Part shown: one piece after another, positions 1 through 64,000 of the stretch
How positions within the stretch are numbered: the stretch's first letter is position 1
How the letters are laid out: every line of letters begins with the position of its first letter
Program-made: the position numbers and the translations under genes
Assembly: GCF_014206815.1 (NCBI RefSeq)
Contig: NZ_JACHNP010000002.1
Location: 1,054,001 to 1,118,000, forward strand
Direction: 5' to 3'
Origin: Xanthomonas sp. F10
GTDB lineage: Bacteria > Pseudomonadota > Gammaproteobacteria > Xanthomonadales > Xanthomonadaceae
DNA: 64,000 nucleotides
Notes under the pieces: model-generated
What the model saw: only the letters and a program-made list of their open reading frames with translations
Database searches by the model: none
Told to the model about the DNA's origin: nothing

Positions 1-2
1 AA

Positions 3-899
3 GCGATGATGGGGCCGATGGCGCGCGGCCGCGGCCTCGCCTTCGCCCTGGACAATGCCATGCCGCCGCACGTCACCGCGCGCGGCGACGCCACGCGGGT
101 GCGGCAGATCCTGCTGAACCTGCTCAACAACGCCATCAAGTTCACCGAGCACGGCAGCGTGCAGTTGCGGGTGGCGCCGCTGCAGCCGCAGCAGGGCGTG
201 CGCTTCGAGGTCGCCGATACCGGGCCGGGCATCAATGCCGAACAGCAGGCGCGGCTGTTCCAGCGCTTCGAGCAGGCCGACGGACCGCGTACCGCCGCGC
301 GCTACGGCGGCAGCGGCCTGGGCCTGGCGATCAGCCAGGAACTGGCGGTGGCGATGGGCGGACGCATCGAATTGCGCAGCCGCCTTGGTGCCGGCACCCG
401 CTTCCTGGTCGAGCTGCCGTTGCCGTGGACGCCCGAGCCGCTGCCGCAGGCGCCGCGCGACACCCGCGGCTCCAGCAGCGCCGCGACGCCGCAGCGGATC
501 CTGCTGGTCGAGGACGACCCGACCGTGGCCGAGGTGGTCGGCGGCCTGCTGCGCGCGCGCGGCCACCACGTCACCCATGCCGCGCACGCGCTGGCCGCGC
601 TGACCGAAGCGGCGGCGAGCAGCTTCGACATCGCGCTGCTGGATCTGGACCTGCCGGGCCTGGACGGCTTGGCCCTGGCGCGGCAGTTGCGCGCCTTCGG
701 CTACGGCATGCCGCTGATCGCGGTCACCGCCCGCGCCGACGCCGACGCCGAACCGCAGGCCCGCGCCGCCGGCTTCAGCGGCTTCCTGCGCAAACCGGTG
801 ACCGGCGAGATGCTGGCCGACGCGGTGGAGGGGGAGCCGGGACCGGGGACCCGGGACCCGGGACCCGGAGAGAGCGACGGCAACGGCGACCGTGCGTAG
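3..899 (+). CDS. Hybrid sensor histidine kinase/response regulator, C-terminal part (5' end outside window)
   Basis: This is the end of a membrane or soluble hybrid kinase; the reading frame is open to the left edge, so the true start is not in the window. The visible part has an HATPase_c domain with the N box (NLLNNAIKFTEHG), the G1 box (DTGPGI) and the G2 box (GSGLGLAI), then a receiver domain with RILLVEDD, the phosphoacceptor aspartate in LLDLDLPGLDG, and the conserved T and K in AVTAR and LRKPV. It autophosphorylates on a histidine and passes phosphate to its own receiver; the signal is unknown. The last 20 or so residues (GEPGPGTRDPGPG and on) are encoded by the heptamer repeat that continues past the stop, so the natural C-terminus has been extended by repeat DNA. 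Confidence 0.9.
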   Translation, partial: AMMGPMARGRGLAFALDNAMPPHVTARGDATRVRQILLNLLNNAIKFTEHGSVQLRVAPLQPQQGVRFEVADTGPGINAEQQARLFQRFEQADGPRTAARYGGSGLGLAISQELAVAMGGRIELRSRLGAGTRFLVELPLPWTPEPLPQAPRDTRGSSSAATPQRILLVEDDPTVAEVVGGLLRARGHHVTHAAHALAALTEAAASSFDIALLDLDLPGLDGLALARQLRAFGYGMPLIAVTARADADAEPQARAAGFSGFLRKPVTGEMLADAVEGEPGPGTRDPGPGESDGNGDRA

Positions 900-1147
900 G
901 CGGTGCGTGGTGCGGTTTCGCTACAGGAACGGCTTCGCCCGTACAGCCGAAAGCGCTCCGTTCTAGGCTTTTGCGGGTCCCGAGTCCCGAGTCCCGAGTC
1001 CCGGGTCCCGGGTCCCGGAGAGAGCGGCGGCAACGGCGAGCGCATGTAGGCGGTGCGCGGTGCGGTGCCGCTAGAGGAATGGCTTCGCCCGTACAGCCAA
1101 AAGCGCTCCGTTCTAGGCTTTTTCGGGTCCCGGGTCCCGGGTCCCGG
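836..1147. repeat. 150-bp tandem duplication with GGGTCCC/GGGACCC heptamer arrays
   Basis: Two imperfect copies lie 150 bp apart: the marker CGGAGAGAGCG starts at 866 and at 1016, and both copies carry GTAGGCGGTGCG, GGCTTCGCCCGTACAGCC and AAGCGCTCCGTTCTAGGC. The junctions are heptamer arrays at about 842-868, 975-1018 and 1125-1147 built of GGGTCCC, with GAGTCCC variants in the middle array. The heptamer is itself nearly palindromic. The first array lies inside the 3' end of the kinase gene; the last ends two bases before the stop codon of the minus-strand MFS gene. Confidence 0.85.
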
Positions 1148-1149
1148 CT

Positions 1150-2586
1150 TCACTCCGCCACCTCTTCCACCTGCTTCGGATGCGGCCGGGTATCCGGCAA
1201 CTGCCAGAAGATCAGCGTCGAGGTCAGGGTGATGGCGCCGACGCAGACGAAGGTCGCGTGCAGCGCCGCGGTGGCGCCGTGGGTATCGCCGAGGTGGGTG
1301 TTGAACGCCGCCAGCAGGCTGCCCGCGGCCGCGGCGCCGAAGCCGGTGGCCAGCATCATCACCATCGACAGCAGGCTGTTGCCGGCGCTGGCCTGGTCGC
1401 GGTCCAGGTCGCGCAGGGTCACCGTGTTCATGACGGTGAACTGCAGCGAGTTGACCGCGCCGAACAGCGCCAGCTGCAGCAGCCGCCAGCCCAGCGGCTG
1501 GCCGGCGTCGAACAGCAGGAAGCTGGCCATCGCGGTGCCGACCAGCACCGTGTTGGTCATCAGCACCCGACGGTAGCCGAAGTGTTCCACCAGCTTCACC
1601 GCGGCGCGCTTGGAGGCCATGCCGGCCAGCGCCACCGGGATCATCATCAGCCCGGCGTCCATCGGGCTCATGCCCAGGCCCACCTGCAGCAGCAGCGGGA
1701 TCAGGAACGGCATGCTGCCGCTGCCCACGCGCGAGAACAGGTTGCCGAGGATGCCGATGCGGAAGCTGACGACCTTGAACAGGTGCAGCGGGAACAGCGG
1801 CGCCGCCGCGTTGGCCGCGTGCAGCCAGTAGCCGATCAGTGCCGCCAGCCCGCCGATCGCCAGCAGCATCACGAAGGCGTGGCGCAGGCCCAGCTCGGAG
1901 ATGCCGTCCAGCGCCAGCGACAGCGCGACCATGCCGAAGGCCAGCATCGCGTAGCCGACCAGGTCGAAGCGGGTGCGCTGCTCGCCGTAGAAGTCCGGCA
2001 TGATCTTCAGCGCGGCGGCGAACCCGATCGCGCCGATCGGCAGGTTGATCAGGAACACCCAGTGCCAGGACGCCACCTGCACCAGCCAGCCGCCCAGGGT
2101 CGGCCCGACCAGCGGCCCGATCAGCGCGGGGATGGCGATGAAGCTCATCGCGCTGAGGAACTGCGCGCGCGACACCGAGCGCATCACCGCCAGCCGGCCG
2201 ACCGGCAGCAGCATCGCGCCGCCGATGCCCTGCAGCACGCGCGCGGCGACCAGATACGGCAGCCGCGGCGCCGCCGCGCACAGCAGCGAGCCGAGGGTGA
2301 ACAGCACGATCGCGGTCAGGAAGGTGCGGCGCGTGCCGTAGCGGTCGGCGATCCAGCCCGAGGCGGGAATGAACATCGCCACCGCCAGCGCATAGCTGAA
2401 GACCACCGACTGCATCTGCAGCGGGCTTTCGCCGAGGCTGCGCGCCATCGCCGGCAACGCGGTGTTGACGATGGTGGCATCGAGCATCTGCATGAAGATG
2501 GCCAGCGACACCAGCCACAGCAGCGGACGGAAACTGCGCGCGTTGGGAACGGCGATCGGATCGGAGGAGGGCGCGGACATCGGCAC
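1150..2586 (-). CDS. MFS multidrug efflux transporter, DHA2 (EmrB/MdtD-like) family
   Basis: A 478-residue polytopic inner-membrane protein with about 14 predicted membrane segments, the usual size and topology for 14-TMS drug:proton antiporters. The first segment carries the family motif LDATIVNTALPAM, the loop after TM2 has GWIADRYGTRR (MFS motif A), and motif C-like glycine/proline residues occur in PALIGPLVGPTLGGW. It resembles MdtD most, from memory of that family. The ORF opens with two nearby methionines (2586 and 2580); either could be the start. No adaptor gene is adjacent, so it probably works alone. The 3' end abuts a heptamer repeat array. Confidence 0.88.
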   Translation of the reverse strand: MPMSAPSSDPIAVPNARSFRPLLWLVSLAIFMQMLDATIVNTALPAMARSLGESPLQMQSVVFSYALAVAMFIPASGWIADRYGTRRTFLTAIVLFTLGSLLCAAAPRLPYLVAARVLQGIGGAMLLPVGRLAVMRSVSRAQFLSAMSFIAIPALIGPLVGPTLGGWLVQVASWHWVFLINLPIGAIGFAAALKIMPDFYGEQRTRFDLVGYAMLAFGMVALSLALDGISELGLRHAFVMLLAIGGLAALIGYWLHAANAAAPLFPLHLFKVVSFRIGILGNLFSRVGSGSMPFLIPLLLQVGLGMSPMDAGLMMIPVALAGMASKRAAVKLVEHFGYRRVLMTNTVLVGTAMASFLLFDAGQPLGWRLLQLALFGAVNSLQFTVMNTVTLRDLDRDQASAGNSLLSMVMMLATGFGAAAAGSLLAAFNTHLGDTHGATAALHATFVCVGAITLTSTLIFWQLPDTRPHPKQVEEVAE

Positions 2587-2732
2587 GCAGGGTGACGCGG
2601 GGGGAGCAATAGGATCGCGCAGATCGCGTCGCCGTGTCGTGCAGCCGCGTGCAGTGCGTGTGGGCGATGCAGCCCGCGCTCAGCGAGCGGCGCCGTGCAG
2701 GGCTACGCAGACGGCGGCATGCGCATGTTTGC

Positions 2733-2798
2733 GTCGGAGCGGCTTCAGCCGCGACGGGCATTCCCGCAACATCATGTCGCGGCTGAAGCCGCTCCTAC
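2733..2798. repeat. Palindromic repeat (GGAGCGGCTTCAGCCGCGAC family), copy 1
   Basis: Left arm starts GTCGGAGCGGCTTCAGCC, right arm is its inverted copy ending GAAGCCGCTCCTAC, with a short AT-containing middle. One mismatch in the left arm. The rest of the 2587-2900 interval holds a terminator hairpin and a heptamer array. Confidence 0.9.
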
Positions 2799-2825
2799 GA
2801 AGCGCAAAAGAGCGCAAAAGATTGA

Positions 2826-2853
2826 GCGCACGGTCAGATCGCCGACCGTGCGC
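2826..2853 (-). terminator. Hairpin downstream of hemE
   Basis: A perfect 10-bp stem (GCGCACGGTC / GACCGTGCGC) with an 8-nt loop, placed about 50 nt after the hemE stop on the minus strand. There is no clear U tract, so function as a terminator is inferred from position and stem strength. Confidence 0.5.
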
Positions 2854-2861
2854 GAGACTGC

Positions 2862-2897
2862 AATCCCGAATCCCGAATCCCGAATCCCGAATCCCGG
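2862..2897. repeat. Heptamer array, five perfect AATCCCG copies
   Basis: Five uninterrupted copies of AATCCCG followed by G, ending four bases before the hemE stop codon. On the hemE sense strand it reads GGGATTC repeated, that is four or more G3 runs spaced by four bases. Confidence 0.92.
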
Positions 2898-2900
2898 CGT

Positions 2901-3968
2901 TCAACCGCGCCGACTACGCCGCTGCACCGCCGCCACCAACGCCCCGACATGCTCGGGCTGCATGTCCGGCGACAGGCCGTGGCCGAGGTTGAACACATGG
3001 CCGTCCAGCGAGCCGCCGTTGCCGTCGGCATAGCTGCGCAGCACGCGCTGCACTTCGCGGTCGATCGCCTCCGGCGCGCCGTACAGCATCGCCGGGTCCA
3101 GGTTGCCCTGCAGGGCGACGCGGCCGCCGGTGCGGCGCGCGGCGTCGGCCAGGTCGATGGTCCAGTCCACGCCCACGCCTTCCGCACCGGAGCCGGCGAG
3201 TTCTTCCAGATAGAGCGCATTGCCCTTGCCGAACAGGATCAGCGGGGTGCGCTCGGCGCCGTCGCCGCGCGCCAGTTCGCGGGCGATGCGCTGCAGGTAG
3301 GGCAGGGAGAATTCGCGGTACATGGCCGGGCTCAGCACGCCGCCCCAGGTGTCGAACACCTGCAGCGCCTGCGCGCCGGCCGCGCGCTGCGCCGCCAGGT
3401 AGGCGATCACCGCGTCGGTGTTGACCGACAGCAGCGCGTGCAGCGCGGCCGGATCGTTCAGCGCCAGCGCCTTGATCCGCGCGTAGTTGTCGCTGCCGCC
3501 GCCCTCGACCATGTAGCAGGCCAGGGTCCAGGGGCTGCCGGAGAAGCCGATCAGCGGCACGCTGCCGTCCAGTTCGCGGCGGATCACCCGCACCGCGTCC
3601 ATCACGTAGCGCAGCTCGGTCTCCATGTCCGGCACGCCGAGCTTGGCGATCGCCGCCGCGTCGCGCACGGGATGGCGGAACTTGGGGCCTTCGCCTTCGA
3701 CGAAGTACAGCTCCAGTCCCATCGCATCGGGAATGGTGAGGATGTCCGAGAACAGGATCGCCGCGTCCAGCGGGAACCGCGCCAGCGGCTGCAGGGTCAC
3801 CTCGCAGGCCAGCTCCGGGGTCTTGGCCATGGCCAGGAAGCTGCCGGCGCGGGCGCGGGTGGCGCGGTACTCGGGCAGGTAGCGCCCGGCCTGGCGCATC
3901 AGCCACACGGGGGTCTGGTCCACGGGCTCGCGGCGCAGCGCGCGCAGCAGGCGGTCGTTCTTGAGCAT
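2901..3968 (-). CDS. hemE: Uroporphyrinogen decarboxylase
   Basis: Cytoplasmic enzyme of heme synthesis that removes four acetate carboxyls from uroporphyrinogen III to give coproporphyrinogen III. The N-terminal signature [16 protein letters not shown] and the second signature [19 protein letters not shown] are both intact, and 355 residues is the normal length. The frame is open further upstream, but the methionine at 3968 (MLKNDRLL) is preceded by AAGGA at good spacing and matches family starts. A small WGR-domain gene ends 10 bp upstream on the same strand, so the two are probably cotranscribed. The stop codon is followed directly by a heptamer array. Confidence 0.97.
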
Positions 3969-3978
3969 GGGGGATTCC

Positions 3979-4233
3979 TTAGCGCGGCGCGTCGGCGCCA
4001 CGGGTGAACATGACCTGGAAGCCGCGCTTGAGCTGGGCGTCGCGGGCTTTCTCGAAGGCGGCGTTGGCGTCTTCCTGCTGCAGATAGAGTTCGCGCCGCA
4101 GCTGCGCGCGGCCGCCGATCTGGCCGCTTTCGCGCAGCAGCTCCCAGCCGCCGAACAGGTCCGGCTGCAGGGTCAACTGCAGGTAGCGTGGCGGCTCGTT
4201 GCCGTCGGGGCGTTGCTGGAGGAAGACGCGCAT
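3979..4233 (-). CDS. Small WGR-domain protein
   Basis: An 84-residue protein made of almost nothing but a WGR-like module: a strand-rich start ([26 protein letters not shown]) with the family W-x-L-x-R-x-x-G-x-I-G pattern (here [14 protein letters not shown]) and a C-terminal helix ([18 protein letters not shown]). WGR modules occur in PARPs and in bacterial DNA-associated proteins, where they are thought to contact nucleic acid; the role of stand-alone copies is unknown. It lies just upstream of hemE, with 10 bp between them. Confidence 0.8.
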
Positions 4234-4299
4234 GCGCCGATTGTAGCGGGTGCCGGTGCGGGCGACGTGGCGCGGCCGGCGGAACGCAGCGGGCCGGCC

Positions 4300-5253
4300 T
4301 CAACCGGCACGGAAGCCGCGGCGGTAGGCCGAGGGCGGCACGCCCAGGGTGCGCGCGAACTGCTGGCGCAGCGCGCCGGCACTGCCGAAGCCGCAGCTGG
4401 CGGCGATCCGCTCCAGGGCCAGGTCGGTGCGCTCCAGCAGCTGCTGGGCGCGGACCAGGCGCTGGTGCGCCAGCCACTGCACCACGGTGGTCCCGGTCAC
4501 CCGGCGAAACTGCCGGGTGAAGCTGCGCCGGCTCATCCGCGCGTGCGCGGCCAGCGCGTCCAGGCGCAGCGGCTGCTCCAGCCGCTGCAGCATCCAGTCC
4601 AGGGTCGGGCCGAGCAGGGCGTCGCGGCGATTGGCCGGCAGCGGCTGTTCGACGTACTGCGCCTGCCCGCCCTGGCGGTGCGGCGCCACCACCAGGCGCC
4701 GGGCGATGCGGTTGGCGACCTCGGCGCCGTGGCGGCGCCGGACCAGATGCAGGCAGCAATCGATGCCGGCCACGGTGCCGGCCGAGGTCAGCACGTCGCC
4801 GTCGTCCACGTACAGCACGTCCGGCTGCAGCCGCACCTGCGGGTGGCGCTGCGCGAAGCGCGCCAGCGCCGCCCAGTGGGTGGTGGCGGGGCGGCCGTCG
4901 AGCAGGCCGGCGTCGGCCAGCACGAAGGTGCCCAGGCACAGGCCCACCACCTGCGCGCCGGCCGCGTGGGCGCGGCGCAGCGCCTGGCACAGCGCCGCCG
5001 GGGCCGGCTCGGCGGCATCGCGCCAGGACGGCACGATCACCGTGTCTGCGCCGTCCAGCGCGTCCAGCCCGTGCTGCACCTGGATGGCGAAGCCGGCATC
5101 GGTGCGCAGCAGGCCCGGCTCGGCGGCACACACGCGCAGGTCGAAGGCCGGCAGGTCGGTATCGGGCCGCGACTCGAACACCTGGCAGGGCACCGCGAGG
5201 TGGAAGGGGCTGATGCGGTCGAAGGCGACCACGGCGATGTGATGCGGCGACAT
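4300..5253 (-). CDS. GlxA/FtrA-type transcriptional regulator (DJ-1/PfpI domain + AraC HTH)
   Basis: A 317-residue regulator: residues 1 to about 170 form a DJ-1/PfpI-like domain (HIAVVAFDRISPFHLAVPCQVFE; VVGLCLGTFVLADAGLL), and the last 90 or so form an AraC-type double helix-turn-helix (HARMSRRSFTRQFRRVTG, then LERIAASCGFGSAGALRQQF). Such proteins bind a small ligand in the first domain and usually activate nearby catabolic genes. It is divergent from the isochorismatase-like hydrolase and cupin genes 92 bp away, the likely targets. An inverted repeat sits directly upstream of its start. Confidence 0.9.
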   Translation of the reverse strand: MSPHHIAVVAFDRISPFHLAVPCQVFESRPDTDLPAFDLRVCAAEPGLLRTDAGFAIQVQHGLDALDGADTVIVPSWRDAAEPAPAALCQALRRAHAAGAQVVGLCLGTFVLADAGLLDGRPATTHWAALARFAQRHPQVRLQPDVLYVDDGDVLTSAGTVAGIDCCLHLVRRRHGAEVANRIARRLVVAPHRQGGQAQYVEQPLPANRRDALLGPTLDWMLQRLEQPLRLDALAAHARMSRRSFTRQFRRVTGTTVVQWLAHQRLVRAQQLLERTDLALERIAASCGFGSAGALRQQFARTLGVPPSAYRRGFRAG

Positions 5254-5286
5254 GGCCCGATTTTAGCGAAAACGGTGTTTCGGGCC
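5254..5286. promoter_or_regulatory. Inverted repeat in the divergent GlxA/hydrolase promoter region
   Basis: GGCCCGA and TCGGGCC form perfect outer arms 33 bp overall, with an inner CGAAA / TTTCG pair. It touches the start codon of the regulator gene. The position suits an operator or leader hairpin for autoregulation; this is inference only. Confidence 0.4.
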
Positions 5287-5345
5287 ACTCGTCGCCGCGC
5301 ACCCGCCCGCCGACACTGGCCGCCTCTTCGCTCTGGAGCCACCGC

Positions 5346-5969
5346 ATGTCTTCTCCCCGCCGCGCCCTGCTGGTCATCGATGTCCAGAACGCCTACTTCG
5401 ACGGCGCGCTGCCCATCGCCCATCCGCCGGTGGCGCAGTCGCTGCCCAAGCTCCTGCAGGCGATGGACGCGGCCCAGGCGCACGGCGTGCCGGTGCTGGT
5501 GGTGCAGCACACCGCGCCGGCGCCGGCGCCGGTCTTCGCCGACGGCAGCCCCGGTTGGGACCTGCACCCGCAGGTCGCGGCGCGGCCGCACACGCGGCTG
5601 CTGCGCAAGACCAAGCCCAGCGTGTTCGCCGGCACCGACCTGGCCGACTGGCTGCAGCAGCAGGCGATCGACACCCTCACCGTGGCCGGCTACATGACCC
5701 ACAACTGCAACGCCTCCACCGTGTACGAGGCCTTCCACCGCGGGCTGGCGGTGGAAGTGCTGGGCGACGCCAGCGGTGCGCTGCCGTACGCCAACGCCGC
5801 CGGCCAGGCCAGCGCCGAGGAGATCCACCGGGTGTTCGGAGTGGTGTTCCACAGCAATTTCGCCGCGGTCGCCGACACCGCGCAGTGGATCGCGGCGGTG
5901 CAGGCGGGGCGGCCGCTGCCGCGCGACAACGTGCTGCAGTCCAGCCGCCGCGCGCGGGGCCTGGCATGA
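5346..5969 (+). CDS. Isochorismatase-family cysteine hydrolase
   Basis: A 207-residue cytoplasmic hydrolase of the isochorismatase/nicotinamidase fold. The Asp-Lys-Cys triad is visible: D12 in LLVIDVQNAYF, a lysine in LLRKTKPSVFAGTDL (K88 or K90) and C121 in AGYMTHNCNAST. The family cleaves amides or vinyl ethers; the substrate cannot be told from sequence. Its stop codon overlaps the start of the cupin gene (ATGA), so translation is probably coupled, and the divergent GlxA-type regulator likely controls both. Confidence 0.9.
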   Translation: MSSPRRALLVIDVQNAYFDGALPIAHPPVAQSLPKLLQAMDAAQAHGVPVLVVQHTAPAPAPVFADGSPGWDLHPQVAARPHTRLLRKTKPSVFAGTDLADWLQQQAIDTLTVAGYMTHNCNASTVYEAFHRGLAVEVLGDASGALPYANAAGQASAEEIHRVFGVVFHSNFAAVADTAQWIAAVQAGRPLPRDNVLQSSRRARGLA

Positions 5970-6289
5970 GCGGCATGCCGCGGGTGCTGCGGGCGCGCGA
6001 CTTCACCGGCACCCGTGCCTGGGAGGCGCTGCCGGTGGCGATGCTGGACGGGATCGGCGTGCGCATCCACTGGGCCGACCAACCCTATGTCTGGCACGTC
6101 AACGACGGCCAGGAGGTGTTCGTGGTGCTGGACGGACAGGTGCAGATGCGCTGGCGCGTGTACGGCGTCGAGCAGACGGCATTGCTGCAGGCCGGCGACG
6201 TGTTCCATGCGCCGGAAGGCACCGAGCACGTGGCGCACCCGCAGGGCGCGGCGCGGGTGCTGGTGGTGGAGCGCGACGGCAGTCCGTGA
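5966..6289 (+). CDS. Cupin-domain protein
   Basis: A 107-residue single cupin barrel. It has the turn MLDGIGVRIHWADQPYVWHVNDGQEVFVVLDGQ, where H and E fit the first cupin motif, and AGDVFHAPEGTEHVAHP, with the second-motif histidine. Such small cupins bind metal or a small ligand. The start is fixed by the ATGA overlap with the hydrolase gene, which also suggests a shared pathway. Function unassigned. Confidence 0.85.
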   Translation: MSGMPRVLRARDFTGTRAWEALPVAMLDGIGVRIHWADQPYVWHVNDGQEVFVVLDGQVQMRWRVYGVEQTALLQAGDVFHAPEGTEHVAHPQGAARVLVVERDGSP

Positions 6290-6623
6290 GCGTTCGGGCG
6301 CACTCCTGGCCGGCGCGCGCTGCGGTCCTCGCCCACGCGGTGGCGGAGACGTGGTTCCGTCGATGACGTGTGCAGAGCGCGGCGCATACCGCACCTGATG
6401 CTGTGCGTTCTATCACGGAGCCATCACTGTCGATCTGGCGTCATTGGGACAGGCTATGCCGCTGCGTGCGCACAGAGATCCTGGTGTCACGGCATCGCCA
6501 TTCACCACGAGTGCGGACGCGGCCGGCATGCGAAGCCAGAGCGATGGGCGGTTCCCTGGGCAGCACCTTGATGTCGGCGCGGGACGGGATCCCGCGCGGC
6601 CTGCTGCCACCTTCGACGATGTC
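6290..6623. other. Intergenic stretch before the RND operon
   Basis: No convincing gene, hairpin or repeat was seen in these 334 bp. The RND adaptor frame is open back to a TTG at 6444 and has an ATG at 6456 preceded by GGGACAGG, so part of this stretch may be coding. Confidence 0.5.
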
Positions 6624-7841
6624 ATGCCGCTGCGCGCGCCACGTCGGCGCGCAAGCGCTGATCAAACGCCACGCAAGGCGCGCGGCCTGGGCCGGATCAC
6701 CGTCTTCGCCGGACTGGCCGCGCTGTGCCTGCTGATCCTCGGCGGCTGGTACTGGCGCGCGCACCGCCAGCAGTCCGCGCCGGCGCCCGAACCCTTGCGC
6801 GTGCAGACCATGACCGTCGCGCCGCACCGGGTCCCGGACATCATCGAGACCTCCGGCACCCTGCTGTCGCCGCAGACCGTGGAGGTGCGCGCGCAGGCCG
6901 ACGGGGTGCTGCAGTCGGTGCTGATCCATGACGGCGAACAGGTCCACGCCGGGCAATTGCTGTTCACCATCGATCCGCGGCCGCTGCGGGCGGCGTTGGC
7001 GCAGGCGCGCGCCACCCTGGCCCGCGACCAGGCGCTGGCGGCGGATGCGGCCGACACCGAGGCGCGCTACGCCAAGCTGTCCAGGACCGGCGCGGTCGAT
7101 CCCAAGACCTACACCACCGCGGCCGACACGCTGCGCTCGCTGCGCGGCACCGTCGCCGCCGACCAGGCGCAGGTCGAGCAGACGCAGCTGTCGCTGGCCT
7201 ACACCCAGGTCCGCGCCCCCATCGATGGCCGCGCCGGCGCCATCGCGGTCAAGCCGGGCAATTTGGTGTCCAGCGGGTCCAGCACCGCGCTGGTGACGCT
7301 CAACGTCAGCACGCCGATCGAGGTGCGCTTCGCCCTGGCGCATGTGCAGGTCGATGCCGTGCGCGCCGCACCGCTGGGGCACCAGGGCCTGGGGCTGCCG
7401 GTACTGGCGCTGGATGCGGTGAAGGGCACGCTGCTGGACCGCGGCGAACTGGCGTTTCTCGACAATGCCTTCGACACCAGCAGCGGCACCCTGGAGCTGC
7501 GCGCGCGCTTCGCCAACGCCGGCGCCACGCTGTGGCCGGGGCAGTTCGTCACCGTGCGGGTGATCCTGGCGGAGGACCCGCAGGCGCTGTCGGTGCCCGA
7601 GAGCGCGCTGCAGCAGGGACAGCAGGGGCCATACGTGTACTGCGTGGTCGGTGGGCGCGCGGTGGCGCGGCCACTCAGCGTGGCGCGGATGGTCGATGGG
7701 CAGGCGGTGATCGCCAAGGGCCTGCACGCGGGCGATCGCGTCATCCTCACCGTGCCCAACGAACTGCGTGACGGCACCGCGGTGCAATCCGGCAACCCGC
7801 ACGCCACGCCGAACGGGGCGGCGACGGGACGGCCTGCGTGA
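6624..7841 (+). CDS. RND efflux periplasmic adaptor (membrane fusion protein)
   Basis: Adaptor linking the inner-membrane RND pump to the outer-membrane channel. After a basic start comes one membrane anchor (ITVFAGLAALCLLILGGWYW), then the biotinyl-lipoyl half-motif VEVRAQADGVLQSVLIHDGEQV, a coiled-coil hairpin (ALAQARATLARDQALAADAAD), the second lipoyl half (TQVRAPIDGRAGAI) and the beta-barrel/membrane-proximal domain. About 405 residues, normal for MdtA/AcrA-like proteins. The start at 6624 leaves a typical 24-residue N-terminal tail but lacks a clear ribosome site; the ATG at 6456 is better placed for one and would add 56 residues. The stop overlaps the pump start (GTGA). Confidence 0.9.
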   Translation: MPLRAPRRRASADQTPRKARGLGRITVFAGLAALCLLILGGWYWRAHRQQSAPAPEPLRVQTMTVAPHRVPDIIETSGTLLSPQTVEVRAQADGVLQSVLIHDGEQVHAGQLLFTIDPRPLRAALAQARATLARDQALAADAADTEARYAKLSRTGAVDPKTYTTAADTLRSLRGTVAADQAQVEQTQLSLAYTQVRAPIDGRAGAIAVKPGNLVSSGSSTALVTLNVSTPIEVRFALAHVQVDAVRAAPLGHQGLGLPVLALDAVKGTLLDRGELAFLDNAFDTSSGTLELRARFANAGATLWPGQFVTVRVILAEDPQALSVPESALQQGQQGPYVYCVVGGRAVARPLSVARMVDGQAVIAKGLHAGDRVILTVPNELRDGTAVQSGNPHATPNGAATGRPA

Positions 7842-10800
7842 ACCTGTCGGCGCTGTTCATCCACCGCGCGGTGATGACCTCGGTGCTGATGATCGGGCTG
7901 GTGCTGGCCGGCGCCATGGCCTACTTCGCGCTGCCGGTGAGCGAGCTGCCCGACGTCAGCTTCCCGACCATCACCGTCAACATGTCGCTGCCCGGCGCCA
8001 ATCCCGAGACCATGGCCGCGGCGGTAGCGACGCCGCTGGAGCGGCAGTTCAGCGGCCTGCCCGGGCTGGACACGATGAGCTCGACCAGCAGCGTCGGCAG
8101 CACCCGCGTCGTCTTGCAGTTCGCGTTGAGCCGCAATGTCGATGCCGCGGCGCAGGACGTGCAGAACGCGGTCTCGCAGGCGGCCGGGCTGCTGCCGCGC
8201 GAGATCAACCCGGCGCAGATCCAGAAGGAGGACCCCAGCGCCGCGCCGATCATGCACCTGATCCTGCGCTCCAAGACCATCGCGCTGCCGCTGCTCAACC
8301 AGTTCGCCAAGGACCGCGTGGCGCTGCGCCTGGCCTCGGTGCCGGGCGCCGGCCAGATCGACGTCAACGGCGCGCAGAAGTACGCGGTGCGCCTGTTCGT
8401 CAATCCGCACCTGCTCGCTGCCCGCCACCTGGGTTTCGACCAGGTGGTCTCGGCGGTGCAGGCGGGCAACAGCAACGCGCCGGCCGGCACGCTGATGGGG
8501 CGCGCGCGGTCCTACACCGTGCGCGCCGACGGGCAGCTCAAGCGCGCGGCCGATTTCGATGCCATGGTGCTGACCTATGCCGACGGCGCGCCGGTGCGCC
8601 TGCGCGACGTCGGCCATGCCGAGGACAGCGTCGAGAACCTGCAGACCGCCGCTTCGCTCAACGGCCAGCGCGCGATCGAGATCAACATCCACCGCCAGCC
8701 CGGCGCCAACACGCTGTCGGTGACCCAGGGCATCCAGGCGGCGCTGCCGGGAATCCGTGCGCAGCTGCCCGGCGACGCCCAGCTCGACGTGCTCTACGAC
8801 CGCGGCGACTACATCGGCGCCTCGGTGGAGGACGTGGAGTGGACCCTGGTCGGCTCGCTGGTGCTGGTGATCGTGGTGATCCTGCTGTTCCTGCGCAGCT
8901 GGATGGCGACCCTGATCGTGTCCCTGGTGCTGCCGACCTCGCTGATCGGCACCTTCGCGGTGATGCGCCTGCTGCACTTCAGCCTCGACAACATCTCGAT
9001 GCTGGCGCTGACCCTGTCGGTCGGCTTCGTGGTCGACGATGCCATCGTGGTCATCGAGAACATCGTCCGCCACGCCGAGCAGGGCGCCAGCCGCATGGAC
9101 GCGGCCATCGCCGCCTCGCGCGAGATCGGCTTCACCGTGCTGTCGATGACGGTGTCGCTGTCGGCGGTGTTCCTGCCGATCGTGTTCATGGGCGGGCTGG
9201 TCGGGCGGCTGTTTTCCGAGTTCGGCATGGTGATCGCGATCGCGGTGATCCTGTCCGGCATCGTCTCGCTGACCCTCACGCCGATGCTCGCCAGCCGCTG
9301 GCTCGACCCGAGGAAGAGCACGGGCTGGGTGTTCGAGCGCTTCGACCGGCTGGTCGACGCCAGCGAACGCGGCTATGCGCGCTCGCTGGCCTGGGCGACC
9401 GAGCGCATCGGCCTGATGTGCGTCATCGGCCTGGCCACCCTGGTCGGCACCGCCGGCGTCTATGCGGTGGTCGAGAAGGGCTTCATCCCGCAGGTGGATT
9501 CGGGAAAGATCGACGGCGACACCCGCGTGCCGGAGGGCACCGCCTTCGCCGACTTCGTCGCCAAGCAGGCGGCGGTGGTGAAGATCATCCAGCGCAATCC
9601 CAACGTGGCCAACGTCGAATCGGTGATCGGTTCGGACAATTCACTCAGTAACAGCGGGCGCCTGCTGATCGGGCTCAAGCCGCTGTCCGAGCGCAGCGGC
9701 AGCGCCGAGGAGGTGATCCAGGACGTGCGCAAGCAGATCGCCGCGATCCAGGGCATCACCCTCAACATGCGCAATCCACCGGCGATCGACATGGGGCCGA
9801 CGGCCTCGAACGGATCGCTGCAATACGTGCTGCAGTCCACCGACCAGAAGGCGCTGTACGCCCAGTCCGACACCATCCTGCAACGCATTCGGCAACTGCG
9901 CGACGTGCAGGATCCGCAGAGCGACCTGCAGCTCAAGAACCCGGAGATCGAGGTGGTGCTGCACCGCGAGCAGGCCGCCGCGCTGGGCGTCACTGCCGCC
10001 GGCCTGCAGGACACCCTGGCCAGCGCCTACGGCGGCCGCAAGATCAGCACCATCTACGGCGACACCGATCAGTACGAGGTGCTGCTGCAGGTCGATCCCG
10101 CGGCGCAGGCCGACCTCAACGGCCTGGATGCGCTGTCGTTCAACGGCAACCAGAACCCGGGCATCACCGCGATCGGCACGCAGACCTCCAACAGCAGTTC
10201 CGGCACCAGCGCGGTGCTGACCGCGGCCGGCGGGCCGATGGTGCCGCTGCGCGCGGTGGCCGACGTGCGCATGGGCGTGGGGCCGGTGGCGATCAACCAT
10301 TACGCCGGCCTGCCGGCGGTGACCTTGTCGATGAACCTGGCGCCGGGCGTGTCGCTGGGCGATGCCGCCGCCGGCATCGGCAACCTGATGGCGCAGATCC
10401 TGGGCAAGGGCGACGCCCGCGCCATCAGCGGCCAGTTCGCCGGTTCGGCGCAGGCCTTCGAGAATTCGATGAAGACGCTGCCGATGCTGCTGCTGATCAC
10501 CGTGCTGCTGATCTACGGCGTGCTGGCGATCCTGTACGAGAACGCGCTGCACCCGATCACCATCCTGACCTCGCTGCCGCTGGCCGGGTTCGGCGCCATT
10601 CTCATGCTGGTGCTGTTCCGCCAGGAGCTCAATCTCTTCAGCTTCGTCGGCCTGATCCTGCTGGTCGGGCTGGTCAAGAAGAACGGCATCATGATGGTGG
10701 ACTACGCGCTGGACCTGGAGCGCTCCGGCGAGGAACGCTGGAAACAGCCGCGTGCGGCGATGCTGGAAGCGGCGACGGTGCGCTTCCGCCCGATCATGAT

Positions 10801-11038
10801 GACCACCCTGGCGGCGGTGCTGGGGTCGTTGCCGATCGCATTGGGCGTCGGCGCCGGCGCCGAGGCGCGGCGCCCGCTCGGCATCGCCGTGGTCGGCGGC
10901 CTGCTGTTCTCGCAGGCGCTGACCCTCTACCTGACCCCGGCCTTCCACATCGCGATGGCCGAATGGCTGGCGCGCCGCCGCGCGCGCCGCGACGGCGCAA
11001 CGCCACCGTCCGCGCCGACGCGGCCGGAGCCGGCCTGA
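7838..11038 (+). CDS. RND efflux pump, inner-membrane permease (MdtB/MdtC/MuxB-like)
   Basis: A 1066-residue trimeric proton/drug antiporter. It opens with LFIHRAVMTSVLMIGLVLAG and VSELPDVSFPTITV, has twelve expected membrane segments in the 1+5+1+5 pattern, and carries the TM4 proton-relay pair in VGFVVDDAIVVIEN. Two large periplasmic loops follow TM1 and TM7. It starts with GTG four bases inside the adaptor gene and ends overlapping the channel gene (TGATG), so all three parts are made from one message. The single permease, rather than a B/C pair, suggests a homotrimer. Likely substrates are drugs or plant-type phenolics; not determinable here. Confidence 0.93.
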   Translation: MNLSALFIHRAVMTSVLMIGLVLAGAMAYFALPVSELPDVSFPTITVNMSLPGANPETMAAAVATPLERQFSGLPGLDTMSSTSSVGSTRVVLQFALSRNVDAAAQDVQNAVSQAAGLLPREINPAQIQKEDPSAAPIMHLILRSKTIALPLLNQFAKDRVALRLASVPGAGQIDVNGAQKYAVRLFVNPHLLAARHLGFDQVVSAVQAGNSNAPAGTLMGRARSYTVRADGQLKRAADFDAMVLTYADGAPVRLRDVGHAEDSVENLQTAASLNGQRAIEINIHRQPGANTLSVTQGIQAALPGIRAQLPGDAQLDVLYDRGDYIGASVEDVEWTLVGSLVLVIVVILLFLRSWMATLIVSLVLPTSLIGTFAVMRLLHFSLDNISMLALTLSVGFVVDDAIVVIENIVRHAEQGASRMDAAIAASREIGFTVLSMTVSLSAVFLPIVFMGGLVGRLFSEFGMVIAIAVILSGIVSLTLTPMLASRWLDPRKSTGWVFERFDRLVDASERGYARSLAWATERIGLMCVIGLATLVGTAGVYAVVEKGFIPQVDSGKIDGDTRVPEGTAFADFVAKQAAVVKIIQRNPNVANVESVIGSDNSLSNSGRLLIGLKPLSERSGSAEEVIQDVRKQIAAIQGITLNMRNPPAIDMGPTASNGSLQYVLQSTDQKALYAQSDTILQRIRQLRDVQDPQSDLQLKNPEIEVVLHREQAAALGVTAAGLQDTLASAYGGRKISTIYGDTDQYEVLLQVDPAAQADLNGLDALSFNGNQNPGITAIGTQTSNSSSGTSAVLTAAGGPMVPLRAVADVRMGVGPVAINHYAGLPAVTLSMNLAPGVSLGDAAAGIGNLMAQILGKGDARAISGQFAGSAQAFENSMKTLPMLLLITVLLIYGVLAILYENALHPITILTSLPLAGFGAILMLVLFRQELNLFSFVGLILLVGLVKKNGIMMVDYALDLERSGEERWKQPRAAMLEAATVRFRPIMMTTLAAVLGSLPIALGVGAGAEARRPLGIAVVGGLLFSQALTLYLTPAFHIAMAEWLARRRARRDGATPPSAPTRPEPA

Positions 11039-12480
11039 TGCGCGCGCTCGTGCTCGGCGCCGCGTGCCTGCTGTCGGCGTGCAGCCTGACGCCGGCCTAT
11101 GTGCGGCCCGCTGCGCCGATTCCGCCGTCGTGGCCGGTCGGTGATGCCTACCTGGCGCAACACGAGGCCACGCTGCCGTCGCTGGGCTACTGGCAGGTGT
11201 TCGGCGACCCGCGGCTGCAGACGCTGATCGCGCAGGCGCTGGACCACAACCGCGATCTGCGGATCGCCCTCGCTTCTATCGCCCAGGCGCGGGCGCAGTA
11301 CCGCATTCAACGCGCCGCGTTGCTGCCGCAGGTGGGTACCAGCGCGACCTATGCGCGGTCCTACCGCGGCAAGGGCGCGGCCCCGGCCGACGGGGCGCAG
11401 GGCGGCAGCGCCGCGGCCGCGCCGGCGGCGGGCTATGCGAGCAGCTACGACCTGGGCGTGGGCGTCACCGCCTTCGAGCTGGATCTGTTCGGCCGGCTGC
11501 ATGCACTGACCGCGGCCGCGCAGCAGCGTTACCTGGAACAGGAGGCGGCGGCGCGCGCCACGCGCCTGACCCTGGTCGGCGACATCGCCATGGCCTGGCT
11601 GACCTATGCCAGCGACCGCAGCCTGCTGACGATCGCGCAGGACACCGTGCGTAGCGCCGGCGCCAGCGTGGCGCTGACCGCGCAGCGCGTGGACGGCGGC
11701 ATCGTGCCGCACTCGGCGCTGGACCAGGCCAACCAGGTGCTGCATGCCGCGCAGGCCGACCTGGCCGCGCAGACCACGGCGATGGCGCAGGACGTCAATG
11801 CGCTGCAGTTGCTGGTGGGTGCTCCGGTCGATCCGGCACTGCTGCCGGCCTCGATCGAGGAGGCCGCGGCGCGCATCGGCGATCCGCCGGCCGGCCTGGA
11901 CACGGCCATCCTGCTGCGCCGGCCCGACGTGGTGCAGGCCGAGTACGAACTGCGCGCGGTCAATGCCGAGATCGGCGCCGCCCGCGCCGCGCTGTTTCCG
12001 CGCATCAGCCTGAGTGGCCTGTTGGGGCTGACCAGCACGGCGCTGTCGGACCTGTTCACCCATGACGCCTTCAACGGCTCGGCGGGTGCTAGCGCCGCCT
12101 ACACCCTGTTCGATGGCGGCGCGGCGCGTGCCAACGTGCGCTACACCGAGGCGCAGCGCGACGCTGCCGTGGCCAGCTACGAGAAGTCCTTGCAGACCGC
12201 CTTCGGCGAAGTGGCCGATGCCCTGGCCCGGCGCGGCACCATCGATGCGCAGTTGCGCGCGCAGCACGCTATCCTCACCGATGCCGCCAATACCTACGAT
12301 GCCAGCGCGCAGCGCTACCGCGTCGGCGTGGAGAGCGCGCTGTCCAACCTGGATGCGCAGCGCAGTTACTATGCGGCGCAGCGCAGCCTGGTCGCGGTGG
12401 AACTGACCGCGGCGACCAATCGGGTGACGCTCTATCGCACCCTGGGCGGGGATGCGTCGCTGGAGCGCGCCCAGCCCTGA
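11038..12480 (+). CDS. RND efflux outer-membrane lipoprotein channel (NodT/OprM family)
   Basis: A 480-residue outer-membrane factor, TolC-like, with a lipoprotein signal (MRALVLGAACLLSAC, acylated Cys15) and family features PAYVRPAAPIPPSW, GYWQVFGDPRLQTLIAQAL and TSTALSDLF. Two internally repeated coiled-coil regions (RDLRIALASIAQARAQYR; RATRLTLVGDIAMAWLTY) build the periplasmic tunnel. The start is set by the TGATG overlap with the permease gene. This completes a three-part efflux system with no regulator attached on the plus strand. Confidence 0.92.
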   Translation: MRALVLGAACLLSACSLTPAYVRPAAPIPPSWPVGDAYLAQHEATLPSLGYWQVFGDPRLQTLIAQALDHNRDLRIALASIAQARAQYRIQRAALLPQVGTSATYARSYRGKGAAPADGAQGGSAAAAPAAGYASSYDLGVGVTAFELDLFGRLHALTAAAQQRYLEQEAAARATRLTLVGDIAMAWLTYASDRSLLTIAQDTVRSAGASVALTAQRVDGGIVPHSALDQANQVLHAAQADLAAQTTAMAQDVNALQLLVGAPVDPALLPASIEEAAARIGDPPAGLDTAILLRRPDVVQAEYELRAVNAEIGAARAALFPRISLSGLLGLTSTALSDLFTHDAFNGSAGASAAYTLFDGGAARANVRYTEAQRDAAVASYEKSLQTAFGEVADALARRGTIDAQLRAQHAILTDAANTYDASAQRYRVGVESALSNLDAQRSYYAAQRSLVAVELTAATNRVTLYRTLGGDASLERAQP

Positions 12481-12498
12481 GTGCGCGGGGCGCGGGTT

Positions 12499-12538
12499 GG
12501 CGGCACGCTGCAGCCGGGACGCTGCATGGCGTGCCGCC
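12499..12538. terminator. Bidirectional terminator candidate between convergent genes
   Basis: A 10-bp perfect stem (GGCGGCACGC / GCGTGCCGCC) with a 20-nt loop between the convergent channel and esterase genes. No strong T tract on either side. Confidence 0.4.
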
Positions 12539-12548
12539 GGTGGTGCGC

Positions 12549-13574
12549 TTACTTCAGGTGCTCGCGCAGGCCGTCGCCCGCCTGCTGGATCGCGGTCCGC
12601 ACCGCGGGCACCTCGCGCAGGGCATTGAGCAGGCCGAAGTCATGGATCAGCCCGTTGTAGCGGGTCACCGTGACCGTCACCCCGGCCTGGTCCAGCTTGC
12701 GGCCGAAGGCTTCGCCCTCGTCGCGCAGCACGTCCAGTTCGGCGGTCTGGATCAGCGTCGGCGGCAGGCCGGCCAGCTGCGCCGGGGTGGCGCGCAGCGG
12801 CGAGGCGGTGATCTCGGCGCGGGCCTTGGGGTCGGTGGTGTAGTTGTCCCAGAACCAGGTCATCATGTTGCGGGTGAGGAAGTAGCCGCTCTGGAACTGC
12901 TGGTACGACGCGTCGTCGAAGCGGGCGTCGGTCACCGGCCACAGCATCAGGTCGTAGCGCAGCGCCGGCGTCCCTGCGGCCTTTGCCTGCAGCGCCACCG
13001 CCGCGACCATGTTGCCGCCGACGCTGTTGCCGGCCAGCGCCAGGCGCTTGCCGTCCACGCCGATCTGGGCGCCGTGCTCGGCGACCCAGCGGGTGGCGGC
13101 ATAGGCCTGGTGGATGGCCACCGGGTACTGCGCTTCCGGCGACGGCGTGTAGTCCACATAGACCGCCACCGCGCCGGAGGCGTTGACCAGGTCGCGGATC
13201 AGGCGTTCGTGGGTCGGGAAGTCGCCCAGCACCCAGCCGCCGCCATGGAAGAACATGAAGGCCGGCAATACCTGGCCGGCGGTGTGCGGCGGCCGCACGA
13301 TCACCAGGTTCAGCGGCTTGCCGTCGGCCTGGATGGTGGTGCGGCTGACCTCGGCCGGCGGCAACGGCGTATTGGCCTGGGCATCGCGCAGCACCTGCCG
13401 CGCCTGCGCCGGCGTGAGCTGCTCGATCGGCTTGCCGCCGCTGCCGTTGAGCGCGTCGAGGAACGTCGCGACCGGGCGCAACGGCGCGGGCTGGTCGGCC
13501 GGCGTCGCGGCGGTGGCGGTGCCGATCGCACCGGCCAGCAGCGAGGTGGCGAGCAAGGGAAGCAGGGTCTTCAT
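12549..13574 (-). CDS. Secreted alpha/beta hydrolase (hormone-sensitive-lipase-like esterase)
   Basis: A 341-residue esterase with a Sec signal peptide (MKTLLPLLATSLLAGAIGTATA), so it acts in the periplasm or outside. The oxyanion-hole motif FFHGGGWVLG and the nucleophile elbow LAGNSVGGNM are those of the HSL/BD-FAE branch (GNSVGG in place of the classic GDSAGG); the C-terminal histidine is in YNGLIHDFGLL and the acid in the ETAELDVLRDEGE segment. The frame runs far upstream, but the signal peptide places the start at 13574. A divergent AraC-type regulator begins 111 bp away and probably controls it. Confidence 0.9.
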   Translation of the reverse strand: MKTLLPLLATSLLAGAIGTATAATPADQPAPLRPVATFLDALNGSGGKPIEQLTPAQARQVLRDAQANTPLPPAEVSRTTIQADGKPLNLVIVRPPHTAGQVLPAFMFFHGGGWVLGDFPTHERLIRDLVNASGAVAVYVDYTPSPEAQYPVAIHQAYAATRWVAEHGAQIGVDGKRLALAGNSVGGNMVAAVALQAKAAGTPALRYDLMLWPVTDARFDDASYQQFQSGYFLTRNMMTWFWDNYTTDPKARAEITASPLRATPAQLAGLPPTLIQTAELDVLRDEGEAFGRKLDQAGVTVTVTRYNGLIHDFGLLNALREVPAVRTAIQQAGDGLREHLK

Positions 13575-13685
13575 GGCGGTTTCCTGTGGCATGCCGGGCG
13601 GGGTGCCGGCGACAGGAGTGACTTTGCGCGCCAAGGCGATACGATAGGTGGCAAATCGTCCACGAAACTTTACCTGGAGTCCCGA

Positions 13686-14504
13686 GTGACCGACCGCCTG
13701 GCCGCCTTGTTGACCCACTTCTCGGTCAGTGCCGAGGTCTTCCACGCCGGCACGCTGTGCGGCCTGCACCGGCTCGACGACGGCGACCGCGGCCAGTTGC
13801 ATCTGCTGCGCCAGGGCAGCGTGGTCGTCCACAACGGCGATGGCAGCGTGCTGCGGATCGAGCGGCCCAGCCTGCTGCTGTACCCGCAGGCCATGCCGCA
13901 CCGCTTCGAGACCGATGCGCAACGCGGCGCGGATTTCGCCTGCGCGCACCTGCGCTTCAGCGGCGGCGCGGCCAATCCGCTGGTGCGCGCCTTGCCGGCC
14001 TGCATCTGCCTGCCGCTGGACGCGCTGCGCCAGGGTGAGGCGCTGCTGCACCTGCTGTTCGAGGAAGCGTTCGCCCAGCATTGCGGGCGCCAGGCGGTGT
14101 TGAATCGCCTGTTCGAGGTGGTGCTGGTGCACGTGATCCGCGAACTGATGGAGCAGGGGCTCACCGACGGCGGCATGCTCGCCGGCATGGCCGATGCGCG
14201 GCTGCGGCTGGCGCTGACCGGTATCCACGACGCCCCGGCGCAGCCGTGGACGCTGGAGAGCCTGGCCGCCCGTGCCGGCATGTCGCGCAGTGCGTTCGCG
14301 CGGAGTTTTCGCGAGACCCTCGGCTGCACGCCGGGCCAGTACCTGCAGGACTGGCGCATTGCCCTGGTGCAGCGCGGCCTGCGCGAAGGACGGCCGTTGA
14401 AGCAGCTTGCCGACGAGGTGGGTTACGGCAGCGAGGCCGCGGTGTCGCGCGTGTTCAAGGCGCAGGTCGGGCAGACCCCGCGCGCGTGGCGACAGGCACG
14501 CTGA
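13686..14504 (+). CDS. AraC-family transcriptional regulator (cupin_6-type sensor)
   Basis: A 272-residue regulator with an N-terminal cupin-like sensor (RGQLHLLRQGSVVVHNGDG; PSLLLYPQAMPHRFE) and two C-terminal helix-turn-helix units (SLAARAGMSRSAFARSFRETL and QLADEVGYGSEAAVSRVF, ending in the PRAWR motif typical of AraC tails). The chosen start is a GTG at 13686 giving VTDRLAALLTHFSV, the usual beginning of this subfamily. It is divergent from the secreted esterase, its probable target. Confidence 0.9.
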   Translation: MTDRLAALLTHFSVSAEVFHAGTLCGLHRLDDGDRGQLHLLRQGSVVVHNGDGSVLRIERPSLLLYPQAMPHRFETDAQRGADFACAHLRFSGGAANPLVRALPACICLPLDALRQGEALLHLLFEEAFAQHCGRQAVLNRLFEVVLVHVIRELMEQGLTDGGMLAGMADARLRLALTGIHDAPAQPWTLESLAARAGMSRSAFARSFRETLGCTPGQYLQDWRIALVQRGLREGRPLKQLADEVGYGSEAAVSRVFKAQVGQTPRAWRQAR

Positions 14505-14582
14505 GCGTAGGGCTCCGGGCATGCCAGCGCACCGGCAAGACCGGCGCGCGCGGGAGCGACTGCGCGCGCAGCGGGTGCCGGC

Positions 14583-15692
14583 TCAGCCGGCGGCCAGTAC
14601 CGCCAGCACCTCGGCCTCGTCGACGTCGGGCACGATCTCGGCGTGGCCGATGCCGCGCCACAGCACCAGCCGCAGGCGCCCGGCCAGGTTCTTCTTGTCC
14701 AGGCGCATGCGCGCCAGCAGCGCCTCCGGCGCCAGCCCGGCCGGCAGCGCGGTGGGCAGGCCGAAGTCGTGCAGCAGCGCACGCAGTTTCTCCGTGTCCT
14801 GCGTGCTGGCCATGCCCAGCCGGGCCGACAGTTCCGCCGCCAGCACCATGCCCACCGCCACCGCTTCGCCGTGGTTGAGGTTGGCGTTGTCCGGGGCGCC
14901 GTAGCCCTGCTCGGTCTCGATGGCGTGGCCGAAGGTGTGGCCGAGGTTGAGCAGGGCGCGCTCGCCCTTCTCCAGCGGATCGCGGGCGACGATCTCGGCC
15001 TTGTGCTCGCAGCTGCGCGCGATCGCCTGCGCCAGCGCCGCCGGCTCGCCGGCCAGCAGCGCGCGGCGTTCGGCATGCAGCCACTCGAAGAACAGCGGGT
15101 CGCGGATGGCGCCGTACTTGATCACCTCGGCCAGCCCGGCGCGCAGTTCGCGCGGCGGCAGGCTGCGCAGCGTGGCGGTGTCGGCCAGCACCGCGCGCGG
15201 CGGATGGAACGCGCCGACCAGGTTCTTGCCCTGCGGGATGTCCACCGCGGTCTTGCCGCCGACCGAGGAGTCGACCATCGCCAGCAGCGTGGTCGGCAGC
15301 TGCACGCAATCCACGCCGCGCATCCAGCAGGCGGCGGCAAACCCGGCCAGGTCGCCGACCACGCCGCCGCCCAGCGCCAGCACGCAGGCGTCGCGGGTGG
15401 CACCGAGGGCGGCCAGCGCGGCGATCGCCGCGGCGAAGTTGTCCAGGGTCTTGGACGCCTCGCCGGCGGGGATCACGAACTCGCCGATCTGCAGCTGCGG
15501 GCGCGCCGCCAGCAGCGCGCTGCGGACCTGTGCGGCATACAGCGGCGCCACCTGGCTGTCGCTGAGCAGCAGGACGTGGCGGCCGCGCACATGCGCGGCG
15601 AGGGCGGCGCCGTCGTCGAGCAGGCCGGGGCCGATGCGGATGGTGTAGGCCGGGTCGCCAGCGACCTCGACCGTGCGCGAAGCTGCCGTCAT
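14583..15692 (-). CDS. aroB: 3-dehydroquinate synthase
   Basis: Second step of the shikimate pathway: converts DAHP to 3-dehydroquinate using NAD and a divalent metal, in the cytoplasm. It has the NAD-binding [13 protein letters not shown], the [19 protein letters not shown] segment, and metal-ligand motifs in [22 protein letters not shown] and [11 protein letters not shown]. 369 residues is the standard length. The start overlaps the aroK stop by four bases (ATGA), so the two are translationally coupled in the order aroK-aroB. Confidence 0.97.
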
Positions 15693-16231
15693 GCAGTGGG
15701 TTCCGGAAGTTTCCACGACGCGGCCAGGCGCACGACCAACTGTGCGGTGGCTTCGGCCGGGGTGAAGTGGTCGGTGTCCAGGATCAGGTCGGCGACCTCG
15801 CGGTACAGCGGTTCGCGCACCGCATGCAGGTCGCGCAGCACCTGCTCGCGGTCGCCGCGCTGCAGCAGCGGACGGCTGCGGTCGCGGTGCAGGCGCTGCA
15901 GTTGCGCGGCCACGCCGACCCGCAGGTACACCACGAAGCCGTGCTCGCGCATCTCGCGGCGGCTGTCGGCGTTGAGCACGGCGCCGCCACCGGTGGAGAT
16001 CAGGTGGCCAGGCGTGCTCAGGATGCTTTCCAGCACCGCGCGCTCGTGCTCGCGGAAGCCGGCTTCGCCGGCGTGCTCGAACAGCGAGGCGATGCTGGCG
16101 CCGGTGCGCTCGACGATGGTCTGGTCGCTGTCGACGAAGACCAGGCCGAAGCGCTCGGCCAGGCGGCGGCCGATGACGCTCTTGCCGGCACCCATCGGGC
16201 CGACCAGCACCAGGTTGGGGGCGGGATTCAT
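15689..16231 (-). CDS. aroK: Shikimate kinase
   Basis: ATP-dependent 3-phosphorylation of shikimate. The P-loop [16 protein letters not shown] sits at residues 11-26, followed by the substrate motif [21 protein letters not shown] with the shikimate-binding glycines, and the lid arginines in [11 protein letters not shown]. 180 residues, typical. First gene of the aroKB pair, divergent from pdxH 133 bp away. Confidence 0.97.
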
Positions 16232-16364
16232 CCGCCGATGCTAGCAGAGACCGGTGCCGCCTCGCGCGCCGCGCAGACCCCTCGGGCGGGCGCCGTGCGG
16301 CCAAGCGTGCGTCGCGCGGTGCATGGCGCGACAATGGCGCATCGTCCGCCGAGTGCCTGTCGCC

Positions 16365-16964
16365 ATGCCCGATCTCTACGCCGAAGCCCTGTCCACGTTC
16401 GCCGACCTGTTCGCCGAGGCGCGCACCAGCGACGAGGCCGAATACAACGCCATGGTCGTGTCCTCGGCCACGCTGGAGGCGCGCCCGTCGTCGCGGGTGG
16501 TGCTGCTGAAGGCCTACGACGCGCGCGGGTTCGTGTTCTACACCCACCTGGACAGCCAGAAGGGCCGCGAGCTGCAGGCCAATCCGCAGGCCTCGCTGCT
16601 GTTCCTGTGGCGGCGCATGCGCGAGGACGGGGTGCAGGTACGCATCGACGGCGAGGTGCAACTGGTCGCCGCGGCCGAGGCCGACGCCTATTTCGCCTCG
16701 CGCCCGCGCATGAGCCAGATCGGCGCCTGGGCCTCGGCGCAGTCGCGCACGCTGGCCTCGCGCGAGGAATTCGAGGAGCGCGTGGCCAAGGCCGAGGCCA
16801 CCTTCGAGGGCCGCGAGGTGCCGCGCCCGGACGGCTGGGGCGGGTTCCGCGTGGTGCCGCGCAGTGTCGAGTTCTGGTACGGCGCCAAGTACCGCCTGCA
16901 CGAGCGCTGGCGCTACGAAGCCGACGCCGCCGGCCACTGGAGCAAGCGGATGCTGTTTCCGTGA
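16365..16964 (+). CDS. pdxH: Pyridoxamine/pyridoxine 5'-phosphate oxidase
   Basis: FMN enzyme that makes pyridoxal phosphate from the amine or alcohol form. FMN and substrate signatures are present: [51 protein letters not shown], and the C-terminal signature region [19 protein letters not shown]. With the methionine at 16365 the protein has 199 residues, close to shorter family members; earlier in-frame starts would add an unconserved, very basic leader. Confidence 0.95.
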
Positions 16965-17031
16965 GGGGCGCCGGCCCGGCCTGCCGCGGCGGCGCCGCGG
17001 TCAACGCGTGTCCGCGCGAGGCGCGGTGAGC

Positions 17032-17832
17032 ATGGGCCCGCAGCGCATCGTCTGCCTGACCGAAGAGCCGACCGAAACGCTGTACGCGCTCGGCGAGCAG
17101 CAGCGCATCGTCGGCATCAGCGGCTTCACCGTGCGCCCGCCGCAGGCGCGCCGCGACAAGCCCAAGGTCAGCGCCTTCACCAGCGCCAAGATCGACGAGA
17201 TCCTGAAGTTGCAGCCGGACCTGGCGATCGGCTTCTCCGACATCCAGGCCGACATCGCCGCCGAACTGGTGCGGCATGGCGTGGAGGTATGGATCGCCAA
17301 CCATCGCAGCGTCGACGGCATCCTCGACTACATACGCCGGCTCGGCGCGCTGGTCGGCGCCGGACCGCGCGCCGCAGCCTATGCCGACGAGTTGCAGCGC
17401 GGCCTCGACGCCATCGCCGCGCAGGCCGCCACCTTGCCGCGGCGGCCGCGGGTGTACCTGGAGGAATGGGACGAGCCGATCATCACCGGCATCCGCTGGG
17501 TGGCCGAACTGGTGGGCATCGCCGGCGGCGACGACGTGTTCCCGGAACTGTCGGTGCAGCCGCTGGCCAAGGCGCGGATCCTCTCCAATGGCGACGAGGT
17601 GGTGCGGCGCGCGCCGGACATCATCCTCGGCTCCTGGTGCGGCAAGCGCTTCCGCCCCGAGCGCGTCGCCGCGCGGCCGGGCTGGGCGGCGATTCCGGCG
17701 GTGCGCGACGGGCAACTGTTCGAGATCAAGTCGCCGCTGATCCTGCAACCGGGGCCGGCCGCGCTCACCGACGGCGTGCGCGCCATCGCCGACATCATCC
17801 AGGCCTGGGCCAGGGGCGTGGGCGCGCGCTAG
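17032..17832 (+). CDS. Cobalamin-binding (BtuF-like) periplasmic-binding-fold protein lacking a signal peptide
   Basis: A 266-residue TroA/BtuF-type binding protein: RIVCLTEEPTETLYALGEQQ and VGISGFTVRP start the first lobe, a long linker helix follows (AYADELQRGLDAIAAQAATL), then VYLEEWDEPIITGIRWVAEL opens the second lobe. BtuF normally delivers vitamin B12 to the BtuCD transporter in the periplasm, but here no signal peptide is seen from the start at 17032 (a GTG two codons earlier is also possible) and no btuC/btuD lies nearby. A cytosolic or cryptic-export role is possible; substrate unproven. Confidence 0.75.
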   Translation: MGPQRIVCLTEEPTETLYALGEQQRIVGISGFTVRPPQARRDKPKVSAFTSAKIDEILKLQPDLAIGFSDIQADIAAELVRHGVEVWIANHRSVDGILDYIRRLGALVGAGPRAAAYADELQRGLDAIAAQAATLPRRPRVYLEEWDEPIITGIRWVAELVGIAGGDDVFPELSVQPLAKARILSNGDEVVRRAPDIILGSWCGKRFRPERVAARPGWAAIPAVRDGQLFEIKSPLILQPGPAALTDGVRAIADIIQAWARGVGAR

Positions 17833-17980
17833 GGCGCGCTTGCCTGCCAGACCGCCATCCGAACGGGCGCGACGTGCGTCCATGGCCGCGTCATCGCGGT
17901 CGTGAGCCATCGTCGCTTCCGCGATTCTCCTTGTCGCGCACGCCACCACGCCACGGCAGGCGCCGGACGCGACGAATCCG

Positions 17981-19366
17981 TCAGCCGGGCGCCGGCTGGG
18001 TACGGCTGGCGATGGCCAGGCCGAGCAGGGCCATGAGTGCGGCGACGGCGAACGTCGACAGATAGGCCGCGGCCGCCGAGTACGCCAGCAGCGCGGCGAA
18101 CAGCGAGCCGCCGACCGCCAGCGTGGTCGCCACCGCGATCGCCTCGCTCAACTGCAGCGCCGAACTGTTGCGGCCCTGCCGCGCCGGCGGCGACAGCGTC
18201 AGGGTCAGCACCGCCAGGGTCGGATAGATCAGTCCCATGCCCAGGCCGGTGGCGGTCCAGCCGCCGATCGCCAGCGCTGCGGGCACCGCCGGCAGCAGTG
18301 CCAGCGTGGTGGCCGCGATGCCCAGCGCCATCAGCGCGGCACCCAGGCGCAGCCGCTGCAGGCGGGTGGCGTCGCGGCCGTAATGGCCCTGATACCAGGA
18401 GCCGGCGAACCAGCCCAGCGCGCCAGCGCTCAGCGCCACGCCCGCCCACACCGGCGACAGCCCGCGCTCGCGCGACAGCAGCAGCGGCAGGAACGCCTCG
18501 CAGCCGAAGAATGCCGACCCGGCGATGCCGCGCAGCGCGATCACGCTGGGCAGGCCGCGCGCGGCGCGCAGAGTGCCGGTCGGCAGCAGCCGCCAGGTGC
18601 ACAGCACCAGCAGCGCCAGCGCCGACGGCAACAGCAGCACCGTCCACAGGCCGCGCTGCTGGCCGCCCAGGTACAGCAGGCAGACGCCGGCCGCCGCGCC
18701 CAGCGACCACAGCCGCGACGCGCCGCTGGCGCCGTCCGCGCTCGCGGCGGGCGGCAGGCGCCGCAATGCCGGCCACAGCAGCGCCGCCGCCGGCAACACC
18801 AGCAGCGGCACCGCCAGGAACACCCAGCGCCAGCCGACGTGCTCGACGATCAACCCGCTGATGCTGGGGCCGATCAGCGACGGCACCACCCAGCCGGCGG
18901 AGAAGGCGGCGAACATGCGTGGGCGGATCGTCTGCGGATACAGCCGCGCGACCAACACGTACAGCACCACCGAGATCGCGCCGGCGCCCAGGCCCTGCAC
19001 CAATCGACCGGCCAGCAGCAGCGTCATCGACGGAGCGAAGCCGGCCAGCAGCAGGCCGCACACGAAGCAGGCCAGCCCGGCCCACAGCGGCGCCGCCGGC
19101 CCATGCAGGTCGCTCCAGCGCCCGGCCACGGTCATGCCGATCACGCTGGTGGCCAGGGTGCCGCCGAAGGCCAGCGCGTACAGCCGCAGGCCGTCCAGTT
19201 CGCGGGCCACGGTCGGCATCGCCGCGGCCACCGCCAGCGCCTCGAAGGCGATCAGCGACACCAGCGCGACCATGCCGATGGTGGTGGCGCGATAGGTCGG
19301 CGCCAGCACGGAGCCGGCAGCGACAGGGGCGGGTGGGGCAGCGTCGGCGGTGGCGTGGTCTTGCAT
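17981..19366 (-). CDS. MFS transporter, probably SoxR-controlled
   Basis: A 461-residue MFS permease with about 14 hydrophobic segments and motif A (GRWSDLHGPAAPLWAG is a degenerate form). Starts before 19366 are possible, but MQDHATAD gives the expected short tail and lies downstream of a promoter whose 19-bp spacer contains a SoxR box. SoxR-linked MFS pumps in bacteria without SoxS export redox-cycling compounds; that role is inferred here from the operator. It is divergent from soxR. Confidence 0.85.
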   Translation of the reverse strand: MQDHATADAAPPAPVAAGSVLAPTYRATTIGMVALVSLIAFEALAVAAAMPTVARELDGLRLYALAFGGTLATSVIGMTVAGRWSDLHGPAAPLWAGLACFVCGLLLAGFAPSMTLLLAGRLVQGLGAGAISVVLYVLVARLYPQTIRPRMFAAFSAGWVVPSLIGPSISGLIVEHVGWRWVFLAVPLLVLPAAALLWPALRRLPPAASADGASGASRLWSLGAAAGVCLLYLGGQQRGLWTVLLLPSALALLVLCTWRLLPTGTLRAARGLPSVIALRGIAGSAFFGCEAFLPLLLSRERGLSPVWAGVALSAGALGWFAGSWYQGHYGRDATRLQRLRLGAALMALGIAATTLALLPAVPAALAIGGWTATGLGMGLIYPTLAVLTLTLSPPARQGRNSSALQLSEAIAVATTLAVGGSLFAALLAYSAAAAYLSTFAVAALMALLGLAIASRTQPAPG

Positions 19367-19433
19367 CGGGATACCTGGGAAAGCGGATGGACGGCTGCCG
19401 GCAGCGACTTGCATCGGCGCCTGCAGGCCATGC

Positions 19434-19464
19434 AGCATGCAACCTCAACCGGACTCGAGGTCAA
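19434..19464 (-). promoter_or_regulatory. SoxR-type promoter and operator of the MFS gene
   Basis: The dyad CCTCAACCGGACTCGAGG (19443-19460) matches the E. coli soxS box CCTCAAGTTAACTTGAGG in both arms apart from one base. On the minus strand it lies between TTGACC (-35, 19459-19464) and CATGCT (-10, 19434-19439) with a 19-bp spacer, the over-long spacer typical of MerR-family activation. The soxR start codon is 7 bp away, so SoxR probably also represses itself. Confidence 0.82.
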
Positions 19465-19467
19465 GCG

Positions 19468-19905
19468 ATGCAGGAGGAACTGAGCGTGGGGCAGGTCGCC
19501 GCGCGCAGCGGCGTGGCGGTGTCGGCGCTGCATTTCTACGAGAGCAAGGGCCTGATCCGCAGCATGCGCACCGCCGGCAACCAGCGCCGCTACACCCGCG
19601 ATGTGTTGCGCCGGCTGGCGGTGATCCGCGTGGCGCAACGCGTCGGCGTGCCGCTGGACAGCGTCAAGGCCGCCTTCGCGCAGTTGCCCGACGCGCGCAC
19701 GCCGACCCGTGCGGAGTGGGCGCGGATGTCGGCGGCCTGGCGCGAGGAACTGGACGCGCGCATCCTGCAACTGACCCGCCTGCGCCACCAGCTCACCGAC
19801 TGCATCGGCTGCGGCTGCCTGTCGCTGCGCCGTTGCCGGCTGAGCAACCCGGCCGATACTCTCGCCGCGCACGGCGACGGCCCGCAGCGCTGGGCGGAGG
19901 ACTGA
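19468..19905 (+). CDS. soxR: Redox-sensitive MerR-family activator SoxR
   Basis: A 145-residue MerR regulator: winged HTH at the N-terminus (SVGQVAARSGVAVSALHFYE, RRYTRDVLRRLAVIRVAQ), a dimerisation helix, and the [2Fe-2S] cluster motif C112-x2-C115-x-C117-x5-C123 (CIGCGCLSLRRC) followed by LSNP as in known SoxR proteins. Oxidation of the cluster by redox-cycling compounds turns on the target promoter. The only evident target here is the divergent MFS gene; no soxS is present, which fits SoxR systems outside enterics. Start at 19468. Confidence 0.95.
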   Translation: MQEELSVGQVAARSGVAVSALHFYESKGLIRSMRTAGNQRRYTRDVLRRLAVIRVAQRVGVPLDSVKAAFAQLPDARTPTRAEWARMSAAWREELDARILQLTRLRHQLTDCIGCGCLSLRRCRLSNPADTLAAHGDGPQRWAED

Positions 19906-19966
19906 GCGGCGCGTCTGCGCGCGGCAACCGCGCGTGATGTCGGTGCGGTCGCCAGGTCTGGCATGC

Positions 19967-20052
19967 GTAGGAGCGGCTTCAGCCGCGACCTGGCTTTCCC
20001 AGTAACGCCCGGTCGCGGCTGATCCAAAACCGGGGACAGGAGCCGCTCCTAC
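19967..20052. repeat. Palindromic repeat, copy 2, with 18-bp insertion in the right arm
   Basis: Same family as copy 1. The right arm should read CGGCTGAAGCCGCTCCTAC but is split after CGGCTGA by 18 bases at 20023-20040 (TCCAAAACCGGGGACAGG). Confidence 0.9.
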
Positions 20053-20088
20053 GAGACGCGACGGCGACGCGATGTGGGTCGAGGTGGT

Positions 20089-20307
20089 GTGGGAGGGACT
20101 TCAGTCCCGACGCGGTACAGGTGGATGTCGCGGCACTGCTGCTTGTGCGCTCAAAGAATGCACAGGGTGGTCGCCTTGAGCGCGGCGCGAGTGCCGAGCT
20201 TGTCGAGAGTGCTGGATATGTGGCGTTTCACCGCGCCCTTCAGCAGCGACGAGCGAATAGGAAAGGCGCCTGATGCTGCATGCAGTCGGGACTGAAGTCC
20301 CTCCCAT
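20089..20307. repeat. Cassette A: luxR 3' fragment between inverted GGGACTTCAGTCCC repeats
   Basis: GTGGGAGGGACTTCAGTCCC starts at 20089 and its inverted copy ends near 20307. Between them lies the end of a LuxR-type gene. The cassette is repeated about 377 bp further on. Confidence 0.85.
20151..20252 (-). pseudogene. Remnant of a LuxR/NarL-type response regulator C-terminus (copy A)
   Basis: On the minus strand about 34 codons read as the last half of a LuxR helix-turn-helix, including GAVKRHISSTLDKLGTRAAL, then LKATTLCIL and a stop at 20151. This matches the recognition helix and end of NarL-family regulators (VKxHISxxxxKLGTRxxxxA). No upstream part of the gene is present, so it is a fragment. 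Compared with copy B it has more substitutions. Confidence 0.75.
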
Positions 20308-20362
20308 AAGATATGCCTGTGCTCACCGCGCTCGTGCGCATGGCCGGTCTGTTGAGCTGTCC

Positions 20363-20429
20363 GTAGGAGCGGCTTCAGCCGCGACTGGGCGTTACCGGGA
20401 AAGCCCGTCGCGGCTGAAGCCGCTCCTAC
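20363..20429. repeat. Palindromic repeat, copy 3
   Basis: Near-perfect: GTAGGAGCGGCTTCAGCCGC on the left, inverted arm ending GAAGCCGCTCCTAC. Starts cassette unit B. Confidence 0.92.
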
Positions 20430-20465
20430 GAGACGCGACGGCGACGCGATGTGGGTCGAGGTGGT

Positions 20466-20683
20466 GTGGGAGGGACTTCAGTCCCGACGCGATGCCGGTG
20501 GATGTCGCGGCGCTGCTGCTTGTGCGCTCAAAGAATGCGCAGGGTGATCGCCTTGAGCGCGGTGCGAGTGCCGAGCTTGTCGAAGATGTTGGAGACGTAG
20601 TACTTCGCCGCGCCCGTCAATCGCCACGAGTAAAGAGGAAGGCGCCTGACGCTGCATGCAGTCGGGACTGAAGTCCCTCCCAC
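20466..20683. repeat. Cassette B: second luxR 3' fragment between inverted GGGACTTCAGTCCC repeats
   Basis: Same structure as cassette A: GTGGGAGGGACTTCAGTCCC at 20466 and the inverted copy at 20661-20683, flanking a second LuxR remnant. Confidence 0.85.
20528..20630 (-). pseudogene. Remnant of a LuxR/NarL-type response regulator C-terminus (copy B)
   Basis: Minus-strand codons read LTGAAKYYVSNIFDKLGTRT, then ALKAITLRIL and a stop at 20528. YVSNIFDKLGTRT is a well-formed LuxR recognition helix, closer to a functional gene than copy A. It lacks the receiver domain and the first half of the HTH. Confidence 0.78.
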
Positions 20684-20740
20684 AACGGACGCCTGTGCTC
20701 ACCGCGCCTGGCGTGCATAGCTCGGCCTACCGCACTGTTC

Positions 20741-20808
20741 GTAGGAGCGGCTTCAGCCGCGACCGGGCGTTACCGGTAACGCCCGGTCGCGGCTGAAGCC
20801 GCTCCTGC
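20741..20808. repeat. Palindromic repeat, copy 4
   Basis: Nearly perfect inverted repeat including the middle (GGGCGTTACCGGTAACGCCC), ending GAAGCCGCTCCTGC. It closes the block palindrome-cassette-palindrome-cassette-palindrome that fills 19906-20842; no intact gene lies in that interval. Confidence 0.93.
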
Positions 20809-20842
20809 AGGTGGGGACGGCGCGCGTACCAGGCTGCGCACG

Positions 20843-21295
20843 CTAGAAATTGCGGGTAAAGCGCACCGTGCCGCTGCCGTCGGCAGTGCGCACCTGCACC
20901 ACGAAGCGCAATTGGTCGTGGGCACTGCTGCGCACGGTGCCGACGTAGTCGGTGTAGGCGTCGGTGCGGACCGCGCGCAGCGCCACCGGCTGGCGTTGGC
21001 CGCTGAGGTCGGTCGCCACCGCCTCCACCGTGCCCACGGCCGGCGCTTCCTCGCCGCCGTGCAGGGCGCGCAGCGCGATCATCACCAGCGCGGTGTCGGC
21101 CTCGCGGGCGATGCCGTAGCGGCGTGCCACGTCCTCGCTCATCGCCAGCGTGGGCAAGGCGTTGTAGTGCACGCGCAGCGCGCCGAAGTCGGCCTGCGCC
21201 GGGGTGGCGGCGAGCAGCGTCGCCGGACGTGGGGTGTCCTGGTCCGAACAGGCGGCCAGGGCCAGGCACAGCAGCGCAGCGGGCAGGACACGCAT
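20843..21295 (-). CDS. DUF4426 lipoprotein
   Basis: A 150-residue protein with a lipoprotein signal (RVLPAALLCLALAACSDQ, acylated Cys16) and the DUF4426 pattern: FGALRVHYNALPTLAMSEDVARRYGI, then ALVMIALR and TYTD-like AYTDYVGTV, ending RFVVQVRTADGSGTVRFTRNF. The family is of unknown function and is commonly found next to proC, as here (proC begins the upstream side). The first methionine of the frame (21325) would precede the signal peptide and is unlikely. Confidence 0.85.
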   Translation of the reverse strand: MRVLPAALLCLALAACSDQDTPRPATLLAATPAQADFGALRVHYNALPTLAMSEDVARRYGIAREADTALVMIALRALHGGEEAPAVGTVEAVATDLSGQRQPVALRAVRTDAYTDYVGTVRSSAHDQLRFVVQVRTADGSGTVRFTRNF

Positions 21296-21453
21296 CGGCG
21301 TTCTCCGGCTCAGAGTGGCGAGCACAACGTTGCGCGCGGTAGCCAGCGGGTGCGGGACGGCGCGCCGGAAGCGCAGTGTACAAGCGGTTCATGGGCATGC
21401 CGAGCACCGTCCGCGCCCGCCTGGCGGTTGCGCAGCGGTGGTGTCGGCGGCGC

Positions 21454-22299
21454 TTAGTCGTCGTTGGCGGCGGACAGGGACCGCCCGCGTGCCGCCGCCG
21501 CCGCGATCGCGGCCGCGGTCAACGCCTCGAAGCCGCCGTGCTGGAAGGTCTCGATCGCGGCCTGGGTGGTGCCGTTGGGCGAGGTCACCCGGCGGCGCAG
21601 TTCGCTCGGCGCCTCGCCGGACTCGGTGAGCATACGCGCCGCGCCGAGCACGGTCTGCAGGGTCAGGGTGCGCGCGGTGTCGGCGGGCAGGCCCTGGGCG
21701 ATGCCGGCCGCTTCCATCGCCTCGGCGAGCAGGAACACGTAGGCGGGCCCGCTGCCGGACACCGCGGTGACCGCATCGATCAGCGCCTCGTCCTCGACCC
21801 ACACGGTGACCCCGGCAGCGGCCAGCACGCGCTCGGCATGGGCGCGCTGTCCGGCATCGACACCGGCGCTGGCGAACAGGCCGGTGACGCCGGCGCCGAG
21901 CAGGGCAGGGGTGTTGGGCATCGCGCGGACCAGAGCGTGGCCGCCGCCGAGCCAGCGGTCCAGTTGTGCGGTGGTGATGCCGGCGGCGATGGACACCAGC
22001 AGCGGCCGCTGCGCCTGCGCCAACGCGGCCAGGTCGGTGCAGACCCCGCGCAGCACCTGCGGCTTGACCGCGAACATCCACAGCGCTGCGCCATCGGCGG
22101 CCTCGGCCGCGCTGGCGACCGCCTGCACCGCGTACTCGGCGGCCAGCGCCTCGCGCAGTGCCGCCACCGGCTCGGCCACGCGGATGCGGCGCGGATCGGC
22201 GCCCTGCCGGACCAGGCCGGCGATCAGGCTGCGCGCCATGTTGCCGCCGCCGATGAAGGCGATGTCGGCGGCGTGGGAATCGGAGGAAGCGGAAGCCAT
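21454..22299 (-). CDS. proC: Pyrroline-5-carboxylate reductase
   Basis: Last step of proline synthesis, NAD(P)H-dependent, cytoplasmic. N-terminal Rossmann motif IAFIGGGNMARSLIAGL, the middle VRAMPNTPALLGAGVTGLF, and the C-terminal signature AVSGSGPAYVFLLAEAM followed by VTSPNGTTQAAIETF. 281 residues, slightly longer than usual because of a serine-rich start and an alanine-rich end. The start at 22299 is the methionine nearest the conserved domain. Confidence 0.96.
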   Translation of the reverse strand: MASASSDSHAADIAFIGGGNMARSLIAGLVRQGADPRRIRVAEPVAALREALAAEYAVQAVASAAEAADGAALWMFAVKPQVLRGVCTDLAALAQAQRPLLVSIAAGITTAQLDRWLGGGHALVRAMPNTPALLGAGVTGLFASAGVDAGQRAHAERVLAAAGVTVWVEDEALIDAVTAVSGSGPAYVFLLAEAMEAAGIAQGLPADTARTLTLQTVLGAARMLTESGEAPSELRRRVTSPNGTTQAAIETFQHGGFEALTAAAIAAAAARGRSLSAANDD

Positions 22300-22430
22300 G
22301 GCGCAACACCGTCGCGAAGAGGGAGCGTCATGGTAGCGGCTGCGCCGCGCCGCAGTGCTGCGGTGCGGCGCAACCGGATCGTGCCGCGCGAGAACGCGCC
22401 GGCCGCTGTGTGCGGGCCGGCGCGACGGCC

Positions 22431-23477
22431 TCAGTTGGACTCGGTGAAGGTGATCGACGGGGTGCTGCCGCCGGCCACCGAGCAGCTGCCCAGGTTGAGG
22501 TTGTTGGTCTCGCCGGTGCTGCCGGCATTGGCCGCGCAGGTCGGGGCGGCGGTGGAGCCGTTGGTGGCGGCCACCTTCACCGTGATCGACGAGCCGGAGT
22601 TGAAGTTGGCGCTGGAACCGCCGGCGTTGCCGACCACGTTGAACTCGGCGTCCTTCCACACCGTGGCCAGCTTGACCACGCTGTCCTTGGCGCTGACGCT
22701 GTAGGCGGTGCCGTTGTTGGTGAAGGTGATTGTGTCGTTGCCGTTGGCGGTGGCCGAACCTGTCAGCTTGAGGTTGGCCAGTTGCGTGGCCGGCACGTCC
22801 GGCGCGCTGACCGCGTTGCTGTTGCGGTAGCAGTCCGAGCCGCCGCCGCTCATCCAGCCGCTCGGGCAGCTGCTGCCGTAGCCGATCAGCCAGTACTGCA
22901 TGAACACCGCGGCCTGGCCCTGGGTCTCGTAGTCGGTGGCGTAGACGAACTGCTGCCACACGGTGCAGCCGGAGCGGCCGCCGCAGACGCTGGTGGTGGC
23001 GTCGTAGTTGGAGTTGATCTGCAGCGAGTACTCGTTGGGGCCGAGGATGCCGCCGCCGCCGAAGGAGGCCACGCCGACGCCTTTCTCCGAGGTCACCCCG
23101 GTGACCTGCGGGAAGCTGCCCACGACCTTGCTGATCAGGCTGCTGGAACGCAGCGCGTAGTCGTACCCATTACCGGTGGTCTCGGTGGCGCCGAACAGGA
23201 TCTTGTGCGGGATCGGATGCACACGGCGGGTCAGGGTCTTGCAGACGTCCGTTTGCCACTGCGTATCGGGGAAGCTGGCATGGAAGCAGCCTTCCGCCGG
23301 GGTCGGCTGATGCGCCATGGTCTCGCGCCAGGCGGTGCGCGCCTGGACTTCCGCGGGCGACATCATCGCTTCTTCGTTGGTCCAGGCCGGCGTCGCCGTC
23401 GGCGCGGCCATGGCCGCGGGGACGTGCAGCAGACCGACGAAGCAGGAGGCGAACAGCAATCGGGTGGATGCTTGCAT
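22431..23477 (-). CDS. Cysteine-rich secreted protein of unknown function
   Basis: A 348-residue exported protein with a Sec signal peptide (LLFASCFVGLLHVPAAMA, cleavage before APTATP). The mature part contains many cysteines in likely disulfide pairs (GCFHAS, DVCKTL, SVCGGRSGC, SSCPSGW, SDCYRN, PTCAAN, GSCSVAG) and aromatic segments (CTVWQQFVYATD, AVFMQYWLIGYG). The last 130 residues are rich in G, S, T and N with beta-strand periodicity (ITFTNNGTAYSVSAKDS; SITVKVAATNGS). I do not recognise a catalytic motif. The upstream region is AT-rich for this genome, which suits strong regulated expression. A secreted carbohydrate-active or adhesive role is possible but unproven. Confidence 0.8.
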   Translation of the reverse strand: MQASTRLLFASCFVGLLHVPAAMAAPTATPAWTNEEAMMSPAEVQARTAWRETMAHQPTPAEGCFHASFPDTQWQTDVCKTLTRRVHPIPHKILFGATETTGNGYDYALRSSSLISKVVGSFPQVTGVTSEKGVGVASFGGGGILGPNEYSLQINSNYDATTSVCGGRSGCTVWQQFVYATDYETQGQAAVFMQYWLIGYGSSCPSGWMSGGGSDCYRNSNAVSAPDVPATQLANLKLTGSATANGNDTITFTNNGTAYSVSAKDSVVKLATVWKDAEFNVVGNAGGSSANFNSGSSITVKVAATNGSTAAPTCAANAGSTGETNNLNLGSCSVAGGSTPSITFTESN

Positions 23478-23775
23478 CTGTGACCTCATTGGAGCCGAGC
23501 GCATTCGGCGATGGACCTGCGGATGAGCCGCGGTCGCCGCCATGGAAGCCGAAGCGCGCGCATCTGAAACGTGACTGAATTAACGGTTCGCAACCGTGTC
23601 GCACGGTTCAGAAATCGCTGTCGGGGCGAACCTTTCATTCATCCCGAAACGCTATGGTTTTCAATAGGATCGGCTACGACAGAATTCCGATGTTGGTGAA
23701 CCGATTTTGAAACGTTCGTAGACAAATCATCACCCTGTCACGAGTCCTGCGGTCATGCGGCGCGACAGCAGCGGA
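23478..23775. other. AT-rich intergenic stretch upstream of the secreted-protein gene
   Basis: The segment around 23570-23740 is far richer in A and T than its surroundings (GACTGAATTAACGG, GGTTTTCAATAGGATCGG, GATTTTGAAACG). It likely holds the promoter of the minus-strand secreted-protein gene; no single -35/-10 pair stood out. Confidence 0.5.
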
Positions 23776-24462
23776 TCAGCCCGCAACACGCGGGCCGCGC
23801 GCGCCGAACAGGGCCGTGCCGACCCGCACCATGGTGGCGCCGGCGGCGATGGCGTCGGCGAAGTCGCCGCTCATGCCCATCGACAAGGTGTCCACCTGCG
23901 GATGCGCGGCGCGCAGTCGTGCGAACAGGGCGTGCATGCGCGCGAACGCGTCGATGCGGCGTGCGGCCTCGGGCCAGGGCGCGGGAATGGCCATCAGCCC
24001 GCGCAGGGCCAGCGCCGGCTGCGCGACGATGGCCGCGGCCAGGGCGTCCACGGCGTCGGGCTGGCAGCCATGCTTGCTGGCCTCGTCGTCGATGTTGACC
24101 TGGATCAGCACGTTCAGCGGCGCGCGCGCGGAAGCGCGGCCCTTGGCCAGGGCGGCGACCAGCTTCGGCCGGTCCACGGTCTGCACCCAGTCGAACAGCG
24201 TCGCCGCCAGTTCGGCCTTGTTCGACTGCAGGTGGCCGATCAGATGCCATTCCAGTCCGGCCTCGGCCAGCGCGGCGATCTTGGCCGCCGCTTCCTGCAC
24301 GTAGTTCTCGCCGAAGGCGTGCTGCCCCTGTGCGGCCAGCGCCGCCACGGCCTCGGCCGGCTGGGTCTTGGACACCGCCAGCAACTGCGCGTGCGGCCGC
24401 CCTGCGGCGTCGGCGGCGCGGTCCATGTCCAGGCGGATCTGTTGCAGCGGCGAGAGGGGCAC
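23776..24462 (-). CDS. yggS: YggS/PLPBP-type pyridoxal phosphate homeostasis protein
   Basis: Fold-type III PLP-binding protein, no known catalysis, that keeps free PLP and amino-acid pools in balance. The PLP lysine is in LLAVSKTQPAE, with the family motifs FGENYVQEAAAKI, WHLIGHLQSNKA, VLIQVNIDDEASKHG and LSMGMSGDFADAI. 228 residues, standard. Divergent from pilT, the usual arrangement in gammaproteobacteria with type IV pili. Confidence 0.95.
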   Translation of the reverse strand: MPLSPLQQIRLDMDRAADAAGRPHAQLLAVSKTQPAEAVAALAAQGQHAFGENYVQEAAAKIAALAEAGLEWHLIGHLQSNKAELAATLFDWVQTVDRPKLVAALAKGRASARAPLNVLIQVNIDDEASKHGCQPDAVDALAAAIVAQPALALRGLMAIPAPWPEAARRIDAFARMHALFARLRAAHPQVDTLSMGMSGDFADAIAAGATMVRVGTALFGARGPRVAG

Positions 24463-24491
24463 AGGCGGCGTTCCGGCAAAGGGAAGGGCGC

Positions 24492-24497
24492 TATACT
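24492..24497 (+). promoter_or_regulatory. Probable -10 element of the pilT promoter
   Basis: TATACT stands out in a GC-rich divergent region 52 bp upstream of pilT. No good -35 is visible at 17 bp, so an activator may be needed. Confidence 0.4.
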
Positions 24498-24548
24498 GCC
24501 GGCCGGGGAATCATCCTTCCAGTCGCAGCCCAAGGGGAAAAGCAGCGT

Positions 24549-25586
24549 ATGGATATCGCTGAACTATTGGCGTTCTCGGTCAAGAACAAGGCGTCCGACC
24601 TGCATCTGTCCGCGGGCCTGCCGCCGATGATCCGGGTCGATGGCGACGTCCGCCGCATCAACATCCCGGCGCTGGACCACAAGCAGGTGCACGCGCTTGT
24701 CTACGACATCATGTCCGACAAGCAGCGCCGCGACTACGAGGAATTCCTCGAAGTCGACTTCTCCTTCGAGATTCCCAGCCTGGCGCGCTTCCGCGTCAAC
24801 GCGTTCAACCAGAATCGCGGCGCCGGCGCGGTGTTCCGCACCATTCCCTCGGAAGTGCTGACCCTGGAAGACCTGGGCTGTCCGCCGATCTTCCGCCAGC
24901 TGATCGACCAGCCGCAGGGCCTGATCCTGGTCACCGGGCCGACCGGTTCGGGCAAGTCGACCACGCTGGCCGGCATGATCGACTACATCAACAAGAACGA
25001 GTACGGCCACATCCTCACCGTCGAGGATCCGATCGAATTCGTGCACACCTCGCAGAAGTGCCTGATCAACCAGCGCGAGGTGCACCGCGACACCCACGGC
25101 TTCAACGAGGCGCTGCGCTCGGCGCTGCGCGAAGACCCGGACATCATCCTGGTCGGCGAGTTGCGCGACCTGGAGACGATCCGCCTGGCGCTGACCGCGG
25201 CCGAGACCGGCCACCTGGTGTTCGGCACCCTGCACACCAGCTCGGCGGCCAAGACCATCGACCGCATCATCGACGTGTTCCCCGCCGGCGAGAAGCCGAT
25301 GGTGCGCTCGATGCTGTTCGAATCGCTGCGTGCGGTGATCTCGCAGGCGCTGCTGAAGAAGGTCGGCGGCGGCCGCACCGCGGCCTGGGAGATCATGGTC
25401 GGCACCCCCGCCATCCGCAACCTGATCCGCGAGGACAAGGTGGCGCAGATGTACTCGGCGATCCAGACCGGCCAGCAGAGCGGCATGCAGACCCTGGACC
25501 AGCACCTGCAGGATCTGGTCAAGCGCAGCCTGATCACCCGCAACCAGGCCCGCGAGTACGCCAAGGACAAGCGGTTGTTCGAGTAG
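24549..25586 (+). CDS. pilT: Type IV pilus retraction ATPase PilT
   Basis: Hexameric cytoplasmic motor that drives pilus retraction and twitching. MDIAELLAFSVKNKASDLHL is the classic start; then Walker A GPTGSGKSTTLA, the Asp box/Walker B region EDPDIILVGELRD, His box TGHLVFGTLHT and the PilT-specific AIRNLIRE near the C-terminus. 345 residues, exact family length. AAGGGG lies upstream of the ATG. A heptamer repeat begins right after the stop codon. Confidence 0.98.
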   Translation: MDIAELLAFSVKNKASDLHLSAGLPPMIRVDGDVRRINIPALDHKQVHALVYDIMSDKQRRDYEEFLEVDFSFEIPSLARFRVNAFNQNRGAGAVFRTIPSEVLTLEDLGCPPIFRQLIDQPQGLILVTGPTGSGKSTTLAGMIDYINKNEYGHILTVEDPIEFVHTSQKCLINQREVHRDTHGFNEALRSALREDPDIILVGELRDLETIRLALTAAETGHLVFGTLHTSSAAKTIDRIIDVFPAGEKPMVRSMLFESLRAVISQALLKKVGGGRTAAWEIMVGTPAIRNLIREDKVAQMYSAIQTGQQSGMQTLDQHLQDLVKRSLITRNQAREYAKDKRLFE

Positions 25587-25688
25587 CGGGGATTGGGGAT
25601 TCGGGATTGGGGATTCGCACAAGCGAGTCTCTCCGATCCTAGGATGCCCGCCGTTACCAATCCCCACTCCCGACTCCCCACTCCCGGC
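25587..25688. repeat. Facing heptamer arrays between pilT and pilU
   Basis: G-rich arm GGGGATTGGGGATTCGGG with further copies at 25588-25617, starting directly after the pilT stop; C-rich inverted arm (AATCCCCACTCCCGACTCCC) at 25658-25688, just before the pilU ribosome site. The arms can pair over about 25 bp with a 40-nt loop. Confidence 0.88.
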
Positions 25689-25692
25689 TCCG

Positions 25693-25698
25693 AAGGAG
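25693..25698 (+). promoter_or_regulatory. pilU ribosome binding site
   Basis: AAGGAG six bases before the pilU ATG. It directly follows the C-rich heptamer arm, so pairing of that arm could affect access to it. Confidence 0.7.
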
Positions 25699-25704
25699 CA
25701 CGCC

Positions 25705-26835
25705 ATGAGCACCATCGACTTCACCTCCTTCCTGAAACTGATGGCGCACCAGAAGGCGTCGGACCTGTTCATCACCTCGGGCATGCCGCCGGCGATCAAG
25801 GTCCACGGCAAGATCACCCCGATCACGCAGACGCCGCTGACCCCGCAGCAGAGCCGCGACCTGGTGCTGAACGTGATGACGCCGGCGCAGCGCGAGGAGT
25901 TCGAGAAGACCCACGAGTGCAACTTCGCCATCGGCGTGTCCGGGGTCGGGCGCTTCCGCGTCAGCTGCTTCTACCAGCGCAACCAGGTCGGCATGGTGCT
26001 GCGCCGGATCGAGACGCGCATTCCCAGCGTGGACGAGCTGAACCTGCCGCCGGTGATCAAGACCCTGGCGATGACCAAGCGCGGCATCATCATCTTCGTC
26101 GGCGCCACCGGCACCGGCAAGTCGACTTCGCTGGCGGCGATGATCGGCTACCGCAACCAGAATTCCACCGGGCACATCATCACCATCGAGGACCCGATCG
26201 AGTTCGTGCACAAGCACGAGGGCTGCATCATCACCCAGCGCGAGGTCGGCATCGACACCGACAGCTGGGAGAACGCGCTGAAGAACACCCTGCGTCAGGC
26301 GCCGGACGTGATCATGATCGGCGAGGTGCGCACCCGCGAGGGCATGGATCACGCCATCTCCTTCGCCGAGACCGGCCACCTGGTGCTGTGCACCCTGCAC
26401 GCCAACAACGCCAACCAGGCGATGGACCGCGTCATCAACTTCTTCCCCGAAGACCGCCGCAGCCAGTTGCTGATGGACCTGTCGCTGAACCTGCGCGGGG
26501 TGGTCGCGCAGCAGCTGATCCCGACCCCGGACGGCAAGGGCCGCCGCGTGGCCATGGAGATCATGCTCGGCACGCCGTTGGTGCAGGACTACATCCGCGA
26601 GGGCGAGATCCACAAGCTCAAGGACGTGATGAAGGAGTCCACCAACCTGGGCATGAAGACCTTCGACCAGAGCCTGTTCGAGCTGTACCAGGCCGGCGAG
26701 ATCAGCTACGAGGATGCGCTGCGCCACGCCGATTCGCAGAACGAGGTGCGCCTGCGCATCAAGCTGGCCCAGGGCGGCGACGCACGCACCCTGGCGCAGG
26801 GCCTGGACGGGGTCGAGATCGCCGAGGTGCGCTGA
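25705..26835 (+). CDS. pilU: Type IV pilus retraction ATPase PilU
   Basis: PilT paralogue that works with PilT to raise retraction force. MSTIDFTSFLKLMAHQKASD and FITSGMPPAIKVHGKITP are PilU-like; Walker A GATGTGKSTSLA, Walker B region APDVIMIGEVRTREGMDHA, His box TGHLVLCTLHANN, and the PilU-type LVQDYIREGEIHKLKD in place of AIRNLIRE. The 376-residue length includes the usual PilU C-terminal extension. Follows pilT after 118 bp. Confidence 0.97.
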   Translation: MSTIDFTSFLKLMAHQKASDLFITSGMPPAIKVHGKITPITQTPLTPQQSRDLVLNVMTPAQREEFEKTHECNFAIGVSGVGRFRVSCFYQRNQVGMVLRRIETRIPSVDELNLPPVIKTLAMTKRGIIIFVGATGTGKSTSLAAMIGYRNQNSTGHIITIEDPIEFVHKHEGCIITQREVGIDTDSWENALKNTLRQAPDVIMIGEVRTREGMDHAISFAETGHLVLCTLHANNANQAMDRVINFFPEDRRSQLLMDLSLNLRGVVAQQLIPTPDGKGRRVAMEIMLGTPLVQDYIREGEIHKLKDVMKESTNLGMKTFDQSLFELYQAGEISYEDALRHADSQNEVRLRIKLAQGGDARTLAQGLDGVEIAEVR

Positions 26836-26991
26836 GTCCGTCTTGCAAGCGCAAGGCCGGGCGCTCGATGCGATGGCGGGCAACCCACGTCGCAGTGGCG
26901 ATCTACAGGTGGTGCACGGGTGTCGTGTTGTCAGTCAGGCGTTCGCCGGAAGTCCAGCGCGGACGCTTCAGCCGAAGGGAGAGAAGCCGCG

Positions 26992-28272
26992 ATGAACGAC
27001 GCGCCTGAAGTGCTCTGGTCGATCCAGCCGCACGCCGGCTACTACATCAATTCGGTGGCGGTATCCGACGATGGCAACGTCATCGTCGCCGGCACCTTTT
27101 TCCACCAGTACGGCGGCCTGTCGCAGATGCCCGGGCTGGAGGCGGTGCCGGTCGAGCAACGCAAGATCTTCGAACGCATCGCGCCCGCGGCGACGCGCAG
27201 CGACGTGTGCGACGACCAGCAGGGGTGCTTCGGCACCTATGCCTGGGACCGGGCCGGCAACCGCCTGCTGACGAAGGAATTCGAAGGCTGGCAGGGCGTG
27301 TACTGGGTCGACGTGGCGGCGAACGGCGGCACCGTGGCGAGTTGCGGCTGGAAGAGCCAGACGCCGTATGCGGGCTTCGTCAGCGCCTGGGCGATCCCCG
27401 GCGGCGACGAACTGCTGTCCTTTGCGCTCCCGGTCCGCGGCAACATGGTGTCGCTGGCCGCCTGCGGACGGACCTTGCTGGCCGGCGCCGACCAAGGCTA
27501 TCTGTTCCACCGCGATGGCGACGCGGCCTTCTCCGCCACGCCTGCGTGCATCGCGCTGACCGCGGGTGGGACCGGTGACAGCGCCGACAGCGTCGTCGCC
27601 ACCGGCATCGCCGCCGACGGCACGACCGGGCTGGTGGCCAGCGCGCAGGGCGAGATCATCCTGTTCTCGATCGCATCGGGACAACCGGTGACGCCGACGC
27701 GCTGGCAGTTGCCCAAGCAGGCGCGCGTGCATGCCGCGGCGCTGTCCGGCGATGGGCGCCGGGCCTACGTCGGTGCCAGCGACGGCACGCTGTACGCCTT
27801 CGACGTGGTGGCGTTTCAGCAAACACCCGCGCCGGTCTGGACCACATCGGTGCCCGAGGGCGCCACGACCATCTACGGGGTGGCCTGCGATCGCGCCGGC
27901 GACAAGGTCGCGATCGCCGGCAACCTCACGGGCGGTGGCATCGTCGCCGTGTACGCCGACGCCGGCACCGCCGCGACGCTGCGGTGGACCGGGCACAGCG
28001 CGCACTCGCCCAACGACCTGGCGTTCGACCCGGGTGGCCAGTGGCTGGGGTTGGCCGATGGCCATCCCGACGGCACGCCCGGCACGTTCACCGTCTGGAG
28101 TGCGGTCGACGGTGCGCTGCAGTGGTCCTATGGCACGGCCAACATGAGCTGGCCGATCCGTTTGAACAGCGATGCCACGGTGGTGGTGGGCGGCAGCGAC
28201 GACAGCACGGTCACTGCCTTCGTCGGCCCCGGTTCGGCCATCGGCCGCGGCGGCTCGGAGGCGGATGGATGA
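26992..28272 (+). CDS. Cytosolic beta-propeller (WD40/PQQ-like) protein coupled to a diguanylate cyclase
   Basis: A 426-residue protein built of propeller blades with repeated short patterns: SVAVSDDGNVIVAGT, YAWDRAGNRLL, AALSGDGRRAYVGASDGTLYAFD, GVACDRAGDKVAIAG, DLAFDPGGQWLGLADG and WPIRLNSDATVVVGGSDDSTVTAF, each a strand-turn-strand with D/G turns. No signal peptide or membrane segment, so probably cytoplasmic and a protein-binding platform. GGGAGAG precedes the ATG at 26992. Its last codons overlap the MASE1-GGDEF gene (ATGA), implying that the two are made together. Confidence 0.75.
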   Translation: MNDAPEVLWSIQPHAGYYINSVAVSDDGNVIVAGTFFHQYGGLSQMPGLEAVPVEQRKIFERIAPAATRSDVCDDQQGCFGTYAWDRAGNRLLTKEFEGWQGVYWVDVAANGGTVASCGWKSQTPYAGFVSAWAIPGGDELLSFALPVRGNMVSLAACGRTLLAGADQGYLFHRDGDAAFSATPACIALTAGGTGDSADSVVATGIAADGTTGLVASAQGEIILFSIASGQPVTPTRWQLPKQARVHAAALSGDGRRAYVGASDGTLYAFDVVAFQQTPAPVWTTSVPEGATTIYGVACDRAGDKVAIAGNLTGGGIVAVYADAGTAATLRWTGHSAHSPNDLAFDPGGQWLGLADGHPDGTPGTFTVWSAVDGALQWSYGTANMSWPIRLNSDATVVVGGSDDSTVTAFVGPGSAIGRGGSEADG

Positions 28273-29768
28273 CAGGCTGGGACGCCGAGGCGCCGTTCCC
28301 TGGGCGTGTCGCGGCGCCGCGCCGTCCCGGCGCGCTGCTGGTGCTGTCGGCGGTGCTGGTGGTGGCGTGGCTGGCGGTCTTCGAGTTGGCGCGGGTCCTG
28401 GACTATCAACTGCACGCCAGCCTGTGGTTCCCGCCGGTGGCGGTGACGCTGGCCACGTTCATGGTGCTGGGCTGGCGCGGCGCGCCGGCGATCGCCATCG
28501 CCTGCGTGCTGGCCACGCTGCTCAGCTTCTATCGCACCAGCGGCCACGCCGGCGTTCCCGGTCGGGCGGTGCTGGGGTATGCGCTGCTGTTCACCGCGCA
28601 ACAGTTCGGCATCTGGGGCGGGCTGGCCTGGCTGCTGCGCCGGGTCGGCCAGGGCGTGTCCTCGAGCAGCCTGCCGCGTGTGGTCACCTGCTTCATCCTC
28701 GGGGGCGGCGTGGCGGCGCTGCTGTCGGCCGTGCTGGGCGGCGCGGGACTGGCGGTCACCGGCGCCCTCGACCTGCCGAGCATGCTGGCGCAGCTGATCC
28801 CGTGGGCCATCGGCGACTACGCCGGCCTGCTGGCGCTCGGCCCGCTGGCGATCGTGGCGGTGCTGCGTCTGGCCGAGCGGCTGCAGATCACGCCGCAGCC
28901 GGGGATTCCGCGCCTGTCGGGAATGATCGCGCCGGCCGGCAGCGTCTCGGCCTATCTGATCAAGCTCGCGCTGCTGCTTGGCGTCACCCTGGCGGTGATG
29001 TCGTTGGCGGCGGCGTTGCCGAAACAGCCGGCGGTGGTGTTCGCGCTGTTCGTGGTGGTGGTGATCCAGTTGTGGATCGTGCATACCCACGGGATGCTGC
29101 AGGCGCTGGTGGCGATCGCCGCCTTCAGCCTGTTGATCGCCCTGGCCACGCCATTGCTGCGGCTCCAGGCGCAGGCGCTGGCGCTGCAGTTCGCCATGAT
29201 CAGCCTGGCGGCCAACAGCTACTTCGGCCTGGCCGTGCCCGGGCTCTACGCCGACAACACCCGGTTGCGCCGTGCGCTGGTGCGCGATCCGGTGACCGCA
29301 GCGCTGTCGCGGACCGGATTCCTGGAGCAGGTGCTCAACGACCTGCACGTGGCCGCACAGGATCCGCGTCCGCTGGCGCTGATCGTCGCCGACATGGACA
29401 ACCTCAAGGCGATCAACGACCAGTTCGGGCATGCCGCCGGCGACGCGGCCTTGCGCGCCTTCGTCAAGCGCTGCCGGCACTGCCTGCGCCCGGGCCAGTT
29501 GCTGGGGCGTCGAGGGGGCGACGAATTCGCGCTGTACCTGCCGCTGACCACGCCGGAGCGGGCGCGCGCCCTGATCGACACGTTGCGCGCCTCGCTTGCC
29601 ACGCCCGGCGAGGACGACGGCTTCGCGACCGGGCTGTCGGCCAGCTTCGGCCTGGCCCTGTGCCACCGGCGGGATCTGGACGGGGAGGCGCTGGAGGGAT
29701 TGCTCGAAACCGCCGATGCGGCGATGTATGCGGACAAGCGGCGGCACCGTGCCGTGGCAGTTCGCTGA
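28269..29768 (+). CDS. MASE1-GGDEF membrane diguanylate cyclase
   Basis: A 499-residue inner-membrane protein: about eight to ten hydrophobic helices form a MASE1-like sensor (LDYQLHASLWFPPVAVTLA is typical), followed by a GGDEF domain (RDPVTAALSRTGFLEQVL; MDNLKAINDQFGHAAGD; RRGGDEFALYLPL). The active-site GGDEF is intact near residue 416, and no RxxD inhibitory site stands five residues before it, so it should make c-di-GMP without product inhibition. No EAL domain. The ATGA overlap with the propeller gene and the pilTU neighbourhood suggest control of surface motility. Confidence 0.9.
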   Translation: MTGWDAEAPFPGRVAAPRRPGALLVLSAVLVVAWLAVFELARVLDYQLHASLWFPPVAVTLATFMVLGWRGAPAIAIACVLATLLSFYRTSGHAGVPGRAVLGYALLFTAQQFGIWGGLAWLLRRVGQGVSSSSLPRVVTCFILGGGVAALLSAVLGGAGLAVTGALDLPSMLAQLIPWAIGDYAGLLALGPLAIVAVLRLAERLQITPQPGIPRLSGMIAPAGSVSAYLIKLALLLGVTLAVMSLAAALPKQPAVVFALFVVVVIQLWIVHTHGMLQALVAIAAFSLLIALATPLLRLQAQALALQFAMISLAANSYFGLAVPGLYADNTRLRRALVRDPVTAALSRTGFLEQVLNDLHVAAQDPRPLALIVADMDNLKAINDQFGHAAGDAALRAFVKRCRHCLRPGQLLGRRGGDEFALYLPLTTPERARALIDTLRASLATPGEDDGFATGLSASFGLALCHRRDLDGEALEGLLETADAAMYADKRRHRAVAVR

Positions 29769-29773
29769 TGATT

Positions 29774-29955
29774 CCCTTCTCCCCTCCGGAGAAGGTGTCC
29801 CGAAGGGGCGGATGAGGGTAAGGGCGCAGCCTTGTGGTCTTGTTTCAGCCAGGCGCTTCGCGCCGGACTCTCACCCCAACCCCTCTCCCGAGGGGAGAGG
29901 GCTTTGCGCTCCCTTCTCCGCTCGGGAGAAGGTGCCCCGAAGGGGCGGATGAGGG
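29774..29955. repeat. Repeat pair with GGAGAAGGTG and GAAGGGGCGGATGAGGG
   Basis: Two copies of CCCTTCTCC...GGAGAAGGTG then CCCGAAGGGGCGGATGAGGG (29774-29819 and 29911-29955) enclose a related inverted block (CACCCCAACCCCTCTCCCGA with GGGGAGAGGG, about 29870-29901). It resembles an intergenic repeat I associate with xanthomonads, but this was not checked by search. Confidence 0.75.
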
Positions 29956-30119
29956 GTCGGTCAGCCAGGAATGCCACACATGCCGCCGCGGAACGCTTCA
30001 CCGCCTGGACCTGGACATGGCTGGCGATCGCCGGGCCGGTGGCGCTGCTGGTGATGATCTCGATGGTGAGGGCGGTGACCGTCGGCCTGACTATCGACGT
30101 CGATCTGCCGCAGCGATAG
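29949..30119 (+). CDS. Possible small single-span membrane protein
   Basis: A 56-codon frame starting MRGRSARNATHAAAERF and containing one membrane helix (WLAIAGPVALLVMISMV), ending VGLTIDVDLPQR. The start lies inside the second copy of the intergenic repeat. No family recognised, no clear ribosome site; it may be chance. Confidence 0.3.
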   Translation: MRGRSARNATHAAAERFTAWTWTWLAIAGPVALLVMISMVRAVTVGLTIDVDLPQR

Positions 30120-30234
30120 GTCTCCGAAGCCAGGCGCAATCGGGGAGGCCGCAGATCGGCATGCGGCTGCCGACGCGTCGCGGGGACGATCCGCTGGAGA
30201 CTTCAAAGTTTCATGTGCAACCACTCCCTGCCTG

Positions 30235-30987
30235 GTGTCTAATACCGCCCCCCACGCCGTGCCCCCTCCCGTGAGCCTTCCCGATTCCGATCTGCGTCCG
30301 GACCTAGACCCGTTGCCCGACGACGGCACCGTCGTCACCGCCGGACCGCTGACCCCGCCGCCGGATTCGGCCGGTACCGTGCAGGATGCGCGCGCGCTAC
30401 GCCACAGCGTGGCCGAGGACGTGCAGGGCATGCTGCTGGCGACCCTGGTGGCCTCGCTGGGGCTGGCGGTGTTCGCCCATGGCGGCTTGATGATCGGCGG
30501 CATGGCCGGCGTGGCGTTCCTGCTGCACTACGCGCTGGGCTGGAACTTCGGGTTGATGTTCGTGCTGGTCAACCTGCCGTTCTACTGGCTGGCGGTGCGG
30601 CGCATGGGCTGGGAATTCACCCTGAAGACCTTCGTCGCGGTCGCCGCCTGCGGCCTGCTGACCGACCTGCTGCCGCGCTGGGCGCAGTGGGCGACGATGA
30701 CGCCGCTGTTCTCGGCGCTGGTCGGCGGCGCGCTGGTCGGGCTCGGCATCCTGTTCTTCATCCGCCACCGCGCCAGCCTGGGCGGCGTCGGCATCCTCGC
30801 GGTCTACCTGCAGCGCAGCCGCGGCTGGAGCGCGGGCAAGGTGCAGATGGGCTTCGACGCGGCGCTGATGGCGGTGGCGTTCTGGTTGCTGGCGCCGCAA
30901 CAGGTGCTGTACTCGGCGATCGGCGCGGTGGTGCTGAGCCTGGTGCTGATGTTCAACCACCGCGCCGGGCGCTACATGGGCGTGTGA
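30235..30987 (+). CDS. YitT-family membrane protein
   Basis: A roughly 250-residue protein with a proline- and aspartate-rich cytoplasmic start (about 60 residues) and five to six membrane helices: MLLATLVASLGLAVFAHGGL, GGMAGVAFLLHYALGWNFGL, FVLVNLPFYWLAVRRMG and so on. The G-G-x-x-G-V-A pattern after the first helix and the FKTF-like LKTFVAVAACGLLTDLLP are YitT-like. Bacterial YitT proteins have been linked to transport of small molecules, but the substrate is unknown. The start is uncertain: GTG codons at 30235, 30259 and 30271 are all in frame, and no ATG precedes the helices. Confidence 0.82.
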   Translation: MSNTAPHAVPPPVSLPDSDLRPDLDPLPDDGTVVTAGPLTPPPDSAGTVQDARALRHSVAEDVQGMLLATLVASLGLAVFAHGGLMIGGMAGVAFLLHYALGWNFGLMFVLVNLPFYWLAVRRMGWEFTLKTFVAVAACGLLTDLLPRWAQWATMTPLFSALVGGALVGLGILFFIRHRASLGGVGILAVYLQRSRGWSAGKVQMGFDAALMAVAFWLLAPQQVLYSAIGAVVLSLVLMFNHRAGRYMGV

Positions 30988-31111
30988 GATCCGCTGCCGG
31001 TCGCCTTTGCGCGCTCGGGAACGCCTGTCACGGCCGAAGCCATTCGTGCGGGATAAGGGCGTCGGCGTATCCGACAGCACTGCCGCAAACTCCCGTGACG
31101 CGAAACGTCCC

Positions 31112-32026
31112 TCAGCCGTCGCCGTCGCTGTCGTCATCGCCGCGCGCCGGGCACGGCGTCGGCATGCCCAGCCGTTGCGCCAGGCGCCGCGCGTCGAACG
31201 GCGCATGCACCTTCATGTCGTTGTCGAAATAGCAGTACACGTCGCGCCGTGCCCGCGCCGGCGCGCGCGGGCCGACCCGCTGCGCGTCGGCCGGCTCGCT
31301 GCCCCGGTGCCAGGCGTCGATGCGCCTGGCCCAGGCGTCGAGCGCCTTGTCGTCGTAGCCACTGGCGTACAGCTGCGCATCGCCGTGCAGGCGCAGGTAC
31401 AAAAAGTCGGCGGTCACGTCTTCCAGGTACGGCCACTTGCCGGCGGTGTCGGCCTGTACCAGGGCCACGCGGTGCTTGCGCAGCAAGGCCACCGCCTCCG
31501 GCGTGGCGAAGCTCGGGTGGCGCACTTCCAGCGCATGGCGCAGGCGCCGGTTGCGGTCGATCTGCAGCAGGCTGCGATCGCGCATGCGCGCGCTGTCGCG
31601 CTTGCGCGCCAACGCCAGGGCGGCCTCGCTGGTGCGCGGCAGCAGCGAGAGAAAGGCGTCCAGCAGGTCGTGATCGAAGGCCAGCGACGGCGGCAACTGC
31701 CACAGCAGCGGCCCCAGCTTCGGTCCCAGCGCGAGCAGCCCGGAGGCGAAGAAGTTGGCCAGCGGCTGCTCGCAGTCGCGCAGCCGCTTCAGGTGGGTGA
31801 CGAAGCGCGGCCCCTTGACCGCGAACACGAAGCCGCGTGGCGTGGCGTCATGCCAGGCGGCGTAGCTCTTCGGGGTCTGCAGCGAATAGAACGAGCCGTT
31901 GAGTTCCACCGTGCGGAAGCAATGCGCGGCGTACTCCAGCTCCCGCCGCTGGGTCAGGTCGGACGGGTAGAAGACGCCGCGCCAGCGGGGGTAGCGCCAG
32001 CCGGAAATGCCGATGCGCAAAGCCAT
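31112..32026 (-). CDS. DUF72 (YecE-like) protein
   Basis: A 304-residue TIM-barrel-like protein of unknown function. It begins LRIGISGWRYPRWRGVFYP, has the conserved VELNGSFYSLQTPKSYAAWHD and KGPRFVTHLKRLRD, HALEVRHPSFATPEAVALL, and FLYLRLHGDAQLYASGYDD, and ends with the usual VYCYFDNDMKVHAPFDARRL. Start at 32026 fits the family. Lies between YitT and tag; no functional link is evident. Confidence 0.93.
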   Translation of the reverse strand: MALRIGISGWRYPRWRGVFYPSDLTQRRELEYAAHCFRTVELNGSFYSLQTPKSYAAWHDATPRGFVFAVKGPRFVTHLKRLRDCEQPLANFFASGLLALGPKLGPLLWQLPPSLAFDHDLLDAFLSLLPRTSEAALALARKRDSARMRDRSLLQIDRNRRLRHALEVRHPSFATPEAVALLRKHRVALVQADTAGKWPYLEDVTADFLYLRLHGDAQLYASGYDDKALDAWARRIDAWHRGSEPADAQRVGPRAPARARRDVYCYFDNDMKVHAPFDARRLAQRLGMPTPCPARGDDDSDGDG

Positions 32027-32109
32027 GCGCCGACCATGCCGGCGGCCTCGTGCAGCGCCCGTGCAGGCGGCGGCAAGGCGGTGTCGTGCCGGGCCTCGCG
32101 CAGCGGGCT

Positions 32110-32649
32110 TCAGCCAGCGCGCATCCATGGCGGATCCAACTGCGCGATGCGCACGAACGCCGGGCAGTCCTCGCGGTGCGCGCCGGGCAGGTAGCCCAGG
32201 CTCATCAGGAACTCGCCGGTGATCTCGCCGCCGGTGAAGCGGAAGGTGCGCTTGAACAGCTTGATCCACTCGGCCTTGCTGCGCGGGTGCTGCGCGTCCA
32301 GCCAGGCGGCGAAGCTGCCGTGGCTGGCGCGCAGGCGCTGGATCACCTGCGCGTTGTGGATCGCCGCCTGCACCTTGAGCCGGTTGCGGATGATGCCGGC
32401 ATCGCCGAGCAGGCGCAGCACGTCGGCCTCGCCGAAGGCCGCCACCGTGTCCACGTCGAACCCGGCGTAGGCGGCGCGGAACCCGGCACGTTTCTTCAGC
32501 ATCAGCTCCCAGCTCAGCCCGGCCTGGTTGATCTCCAGCACCAGCCGCTCGAACAGGTCGGCGTCGGCGCGTTGCGGAACGCCGTACTCGTGGTCGTGAT
32601 AGTGGCCGTGCACCGGGTGCCCGGGGGCGATATCGCAATAGCTGCTCAT
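32110..32649 (-). CDS. tag: DNA-3-methyladenine glycosylase I
   Basis: Base-excision repair enzyme that removes 3-methyladenine. A 179-residue protein with the zinc-snap residues near both ends (Cys5 and a histidine of GHYHDHEYG; H and C of GAHREDC) and the family core DADLFERLVLEINQAGLSWELMLKKR, AGIIRNRLKVQAAIHNAQ and FTGGEITGEFLMSLGYLPG. The start at 32649 (MSSYCDIAPG) is conserved. Confidence 0.95.
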   Translation of the reverse strand: MSSYCDIAPGHPVHGHYHDHEYGVPQRADADLFERLVLEINQAGLSWELMLKKRAGFRAAYAGFDVDTVAAFGEADVLRLLGDAGIIRNRLKVQAAIHNAQVIQRLRASHGSFAAWLDAQHPRSKAEWIKLFKRTFRFTGGEITGEFLMSLGYLPGAHREDCPAFVRIAQLDPPWMRAG

Positions 32650-32663
32650 GCGGCGGGTGTCCG

Positions 32664-34457
32664 TCAGTCGGTCTGGTCGTTGGGGTCGGCGGCGTACACC
32701 TCGGTCCGCCGGGTTCCCGGCAGCTGCAGGTCGGGCCAGCGCCGCGGCAGCAACTGCAGCTTGCCGTCGCGCAGCGCCTGGTACAGCGCCTCGGCGTTGT
32801 CGCCGCGACGCGGGAAGAAGTGCGTGCGCGCCACGTCGCGCCAGCCGCTGCCCACATCGGCGTGGATGCGGCATTCGACGCCGTAGCCGACGCTGGCATT
32901 GCACAGCAGTACGTCATCGTGGCCATCGCCGTCCAGGTCGCGGCGCAGGACCACGCACTGCGCGCCCTCGCGCCGGCAGTTGGCGTCCTCGATGCGTCCG
33001 GCCAGCAGCGCCTGCCACCAGGCGGCGTCGGGATCGGCGCTGGCGGCGGCCAGCGCGATGCGCTGGCGCACCTGCAGCGGATCGGTGCTGCGCGGCGCAT
33101 CGTTGGTGTCGCCACCCCAGCGCTGCTGCCGCTGCAGCATGCGTTGCAGGCGTTCGCGCTGCACCGGGTCGTCGGCGAAGGCGGGCACCTCGCGCAGGGC
33201 CTGTACCGCACGGTAGCCGCGGCGGCCGCTGTCGAAGCGCAGGTAAGCCAGGTCCAGTTGCGCCGCGCTGGTGCGGCCGTCGGCCAGGCGCTGCACCTGG
33301 TCGCCGACGACGATGCGGTAGGGGTCCAGCAGCGGCGAGCTGACCGCCAGCGCCAGGCCGATCACCACCCACGACAGCGCCCGGTTCACCGGCGCCAGCG
33401 GCTGCAGCCAGCGCGCGCCCGGCCGCAGCACCGCCCAGGCATAGCCGCATGCGTAGCCGCAGGCGACCACCGCGACCAGCACGCCGGCAAAGCGTTCGGC
33501 GCTCCAGCCGTACTGATCGATGCGCAGCCACAGCGCGTACAGTGCCAGCCCGGCGTACAGCGGCAGGCTCAGCAGCCCGGCGTCGATCACCCGTTGCAGC
33601 CAGGCCGGGTAGGGTGCCTCCGCCGTGCCGTCCTGGTACACCGCGTTGACGAAGACCACCAGCGTGACCACCACCGCGATCAGGATGCTGGCCGCCGCGC
33701 GGGTCTCCCACAGCGGCTGCAGGCCGGTGAACGGCAGGCTCAGGGCGAACAGCACCGCCACGAACGCCAGCAGCGGCAGCAGCCCGGTGCAGATCGCGAA
33801 CAGGATCTGCCGCATCACCTGCACCGCGCGCTGCTGGGTGCGGCCGATCAGCAGGCCCAGGCCGAACATGGTGCCGGTGGCCAGGTAGACGAAGGCGGTC
33901 TGCCGGAACAGGTCGCGGAACAGGGTCAGCTTGACCAGCGCGAACAGCGCGCCCCACAGCCACAGCACCAGCCAGCAGATGCCGACGAACAGCAGCGCCA
34001 GCGCCAGGGTCAGCGCGTTCTGCCAGGCATGCTCGAACAGGTCGCGGTACGGCGCCTGCCAGCGCCCGTGCTGCAGCCGGCATTGCAGCCACGGCAGCAG
34101 CACGAACATCGCCAGCGCCACGGTCGCGCCGAACGGGCCCAGCACCTCGCTGGCGCGCAGGCCGGGGGCGCCGGTGGCGTTCCAGACGGCCCAGGCGGAC
34201 AGGGCGGCCACCAGCACCGCCACCGCGATGGTGTGCTGCCACAGGCGCAGCGCGCCCAGGTGCCGCACCGACAGCAGGGTCATGGTCGGCACGGTCAGCA
34301 CCAGGGTGTACCAGCACACCCGTCCGCCCAGCGAGCCGAACGGCCACAGGCCGCTCTCGGCGCCGCGCTGCGCCAGGTACAGCAGTGCGCCCTGCAGCAG
34401 GGCCACCAGCACGATGAAGGCGCGGGTCTGGCGTGGCAGGTCGGGGGGCGTGTCCAT
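32664..34457 (-). CDS. DUF4153 multispanning membrane protein
   Basis: A 597-residue protein with 10 or more membrane helices over the first 390 residues (FIVLVALLQGALLYLA; TIAVAVLVAALSAWAVW; LLPLLAFVAVLFALSLPF) and a soluble C-terminal part of about 200 residues rich in tryptophan and arginine (DAAWWQALLAGRIEDANC; VVLRRDLDGDGHDDVLLCNA). The first part fits DUF4153. The tail has a D-x-D-x-D-G-like turn (DLDGDGHDD) that could bind calcium. Function unknown. It ends 15 bp before tag, on the same strand. Confidence 0.82.
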   Translation of the reverse strand: MDTPPDLPRQTRAFIVLVALLQGALLYLAQRGAESGLWPFGSLGGRVCWYTLVLTVPTMTLLSVRHLGALRLWQHTIAVAVLVAALSAWAVWNATGAPGLRASEVLGPFGATVALAMFVLLPWLQCRLQHGRWQAPYRDLFEHAWQNALTLALALLFVGICWLVLWLWGALFALVKLTLFRDLFRQTAFVYLATGTMFGLGLLIGRTQQRAVQVMRQILFAICTGLLPLLAFVAVLFALSLPFTGLQPLWETRAAASILIAVVVTLVVFVNAVYQDGTAEAPYPAWLQRVIDAGLLSLPLYAGLALYALWLRIDQYGWSAERFAGVLVAVVACGYACGYAWAVLRPGARWLQPLAPVNRALSWVVIGLALAVSSPLLDPYRIVVGDQVQRLADGRTSAAQLDLAYLRFDSGRRGYRAVQALREVPAFADDPVQRERLQRMLQRQQRWGGDTNDAPRSTDPLQVRQRIALAAASADPDAAWWQALLAGRIEDANCRREGAQCVVLRRDLDGDGHDDVLLCNASVGYGVECRIHADVGSGWRDVARTHFFPRRGDNAEALYQALRDGKLQLLPRRWPDLQLPGTRRTEVYAADPNDQTD

Positions 34458-34562
34458 GCGTGCGTGCTCCTGGGCGGCCGGTCGGGGCCGCGATCGGGCG
34501 GATTATGGCAGCCCGCCGCAGCACGGGCAGCGCGCACCCGGGAGGGACGATAGAATGGGGCC

Positions 34563-35129
34563 ATGTCCGCTTTGCCCACGCCTCTGGCCAACCAACTGCT
34601 GATCGCGCTGCCGGCGCTGTCCGATCCCAACTTCGCCCGCAGCGTGGCGCTGATCTGCCAGCACGACGAGAACGGCGCGATGGGCGTGGTGGTCAACCGC
34701 GCCTCCGAATACACCCTGGGCGAAGTGCTGGAGCAGATGGGCATCGAGACCATCGATGCCGCGCTGCGCGAGCAGGTGGTGCTCAGCGGCGGGCCAGTGC
34801 ATCCGGAGCGCGGCTTCGTCATCCACGACGGCACGCACGGCTGGGATTCCAGCCTGGCGTTCGGCGACGGCCTGTTCCTGACCACCTCGCGCGACGTGCT
34901 CGAGGCGATGGCGCGTGGCGAGGGGCCGCGCAACGCGGTGGTCGCGCTGGGCTGCGCCGGCTGGGGCGCCGGCCAACTGGAATACGAACTGGGCGAGAAC
35001 AGCTGGCTGACCGCCCCCGCCGATGCCGAGTTGCTGTTCGAACTGCCGCTGGAGCGACGCTGGCAGACCGCCGCCGGGCGCATCGGCGTGGACCTGTTCC
35101 GCCTGACCGACTACAGCGGGCATGCCTGA
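34563..35129 (+). CDS. yqgE: YqgE/AlgH family protein (UPF0301)
   Basis: A 188-residue protein of the AlgH family, whose biochemical role is unclear. [54 protein letters not shown] and [17 protein letters not shown] are all typical. First gene of the conserved yqgE-yqgF-pyrB order; it overlaps yqgF by eight bases. Confidence 0.95.
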
Positions 35130-35634
35130 GTCCGGCCTGCCTGAGGCTGGCGCGCCCGCGCCTGCCAGCGCCGCGCCTGCGACGATCCGCCGCGACGGCA
35201 CCGTGCTCGGCTTCGATGTCGGCCACCGCCGCATCGGCGTGGCCGTGGGCAGCCCGTTCGGCACCGGCGCGCGCGCGCTGGCGGTGATCGACGTGCACGC
35301 GCAGGGGCCGGACTGGCCGGCGCTGGACCGCCTGCACGCCGAATGGCGGCCGCACGGCCTGGTGGTCGGCGATCCGCTTACCCTCGACGGTGCCGACCAG
35401 CCCAACCGCAAGCGCGCGCATGCCTTCGCCCGCGAGCTCGGCGCGCGCTACCGCCTGCCGGTGGTGCTGGTCGACGAACGCTCCAGCTCGGTCGAGGCTG
35501 CGCAACGCTTCGCGGTGGACCGTGCCGCCGGCCGCAAACGCCGCCGCGATGCCGCCGCGCTGGACGCGGTGGCCGCCGCGGTGATCGTCGAGCGCTGGCT
35601 GGCCGCGCCCGACGACGCCATTCCCCTTTCCTGA
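35122..35634 (+). CDS. yqgF: YqgF/RuvX-type Holliday-junction-resolvase-like nuclease
   Basis: A 170-residue RNase H-like protein linked in E. coli to 16S rRNA 5' maturation. The first catalytic aspartate is in [15 protein letters not shown], the second acidic residue in [14 protein letters not shown] and the third in [19 protein letters not shown]. It has a proline/alanine-rich extension of about 20 residues before the conserved core. Overlaps yqgE and lies 19 bp before pyrB. Confidence 0.94.
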
Positions 35635-35653
35635 TCCCCAGCCCGGACCCGCC

Positions 35654-36601
35654 ATGACTGATCCGCAACTCGATTCGAACGGGCGCCTGCGCCACCTGCT
35701 GACTCTGGAAGGATTGCCGCGCGCGACCCTGCTGCAATTGCTGGACCGCGCCGGGCAGATCCGCGACGCGGCGGTGGGCCGGGTCGGCAAGCGCAGCGTG
35801 CTGGCCGGCACCGCGGTGTGCACGCTGTTCTTCGAACCGTCCACGCGCACCCGCAGCTCGTTCCACCTGGCCGCGCAGCGGCTCGGCGCCGACGTACTGA
35901 ACTTCGATGCCTCCACCTCGTCCACGCGCAAGGGCGAGACCGCGCGCGACACGCTGAAGAACCTGGAAGCGATGGGCGTGCGCGGCTTCATCGTGCGCCA
36001 TCCGGAGGACGGCGCGGTGGAGCGCCTGGCCGAAGCCGCGGGCGAGGGCACCGCGCTGATCAACGCCGGCGACGGCCGCAGCGCGCATCCCACCCAGGGC
36101 CTGCTCGACATGCTGACCCTGCGCCACGCCAAGGGCGGCGATTTCTCCAAGCTCAAGCTGGTCATCGTCGGCGACGTCAAGCACTCGCGGGTGGCGCGCT
36201 CGGACCTGCACGCGCTGCGTACCCTCGGCGCCGGCGAAGTGCGGGTGTGCGGTCCGCGCGCGCTGCTGCCCGACGACGGCACACTGGACGGCTGCGTGGT
36301 CGGCGACGACTTCGACGCCATGCTCGACGGCGTGGACGCGGTGATGATGCTGCGCCTGCAGCGCGAGCGCATGGAAGAAGGCCTGGTGACCTCGCTGGAG
36401 GATTACCACGGCCAGTACGGCCTCACCGCCGAGCGCCTGCGCCGGGCGTCCAAGGACGCGGTGGTGCTGCATCCGGGGCCGATCAACCGCGGCGTGGAGA
36501 TCACCGACGAGGTCGCCGACGGCGCGCAGTCGTGCATCCTGCGTCAGGTCGCCAACGGCGTGGCGGTGCGCATGGCGGTGCTGGAGACCTTGCTGGGCTG
36601 A
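35654..36601 (+). CDS. pyrB: Aspartate carbamoyltransferase, catalytic chain
   Basis: Joins carbamoyl phosphate and aspartate in pyrimidine synthesis. The carbamoyl phosphate motif FFEPSTRTRSSFHLA, DVKHSRVARSDLHAL and the C-terminal HPGPINRGVEITDEV are present; 315 residues matches the class that works without a PyrI subunit or with inactive PyrC. No pyrI or pyrC follows. A palindromic repeat lies 25 bp after the stop. Confidence 0.96.
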   Translation: MTDPQLDSNGRLRHLLTLEGLPRATLLQLLDRAGQIRDAAVGRVGKRSVLAGTAVCTLFFEPSTRTRSSFHLAAQRLGADVLNFDASTSSTRKGETARDTLKNLEAMGVRGFIVRHPEDGAVERLAEAAGEGTALINAGDGRSAHPTQGLLDMLTLRHAKGGDFSKLKLVIVGDVKHSRVARSDLHALRTLGAGEVRVCGPRALLPDDGTLDGCVVGDDFDAMLDGVDAVMMLRLQRERMEEGLVTSLEDYHGQYGLTAERLRRASKDAVVLHPGPINRGVEITDEVADGAQSCILRQVANGVAVRMAVLETLLG

Positions 36602-36626
36602 TCCTGGCAAGTGTCTCCCTGCTGTC

Positions 36627-36692
36627 GTAGGGGCGGCTTCAGCCGCGACAGGCATTCCCGGTAAAGCCCGTCGCGGCTGAAGCCGCTCCTCC
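36627..36692. repeat. Palindromic repeat, copy 5
   Basis: GTAGGGGCGGCTTCAGCCGC and its inverted arm GTCGCGGCTGAAGCCGCTCC, between pyrB and the M1 peptidase gene. It may serve as the pyrB terminator. Confidence 0.9.
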
Positions 36693-36793
36693 CCCGTCTT
36701 GCCAGATATCCGCTGCCGCAGATGGCGATCGGCACATCCGCGCCCTCCCGATTCGGCCTACCATCGGCGGCGATCCTCCCCACGGACGCCACC

Positions 36794-38797
36794 ATGATCC
36801 CTGTTCTGCGCCGCGCTGCGTTCGCCGCGGCCTGCCTCCCGCTTGCCGCCGCCGCCCAGGCCGGCACCGCCACCGCCACCAACGCCGCGGACCGCCCGGG
36901 CGCCTACGATCCGCAGGCGCTGTTCGCACCGCTGCAACTGCCGCAGCCGGCCAACGCCTACCGCAGCGGCGGCGGCGTACCCGGCCCGCAGTACTGGCAG
37001 AACCGCGCCGACTACGACCTGCACGCCACCCTGGAGCCGGCCACGCACACGCTGCGCGGCCAGGAGACCATCACCTACAGCAACCGCAGCCCGGACACGC
37101 TGGACGTGCTGTGGCTGCAACTGGACCAGAACCTGTACCGCACCGACGCGCGCGCCCGCACCATGCGTGCGGCGCGTGCCGACCGGCCTGCGCCGCAGAG
37201 CACGGAGGGCTACCGCATCGCCAGGGTGGAACTGGAGCAGGGCGGCAAGCGCGTGCCGGCGACCTTCCTGATCGACGACACGCGCATGCGCGTGGACCTG
37301 CCGCAGCCGCTGGCCAGCGGCAAGGCGCTCAAGCTGCACATCGACTACGCCTATACCGTGCCCGGCACCTGGGGCGGGCGCACCGCGGTCACGCCCACCG
37401 CCGACGGCGACATATACGAGATCGCGCAGTGGTATCCGCGCATGGCGGTGTACGACGACCTGCGCGGCTGGGACACCCAGCCCTACCTGGGGGCGGAGTT
37501 CTACCTGGAGTACGGCGATTTCGACTATGCGGTGACGGTGCCGTGGAACTACCTGGTCGCCGGTTCCGGCGAACTGGTGAATCCGGCGCAGGTGCTCACC
37601 GCCACCCAGCGCCAGCGCCTGGCGCAGGCGGCTGCCAGCGACAAGACGGTGACCATCCGCGGCGCCGATGAAGTGGGCAAGCCGGACAGCCGGCCCAGCG
37701 CCAGCGGCACCCAGACCTGGCGCTTCCACATGGACCACACCCGCGATGTGGCTTTCGCCGCCTCGCCGGCCTTCGTCTGGGATGCGGCGCGGATCAACTT
37801 GCCCGAGGGCAAGCATGCGCTGGCGATGTCGGTGTATCCGCGCAGCGCGGTCGGCACCGACAAGTGGGGCCGCTCCACCGAGTTCGTGAAAGCGTCGATC
37901 GAGCACTTCTCGCAGTGGTATCCGTACCCGTGGCCGGCGGCGGTGAACCTGGGCGGCCACGGCGCCGGCATGGAGTATCCGGGCATCGTCTTCGACGACA
38001 TGGAGGACGGCGGCAAGCAACTGTTCTGGATTACCGCGCACGAACTGGGCCACGGCTGGTTCCCGATGATCGTCGGCTCCAACGAGCGCCGCCATGCCTT
38101 CATGGACGAGGGCTTCAACACCTTCATCGACGTCTACGCCTCCGATGCGATCAACCACGGCGAATTCGCGCCCAAGCGCGACGGCGAGTACGCGCCCGGC
38201 GGCGGCAACCCGGTGGACGAGATCCTGCCGCTGCTGGCCGACGCGCAGGCGCCGACCCTGCTCGATCGCGCCGATGCCACCAGCGAGACCTACCGGCATC
38301 CGCTGACCTACTTCAAGGGCGCGCTGGGCCTGGTGCTGCTGCGCGAACAGATCCTCGGCCCGGCGCGCTTCGATCCGGCGTTCCGCAAGTACATCGCCAC
38401 CTGGGCCTACAAGCATCCGACACCGTCGGATTTCTTCCGGCTGATGGAGAGCGAGGCCGGCGAGGACCTGAGCTGGTGGTGGCGCGGCTGGTACGTCAAC
38501 AACTGGCAGCTGGACATGGGCGTGCGCGCGGCGGCCTACGTCGACCATGACCCGGCCAAGGGCCTGTTGGTGACCCTGCGCAGCCGCCAGAAGCTGGTGA
38601 TGCCGGCGACCTTGCGCATCGACTTCGCCGACGGCAGCCACCTGGACCAGCGCGTGCCGGTGGAGACCTGGATGCAGCAGACCCAGCCGCAGATCCGCGT
38701 GCCGAGCACGCAGAAGGTGCTGCACGTGACCCTGGATCCGGACCACCTGCTGCCCGATGCCGACCGCAGCGACAACCGCCTCGATACGGTGAGCTGA
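36794..38797 (+). CDS. Secreted M1-family metallopeptidase
   Basis: A 667-residue exported aminopeptidase-like enzyme with a signal peptide (LRRAAFAAACLPLAAAAQA). The zinc site is HELGH in FWITAHELGHGWFPMIV with the third ligand glutamate in FMDEGFNTFID, as in M1. The exopeptidase motif appears as GAGMEYPG, a variant of GAMEN, so substrate choice may differ from classic aminopeptidase N. The C-terminal part (VTLRSRQKLVMPATLRIDF) is the beta-sandwich seen in related proteins. A strong hairpin follows the stop. Confidence 0.9.
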   Translation: MIPVLRRAAFAAACLPLAAAAQAGTATATNAADRPGAYDPQALFAPLQLPQPANAYRSGGGVPGPQYWQNRADYDLHATLEPATHTLRGQETITYSNRSPDTLDVLWLQLDQNLYRTDARARTMRAARADRPAPQSTEGYRIARVELEQGGKRVPATFLIDDTRMRVDLPQPLASGKALKLHIDYAYTVPGTWGGRTAVTPTADGDIYEIAQWYPRMAVYDDLRGWDTQPYLGAEFYLEYGDFDYAVTVPWNYLVAGSGELVNPAQVLTATQRQRLAQAAASDKTVTIRGADEVGKPDSRPSASGTQTWRFHMDHTRDVAFAASPAFVWDAARINLPEGKHALAMSVYPRSAVGTDKWGRSTEFVKASIEHFSQWYPYPWPAAVNLGGHGAGMEYPGIVFDDMEDGGKQLFWITAHELGHGWFPMIVGSNERRHAFMDEGFNTFIDVYASDAINHGEFAPKRDGEYAPGGGNPVDEILPLLADAQAPTLLDRADATSETYRHPLTYFKGALGLVLLREQILGPARFDPAFRKYIATWAYKHPTPSDFFRLMESEAGEDLSWWWRGWYVNNWQLDMGVRAAAYVDHDPAKGLLVTLRSRQKLVMPATLRIDFADGSHLDQRVPVETWMQQTQPQIRVPSTQKVLHVTLDPDHLLPDADRSDNRLDTVS

Positions 38798-38804
38798 TCG
38801 CGCC

Positions 38805-38841
38805 GCGGCCATCCGCGCCGTCGTCGGTGTCGGATGGCCGC
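38805..38841 (+). terminator. Hairpin after the M1 peptidase gene
   Basis: Perfect 11-bp stem GCGGCCATCCG / CGGATGGCCGC with a 15-nt loop, eight bases after the stop codon. No U tract. Confidence 0.5.
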
Positions 38842-39213
38842 GCAAACGTGCTGCGGCCGCAACATCTGCCGTTGCGCGCCGCCAGTGCGCGCTTGTCCCG
38901 ATGCAGTGCACCAGCGTCGCTGGCGATGCGTGCGATGCGCGTGCGTTCGCCGGCATTGCCGGCTGCCTGCACGCCACGCGGCGCGCGTGTAGACGGCCTG
39001 TCCCCGCCTGTCGCTGGCTGTCTCCTGCGGACCGTGCGTGTCCGCTTGTCCTGTCCCGTGCGGCGAACGGAGGGTGGGATTCCAGTTCGGTGTCGCGGCG
39101 ATTGCGTGGGCCGCCGCGCGCATTCCAAGAATGCGTCGGCCCCCACGCCCTTGTGCCGGCGCATGCGCGATGCCATGCGTCCTGCACTCATCGCGACAAC
39201 TGGGAGACACAGC
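38842..39213. other. Promoter region of the pectate lyase gene
   Basis: No gene is seen in these 372 bp. The perfect inverted repeat CGCATTCCAAGAATGCG at 39119-39135, 78 bp before the start codon, is the only clear dyad and is a candidate operator. Confidence 0.45.
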
Positions 39214-40278
39214 ATGCAGCAGCAATTCCGAACAGGCGCACTGGCGCTCGCGCTGGCCGTAGGCGCCACTCCGGCCTTCGCCGGCCCGATCGGTTACGGG
39301 GCCAATACCACCGGCGGCGGCAATGCCATCCCGGTCAACGTCGCCACGATGGAGGCAATGCAGGCGGCGATCGACAATTACGCCGGCTCAGGCGGCCTGG
39401 TGCTCAACTACACCGGCAGCTTCAACTACGCCAGCATCACCGACGTGTGCACGCAATGGAAACTGCCGGCCAAGACCGTGCAGATCAAGAACAAGCGCGA
39501 CATCACCATCAAGGGCGCCAACGGCTCCTCGGCCAACTTCGGCCTGCGCGTGGTCGGCAACGCGCATAACGTCATCATCCGCAACATGACCATCGGCCTG
39601 CTGCCGGGCGGCGAGGATGCCGATTCGATTTCCCTGGAAGGCAATTCCAGCGGCCAGCCGTCCAATATCTGGGTGGACCACAACACCATCTTCGCCTCGC
39701 TGACCAAGTGCCCCGGCGCCGGCGACGCCTCCTTCGACGGCGGCATCGACATGAAGAAGGGCGTCAACCACGTCACCGTGTCGTACAACTACATCCACGA
39801 CTACCAGAAGGTCGCGCTCAACGGCTACAGCGACAGCGACACCCAGAACGCCGCCGCGCGCACCACCTATCACCACAACCGCTTCGAGAACGTGGAATCG
39901 CGCCTGCCGCTGCAACGGCGCGGGCTCAGCCACATCTACAACAACTACTTCAACAACGTCTTCACCTCCGGCATCAACGTGCGCATGGGCGGGGTGGCGC
40001 TGATCGAAGCCAACTACTTCGAGAACATCAAGAACCCGGTCACCTCGCGCGACAGCAGCGAGATCGGCTACTGGGACCTGATCAACAACTACGTGGGCGG
40101 CGGCATCACCTGGACGGTGCCGGAGAGCACCAGCAAGCCCTACGCCAACGCGACGACCTGGATCTCGTCCAAGACCTATCCGGAACCGCTGGGCTACCTG
40201 TACACGGCGATTCCCGGCGCGCAGGTCAAGGCCAAGGCCATCGCCACCGCCGGTGCCGGCACCAATCTGGCCGAGTGA
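39214..40278 (+). CDS. Secreted pectate lyase, polysaccharide lyase family 1
   Basis: Cleaves polygalacturonate in plant cell walls by beta-elimination with calcium. A 354-residue protein with a signal peptide (ALALALAVGATPAFA) and a right-handed beta-helix: IWVDHNTIFASLTKC holds the PL1 vWiDH motif, DGGIDMKKGVNHVTVSYNYI the calcium aspartates, and VESRLPLQRRGLSHIYNNYF the catalytic-arginine RxPxxR-like motif. GGGAGA precedes the ATG. Its place beside chemoreceptors is as expected for a plant-associated bacterium, though the link is inferred. Confidence 0.95.
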   Translation: MQQQFRTGALALALAVGATPAFAGPIGYGANTTGGGNAIPVNVATMEAMQAAIDNYAGSGGLVLNYTGSFNYASITDVCTQWKLPAKTVQIKNKRDITIKGANGSSANFGLRVVGNAHNVIIRNMTIGLLPGGEDADSISLEGNSSGQPSNIWVDHNTIFASLTKCPGAGDASFDGGIDMKKGVNHVTVSYNYIHDYQKVALNGYSDSDTQNAAARTTYHHNRFENVESRLPLQRRGLSHIYNNYFNNVFTSGINVRMGGVALIEANYFENIKNPVTSRDSSEIGYWDLINNYVGGGITWTVPESTSKPYANATTWISSKTYPEPLGYLYTAIPGAQVKAKAIATAGAGTNLAE

Positions 40279-40283
40279 AATAC

Positions 40284-40315
40284 ACGGCCTCCGCGCGCCG
40301 CGGCGCGGAGGCCGT
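40284..40315 (+). terminator. Terminator of the pectate lyase gene
   Basis: A perfect 13-bp GC-rich stem (ACGGCCTCCGCGC / GCGCGGAGGCCGT) with a 6-nt loop, five bases after the stop codon, followed by CTTCG. Confidence 0.7.
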
Positions 40316-40553
40316 CTTCGCGCGTGTCATAAAATTGTCACAAGATGTGTGCCGTTTACGGCATCTCAGGGGTTCTGGCAGAACGCCCCCGGTTGGTGCG
40401 GCGGGGAGCTGGTTTCGCACCCCGCGGGTGCCAGTCTTATCGTTTTTTCACGCAGAATTGACGCAATCCGGCGGTTTTCAGGGCCCGCGTGCACGGGCAT
40501 GCACATCGGAGTCACGATGCTGAGGGAGTTCAAGAAGTATGCACAGTTGCGCA

Positions 40554-40580
40554 TCAAGAATTGCGCGCGGCGGCCGCTAC
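40554..40580 (+). promoter_or_regulatory. FliA (sigma-28) type promoter of the first chemoreceptor
   Basis: TCAAG, then 14 bases, then GCCGCTAC, close to the flagellar/chemotaxis sigma-28 consensus (TCAAG-N14-GCCGATAA). It lies 163 bp before the start codon. The second receptor has the same layout. The rest of the 40316-40742 interval shows no gene. Confidence 0.65.
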
Positions 40581-40742
40581 CTAAAGCGAGTCCCCGCACG
40601 TGACATTCCCGATGCGGCCGGTGCTGGAAGTGGCCTTGTCTTCTTCTCCGTCGCATCGCATCAGGCCTTCCGCCTGGCAGTGTCTTGCGCGATCCCAGGT
40701 CGTGACGCGGGGGCTCCACCCCTTTCTCACTTGGTACTCCCC

Positions 40743-43001
40743 ATGATCGGTTTCCTGCAACGCTACAACGTCGGGACGCGGCTTGCCTGCGCCTTCGGTG
40801 TCCTCATCCTGCTGTCCTGCGCCCTGGTCGTCGCCGGCCTGCTGACGTTGAAACAGTCACGCGACATGATGGACACCATCGTCAATCGGCGCATGCAGAT
40901 CCTCGATTACACCGCCGAGATGCGCAACGCCAGCTCGCTGATCGCGATCAACCTGCGCAACATCGTGCTGCCGACCACGCACGAGGAGAACGAGGGTTTC
41001 GCCAAGGTCGTCGACGAGCAGCGACGTTACTACGGCGAGATCCACGACAAGCTCTACGCGATCCCCAATACCAGCCCGGTCGGCGTGCAGATGCGCAAGG
41101 CGATCGACGATGCCTATGCGCGGACACGGGTCGCCAACCAGGAGGTGCTGGACCTGGGCATGCAGGACAGGGACGCCGACGCGCTGAAGGTGTTGATGGC
41201 CCAGGCCGCGCCGGCTACCCAGCAATGGCAGGATGCGCTCAACGTCTATGCGAACCGGCAGCGCGAGCAGGGCGCCCAGGCGTATGCGAGCGCCGAAGCG
41301 GCCATGGACCGCGGCCGTGCCCTATTGCTCTCCGGCGGCGCCATCGTGGTGATCGTCAGCGGCCTGTTGGCCTGGCTGATCACCCGTAGTCTCACCGTGC
41401 CGCTGACCCGTGCCACCCGCGTCGCCGAGGCCATCGCCAATGGCAAGCTGGACAACGACGTGCGCACCGACGCGCGCGACGAGACCGGGCGCCTGCTGGT
41501 CGCGATGCAGGGCATGCAGCAGCAGGTCAGCAACCTGATCGGCGCGCAGTTGGAGATGGCCAAGCGCCATGATGCCGGCGAGGTCAGTCATCGCATCGAA
41601 GCGCAGGCCTTCCCCGGCGACTACGGGCGCATGGCGGCCGAGACCAATGCGTTGGTGGCCTCGCACCTGGCGGTGAAGACGCGCCTGGCGCAGATCATGG
41701 GCCGCTATGCGATCGGCGACCTGTCGCAGGACATGGACCGCCTGCCCGGCGAGGAAGCCGTGCTGAGCCAGACCATGGACGAGGTCAAGGCCAACCTGTC
41801 GGCGATGAACGGGCAGATCAAGCAACTGGCGACCTGCGCTGCCGACGGCGACTTCAGCGCACGCGGCGATGCCGAGCGTTTCCAGTACGACTTCCGGGTG
41901 ATGGTGGACAGCCTGAACCAGCTGATGGCCACTGCCGACGGCAACCTGCAGGCGCTGTCGACGCTGCTGCAGTCGATCGCCGCGGGCGACCTGACCGCGC
42001 GCATGCACGGCGATTTCCGCGGCGTGTTCGCGCAGATGCGCGACGACGCCAACGCCACCGCCGAACAGTTGGCCGGCATCGTCGGCCGCATCAAGCACTC
42101 GGCGGTGTCGATCAACGCCGCGGCCACCGAGATCGCCGCCGGCAACGACGACCTGTCGCGGCGCACCGAGCAGCAGGCCGCAAGCCTGGAGGAAACCGCT
42201 GCCTCGATGGAGGAGCTGACCTCCACCGTCCGCCAGAACGCCGAGCATGCGCGCCAGGCCAACCAGCTCGCCGCCGGCGCCGCCGCTGTGGCCTCGCAGG
42301 GCGGCACGGTGGTCGGCCAGGTGGTGAGCACCATGGATGGCATCGAGGCGGCCTCCAAGAAGATCGCCGACATCATCGGCGTCATCGACGGCATCGCCTT
42401 CCAGACCAACATCCTCGCGCTCAACGCCGCGGTGGAGGCCGCGCGCGCCGGCGACCAGGGCCGTGGTTTCGCGGTGGTCGCCAGCGAGGTGCGTACGCTG
42501 GCGCAGCGCTCGGCCAGCGCCGCCAAGGAGATCAAGAGCCTGATCGACGACTCGGTCAGTCGCGTCGCCGAAGGCTCGGCCCTGGTCGACCAGGCCGGCA
42601 AGACCATGGACGAGATCGTGAGCTCGGTGCAGCGCGTCACCGACATCATGGGCGAGATCTCCGCGGCCTCGCAGGAACAGTCGGCCGGCATCGAGCAGGT
42701 CAACCAGACCGTGACGCAGATGGACGAGAGCACGCAGCAGAACGCGGCGTTGGTGGAAGAGGCCAGTGCGGCGGCGCGCTCGATGGAGCAGCAGGCGGTG
42801 GAACTGAGCCAGGCGGTGGCGCTGTTCAAGCTGGACACCTCGGCGGCCACGCCGGTGGCGCAGGCGCCGCGGCACCTCGCCACCGCGCCGGCTGCCGGCA
42901 AGCCCAGCGCTCGCCCGGTGGCGGCCACGCCCGCGCCGGTGCGGCGCGCGGCGCAGCCGGCTGCGGCGGTGGCACTGGACACGGATTGGCAGGAGTTCTG
43001 A
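40743..43001 (+). CDS. Methyl-accepting chemotaxis protein (Tsr-like) with CheR tether
   Basis: A 752-residue receptor: TM1 near residues 15-35 ([19 protein letters not shown]), a four-helix-bundle-like periplasmic domain of about 150 residues, TM2 ([18 protein letters not shown]), HAMP ([20 protein letters not shown]), further HAMP-like segments and the signalling hairpin with [20 protein letters not shown]. Methylation helices carry [16 protein letters not shown]. The C-terminus DWQEF fits the xWxxF tether for CheR/CheB. Ligand unknown. Paralogue of the next gene. Confidence 0.95.
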
Positions 43002-43016
43002 GCACAGGGGCGTGCG

Positions 43017-43047
43017 GCGGGCGGGGCGCGCAACGCGCGCCGCCCGC
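43017..43047 (+). terminator. Hairpin after the first chemoreceptor
   Basis: A 13-bp GC stem with a 2-nt bulge (GCGGGC..GGCGCGC / GCGCGCCGCCCGC) and a 3-nt loop, 15 bases after the stop. Confidence 0.5.
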
Positions 43048-43607
43048 GCTGTCGAAGGCCGGCACGGCAGCCTGCTGCTGCCGGTGATGCATCCAGTCGC
43101 TCCGGACGCCTGCTGCTGCGGCCACGAAGCCGTGCCTGTCAGCGTCGTGGCCCGATCCAGGCGTAGCCCACGCCGCCGAGCGTGCGCAATGCGCCGCTCT
43201 TGGCGCTGCTTCGTCTCGCGCGCGTGCCCCAATGTGGACGCGCCGTCATGCTGCTTCACGTCCACGATCGCCGCTGTGTGGCCAGCGCGTCGCGTTGAGG
43301 GTGACGCCCCCATTGAATGCCTCGAGGCGGCTGCCGCTCCGCCTCGACGATTGCGCTGACACCACCATGTAACTGCGATCGCATTCCTGGCCCGGCGCAA
43401 CGCGCTGCGAGATCCCTGTGCAGCGGAGTAATCGAGAATTTTTTCCTCGTGGTCGATTGCGCCGTAAGCAAGCCCCATGCCGGCGATTGCAACACAACGT
43501 GCACGCGCTCTTCACGCAAAAACGCCGATTCGGGCGAGGCGTCAATGGGCTTTCCACACCCTTGTGATGTGCCTGAGGGCGTTCAATAAATTGTCCGCAA
43601 TCGCCAC
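43048..43607. other. Long intergenic stretch between the two chemoreceptors
   Basis: About 560 bp with no supported gene. The part after 43420 is richer in A and T (GAGTAATCGAGAATTTTTTC) and leads to the second FliA-type promoter. Open frames on both strands here have no recognisable composition or motif. Confidence 0.5.
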
Positions 43608-43634
43608 TCAAGTCCCTTCGCCGGGAGCCGTTAC
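43608..43634 (+). promoter_or_regulatory. FliA (sigma-28) type promoter of the second chemoreceptor
   Basis: TCAAG, 14 bases, then GCCGTTAC, the same spacing as at the first receptor and near consensus. It lies 161 bp before the start codon. Confidence 0.65.
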
Positions 43635-43794
43635 TTCGCCCGCACATTGAGCGGGATGCGGCATCAAGCGTCTGATTCAAAACGCTTTTTCACGATTTGT
43701 TCATCCTGTTTCGATGCCGGCGCGCAACGGCCATTGGCTGGCGTGCGTGGTCCGGGGCGCCCACTGCCCCTCATTCCCCCAAACAGGTCATTTC

Positions 43795-46050
43795 ATGATT
43801 GCATTCCTTCAGCGCTACAACGTCGGCGCCCGGCTCGCCACCGCGTTCGGCCTCCTCATCCTGCTGTCCTCGGCGCTGGTCGTCGCCGGGCTGTTCACCC
43901 TGTTCCAGGCGCGCGAGCGGCTGGATGGCATCGTCAACCGCAACATCGCCGCGATCCGCGCCTCCAACGAGATGCTCAACGCCAGTTCGGCCGTGGCCAT
44001 CAATGTCCGCAACATCGTGCTGCCGACCTCTCAGGAGGACAACATCCGCTTTGCCAAGGTCGTCACCGAGCAGCGCGCGCGCTATCAGGAAGCGCGCAAG
44101 CGGGCGGGTGCCATTCCCAGCGGTGCGCAGAGCCAGGCCGTGCTGGCGGAGGTCGATCGCGCCCGCGCGCAGACCGTGGACGTCAACAACCGCGTCATCG
44201 ATCTGGGCATGCATTACAAGCCGGATGAGGCACTGGCCCTGCTGATGGGCGAGTCCGCGCCGCTGACGCAGAAGTGGCAGGACGCCATCGCCCGCTATGC
44301 CGATCTGCAGGCCGCCCGCAGCAACGAGGCCTATGCGGCCGCGACGGCGGCGATGGCGCGTGGCCGCGCCATGCTCATCGCCGGCGGCCTGGCGGTGGTG
44401 CTGGTCAGCAGCGTGCTGGCCTGGCTGATCACCCGCAGCCTGACCGTGCCGCTCAACCGCGCCACCCGTGCCGCCGAGGCCATCGCCGACGGCCGGCTGG
44501 ACAACGACGTGGCCACCGAGGCGCGCGACGAACCCGGTCGCCTGTTGCAGGCGATGGGCGGCATGCAGACCCAGTTGCAGCGGTTCTCCAGCGAAACCGT
44601 CTTGATGATCGAACTGCATGCCGACAAGGACATCAGCCACCGCATGCCACAGGATTTCCCCGGCGTGTACGGCGAGCTGAGCAAGGGCATCAACACCATG
44701 ATGTTCGAGCACCTGGACGCCATCGTCGATGCCATCGGCGTGCTCAACGAATACGCCAACGGCGACCTGCGCCGCGATGCGCGCCGCCTGCCGGGCAGTC
44801 GTGCGGTGTTGCACGAATCGATGGACGCGGCCAAGGCCAGCCTGCTGGCGATCAACACCGAGATCAAGCGCCTGGCCGCGGCGGCCGCGGCCGGCGACTT
44901 CAGCGCCCGCGGCGATGCGGTGCACTTCCAGCACGACTTCCGGCTGATGGTGCAGGACCTCAATGCGATGATGGAGGTGAGCGACCGCAACCTGGGCAAG
45001 CTCTCGGCGTTGCTGCAGGCCATCGCCGCCGGCGACCTGACTGCACGCATGCACGGCGAGTTCCACGGCGTGTTCGCGCGGATGCGCGACGACGCCAATG
45101 CCACCGCCGACCAGTTGACCGGCATCGTCGGCCGCATCCAGACCGCCGCGGTCAGCATCAATGCCGCGGCCAGCGAGATCGCCACCGGCAACGACGACCT
45201 GTCGCGTCGCACCGAGCAGCAGGCCGCCAGCCTGGAAGAAACCGCCGCGTCGATGGAAGAACTGACCTCCACCGTGAAGCAGAACGCCGAACACGCGCGC
45301 CAGGCCAACCAACTCGCCAGTGGCGCGGCATCGGTCGCTTCGCAGGGCGGCGCGGTGGTCGGTCAGGTGGTCGAGACCATGAGCGGCATCGAAGCCTCCT
45401 CCAAGAAGATCGCCGACATCATCGGCGTGATCGACGGCATCGCGTTCCAGACCAATATCCTGGCGCTCAACGCGGCTGTCGAAGCGGCGCGTGCCGGCGA
45501 GCAAGGTCGCGGCTTCGCGGTGGTCGCCAGCGAAGTGCGCACGCTGGCGCAGCGTTCGGCCAACGCCGCCAAGGAGATCAAGACGCTGATCGACGATTCG
45601 GTGACCCGCGTCGCCGAAGGCTCGGCGCTGGTCGACAAGGCCGGCAGCACCATGCAGGAGATCGTGGCCTCGGTGCAGCGCGTCACCGACATCATGGGCG
45701 AGATTTCCGCCGCCTCGCAGGAGCAGTCGGCCGGCATCGAGCAGGTCAACCAGACCGTCACGCAGATGGACGAAAGCACCCAGCAGAATGCGGCGCTGGT
45801 GGAAGAAGCCACGGCGGCAGCGCGCTCGATGGAGCAGCAATCGGTGGAGCTGACCCAGGCGGTGGCGTTGTTCAAGCTGGAGGGCGCGCATGCTGCAACG
45901 CCGTCGCCAGCACCGTCGCCGTCGCGCGCCAGGCATGTTGCGCCGACCGCCACGCGCAGCCCGCGCCCGCTGGCTGCGGCCGCGCCGGCGCGGCGCGCGC
46001 CGGCGTTCGCGGCGGCGGTGGCGCTGGACAAGGACTGGCAGGAGTTCTGA
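43795..46050 (+). CDS. Methyl-accepting chemotaxis protein (Tsr-like) with CheR tether
   Basis: A 751-residue paralogue of the preceding receptor: same start ([19 protein letters not shown]), TM2 with [41 protein letters not shown], and an almost identical signalling domain. The periplasmic domain differs much more than the cytoplasmic half, as expected after duplication with ligand change. It also ends in DWQEF. The start at 43795 aligns with that of the paralogue. Confidence 0.95.
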
Positions 46051-46082
46051 GCCAGCGCGGTCCGTGCGCGGACTGCTCGCGT

Positions 46083-46110
46083 GCGGCCGCCTTTCTCGGA
46101 AGGCGGCCGC
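46083..46110 (+). terminator. Terminator after the second chemoreceptor
   Basis: Perfect 11-bp stem GCGGCCGCCTT / AAGGCGGCCGC with a 6-nt loop and a following TTGCGTTT, 32 bases after the stop codon. Confidence 0.7.
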
Positions 46111-46350
46111 TTGCGTTTGCCAGGCGCCTCCTAGCGTGCGCGATGGAACGCCGGATGCGAGGCAGGCAGGCGGCGGAGCGGTGGGCCGGCGCGGAGACCT
46201 GCGGTGCGAAGCACCACATTGCCCCAGGGATTCTTCCTTGGGCAGGGCAGGCGGGGACGATGCAACCTGCGAAGGCCATGCACTCACCGAGGCGCGGTGG
46301 CGACCGCTCCTCATCGAGCGACCGGAACCATCAGCGCCAGCCGCCAATCG

Positions 46351-46379
46351 TGCCGCGGCCGCAGGGTGCGGCCGCGGCA
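46351..46379 (-). terminator. Terminator of the small secreted-protein gene
   Basis: Perfect 13-bp stem TGCCGCGGCCGCA / TGCGGCCGCGGCA with a 3-nt loop, 12 bases past the minus-strand stop at 46392. The rest of 46111-46391 shows no gene. Confidence 0.6.
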
Positions 46380-46391
46380 CGCGCTCGGCGC

Positions 46392-46874
46392 TTACTGCGG
46401 CGGCTTGGTCTGCGGCGTCTTGATGACGTACGAAGTGATGTACTCGCCGTTGGAGCCGTAGACCACCACGATGGTGGTGGTGGCGTCGCGGTAGACCACG
46501 GTGGCGTTGCACGGGCAGCTCGCCGCGGCGGTGACCATGCCCAGCGGCTGGTTCTTCGCGTCGTTGACCGCGATCATCTGCTCCTCGGCGGCGCTGCCGA
46601 TCGGCAGCCGTGCCTCGGTGCCCGGGGTGGCGCTGAGCACGGTGATGACCTCGTCCTGCAACGAGTTGATCTGCACGAAGCGCAGGCCGGCCTTCTCGAA
46701 CGTGTAGACCTTGAACAACGGCGACAGGCTGACGTTCTTCTTGCCGATGGGCAGGCGTTCGCCCATGCCCTGGATGGCATCGGCGGCGTTGAGCGGCGCC
46801 CGCTCGGCGGCCCGCAGGCCTGGAACGGCCAGCGTGGCCGCCAGCATCGTCAGGGTGAGCAGCGGTTTGATCAT
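46392..46874 (-). CDS. Small secreted protein of unknown function
   Basis: A 160-residue exported protein with a signal peptide (LLTLTMLAATLAVPGLRA). The mature part is mostly beta-like (FVQINSLQDEVITVLSATPG; ATTTIVVVYGSNGEYITSYV) with one close cysteine pair (ASCPCNA). No family recognised. It has its own sigma-70-like promoter about 190 bp upstream and a strong terminator, so it looks like a single-gene unit. Confidence 0.75.
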   Translation of the reverse strand: MIKPLLTLTMLAATLAVPGLRAAERAPLNAADAIQGMGERLPIGKKNVSLSPLFKVYTFEKAGLRFVQINSLQDEVITVLSATPGTEARLPIGSAAEEQMIAVNDAKNQPLGMVTAAASCPCNATVVYRDATTTIVVVYGSNGEYITSYVIKTPQTKPPQ

Positions 46875-47060
46875 GGTGTCTCTCCTTGTCTGGATGTACG
46901 GACCTGTACGCCATGGGACGAGCGGCAGCCGTGGTCCTTGCCGGCCGGAGCGCCCGCAACGGGCCGTCTCCCGGTCCGTCGTCGCCTGCCGTCCCTTCGC
47001 TCCGTGTTCGCGCGCTCATCGGCAGGTACGGAGAAAGGAGATCTGGCGGGCGTCAAGTTC

Positions 47061-47089
47061 AGTATTTCTGACGTTAGTATCGCTGTCAA
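47061..47089 (-). promoter_or_regulatory. Sigma-70-type promoter of the small secreted-protein gene
   Basis: On the minus strand: TTGACA (47084-47089), 17-bp spacer, AATACT (47061-47066), in an AT-rich patch. This would give a leader of about 180 nt before the start codon at 46874. The rest of 46875-47391 shows no gene. Confidence 0.65.
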
Positions 47090-47391
47090 TACGCAAAATC
47101 AACGAGATGCGGGAAATCCACGGTGTGAGTGGTTGTTTGGTATCTCCGCACTTCGTGCGGTCGCGGCGGTGGCGCTGCGTGGTCGGGGCAGGCAGCAAGC
47201 CAGGGCGGTCTTCGCCGGCGCGCGGCGGGTGGTGTCCAGCGGCGGCCGCGTGCGCGGATCCGCGCTGCGTTGCAGCAGCCATCCCGCTGCGGCGGGCCGA
47301 TCCGCGGCCGCAAGCGGCCAAACGTGTGCGCAGCCGCACGTCGTCGCCCTCAGCCTGTATCGTGTCGCGTTTTCCGCACCCGACCGAGCCG

Positions 47392-48768
47392 ATGCCGCAT
47401 TCGTCCGCGCCTGTCCCGCCCGCCGCCGCACCCGCCTTGCGCCACGCGCTGAAACCGCGGCAACTGATCATGATGGGATTGGGCAGCGCGATCGGCGCCG
47501 GCCTGTTCCTGGGCTCCGGCGTCGGCGTGCACGCGGCAGGGCCGGCGGTGCTGATTTCCTACCTGGTCGCCGGCGCGCTGGTGATCATCGTGATGAACGC
47601 GCTGGGCGAGATGGCCGCGGCCAAGCCGGCCAGCGGCGCGTTCTCGGTGTACGCCGCCGACGCGATGGGGCCGACCGCCGGCGCCACGGTGGGCTGGCTG
47701 TGGTGGCTGCAACTGGTGATCGTGATCGCCGCCGAAGCGGTAGGCGCGGCCGGCCTGCTGGCCACGGTGTGGCCGGGCTTGCCGGTGCCGCTGGCCGCGA
47801 TCGCGTTCATGGCCGCGTTCACCGCGATCAACCTGCTGGGCGTGCGCAACTTCGGCGAGTTCGAATTCTGGTTCGCCATCCTCAAGGTGGCGGCGATCGT
47901 CGGCTTCATCCTGGTCGGCATCGCCTTGCTGGCCGGCTGGCTGCCCGGCGTGGCCTCGCCGGGCCTGTCCAACGTCACCGGCAACGGCGGCTTCGCGCCG
48001 AAGGGGCTGGCCGGCATCGGTGCCGCGCTGCTGGTGGTGGTGTTCGCCTTCGGCGGCACCGAGATCGTGGCGGTGGCCGCGGCCGAGACCGCCGACCCGG
48101 AGCGCAGCATCGCCCGCGCCATCCGCACGGTCGCCTGGCGCATCCTGGTGTTCTACATCGGCTCGCTGAGCGTGATCATCGCGGTGGTGCCGTGGCAGAG
48201 TCAGGCGCTGAGCTCGCCGTTCGCTGCGGTGCTGCAGGTGGCCAGGATCCCCGGCGCCGCGACCGCCATCACCCTGATCGCGGTGATCGCGTTGCTGTCG
48301 GCGCTCAACGCCAATCTGTACGGCGCCTCGCGGATGATCTTCTCGCTGGCCCAGCGCGGCGAAGCGCCGCGCGCGCTGGCCGCGTCCAGCCGGCAGCAGG
48401 TGCCGTGGCTGGCGGTGCTGGCCAGCGTGCTGTTCGGTTTCGTCGCCGCGGTGCTGGAGTTGCTGTATCCCAACCGGGTGTTGCCGGTGCTGCTGAACAT
48501 CGTCGGCGCCACCTGCCTGCTGGTGTGGACGATCTCGCTGCTGTCGCAGCTGATCCTGCGCGCGCGCGCCGACCGCGCCGGTACCCGCCTGCCGTTCCGC
48601 ATGCGCGGCTACCCGGTGCTCACCGTGCTGGCGCTGGCGATCCTGGCGCTGATCTTCGGCCTGCTGGTGGCCTCGCCGGACACCCGCACGCAGTTCCTGT
48701 CGATGGCGGCGCTGACCGCGGTCATCGCCCTGGTCAGCGGCGTGGCGCGGCGGTTGCGCGCGGGGTAG
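47392..48768 (+). CDS. APC-family amino acid permease
   Basis: A 458-residue inner-membrane transporter with about 12 helices. The family start RHALKPRQLIMMGLGSAIGAGLFLG contains the helix-1 GSAIGAGLF substrate motif; AFGGTEIVAVAAAETADPER is the helix-6/loop signature of the AAT branch (GnsA/YdgF-like relatives of AroP/GabP). ATG at 47392 gives a normal short tail. It is probably proton-coupled; the exact amino acid cannot be named. Confidence 0.93.
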   Translation: MPHSSAPVPPAAAPALRHALKPRQLIMMGLGSAIGAGLFLGSGVGVHAAGPAVLISYLVAGALVIIVMNALGEMAAAKPASGAFSVYAADAMGPTAGATVGWLWWLQLVIVIAAEAVGAAGLLATVWPGLPVPLAAIAFMAAFTAINLLGVRNFGEFEFWFAILKVAAIVGFILVGIALLAGWLPGVASPGLSNVTGNGGFAPKGLAGIGAALLVVVFAFGGTEIVAVAAAETADPERSIARAIRTVAWRILVFYIGSLSVIIAVVPWQSQALSSPFAAVLQVARIPGAATAITLIAVIALLSALNANLYGASRMIFSLAQRGEAPRALAASSRQQVPWLAVLASVLFGFVAAVLELLYPNRVLPVLLNIVGATCLLVWTISLLSQLILRARADRAGTRLPFRMRGYPVLTVLALAILALIFGLLVASPDTRTQFLSMAALTAVIALVSGVARRLRAG

Positions 48769-48800
48769 GGCGGCGCGTTGCATCGGTGTGTCGTGCCGTT

Positions 48801-48823
48801 GTGGGAGGGACTTCAGTCCCGAC
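48801..48823. repeat. Single GGGACTTCAGTCCC repeat
   Basis: GTGGGAGGGACTTCAGTCCC followed by GAC, the same unit that flanks the luxR cassettes near 20 kb, here without a partner or gene fragment. Confidence 0.85.
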
Positions 48824-48968
48824 AGGGGGCGATGGCCGATGGCGTCGCGCGCGTCGCGACTGACGTCGTTTCCCACAGGGGGCTTCGCCCGCGTCATATG
48901 TGCTGCCGTAGCAGCGGCGCCTGTTGCTTTTCATGGAGCAACCGCAGCAGGTGTCCGCGGTAAGGCTT

Positions 48969-49044
48969 GTCGCGGCTGAAGCCGCTCCTACAGTGGAATT
49001 CTGCGCGCTGTCGGTGCCGTCGTAGGAGCGGCTTCAGCCGCGAC
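48969..49044. repeat. Palindromic repeat arms in outward order (copy 6)
   Basis: The right-type arm GTCGCGGCTGAAGCCGCTCC (48969-48991) comes first, then 30 bp, then the left-type arm GTAGGAGCGGCTTCAGCCGC (49022-49044): the reverse of the usual order. Together with the repeat at 48801 it fills most of 48769-49134, where no gene is seen. Confidence 0.88.
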
Positions 49045-49134
49045 GCGTTGCGATGGACGGTCGCTGCACGCCAGGCCTTGGCGCCCGTCCCGGGCGCCTG
49101 GCCATGGGCAATTCACCAAGTGCACGCGCGCCGC

Positions 49135-50403
49135 TCAGCCCAGCAGCAGGCGCGCGCCCAACGCACACAGCAGCGCCGGCGGCATCACCAGCGCGCCGAC
49201 CTTGAGGAAGCGCCAGAAGCCCACGTCCTCGCCTTCGCGGCGGATCGCGGTCAGCCACAGGATGGTCGCCAGCGAGCCGGTGATCGACAGGTTCGGGCCC
49301 AGGTCCACGCCGATCAGCAGCGCGTCCACCACCAATTGCGGCGGCTGCGCCTGGGCGACGGTGGTGCTGGCGATCAGGCCGGCCGGCAGGTTGTTCATCA
49401 GGTTCGAGCCGAACGCCAGCAGGGTGCCGGCGACGCCGGCGGTGGCCTGCGGCGAGTGCGCGGCGGCGTCGGCCAGGGTGCGTGCGAGCAGGCCGATCAC
49501 GCCGGTGCGCGACAGCGCCTCCACCAGTACGAACAGGCCAGCCACCAGCGGCAGCACCGCCCACGACACCGCCTTGGCCATCGGCAGCGGCGACTGCCGG
49601 CCGCCCAGGCAGACCGCGCCGAGGGTGGCCAGGCCGGCCAGGCAGGTCGGCAGGCCCAGGTCCAGACCCAGCGCGGAGACGCCGACCAGCAGCACTGCGG
49701 TGGCGAGGATGCCGACCAGGGCGAAGGTGCCGCCGCGGGTCAACGGCACCGTGTCCACGCGCGCGGCGCAGCGGCCGGTCAGGTCCTTGCGCTCGGCCCA
49801 GCGCAGCATCACGAAGGTCACCGCGATCGCCAGCAGCGACGGCAGCGCGAACGCGGCCATCCACGCGCCCAGGGTCGGCATCTTGCCGCCGTACAGCACC
49901 AGGTTGGCGGGGTTGGAGATCGGCAGCACGAAGCTGGCGGCGTTGGCGATCAGCGCGCAGGCGAACAGCAGCGGCAGCGGCTTGGCCCCGGCCTTGCGCG
50001 CGGCCGCGTACACCGCCGGGGTGAGCACTACCGCGGTGGCGTCATTGGACAGGAACGCGGTGACCACGATGCCGACGCCGAACACCAGCGCGAACAGGCG
50101 CTGGGGCGAGCCCTTGGCCAGATTCACCGCATGCATCGCCACCCAGTCGAACAGGCCTTCGGCGCGCGCGGTTTCCGACAACAGCATCATGCCGATCAGG
50201 AACAGGTAGACGTCCAGGCCCTTGAGTGCCGCCTGCCAGGCCTCGCCGCCAGGCATCAGCCCCAACGCCATCAGCAGCAGCGCGCCACCCACCGCCCAGC
50301 ACGCCTCGGGCAGCTTGAACGGCCGCGCGATCACCCCGGCGGTGGCCAGCGCGCAGATGCCCCAGGTGGCGAGATTGGCCGTGTGCGCGCCGGGCATGCT
50401 CAT
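49135..50403 (-). CDS. ArsB/NhaD-type anion transporter (probable arsenite efflux)
   Basis: A 422-residue inner-membrane protein with about 11 helices of the ion-transporter superfamily. Family segments: LDVYLFLIGMMLLSETARAEGLFDW, FLSNDATAVVLTPAVYAA with the N-D pair of the first hairpin, and FGSNLMNNLPAGLIAST in the second half, LGPNLSITGSLATILWL near the end. ArsB exports arsenite or antimonite; relatives carry other anions. No arsR or arsC lies beside it, so the substrate is uncertain. Start at 50403 or 50397. Confidence 0.85.
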   Translation of the reverse strand: MSMPGAHTANLATWGICALATAGVIARPFKLPEACWAVGGALLLMALGLMPGGEAWQAALKGLDVYLFLIGMMLLSETARAEGLFDWVAMHAVNLAKGSPQRLFALVFGVGIVVTAFLSNDATAVVLTPAVYAAARKAGAKPLPLLFACALIANAASFVLPISNPANLVLYGGKMPTLGAWMAAFALPSLLAIAVTFVMLRWAERKDLTGRCAARVDTVPLTRGGTFALVGILATAVLLVGVSALGLDLGLPTCLAGLATLGAVCLGGRQSPLPMAKAVSWAVLPLVAGLFVLVEALSRTGVIGLLARTLADAAAHSPQATAGVAGTLLAFGSNLMNNLPAGLIASTTVAQAQPPQLVVDALLIGVDLGPNLSITGSLATILWLTAIRREGEDVGFWRFLKVGALVMPPALLCALGARLLLG

Positions 50404-50877
50404 GCCGCCGCTGCCGTGGCGCGGGCAGGCAGACGCACGCGCGAGGAGGCCGCAGGGGCAGGGCAGGGGCGGGCAGCGGGGGAGGGCACGGGCATGGGGC
50501 GTCGGGCAGCGGAGTCCGAGGGGCGTGCAGGATAGCAGCGGGACAGGCCCAACCCAGGTCGGCGCGAACGGCCCGGCGCTTGCGGTTTAGCTTGCGTAGA
50601 CGCGCCTTGCGTGGCGCATTCGGCACATCTTCCGCACGACGCGATGCGGTTGCGGTGCCGCGCACGCTGTCGGAACTGTGGTGCTCCTCGGCGAGGCTAG
50701 CCAGCACGCGGCACGTGCCATGCGCGAACGGCGTCGTCTTTCGTCAGCCGCGATCGCGGCGGATCCCGGGAGGGCGCGCGAGCGCCGTTCCTGCAGAACC
50801 GCACCGACCTTCGCCCGCTTCACCCATGGCGCGCCGCCATGGACGCCAGCCATGCGCCCCACGGCCGTGTGGCGGCC
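50404..50877. other. Intergenic stretch without recognised features
   Basis: 474 bp of ordinary GC-rich sequence. No hairpin of note, repeat-family member or gene was seen. Confidence 0.5.
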
Positions 50878-51327
50878 TTACCCCAGATGACGCGCGATCC
50901 ATCCTTGCACGAACGCCACCGGCCCGGTCCGTGGCGGTGGCGTCAGCCCGGCGCCGCGCACGAAGCCGGCCGCAGCCTGGGCCAGCGCCTGGTTGGCGCG
51001 GCGCAGCGCCTGCTGCGCGGCCGCCTGCTGCTGGCGCAACTGCACCAGGTGCAGCGAGGGGCGCCCAGGTGGCGCGAACTTCTGGTCCCGGCGCAGCGCA
51101 TCGGCAGACAGGCGGGTGACTTGCGTGGCCTGGTGCAGGGCGTCCAGCGCGTCCAGCACCTGCAACAGCCAGCGCCCGCTGTCGCTGAGCTGCAAGGTCG
51201 CGGCGTCGTCCTGTGTCGGCACCAGCAGCGGCGGAACGGCCGCGCCGGCGATCGCCGCGGCGCTCGGATCCAGGGCGCGCAGGCGGGCGTGGAAGGCGGT
51301 TTGCGATGCGGAAGGGGTGGTCGCCAT
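50878..51327 (-). CDS. Hypothetical protein, alanine/glutamine-rich helical
   Basis: A 149-residue soluble protein of unknown family. A proline/alanine-rich first part is followed by helices (SGRWLLQVLDALDALHQATQ; LVQLRQQQAAAQQALRRANQ) and ends PVAFVQGWIARHLG. No signal peptide or membrane segment. No recognised motif; codon use is like its neighbours, so it is probably a real gene. Confidence 0.6.
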   Translation of the reverse strand: MATTPSASQTAFHARLRALDPSAAAIAGAAVPPLLVPTQDDAATLQLSDSGRWLLQVLDALDALHQATQVTRLSADALRRDQKFAPPGRPSLHLVQLRQQQAAAQQALRRANQALAQAAAGFVRGAGLTPPPRTGPVAFVQGWIARHLG

Positions 51328-51513
51328 GCTTGGCCTGTACGCGAAAGCGCGGACTGTACGCGGTTTGGTGGGCTCGCTGCACAGGCCGCGACGACGCGGC
51401 GGCAGATCGTATGGACGCCCTTGGATGAACGCTGAGCGTTGCGTCGATGCGGGCCCTGGTTGCGCGGACTGTCGTGGGCACCACCTGGCACGCGCGGCGA
51501 TGGTGGAAGCTGC

Positions 51514-52332
51514 TTACTTGTCGGCGGTGGTCTCGTTGCCGGCGTCGCTGCGCTTCTGCGCGAACAGCCACTGCCACATCTTCGGATCGCGGTAGGTGGC
51601 ATCCCAGGCATTGTGGTTGCCCTGCGGGTATTCGGTGTAGCGCACGTCGGCGTCGACGTTCTTGAGCGCACGCACGATCTTGCGGTCGTCGTGCGGCAGC
51701 ACCACGTCGTCCTGGGCGCCGTGGAAGATCCACACCGGCACGTGCCGCAGGCGCTGCGCCAGCGCCGTATACGGATCGGCCAGATAGGCCACCGGCGTGA
51801 CCACCAGATACTCGCGGTCCTCGTGCGGGGACAGGATCGCGCCGCAGATCGGCACCAGCGCGGCGAAGCGCTGCGGTTGCTTCAGGGCGATCTCCCAGGT
51901 GCCGTAGCCGCCCATCGACATGCCGGTCAGGTAGGTGCGCTGCGGGTCGCCGTTGAACTCGGCGCTGCTGTCGTCCAGCGCCTGCAGCGCCATGGTCGCG
52001 TTGACGCCGTTCCACTCCTCGCCATCGGGCGCCTGCGGCATCACCACCAGCGCCGGGAAATCGGCCAGGTGGCGGCGCAGGTACGGGCCCAGCCCGGCGG
52101 TGGTCTGGTCGCGGCCGTCGTCGCCGCGCTCGCCGGAGCCGTGCAGGAACAGCACCACCGGCACCGGGCCCTGGCGATGCGCTGGCGCCGGCACGAATAC
52201 CTGGTAGCGGTAGACGCGTCCGTCGAGGGTGAGCTGGCGGCCGACAAAGTGGCCGGTGGCCGGGTCGCTGGGCAAGCTGCTGCATCCGACCATCGACAGG
52301 CACAGCAGAAGCAGCAACGAACGCATCGACAT
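51514..52332 (-). CDS. Lipoprotein alpha/beta hydrolase (esterase/phospholipase-like)
   Basis: A 272-residue hydrolase with a lipoprotein signal (SLLLLLCLSMVGCSS). The oxyanion region VVLFLHGSGERGDDGRDQ, the nucleophile elbow LTGMSMGGYGTWE, an aspartate in FHGAQDDVVLP and the histidine in YPQGNHNAWDATY make a complete triad. Such proteins resemble PHB-depolymerase/feruloyl-esterase-like or DLH-type carboxylesterases. It would sit in a membrane facing the periplasm or outside. Two ATG codons two apart (52332, 52324-52326) are possible starts. Confidence 0.88.
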   Translation of the reverse strand: MSMRSLLLLLCLSMVGCSSLPSDPATGHFVGRQLTLDGRVYRYQVFVPAPAHRQGPVPVVLFLHGSGERGDDGRDQTTAGLGPYLRRHLADFPALVVMPQAPDGEEWNGVNATMALQALDDSSAEFNGDPQRTYLTGMSMGGYGTWEIALKQPQRFAALVPICGAILSPHEDREYLVVTPVAYLADPYTALAQRLRHVPVWIFHGAQDDVVLPHDDRKIVRALKNVDADVRYTEYPQGNHNAWDATYRDPKMWQWLFAQKRSDAGNETTADK

Positions 52333-52592
52333 GGCCGGCCCTCGGGTGGGAAGGCCGCAGTATCGTGGCCTGGGCGTCTCCACGACAACCCGGGTAAGGG
52401 CGGCGGACATGCGGCAGTCAGCCGACGGGCGGCGCAGCGTGCTCGCGCCATGCAGGGGCGGATGGCGGCAGCGGGCGGTGGATGCGCCCGATCCGCCGCG
52501 CACCGATCGCGGCCGGCAGGCGCGCCCGCCGATCACGGCTGCGCGACGAACGCAGCGGCCGCTTCGAGCCGCGCCCGCCGCTCGGACACGCG

Positions 52593-53951
52593 CTACAGCA
52601 GGACCAGGGTGGCCAGGCCGAGGAAGCTGAGGAAGCCCATGACGTCGGTCAGCGTGGTCAGGATCACCCCGCCGGCCAATGCCGGATCGAAGCCCAGGCG
52701 CTTGAGCGTCAACGGCACCAGCACGCCACCCAGGGCGGCGGTGAGCAGGTTGATGGTCAGCGCCGAGCCGATCACCAGCGACAGCAGCGGCTGCTTGAAC
52801 CACAGCAGCACGATCAGGCCCAGGCCGATGCCCAGCGACAGGCCGTTGATCAGGGCCACCGCCAATTCCTTGCGCAGCAGCACGATCACGTTGGACGCGC
52901 CGATCTGGCCCAGCGCCAGGCCGCGCACCATCAGTGCCAGGACCTGGGTGCCGGCGTTGCCGCCCATGCCGGCTACGATCGGCATCAGCGCGGCCAGCGC
53001 CACCAGCTTGGCGATGGTGCCCTCGAACTGGCCGACCACGCTGGAGGCGATGAAGGCGGTGCCGAGGTTGATCGTCAGCCACAGCAGGCGGCGGCGGAAC
53101 GCGCGCCGCACCGGGCTGAACAGGTCCTCGTCCTCGTCCAGGCCGGCGGCGCTCATCGCCTGGTGCTCGGCCTGGTCGCGGATGATGTCGACCACGTCGT
53201 CGATGGTGATGCGGCCGAGCAGGATGTTGTTGTCGTCCACCACCGGCGCGGAGATCCAGTCGTGGTCGGAGAACTGCCGCGCGACCTCGTCGGCGCCTTC
53301 GCCGACGTCGATGGCCGGCTGCTCGTCGTCGATCAGCCGGTTGATCGGGGTGGAGTCCTCGTGGGTGACCAGCGCCGCCAGCGACACCCGCCCCAGGTAT
53401 TGGTGGCGGCGGCTGACCACGAACAGATGGTCGGTGTGGTCCGGCAGTTCGCCGCGCAGGCGCAGGTAGCGCAGCACCACGTCGACGTTGACGTCGGCGC
53501 GCACGGTGACCACGTCCGGGTTCATCAGGCGGCCGGCGCTGTCCTCGGGATACGACAGCACCTGCTCGAGCCGCTCGCGGTTCTCGCGGTCCATCGACTT
53601 GAGCACTTCGTCGATGACCGTGTCCGGCAGGTCCTCGACCAGGTTGGCGAGGTCGTCGATGTCCAGGTCTTCGACCGCGGCGACGATTTCGTCCGGGTCC
53701 ATGTCCGCGAGCAGGCTCTCGCGCACTTCTTCGCCGACGTGGACCAGCACCTCGCCGTCGTCCTCCGGATCGACCAGCCCCCACACCACTTCGCGCTTGC
53801 CGGGCGGCAGCGATTCCAGCAGGTTGCCGATCTCGGCCGGCGCCAGCGTATTGACCAGTCGCCGCACCGGGCCCAGGCGCCCGCTATCCAGCGCATCGGA
53901 CAGCATGCGCAGCTGCCGCGCGGTCTTGTCGTGGCGGACGGCGTCGGCCAT
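52593..53951 (-). CDS. mgtE: Magnesium transporter MgtE
   Basis: A 452-residue Mg channel: the N-terminal helical MgtE_N domain (TLAPAEIGNLLESLPPGKRE; PDEIVAAVEDLDIDDLANLV), two CBS domains (MNPDVVTVRADVNVDVVLRY; RQFSDHDWISAPVVDDNNIL) with the connecting helix, and five membrane helices, including the pore segment with MPIVAGMGGNAGTQVLAL. The magnesium-sensing acidic residues of the cytosolic part are conserved in type. It lies downstream of ptsI after the repeat region. Confidence 0.96.
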   Translation of the reverse strand: MADAVRHDKTARQLRMLSDALDSGRLGPVRRLVNTLAPAEIGNLLESLPPGKREVVWGLVDPEDDGEVLVHVGEEVRESLLADMDPDEIVAAVEDLDIDDLANLVEDLPDTVIDEVLKSMDRENRERLEQVLSYPEDSAGRLMNPDVVTVRADVNVDVVLRYLRLRGELPDHTDHLFVVSRRHQYLGRVSLAALVTHEDSTPINRLIDDEQPAIDVGEGADEVARQFSDHDWISAPVVDDNNILLGRITIDDVVDIIRDQAEHQAMSAAGLDEDEDLFSPVRRAFRRRLLWLTINLGTAFIASSVVGQFEGTIAKLVALAALMPIVAGMGGNAGTQVLALMVRGLALGQIGASNVIVLLRKELAVALINGLSLGIGLGLIVLLWFKQPLLSLVIGSALTINLLTAALGGVLVPLTLKRLGFDPALAGGVILTTLTDVMGFLSFLGLATLVLL

Positions 53952-54051
53952 GCGCTGCTCCCTTGGGGTGAGGCCGCGCTCCGGAGAAACGCGGTCGGTC
54001 AGATGTTCATCCCAACATTATCGCCTGCATGTTGCGGGAAGCACAGTGGAC

Positions 54052-54087
54052 GGCCGGGATTGGGGAGTCGGGATTGGGGATTCGCGG
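54052..54087. repeat. Heptamer array, G-rich arm (mgtE side)
   Basis: GCCGGGATTGGGGAGTCGGG with two more copies on the plus strand. It faces the C-rich array at 54286, with a palindromic repeat between. Confidence 0.88.
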
Positions 54088-54113
54088 GTTTCCGCATGCG
54101 GACGTCTGCGCAT

Positions 54114-54178
54114 GTAGGAGCGGCTTCAGCCGCGACGGCATTCCCGGGAACGCCCGTCGCGGCTGAAGCCGCTCCTAC
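54114..54178. repeat. Palindromic repeat, copy 7
   Basis: GTAGGAGCGGCTTCAGCCGC and the inverted arm ending GAAGCCGCTCCTAC, nested between two facing heptamer arrays in 53952-54382, where there is no gene. Confidence 0.92.
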
Positions 54179-54285
54179 AGAAGATCGATGGGTTTCTTGA
54201 CGAGAGAGAGCGCTGTGCACGCAGAGACCAAGCGCCGCGCCTTTCAGAAAATCGCTTGCCTGCGATCAGAGGAAGGACATCCTGC

Positions 54286-54379
54286 CCAATCCCCAATCCC
54301 CAATCCCCAATCCCCAATATCGAATCCCCAATATCGAATCCCCAATATCGAATCCCCAATATCGAATCCCCAATCCCGG
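54286..54379. repeat. Heptamer array with 14-mer higher-order repeat (ptsI side)
   Basis: Four to five CCCCAAT heptamers, then four copies of the 14-mer ATCGAATCCCCAAT, ending CCCGGC four bases before the ptsI stop codon. On the ptsI sense strand it is G-rich. Confidence 0.92.
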
Positions 54380-54382
54380 CTC

Positions 54383-56113
54383 TCAAGCCAGCCAGCGCTC
54401 GATGCCCTTGCGGTCGCGGGCCTGCAGCAGTTTGGCGCCGCGCTGGCGCAGGGCCTGCAGGTCGGTGTCGCGGATCACCTGGCGCACTTCCAGCATCGTC
54501 GCCGGGTGCAGGCTGAACTCGCGCAGCCCCAGCGCCAGCAGCATCGGCGTCAAGGTCGGGTCGCCGGCGATTTCGCCGCACACCGCCACCGGTTTGCCGT
54601 GGGCCTGGCCGGTGGCGATCACCTGCGCGATCAGCCGCAGCACCGCCGGATGCAGCGGCGAATACAGCTCGGCCACCGCCTCGTTGTTGCGGTCGGCGGC
54701 GAGCAGGTACTGCACCAGGTCGTTGGTGCCGATCGACAGGAAGTCGATGGTGTCGATGAAGGTATCCAGGGCCAGCGCCGCCGCCGGCACTTCGATCATC
54801 GCGCCGAGTTGCACCTGCTCGGCGATGGCATGGCCATCGCGGCGCAGTTGCGCCGCGATGCGCTTGAGGTGGCGGCGCATCGCCAGCAGTTCCTCGCGCG
54901 CGCTGACCATCGGCACCAGCACCCGCACCGGGCCGTAGGCGGAGGCGCGCAGCAGCGCACGCAACTGGGTGTCGGAGACCTTGGGCCGGGCCAGCGACAG
55001 GCGTACGCCGCGCAGCCCCAGCGCCGGGTTTTCCTCATTGCTCATGGTCAGGCCGGTGCGATCGGCCTTGTCCGCGCCCAGGTCCAGGGTGCGGATGGTC
55101 ACCGGCCGCCCGCTCATGCCCAGCACGGCGTCGCGGTAGGTGTGGAACTGTTCTTCCTCGTCGGGCAGCGCGTCGCGCTGCAGGAACAGGAATTCGGTGC
55201 GGTACAGGCCCAGGCCGTCGGCGCCGAGCGCATGCGCGCGGGTGACGTCGTCGCGCGACTCGGCGTTGGCCAGCAAGGTGATGTCCACGCCATCGCGGGT
55301 GCGGCTGGGCTTGGAGCGCAGCTTGCCCAGGCTGCGCTGCAGCTTGGCCTGCTCGCGCACGCGGCTGCGGTAGTCGCGCAGGTCGTCCGGGGTCGGGTCG
55401 ACCAGCACCGCGCCCTGGGTGCCGTCGATGATCAGCACGTCGCCGTCGTTGATCTTCTGCAGCGCGTCGGCGACGCCGACCACCAGCGGCAGGTGCAGGC
55501 TGCGCGCCAGGATCGCGCTGTGCGACAGGGTGCTGCCGGCGCTGGTGACGATGCCGACCACGCCCTGCGCCTGCAGTTGCGCCAGTTCCGACGGCGCCAC
55601 GTTCTCGCACACCAGGATCTCGCCGGCCAGGCCTTCGCTGTCCGGCTGGCGTTTCTGCAGGAACGCATGGATCCGCCCGATCACATGGTCCAGATCGTCC
55701 ATGCGGCTCTTGAGGTAGGCGTCCTCCATGTCGTCGAACACGGTCGCCAGGCGGTCGCGCTGCAGGCGCAGCGCGTAGTCGGCGCTGTAGCGGCCGGTGC
55801 GGATCAGTTCGTCCAGGCCGTGCAGCAGCTCCGGGTCGTCGAGCAGCAGCGCGTGCAGGTCGAGGAATTCGCCGACCTCCTTGGCCAGGGCGCCGTGCAG
55901 GCGTTGGCGCAGGCCGTGCATCTCCTCGCGCGCGGCGTCCACCGCGCGGTGCAGGCGATCGAGTTCCTCGGGGATCTGCGCGGCGCCGATGCGTTGCTCG
56001 GCCACCTCCAGCGCATGCGGCAGGCGCACCCGCGCCCGGCCCAGGGCATTGCCGCGCGAAGCGCCATGGCCGGCGATGCGCACGCTCACCGCGCGTGCCC
56101 CGTGCGGCGGCAC
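54383..56113 (-). CDS. ptsI: Phosphoenolpyruvate-protein phosphotransferase (PTS enzyme I)
   Basis: Cytoplasmic enzyme that takes phosphate from PEP and passes it to HPr. The phospho-histidine is His198 in SAGSTLSHSAILARSL, the PEP-binding signature DFLSIGTNDLVQYLLAADR and the catalytic cysteine in VAVCGEIAGDP are intact. 576 residues, no GAF domain, so it is the sugar-type EI and not PtsP. The ATG at 56113 gives a short extra leader; a GTG at 56089 is nearer to the usual start. Last gene of the PTS group; no EIIB/EIIC follows. Confidence 0.95.
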   Translation of the reverse strand: MPPHGARAVSVRIAGHGASRGNALGRARVRLPHALEVAEQRIGAAQIPEELDRLHRAVDAAREEMHGLRQRLHGALAKEVGEFLDLHALLLDDPELLHGLDELIRTGRYSADYALRLQRDRLATVFDDMEDAYLKSRMDDLDHVIGRIHAFLQKRQPDSEGLAGEILVCENVAPSELAQLQAQGVVGIVTSAGSTLSHSAILARSLHLPLVVGVADALQKINDGDVLIIDGTQGAVLVDPTPDDLRDYRSRVREQAKLQRSLGKLRSKPSRTRDGVDITLLANAESRDDVTRAHALGADGLGLYRTEFLFLQRDALPDEEEQFHTYRDAVLGMSGRPVTIRTLDLGADKADRTGLTMSNEENPALGLRGVRLSLARPKVSDTQLRALLRASAYGPVRVLVPMVSAREELLAMRRHLKRIAAQLRRDGHAIAEQVQLGAMIEVPAAALALDTFIDTIDFLSIGTNDLVQYLLAADRNNEAVAELYSPLHPAVLRLIAQVIATGQAHGKPVAVCGEIAGDPTLTPMLLALGLREFSLHPATMLEVRQVIRDTDLQALRQRGAKLLQARDRKGIERWLA

Positions 56114-56147
56114 CGCGTCCCTGCCTGCGGCCGCCGGCGGCGCATGC

Positions 56148-56417
56148 TCAGCTGTCCTCGTCGAAGCGCCGCTCGAACAGGTCGACCACGGCCTTGAGCG
56201 CCTCGGCTTCGTCGGCGCCGTCCACCCGCACCGTCACCGGCGTGCCTTGCGCAGCGGCCAGCAGCATCACGCCCATGATGCTCTTGGCGTTGACCTCGCG
56301 GCCCTTGGCCGCCAGCGTGGCATTGCAGCGGAACGAGGACAGCGTCTGCACCAGCTTGGCGGTGGCGCGGGCGTGCAGGCCGAGGCGGTTGGAGACCAGC
56401 AGTTCGCGTTCAAGCAT
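56148..56417 (-). CDS. ptsH: Phosphocarrier protein HPr
   Basis: An 89-residue phosphocarrier. His15 in NRLGLHARATAK takes phosphate from EI; Ser46 in NAKSIMGVMLLA is the HPr-kinase site, matching the presence of hprK four genes upstream. Overlaps the end of the EIIA gene by eight bases (start 56417, EIIA stop 56410) and precedes ptsI by 34 bp. Confidence 0.95.
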   Translation of the reverse strand: MLERELLVSNRLGLHARATAKLVQTLSSFRCNATLAAKGREVNAKSIMGVMLLAAAQGTPVTVRVDGADEAEALKAVVDLFERRFDEDS

Positions 56418-56802
56418 CGTCGATCACCACGCCGTTGCGCGAGCCGGCGGCGGCGGTCGCGGGCAACTGCTCCAGTCCTTGTTCGGGGTAGTTCATGATC
56501 CGCAGCAGCATCGGCAGGCTCAACGCCGAGACGCGCCGCACCGGCGTGCCCAGGCGCGCCAGCCGCGCGGCGAGATTGCTCGGGCTGGCGCCATACAGAT
56601 CCGTCACCACCAGCACGCCATCGCCGTCGTCCACCCGCCGCAACGCCGCCGACGCCTGCGGCAGCAGCGCATCCAGGTCGGCATCGAACGGCACGTCGAA
56701 CGCTTCGGTCTTCAGCGGCAACTGCCGCAACAGTCCGGTCGCCACGCGCAACAGCGCCGTGCCGATCCCGGGATGAGTGATGAGGAGAATGCCGCAAGCC
56801 AT
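56410..56802 (-). CDS. PTS EIIA domain protein, mannose/fructose family
   Basis: A 130-residue single EIIA-Man-type domain. The phospho-histidine His10 is in LITHPGIGTALL, and VLVVTDLYGASPSNLAARLA is the family core. No EIIB, EIIC or EIID is nearby, so it is more likely a regulatory phosphate acceptor than part of a sugar permease. It follows rapZ after a 145-bp gap that holds facing heptamer arrays. Confidence 0.93.
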   Translation of the reverse strand: MACGILLITHPGIGTALLRVATGLLRQLPLKTEAFDVPFDADLDALLPQASAALRRVDDGDGVLVVTDLYGASPSNLAARLARLGTPVRRVSALSLPMLLRIMNYPEQGLEQLPATAAAGSRNGVVIDDA

Positions 56803-56849
56803 GGGAGAACGTTAACAGGTCAGGCAGGGCACAGGGAATGGCTGGGGGG

Positions 56850-56941
56850 AGCCGGGATTGGGAATTCGGGATTGGGGATCCGCAAGAGCCAGCGCAATGC
56901 CGCTTTTGCCAATCCCGAATCCCCAATCCCGAATCCCGGCT
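56850..56941. repeat. Facing heptamer arrays between rapZ and the EIIA gene
   Basis: G-rich arm GCCGGGATTGGGAATTCGGG and onward at 56850-56883; C-rich arm AATCCCGAATCCCCAATCCC and onward at 56909-56941. The arms pair over about 30 bp with a 25-nt loop. The C-rich arm ends seven bases before the rapZ stop codon. Confidence 0.9.
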
Positions 56942-56947
56942 TTTCGA

Positions 56948-57826
56948 TCAATCCTGCTCGCGATGGAAGGTCGCCACTTCCGGCCAGCCCTGTTCGCGGG
57001 CATGGCGGGCCAGGCGTTCGGCCAGATACACCGAGCGGTGCTTGCCGCCGGTGCAGCCGAAGGCGATGGTCACGTAGCTGCGGGTGTCGTTGCGCAGCCG
57101 CGGCAGCCAGGTGTCGAGGAAGTCGATCAGCTGCGCGGTGTAGCGCTGCACGTCCGGTTGCGCGTCCAGGTATTCGCGCACGCCGCTGTCGCGGCCGGTC
57201 ATCGGGCGCAGTTCCGGGTCCCAGTGCGGATTGGGCAGCACCCGCGCGTCGAACACGAAATCCGCCTCGGCCGGTACGCCACGCCGGTAGGCGAAGGACT
57301 CGAACAGCAGCGACAGGGTGTTCTCGGCGGACAGCGCGAACTCGGTGGTGACCCGCCGGCGCAGCTGGTGCACGTTGAGCGTGCTGGTGTCGATCACCGC
57401 GTCGGCCGCCTCGCGCAGCGGCTCGGTCAGGGCGCGCTCGCGCTCGATCGCCTCCGGCAGCGACAGGCCCTGGTGCGACAGCGGATGGCGCCGGCGGGTG
57501 TCGGCGTAGCGCTTGATCAGCGCCTCGTCGTTGGCGTCGAAGAACAGCAGGCGCGCGTCCAGGCCGAACTGCGCCACTGCCTCGCGCCAGCGCGACAACT
57601 GGGTCAGGTCGCTGTGGCGGCTGCGCACGTCGATGCCCACCGCCAGCTTGCTGGGGCCGGCATCCTCGCGCACCAGGCTCTTGACGAAGGCCGGCAGCAG
57701 TTCCACCGGCAGGTTGTCGACGCAGTAGTAGTCCAGGTCCTCGAAGGTCTTCAGCGCCACCGACTTGCCGGAGCCGGACAGGCCGCTGACGATGACCAGG
57801 GTGGAGGTGTTGGCGCCGGCGGTCAT
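56948..57826 (-). CDS. rapZ: RNase adapter/nucleotide-binding protein RapZ
   Basis: A 292-residue ATP/GTP-binding protein. Walker [21 protein letters not shown] at residues 15 onward, then [13 protein letters not shown]; the C-terminal domain has [25 protein letters not shown] and [19 protein letters not shown]. In E. coli it guides RNase E to the GlmZ sRNA to tune GlmS; no glmZ was sought here. Overlaps hprK by four bases. Confidence 0.95.
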
Positions 57827-58773
57827 GGATTGCGCCGCTCCAGCAGGTTGCTGTGGCGGGCGATGAACATCGCCGCCGGGTCGATGCCCTTGGTGCGCAG
57901 GATGTGCAGGCGCGTGGCGGCCTCGGTCAGCACCGCCAGGTTGCGGCCGGGCATCACCGGCAGGGTGATCAGCGGTACGTCCAGGTCCAGCACGTGGCGG
58001 GTACCGGAATCGCCGGTGAGGCGCTCGTAGCCGTGGGGCGTGGGCTCGGTCATGGGCCGGGTCAGGTGCACGATGAGCCGAAGGTACTTATTCTTCTTTA
58101 CAGCCGTGTCGCCGAACATCTCGCGCACGTTCAGCACGCCCAGCCCACGCACTTCCAACAGGTCCTGCAGCAGTTCCGGGCAGGTGCCGTCGAGCACGTC
58201 GGGGGCGATCTGGGTGAATTCCGGGGCGTCGTCGGCGACCAGGCGGTGGCCGCGGCTGAGCAGTTCCAGCGCCAGTTCGCTCTTGCCCGAACCCGCCTCG
58301 CCGGTGATCAGCACGCCGATCGAATAGATCTCCATGAACACGCCATGCAGGATCACCCGCGGCGCCAGCGTGCGGGCCAGGTGGTAGGAGAGGTGATTGA
58401 GCAGTTCGTGGCCGCGCTTGGGCGAGACCCACAGCGGCGTATCGGATTCGTCGGCGGCCGCGCGCAGGTCTTCCGGGCACGACTGGTTCTTGGTGACCAC
58501 CAGCGCCAGCGGCCGCACCTGCACGATCTTCTCGATCGTCTCCCAGCGCTGGCGCGCGTCCAGCGAGTCCAGCCAGGCCAGTTCCTCGGTGCCGAGGATC
58601 TGCACCTTGTTGGGGTAGATGGTGTTGAGATAGCCGGCCAGCGACGGACGCCGCGAGACCGCATTGCCGGCCTCCAGCACCCGGTGTTCGCCCTTGTGCC
58701 CGGCAATCCAGCGCAGGCCCAGGCGGTCGCGCTGCTGGTCGAACAGTTCGCGTGCGTCGATGCTGGTGTTCAT
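57823..58773 (-). CDS. hprK: HPr kinase/phosphorylase
   Basis: A 316-residue bifunctional enzyme that phosphorylates HPr on Ser46 or reverses this. Walker [15 protein letters not shown] at about residues 158-171, with the preceding [17 protein letters not shown] and the signature [15 protein letters not shown]; the C-terminal helix is normal. It is absent from enteric bacteria but common in this family. Starts overlapping the ptsN stop and ends overlapping rapZ, so the three are coupled. Confidence 0.95.
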
Positions 58774-59222
58774 GCGGCGGCCCGTGGCGCGCCGCCGAGC
58801 AGCGCATACAGTGCGGCGGCATCCGGCGCGTTGCGCAGGGCGTCGCGGAACTCTTCGATGGAGAACTGCTCGGCCAGTTCCGACAGCAGCATCAGGTGTT
58901 GGTGGGTGTAGTGCGCGGGCACGGCCATGGCGAAGATCAGGTCGACCAGAGTGCCCTGGCCATCGAAATCGATCGGCTGCAGCAAACGCAGCAGCGCGCC
59001 GCGTGGGGCATCCAGGTCCGGCGCGCGGCCGTGCGGGATGGCGATCCCATGGCCGATGGCGGTGCTGCCGAGCTGTTCGCGCTCGCGCAGGCTGGCGAAG
59101 AGTTCATCGGCGCCGGCCTGCTGGCAGGCCAGCAGACCGGCGGCGGTGTGCAGCAGGGTGTCGCGATCGGCGGCCGGAAGCACCTGGGTGCTGACGGCCG
59201 CCATCAGATCGGTCAAGGGCAT
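58770..59222 (-). CDS. ptsN: Nitrogen-PTS EIIA (PtsN)
   Basis: A 150-residue EIIA-fructose-type domain. His64 in [15 protein letters not shown] is the phosphorylation site and [19 protein letters not shown] the conserved second half. PtsN proteins regulate potassium uptake, sigma-54-linked genes and central metabolism according to phosphorylation state. Here it may be phosphorylated through the HPr above, since no npr/PtsP is in the window. Confidence 0.94.
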
Positions 59223-59243
59223 GGCGGCGCAACGTGGGGAGGA

Positions 59244-59561
59244 TCACGCGAGATTGTCGCGCACCTCGGCCGCATGGTGGTCGTGCTTCTTTTCCTTGTG
59301 CTTGATGATCAGCCGGTCCAGCTTGTCGGCGAGCAGGTCGATCGCCGCGTACATGGTCTGTGCGCTGGCGTCGGCGTGCAGGGTGCGGCCGGGGACGTTG
59401 ACCGTGGCCTCGACGTGATGGTCGGGCTTGCGCAGCGCCAGTTGGGCGCGGACCTCGATGGTTTCCTCGTAGTGTCGCTTCAGCCGTTGCAGCTTGGTCT
59501 CCACATACTCGCGCAGGGCGGGGGTGACTTCGATCTGCTGGCCGTAGGTCTCGATACGCAT
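59244..59561 (-). CDS. hpf: Ribosome hibernation-promoting factor (short HPF)
   Basis: A 105-residue protein that helps form inactive 100S ribosomes under starvation. MRIETYGQQIEVTPALREYV, the DH-containing core LALRKPDHHVEATVNVPG and DLLADKLDRLIIKHKEKKHD match the short, S30AE-only type. An upstream in-frame methionine exists, but 59561 is the conserved start. Fits the standard rpoN-hpf-ptsN order. Confidence 0.94.
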   Translation of the reverse strand: MRIETYGQQIEVTPALREYVETKLQRLKRHYEETIEVRAQLALRKPDHHVEATVNVPGRTLHADASAQTMYAAIDLLADKLDRLIIKHKEKKHDHHAAEVRDNLA

Positions 59562-59611
59562 CGGATACTCCTTGGTTCGGGTTTTACACCTATGAACCAT
59601 CGCCGCCGCCG

Positions 59612-61075
59612 CTAGCCGATTCGGACGCGTTCGTGGGAGGCGGAAATGTTCATGGCCTCACGATACTTCGCCACGGTGCGGCGCGCTACAGGGACCCCGG
59701 CACTTTTCAGCAGGTCGGCCAGCTTGGCGTCAGAAAGCGGCTTGCGCGGATTCTCCGCATCGATCAGCCGCCGGATCATCGCCTGGATCGCGGTGCTGGA
59801 GGCTTCGCCGCCGCTGTCGGTGTCGATGCCCGAGGCGAAGAAGGCGCGCAGCGGGATGGTGCCGCGCGGGGTGCGCACGTACTTGCGGGCGATGGCGCGC
59901 GAGATGGTGCTTTCGTGCAGGCCCAGTTCGCCGGCGATCTCGCGCAGGGTCAGCGGACGCAGCGCCTGTTCGCCGAATTCCAGGAAGCCGGCCTGCTGCT
60001 TCAGCAGGCAGCGGGTCACCTTGAGCAGGGTCTCGCCGCGCGCCTCCAGGCTCTTCAGCAGCCAGCGCGCTTCCTGCAGTTGCCCGCGCAGGTAGCCGGC
60101 GTCGCTTTCGCCGCACTGGCGGATCAGCCGCTCGTAGCCGCGGTGGATGGTGACCTTGGGCTGGGCGTGCGCCGACAGCGCCGCATGCCACACCCCGCGC
60201 TGGCGCCAGACCACGCAGTCGGGCACCACGTAGGTGTCGCTGCCCAGTTCGCCGATCTGCTTGCCCGGGCGCGGGTCGAGCGAGCGCAGCAGCGCGACCG
60301 CGGTGTCGACCTCCGCCGTCGGGCGCTTGAGCTCGTGGGCCAGCCCGGCCACGCCGCTGCGCGGCAACCGTTCCAGCGGGCCATGAGCGATGGTGCGGGC
60401 GAGCGCCAGCCCCGGCGTGTCCTCGGGCAGGGTGTCCAGTTGCAGGGTCAGGCACTCGCCCAGGGTGCGCGCGGCGATGCCGGCCGGGTCGAAGCGCTGG
60501 ATCTGGTGCAGCACGGTGAGGATCTCGTCCTCCTCGGCGGCGATGTCCGGGCGCAGGGTCTCGGCGATCGCGGCCAGCGGCTCGCGCAGGTAGCCGTCGT
60601 CGTCCAGCGCATCGATCAGCGCCGCGCCGATGCTGCGGTCGCGCGCGGACAGCGGCGACAGGTGCAACTGCCACAGCAGGTGGTCGATCAGGGTATCCGG
60701 CTCGGCCACGCGCTCGGCCGCGCTGCCCAGGTCGTCGTCGTCGAACGAACCGCCGCTGCCGCCGCTCCAGGCCGATTCGGTGTCGGACCAGTCGGCGCTG
60801 TCGGCAGCCGGCGCGGCCTCGCCACGGTCGCCATCGCCGTCGCTGCGTGTGTCGCCTGCCGCGTGGTCGTGGTCAAGCCCTTGGTCGGCGCCTTCGCTGC
60901 GTTCGAACGCCGGTGCGGCGTCTTCGGACCATTCCAGCAGCGGATTGCTCTCCACCGCCTCGGCGATCTCCACTTCCAGCTCGGCGCTGGACATCTGCAA
61001 CAGCTTGATCGCCTGACGCAACTGCGGCGTCATGACCAGGTGCTGTCCCAGCGATGTCTGCAGCCGTGCTTTCAT
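59612..61075 (-). CDS. rpoN: RNA polymerase sigma-54 factor
   Basis: A 487-residue sigma factor that reads -24/-12 promoters and needs an ATP-driven activator. The glutamine-rich region I is LQTSLGQHLVMTPQLRQAIK; region II is acidic; the core-binding and HTH parts follow (EIAGELGLHESTISRAIARK), and the RpoN box is ARRTVAKYRE near the C-terminus. Start at 61075 is the conserved one. It is 43 bp downstream of lptB. Confidence 0.96.
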   Translation of the reverse strand: MKARLQTSLGQHLVMTPQLRQAIKLLQMSSAELEVEIAEAVESNPLLEWSEDAAPAFERSEGADQGLDHDHAAGDTRSDGDGDRGEAAPAADSADWSDTESAWSGGSGGSFDDDDLGSAAERVAEPDTLIDHLLWQLHLSPLSARDRSIGAALIDALDDDGYLREPLAAIAETLRPDIAAEEDEILTVLHQIQRFDPAGIAARTLGECLTLQLDTLPEDTPGLALARTIAHGPLERLPRSGVAGLAHELKRPTAEVDTAVALLRSLDPRPGKQIGELGSDTYVVPDCVVWRQRGVWHAALSAHAQPKVTIHRGYERLIRQCGESDAGYLRGQLQEARWLLKSLEARGETLLKVTRCLLKQQAGFLEFGEQALRPLTLREIAGELGLHESTISRAIARKYVRTPRGTIPLRAFFASGIDTDSGGEASSTAIQAMIRRLIDAENPRKPLSDAKLADLLKSAGVPVARRTVAKYREAMNISASHERVRIG

Positions 61076-61118
61076 GCCTGTACCGAGCGCGGAAGGAGCG
61101 TAGCCGGCGCGTGCGCGG

Positions 61119-61841
61119 TCAGAGCCTGAAGGTTTCCCCGAGGTAGACGCGGCGCACGTCGCTGTTGGCCAGCAGCGCTTCCGGCGCCCCCTGCGCCAAC
61201 ACGCTGCCCTCGTTGAGGATATACGCCCGGTCGCAGATTCCCAAGGTTTCGCGGACGTTGTGGTCGGTGATCAACACGCCGATGCCGCGCTGCTTGAGGT
61301 GGGTGACGATGCGCTGGATTTCGCCGACCGAGATCGGGTCGACGCCGGCGAAGGGTTCGTCGAGCAGCATCAGCCGCGGCTTGGCCGCCAGCGCGCGGGC
61401 GATTTCGCAGCGGCGGCGCTCGCCGCCGGAGAGGCTGGCGCCGAGCTGGTCGGCGACGTGGCTGATCTGCAGTTCGTCCAGCAGCGCCACCAGTTCGCGT
61501 TCCTGTCCGGCGTTGTCCAGATCCTCGCGCAGTTCCAGCACCAGGCGGATGTTGTCGGCGACGCTGAGCTTGCGGAACACCGATGGTTCCTGCGGCAGGT
61601 AGCCGACGCCGAGCTTGGCGCGCTTGTACATCGGCAGCGCGGTGATGTCGTTGCCGTCGAGCACGATGCGCCCGGCATCGGCGTCGACCAGGCCGACGAT
61701 CATGTAGAAGCAGGTGGTCTTGCCGGCACCGTTGGGGCCGAGCAGGCCGACCACTTCGCCGGCCTCCAGGGTCAGCGCAAAGTCGCGCACCACTTCGCGC
61801 TGCTTGTAGCGCTTGCGCAAGCCTTCGGCGAGCAGCATCAC
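61119..61841 (-). CDS. lptB: LPS export ABC transporter ATPase LptB
   Basis: Cytoplasmic ATPase of the LptB2FGC complex that extracts LPS from the inner membrane. Walker [19 protein letters not shown]-loop [12 protein letters not shown], signature [15 protein letters not shown], Walker [13 protein letters not shown]. 240 residues, standard. Start overlaps the lptA stop (ATGA). Confidence 0.97.
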
Positions 61842-62419
61842 TGGCCTCCTTGCTTGGGCTTGGCCGGCGTCGCGGCGGGCTTGGCGGCGGGCTTGGCGCC
61901 GTTCGCAGGCGCGCCGGCCGGCGCAGCGGCCGCGTTCTTCGGCTGGATCACCGTGTGCACGCGCGTGCCGTCGCCGCCGCCCTGCATGTCGCCGCTCTTG
62001 GTGTTGTAGACCATGCGCTGGCCGGCGTTGGTGCCCTTGGGCGAGGTCATCCGGTAATTGCCGGTGAGGATCACCGTGTCGGTCGGCACCTTGTAGTCGA
62101 TGTTGTCGGCGACGGCGTCCATCGGCGAGCCGTCGTCCAGTTCCTGCTTCAGGGTGGCCTGCTTGCCGGTCAGGACGACACGGTCGATGTCGCCGTTCTT
62201 GCGGAACAGGTCGGCGGTATCGGCATGGATTTCCAGCGTGCCCTGGGTGATCACGACGTTGCCGAAGAAACGGACCTTGCCGTCGTCGGCCATCATGTTG
62301 CCGTCCTGCGCGTCGGACTTGATGTCCATCGGCTGGTTGCGGTCGGTCGACTTGGCCAGCGCCAGGGTCGGCAGCAGCAGGGCGAGCAGGGCGAGCTTAG
62401 CGGGCAGCATTCGGTTCAT
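61838..62419 (-). CDS. lptA: LPS transport periplasmic protein LptA
   Basis: A 193-residue OstA-domain bridge protein. Signal peptide [12 protein letters not shown], then [40 protein letters not shown] and the repeated beta-jellyroll strands. The proline/alanine/lysine-rich tail ([20 protein letters not shown]) is longer than in E. coli. It overlaps lptC by 23 bases. Confidence 0.94.
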
Positions 62420-62963
62420 AACGGGACTTGACCTGTGAAAGGAGCTTGTACTGCCGGGATTTCAGGTCGACCTGGAAGCCGACGCCGGTCTGCATCATAC
62501 CGGGCCGGGTCATCGTGACCGGGTCGGCGGTGCGCGCGCTGTTGGTCTGCGGGAAGACGTCCAGGCTCTGGGTACGGAAGGTGGTGGGTGGGATGCTGGG
62601 CACCTTGGGGCTGTCGCCGGCGACGTCGCCGCGCAGGCGCAGTTCGTCGCCGTTGGCGCTGACCCAGCCGGTCTTGCTGCGCATTTCCCAGTGCTGGCCG
62701 TTGGCGTCGGGCAGCAGGAACAGCGGGGTCACGATCGACATCGTCTGGTCGGCGCGGCTGCGTTCCATCTGCGGCGCACGCAGGGTCATCGCTTCCTTGC
62801 CCTGCTTGTCCAGGCTGACGATCTCGAAGTCGCGGGCGATGTAGTCCACGCTGGCTTCGTCGGAGGGATTGCGGCTCGGCTTGCTGCGTTGGTTCCAGGC
62901 CGACCAGCCGCTGATCAGCGCCCCGACCAGCAGCAGGCCGCCGAGGGTGGTGCGCCAGTTCAT
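62397..62963 (-). CDS. lptC: LPS export protein LptC
   Basis: A 188-residue bitopic inner-membrane protein: one anchor helix (RTTLGGLLLVGALISGWSA), then the OstA-like domain with DYIARDFEIVSLDKQGKEAM and GWVSANGDELRLRGDV. Links LptBFG to LptA. The start at 62963 overlaps the kdsC stop by four bases. Confidence 0.93.
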   Translation of the reverse strand: MNWRTTLGGLLLVGALISGWSAWNQRSKPSRNPSDEASVDYIARDFEIVSLDKQGKEAMTLRAPQMERSRADQTMSIVTPLFLLPDANGQHWEMRSKTGWVSANGDELRLRGDVAGDSPKVPSIPPTTFRTQSLDVFPQTNSARTADPVTMTRPGMMQTGVGFQVDLKSRQYKLLSQVKSRYEPNAAR

Positions 62964-63508
62964 GCGCCATGCTCCTGCAGCAGTGAGGGGACGTGGCCCT
63001 GTGCGGCCAGCAGCACGTCGCACAGTTCGCGCGCCGCGCCTTCGCCGCCGCGCGCACGGGTGGTCCAGTGCACGTGTTCGGCGGTCCAGGGATGGGCGTT
63101 GGCCGGGGCCACGGCCAGGCCGACCACGCGCAGCGGCGCCAGGTCGGGCAGGTCGTCGCCCATGAAGCAGACCTGCTCCAGGCCGATGCCGCGCTCGTCG
63201 CACAGGGCCTGTACCCCGGCGCGCTTGTCCTTGACCCCGATCTGCACCAGCAGGCCCAGCTCCTGGCCGCGCTTCTCCGCGGCCAGGCTCGGCCGCGCGG
63301 TGATCAGCGCCACCTCGATGCCGTACCGGCGCAACTGCACCAGCCCCTGGCCGTCGAGCACGTGGAAGGCCTTGCTCTCGTTGCCGTCGCGGTCGTAGTA
63401 CAGGCGGCCGTCGGTCAGCGTGCCGTCCACGTCGAAGCACGCCAGGCGGATCCGGGCGGCGCGGTCGATCAGGTCGGCGGGGAGGTCGGCCAGCGGGGAA
63501 TAGGGCAT
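62960..63508 (-). CDS. kdsC: 3-deoxy-D-manno-octulosonate 8-phosphate phosphatase
   Basis: HAD-family phosphatase that makes Kdo from Kdo-8-P. The DxDxT motif is in RLACFDVDGTLTDG, the serine/threonine motif in ALITARPSLAAEKRG and the acidic motif in CFMGDDLPDLAPL; the small C0-type fold fits 182 residues. Part of the kdsD-kdsC-lptCAB run for Kdo and LPS. Confidence 0.95.
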   Translation of the reverse strand: MPYSPLADLPADLIDRAARIRLACFDVDGTLTDGRLYYDRDGNESKAFHVLDGQGLVQLRRYGIEVALITARPSLAAEKRGQELGLLVQIGVKDKRAGVQALCDERGIGLEQVCFMGDDLPDLAPLRVVGLAVAPANAHPWTAEHVHWTTRARGGEGAARELCDVLLAAQGHVPSLLQEHGA

Positions 63509-63596
63509 GTTCGGGATATCGGGGCGGGGAGGCCGGCTTTCCAGCGGCCAGGGCCAGCGGTGTGGGGCACCGCGGGCAGTGAACGGATTCAGCCTG

Positions 63597-64000
63597 TTAA
63601 ACCACTCTGGCGCGCAACAGGTCGTGAATGTTGAGCGCGCCGACCGCGCGGCCGGCCGCGTCGACCACGATCAGGCCGTTGATCTGATGGGTCTCCATCA
63701 GCCGTGCGGCCTCGGCGGCGAGCTGGTCGGCGCCGATGGTACGCGGCTGCCGGGTCATCACCTCGGCGATGCGGGTCTGGCGCACGTCCAGCGCGCTGTC
63801 CAGGGCGCGGCGCAGGTCGCCGTCGGTGAACAGCCCGAGCAGGCGGTCGTCGGCGTCGACCACCGCGGTCATGCCCAGGCGCTTGCGGCTCATCTCCACC
63901 AGCGCCTCGCTGAGGCTGGCGTCCTCGCGCACCTTGGGCAGTTCGTCGCCGCGGTGCATGACGTCGGTGATGTGCAGCAGCAGGCGCCGGCCGAGGCTGC
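63597..64000 (-). CDS. kdsD: Arabinose-5-phosphate isomerase, C-terminal CBS part (5' end outside window)
   Basis: The end of the KdsD/KpsF-type enzyme that makes D-arabinose 5-phosphate for Kdo. Visible are two CBS domains (LLLHITDVMHRGDELPKVR onward; TRIAEVMTRQPRTIGADQLA onward). The frame is open to the right edge, so the SIS isomerase domain is outside. The gene order kdsD-kdsC-lptC supports the call; the kpsF form cannot be excluded from this part. Confidence 0.9.
   Translation of the reverse strand, partial: SLGRRLLLHITDVMHRGDELPKVREDASLSEALVEMSRKRLGMTAVVDADDRLLGLFTDGDLRRALDSALDVRQTRIAEVMTRQPRTIGADQLAAEAARLMETHQINGLIVVDAAGRAVGALNIHDLLRARVV

Follow-up and report, generated by a model that had tools for sequence, protein, structure and literature searches.

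Heptamer arrays in the window

The window, a stretch of 64,000 nucleotides of Xanthomonas DNA, carries a series of short G-rich heptamer arrays (Table 1). Five of them lie where a sequence-only reading had placed them, each starting no more than about ten bases from a stop codon and running G-rich on the sense strand of the gene that ends there; the NCBIfam names of these host genes are hemE, PTS_I_fam, PilT/PilU family, RapZ and MdtD-type MFS transporter. Four of the five open with GCCGGGA and the pilT array with CGGGGA, as that reading had it. Its further statement that the arrays fit the quadruplex pattern stands in part. Four arrays contain four G3 runs and match the canonical motif (four G3 runs, loops of 1–7), but the MFS array, with three GGG runs on the sense strand, does not, and its GGGACCC units are as C-rich as they are G-rich. 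The short loops described for the ptsI array are found in its inner part, which is built of GGGGATT units, but not in its outer half, where GGGGATTCGATATT 14-mers leave 10-base spacers between G4 runs.

Five more arrays, marked as additional in Table 1, lie beyond those described earlier, and for the one at the 3' end of the kinase reading frame two of three relatives have a counterpart, either full or degenerate. At hemE we found no partner arm above threshold, and beyond the array lies a REP pair of the GTAG type, a class of REPs of Xanthomonadaceae with their RAYT. At the Rfam gathering score none of the arrays was matched, the sole match in the window being sX9, which lies elsewhere.

Table 1. 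Positions and surroundings of the heptamer arms in the window
Element	Position	Strand	Context
GGGACCC-type arm (additional)	832..863	+	within 3' end of hybrid kinase/response regulator reading frame (6-899, +)
GGGACCC/GGGACTC arm (additional)	978..1016	-	middle of 150-bp tandem duplication
GGGACCC arm, three units	1128..1145 (1125-1147 in the earlier reading)	-	directly behind stop codon of MFS gene (1150-1152, minus)
GGGATTC array, five G runs	2864..2895	-	behind hemE stop (2901-2903, minus)
GGGATTG/C arm	25589..25613	+	two bases behind pilT stop
Partner of pilT arm (additional)	25661..25685	-	ends just ahead of pilU Shine-Dalgarno and ATG (25705)
Partner arm, mgtE-ptsI gap (additional)	54056..54080	+	faces mgtE start at 104 nt
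ptsI array	54286..54379	-	behind ptsI stop (54383-54385, minus)
Partner arm of rapZ element (additional)	56847..56878	+	
GGGATTN arm	56913..56937	-	behind rapZ stop (56948-56950, minus)

Abundance and anatomy of the arms

We examined a genome sample of 1.224 Mb (about 25% of the genome), from which one locus was dropped for overlapping the window and in which gene ends were taken from a simple gene caller. The sample contains 105 arrays, whereas three simulations under a first-order Markov model gave 3, 4 and 4, and genome-wide the pattern GCCGGGATTNGGGATTNGGGA with up to two mismatches gives 343 matches, against 1 with the reversed pattern. The distance counts below omit those arrays that fall within called genes (14 of 105; 4 of 45 in G080), as well as a single array cut off by the edge of a stretch.

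Read outwards from the gene, an arm consists of an often present GCC, about four units of GGGANTN or GGGACCC, and a CGCAAAAGC-like tip. Four units is the commonest length (58/105); 76 arrays have four or more and 26 have three. Among the 90 intergenic arrays, 70 are of the NT type and 18 of the GGGACCC type; GGGATTG and GGGATTC are the dominant units, and GGGAATC itself is rare, with 5 units in the sample. Neighbouring arrays (n = 31) were convergent in 27 cases, same-oriented in 4 and divergent in none. In about half of the array-bearing gaps two opposed arms, separated by a core that is specific to the locus and measures about 75 bp, occupy much of the spacer, and a single array is present in 29 of 59. 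Divergent gaps are depleted, making up 5 of the 59 array-bearing gaps versus 136 of 599 overall.

The types of the two arms match in 25 of 27 pairs of the sample and in all 29 unambiguous pairs from four genomes (8 ambiguous pairs were set aside), the latter being orthologous copies and not independent. Among arms of the same unit type, the complementarity of true pairs was barely above that of different pairs (p = 0.03, 0.28, 0.71 and 0.84; 0.34 in a genome of another family). Any excess of base-by-base compensation over shuffled partners is small or absent, an argument against pairing being selected at the level of single bases. Loose degenerate partners were seen for 10 of the 29 single arrays versus 5 of 29 in a same-orientation control, a difference too weak to use.

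Fit to stop codons and strand bias

The proximity to stops and the strand bias proposed from the window alone both hold in the 25% sample. Of 851 genes, 38 have an array of at least two units that starts 0–20 nt downstream of the stop on the sense strand, and 3 have one on the antisense strand. The outer ends that face a stop usually lie 2–15 nt behind it; 44 of 51 are within 15 nt, with a median of 6 and two overlapping the called gene, whereas only 2 of 51 stop-facing inner ends come within 20 nt. When each element was slid within its own gap, a mean of 27.4 ends and a maximum of 36 (2,000 runs) fell within 20 nt, against 44 of 49 observed; this baseline is high because the elements occupy much of the spacer. 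The outermost REP palindromes of the same sample behave differently, with 2 of 95 ends within 15 nt of a stop, 3 of 95 within 20 nt and a median of 113. The outcome is the same when both members of REP pairs are counted, each by its nearest stop: 3 of 92 REPs then lie within 20 nt (median 95). Stops are not the sole boundary, as 15 of the 39 start-facing outer ends lie within 20 nt of the start and 24 of 39 within 50 nt. A preference for TGA was not found among the array stops (31/42 versus 700/907 overall).

The strand bias flips further downstream, to 4 sense versus 10 antisense arrays from +60 nt and 3 versus 10 from +120 nt, and in the 20 nt upstream of starts there are 15 antisense versus 2 sense arrays. 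Control windows gave 1 sense array inside genes, 80–60 nt before the end, and 8 sense versus 5 antisense 120–100 nt before the start. The bias arises because of the mirror geometry of the elements, whose outward-facing arms read G-rich away from the abutting gene at starts and stops alike, and the downstream reversal is what mirror pairs predict. Since the arrays behave as arms that face outwards, often as members of inverted pairs, their sense bias does not by itself add to the case for a quadruplex in mRNA, and claims of RNA quadruplexes should not rest on strand bias alone. Mirror geometry accounts for the strand bias but not for the tight fit to stops.

Conservation, turnover and mobility

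Behind the rapZ stop an array is present in 28 of 33 loci titled Xanthomonas. In the best 29 matching loci, all from Xanthomonas, it is present in 27, at an offset of exactly 6 nt in 20 of these, and the offset is kept while the DNA behind the array diverges; the array is missing from X. albilineans and Xanthomonas sp. GPE 39. The pilT stop is followed by an array in 18 of 20 genomes of the genus, and the hemE stop, with 2–6 units, in 6 of 20. Between species, orthologous sites differ in their type of unit, and the change usually affects both arms together. A partner arm within 300 nt accompanies 3 of the 27 rapZ sites; since partners are often missing, there as at the single arrays, a hairpin is not generally required. 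The same anatomy, with its closeness to stops and its strand bias, was seen in another family of the order, in a chosen sample of one genome.

The suggestion that a mobile repeat targets stop codons finds no support. In a small set of 22 gaps with arrays, compared between four genomes and with the alignments of 19 gaps read by eye, we recognised no clean empty site and no target duplication; the set includes gaps 41 and 117, whose arrays look chance-like by eye. The arms are inverted, as the terminal repeats of a MITE would be, but no MITE-like shared internal sequence was found: the 25 cores examined, from 27 pairs (length 15–300), share just 12–18 nt near the arms, or REP sequence. One Y1 (RAYT-type) transposase gene (PF01797) was found in the genome, flanked by GTAG-type REPs and no heptamers, so that neither carriage by a transposase nor membership of the REP/RAYT system, in which a linked RAYT mobilises GTAG/CGTC-tagged palindromes, fits the arrays.

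Relation to described repeats

The arrays are arms of the G-rich heptamer family that Rehm et al. 2015 (PMC4692102) described in two Xanthomonas on the sense strand near stops, partly as convergent pairs, and the phenomenon is therefore already published. Their repeats agree with ours in genus, unit, the usual four units, intergenic bias, sense orientation behind stops and antisense orientation before starts, as well as in convergent pairs (70 and 75 cases), in the presence of pilU among the associated genes and in site conservation (83% between two species). The sample shows each of these defining traits: intergenic position, sense near stops and antisense near starts, a mode of four units, and convergent pairs. 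The two sets differ in that GGGATTG and GGGATTC dominate here and the GGGACCC class falls outside their definition (two or more GGGANTN heptamers that include GGGAATC). Rehm et al. found the repeats to be mostly transcribed and, by CD, their oligonucleotides to form K+-dependent quadruplexes in vitro; they state that the repeats are absent from other gamma-proteobacteria. In the parts of that paper covered here, distances are binned at 50 bp, neither shared arm tips nor type renewal across two arms is described, and the role of the repeats is left open. The present analysis adds the fit to stops within a few nucleotides, the contrast with this genome's REPs and the way both arms are renewed jointly. 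With these, what had been a vague 'quadruplex repeat' can be tested as a post-stop element.

GTAG-type REPs share the spacers with the heptamers and sometimes lie within the core of a heptamer pair, but they keep their distance from stops (see above) and flank the RAYT gene found. Stop-proximal REP sequences of E. coli were reportedly treated by Liang, Rudd and Deutscher in 2015, a study cited in PMC12306157. Like these, the heptamers are foldable repeats within 15 nt of a stop codon; unlike them, the arms are not REP-type palindromes and no RAYT link was found. E. coli REPs less than 16 nt from the stop are described as downregulating translation (PMC12306157), and 446 of 4,072 REPs lie within 15 nt of a stop in that account, against 44 of 51 stop-facing heptamer ends here. 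The heptanucleotide repeats of Nostoc and Calothrix, known as STRR, include GGGGATT-like heptamers in Nostoc. Rehm et al. (PMC4692102), who made the comparison, report that few of these form inverted pairs.

Candidate explanations

The best reading of the arrays is a predicted 3'-end RNA element. More specifically, by analogy with stop-proximal REPs, the arms may act as post-stop RNA structure, a proposal that we consider about evenly balanced between right and wrong. Its main competitor, possible but on the doubtful side, is an old inverted repeat, MITE-like or slippage-born, that survives without function only in spacers, its tight fit being produced by purging of gene-damaging copies and erosion of other spacer DNA. 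Such a history would suit the 27 of 49 ends that sliding already brings within 20 nt, the depletion of divergent gaps, the free variation in number and type of units, arm complementarity at or near the shuffled-partner level and the patchy retention at hemE. It sits less well with a proximity to stops above all 2,000 slides, with spacer REPs that do not share it, and with a rapZ offset that persists as the DNA behind diverges.

That the array works through quadruplex formation as such, as an RNA or DNA switch, appears quite unlikely. The predominance of arrays with four or more units, the in vitro folding reported by Rehm et al. and the order of transcription, which makes the G arm ahead of its partner, are in keeping with it. 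Against it stand the three G runs of the MFS array and the frequency of three-unit arrays, the possible self-pairing of GGGACCC units, competing hairpins of about -61 kcal/mol where both arms are present, and a depletion of RNA quadruplexes in bacteria, in a report cited in a review (PMC8191793). A transcription terminator between genes is more improbable still, even with a strong stem behind the stop and with transcripts starting or ending in quadruplex-capable repeats more often than controls (Rehm et al., PMC4692102). The arm facing a start is often too close to leave room for a promoter between them, though one in the core is possible, and in the only region scanned, 53900-57100, no terminator-like site (GC stem plus T run) was found, so that an intrinsic terminator was rejected there.

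For the post-stop RNA structure, the G-rich arm would emerge in the mRNA directly behind the stop codon and then fold, either alone, possibly as a quadruplex, or as a long hairpin where a partner is present. Lying no further than about 15 nt behind the stop, such a structure could form a barrier that slows ribosome release, as reported for stop-proximal REPs of E. coli; the same barrier may slow 3'–5' decay and would separate adjacent cistrons. Joint renewal of arm type could come about if one arm converts the other or if the spacer is exchanged as a whole. We also raise, as an unlikely extension, that function resides in the single arm rather than in the pair. The arm would then be a polar 'gene-end mark', some 45 bp long and shared by at least two families of the order, that stays 2–15 nt behind stops despite type turnover and would set ribosome release and mRNA 3' decay for about 1 gene in 20; paired arms would keep one type by mutual repair. 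Where both arms are present in the window, the predicted folds reach -61 kcal/mol (z -4.7) for the pilT element and -62 kcal/mol (z -5.3) for the rapZ element.

Heptamer arrays abut stop codons on the sense strand

The five arrays of tandem G-rich heptamers (GGGANTN or GGGACCC) that a sequence-only reading had placed directly 3' of the stop codons of MFS, hemE, pilT, ptsI, and rapZ are all present at those positions, and four of them contain the four G3 runs ascribed to them; the exception is the MFS array, with three, whose GGGACCC unit contains G and C in equal measure. The arrays named are real and the set incomplete, as a fixed array definition yields ten within the window, several of them mirror-image partners. 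The clearest such pairs are at pilT and rapZ. Between pilT and pilU the order is pilT stop, CGGGGATTGGGGATTC..., the reverse-complement type ...CACTCCC, a Shine-Dalgarno sequence, and the pilU ATG, and the rapZ pair reads GCCGGGATTCGGG... on one side and ...CCCAATCCCGGC on the other.

Features in and around the heptamer elements
Feature	Position	Remark
Hybrid kinase/response regulator reading frame	6-899	Enters the first array of the 150-bp duplication and ends in its core
150-bp tandem duplication	850-1146	Unit is a GGGACCC array plus core
GTAG-type REP palindromes	about 2774-2797 and 54153-54180	GTCGCGGCTGAAGCCGCTCCTAC; near or inside heptamer elements
sX9 (Xanthomonas sRNA)	21317-21392 (-)	Rfam match barely above gathering score
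ptsI array	54286-54379	Contains the higher-order 14-mer GGGGATTCGATATT, a second expansion superimposed on the heptamer
Y1 (RAYT-like transposase) gene	L009 (stretch of G000:C3, this genome), 1270-2070	Single one found in the genome; GTAG-type REPs on either side

We sampled 59 evenly spaced 20-kb stretches of this genome, leaving out L166, which overlaps the window, and adding the window itself (1.224 Mb; 950 genes predicted with a simple in-house Markov caller). This sample holds 105 arrays, against 3, 4, and 4 in simulated sequence; 14 lie within called genes, one is at a stretch edge, and 90 are intergenic. The outer end, that is the gene-facing 5' end of the G-rich strand, points towards a stop in 51 of these 90, at a median distance of 6 nt and within 15 nt in 44, and towards a start in 39 (median 30 nt; within 20 nt in 15). 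Of 51 inner ends that face a stop, just 2 come within 20 nt of it. When each element was slid at random inside its own gap (2,000 runs), a mean of 27.4 and a maximum of 36 fell within 20 nt of a stop, compared with the 44 of 49 observed. GTAG-type REP palindromes, of which the 1.22 Mb sampled contain 97 exact copies, served as a control: 3 of 95 outermost copies come within 20 nt of a stop, and their median distance is 113 nt.

The stop-codon test proposed in the sequence-only reading was run per gene and gave arrays 0-20 nt after the stop on the sense strand in 38/851 and on the antisense strand in 3/851. At +60 nt the counts were 4 sense versus 10 antisense and at +120 nt 3 versus 10; immediately 5' of starts, 15 were antisense versus 2 sense, and 120-100 nt 5' of starts, 8 were sense versus 5 antisense. 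Given these counts, the enrichment at stops and the strand bias are real. The bias reverses further downstream, as inverted pairs predict, and the quadruplex reading attached to the original observation rests on a bias for which this inverted geometry accounts. By eye, several far arms stop a few bases short of a start codon, leaving no obvious Shine-Dalgarno sequence in the interval, and after other far arms a TATAAT-like box seems to come next, judged against provisional in-house start calls.

A published repeat family

The observation is correct and careful but concerns a repeat family already in print. The RapZ protein shares 98% identity with its counterpart in Xanthomonas sp. NCPPB 1128 and 94% with the X. 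bonasiae protein, and heptamers with such properties have been described in Xanthomonas by Rehm et al. (2015; PMC4692102). That paper counts 186 repeats in one species and 183 in a second, most commonly of four units, within 50 bp 3' of stops on the sense strand or 5' of starts on the antisense strand, with 70 and 75 convergent pairs and 83% site conservation between the species. It also reports G4 formation by CD and transcription of most repeats, finds them among gamma-proteobacteria in Xanthomonas only, and describes their functional role as still to be elucidated. A 2018 repeat-finding paper lists 25 heptamer repeats in one X. oryzae genome and likewise calls the function unclear (PMC6344855). 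No later work on function appeared among the papers listed in a literature search that covered few subscription journals.

Convergent arms mostly agree in broad unit type

Of the 59 array-bearing gaps, 29 hold a single array and 26 a G-rich array followed by a C-rich one (convergent); the remainder are GGC (1), CC (2), and GG (1). Neighbouring arrays are convergent in 27 cases, same-oriented in 4, and divergent in none. The outer junction tends to GCC, with C at -1 in 18 of 18 GGGACCC arrays, and the inner junction to TTCGCAAAAGCGG (GGGANTN, or NT, type) or CCCGGAAAAGC (GGGACCC, or CC, type), these being per-position majorities of varying strength. Only arm tips or REP sequence are common to the 25 cores, the DNA between facing arms (median 75 bp). 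In 25 of 27 pairs the two arms belong to one broad type (19 NT/NT, 6 CC/CC); were arms drawn independently from the 70:18:2 mix, by our own arithmetic about 65% of pairs would agree. Within one type, finer arm-to-arm agreement is weak or absent.

Predicted RNA folding gave -61.2 kcal/mol (z -4.7) for the pilT element and -62.2 kcal/mol (z -5.3) for the rapZ element; the z of -3.5 predicted for hemE, a single arm, is largely due to another hairpin. Terminators are a poor fit, judged from a scan of 53900-57100, where no stem followed by a T run was found, and from the short distance to the next start. E. coli REPs within 15 nt of a stop are reported to stall ribosomes and lower translation (PMC12306157). 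The heptamer arms share this range, and since 44 of 51 stop-facing outer ends fall within it, we prefer a reading by analogy, at about even chances, in which the arm would form an RNA structure behind the stop that acts in the manner of REPs; the arrays may affect translation or decay. That they are instead a passive spacer repeat we regard as possible, if somewhat doubtful. Two points deserve follow-up, namely how closely the arms fit to stops and how both arms come to be renewed together.

Conservation and turnover at orthologous sites

Across four syntenic genomes, 22 gaps carry an array in at least one genome and 157 comparable gaps carry none; at 14 of the 22 the array is present in every genome compared. 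At the same site the unit type varies between species (ATT, AAT, ACC), and the two arms agree in 29 of 29 unambiguous convergent pairs, orthologous pairs not being independent (this count leaves out 8 pairs that contain AGT or other units, and 9 adjacent pairs of arrays were non-convergent). These comparisons indicate that the unit type changes jointly in both arms between species. At pilT-pilU the array after the stop is kept in 18 of 20 genus genomes, and the 17 with both arms detected are AT/AT (6), TT/TT (6), CC/CC (3), CT/CT (1), and TT/GT (1), the last being Xanthomonas sp. F10 itself. Arm identity there is 22.4/25 versus 19.4 for shuffled partners (p 0.0002; 14 distinct sequences, uncorrected for relatedness). 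The ATT and AAT versions have, by eye, an apparently partly common core, so the arms would have changed, at least in part, around a kept core.

Conservation holds at some sites. The hemE array, present in only 6 of 20 genus genomes, counts against it. Among the 29 rapZ loci that match best, every one from Xanthomonas, 27 carry the array; its distance from the stop is exactly 6 nt in 20 of these, and only 3 of the 27 have a C-rich partner within 300 nt. By title, all 80 rapZ loci divide into 28 of 33 Xanthomonas with an array and 2 of 47 others, both weak and two-unit. In an order-wide draw the ATT-type pattern matches 33 of 151 genomes, with counts inflated by long arrays and the pattern nearly blind to other types. 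One matching genome, G080, belongs to a different family. Its 20 regions selected for containing hits hold 45 arrays and 17 convergent pairs among 24 gaps; in this chosen sample 21 of 24 stop-facing outer ends lie within 20 nt, two of them overlapping the called gene. One very long GGGATTC array lies at G067:C1:130029-130210, in a relative from a different family. A record titled Bacillus subtilis SK7B5 (locus L113) carries a RapZ that shares 82% identity with the one from Xanthomonas and is probably mislabelled or contaminated.
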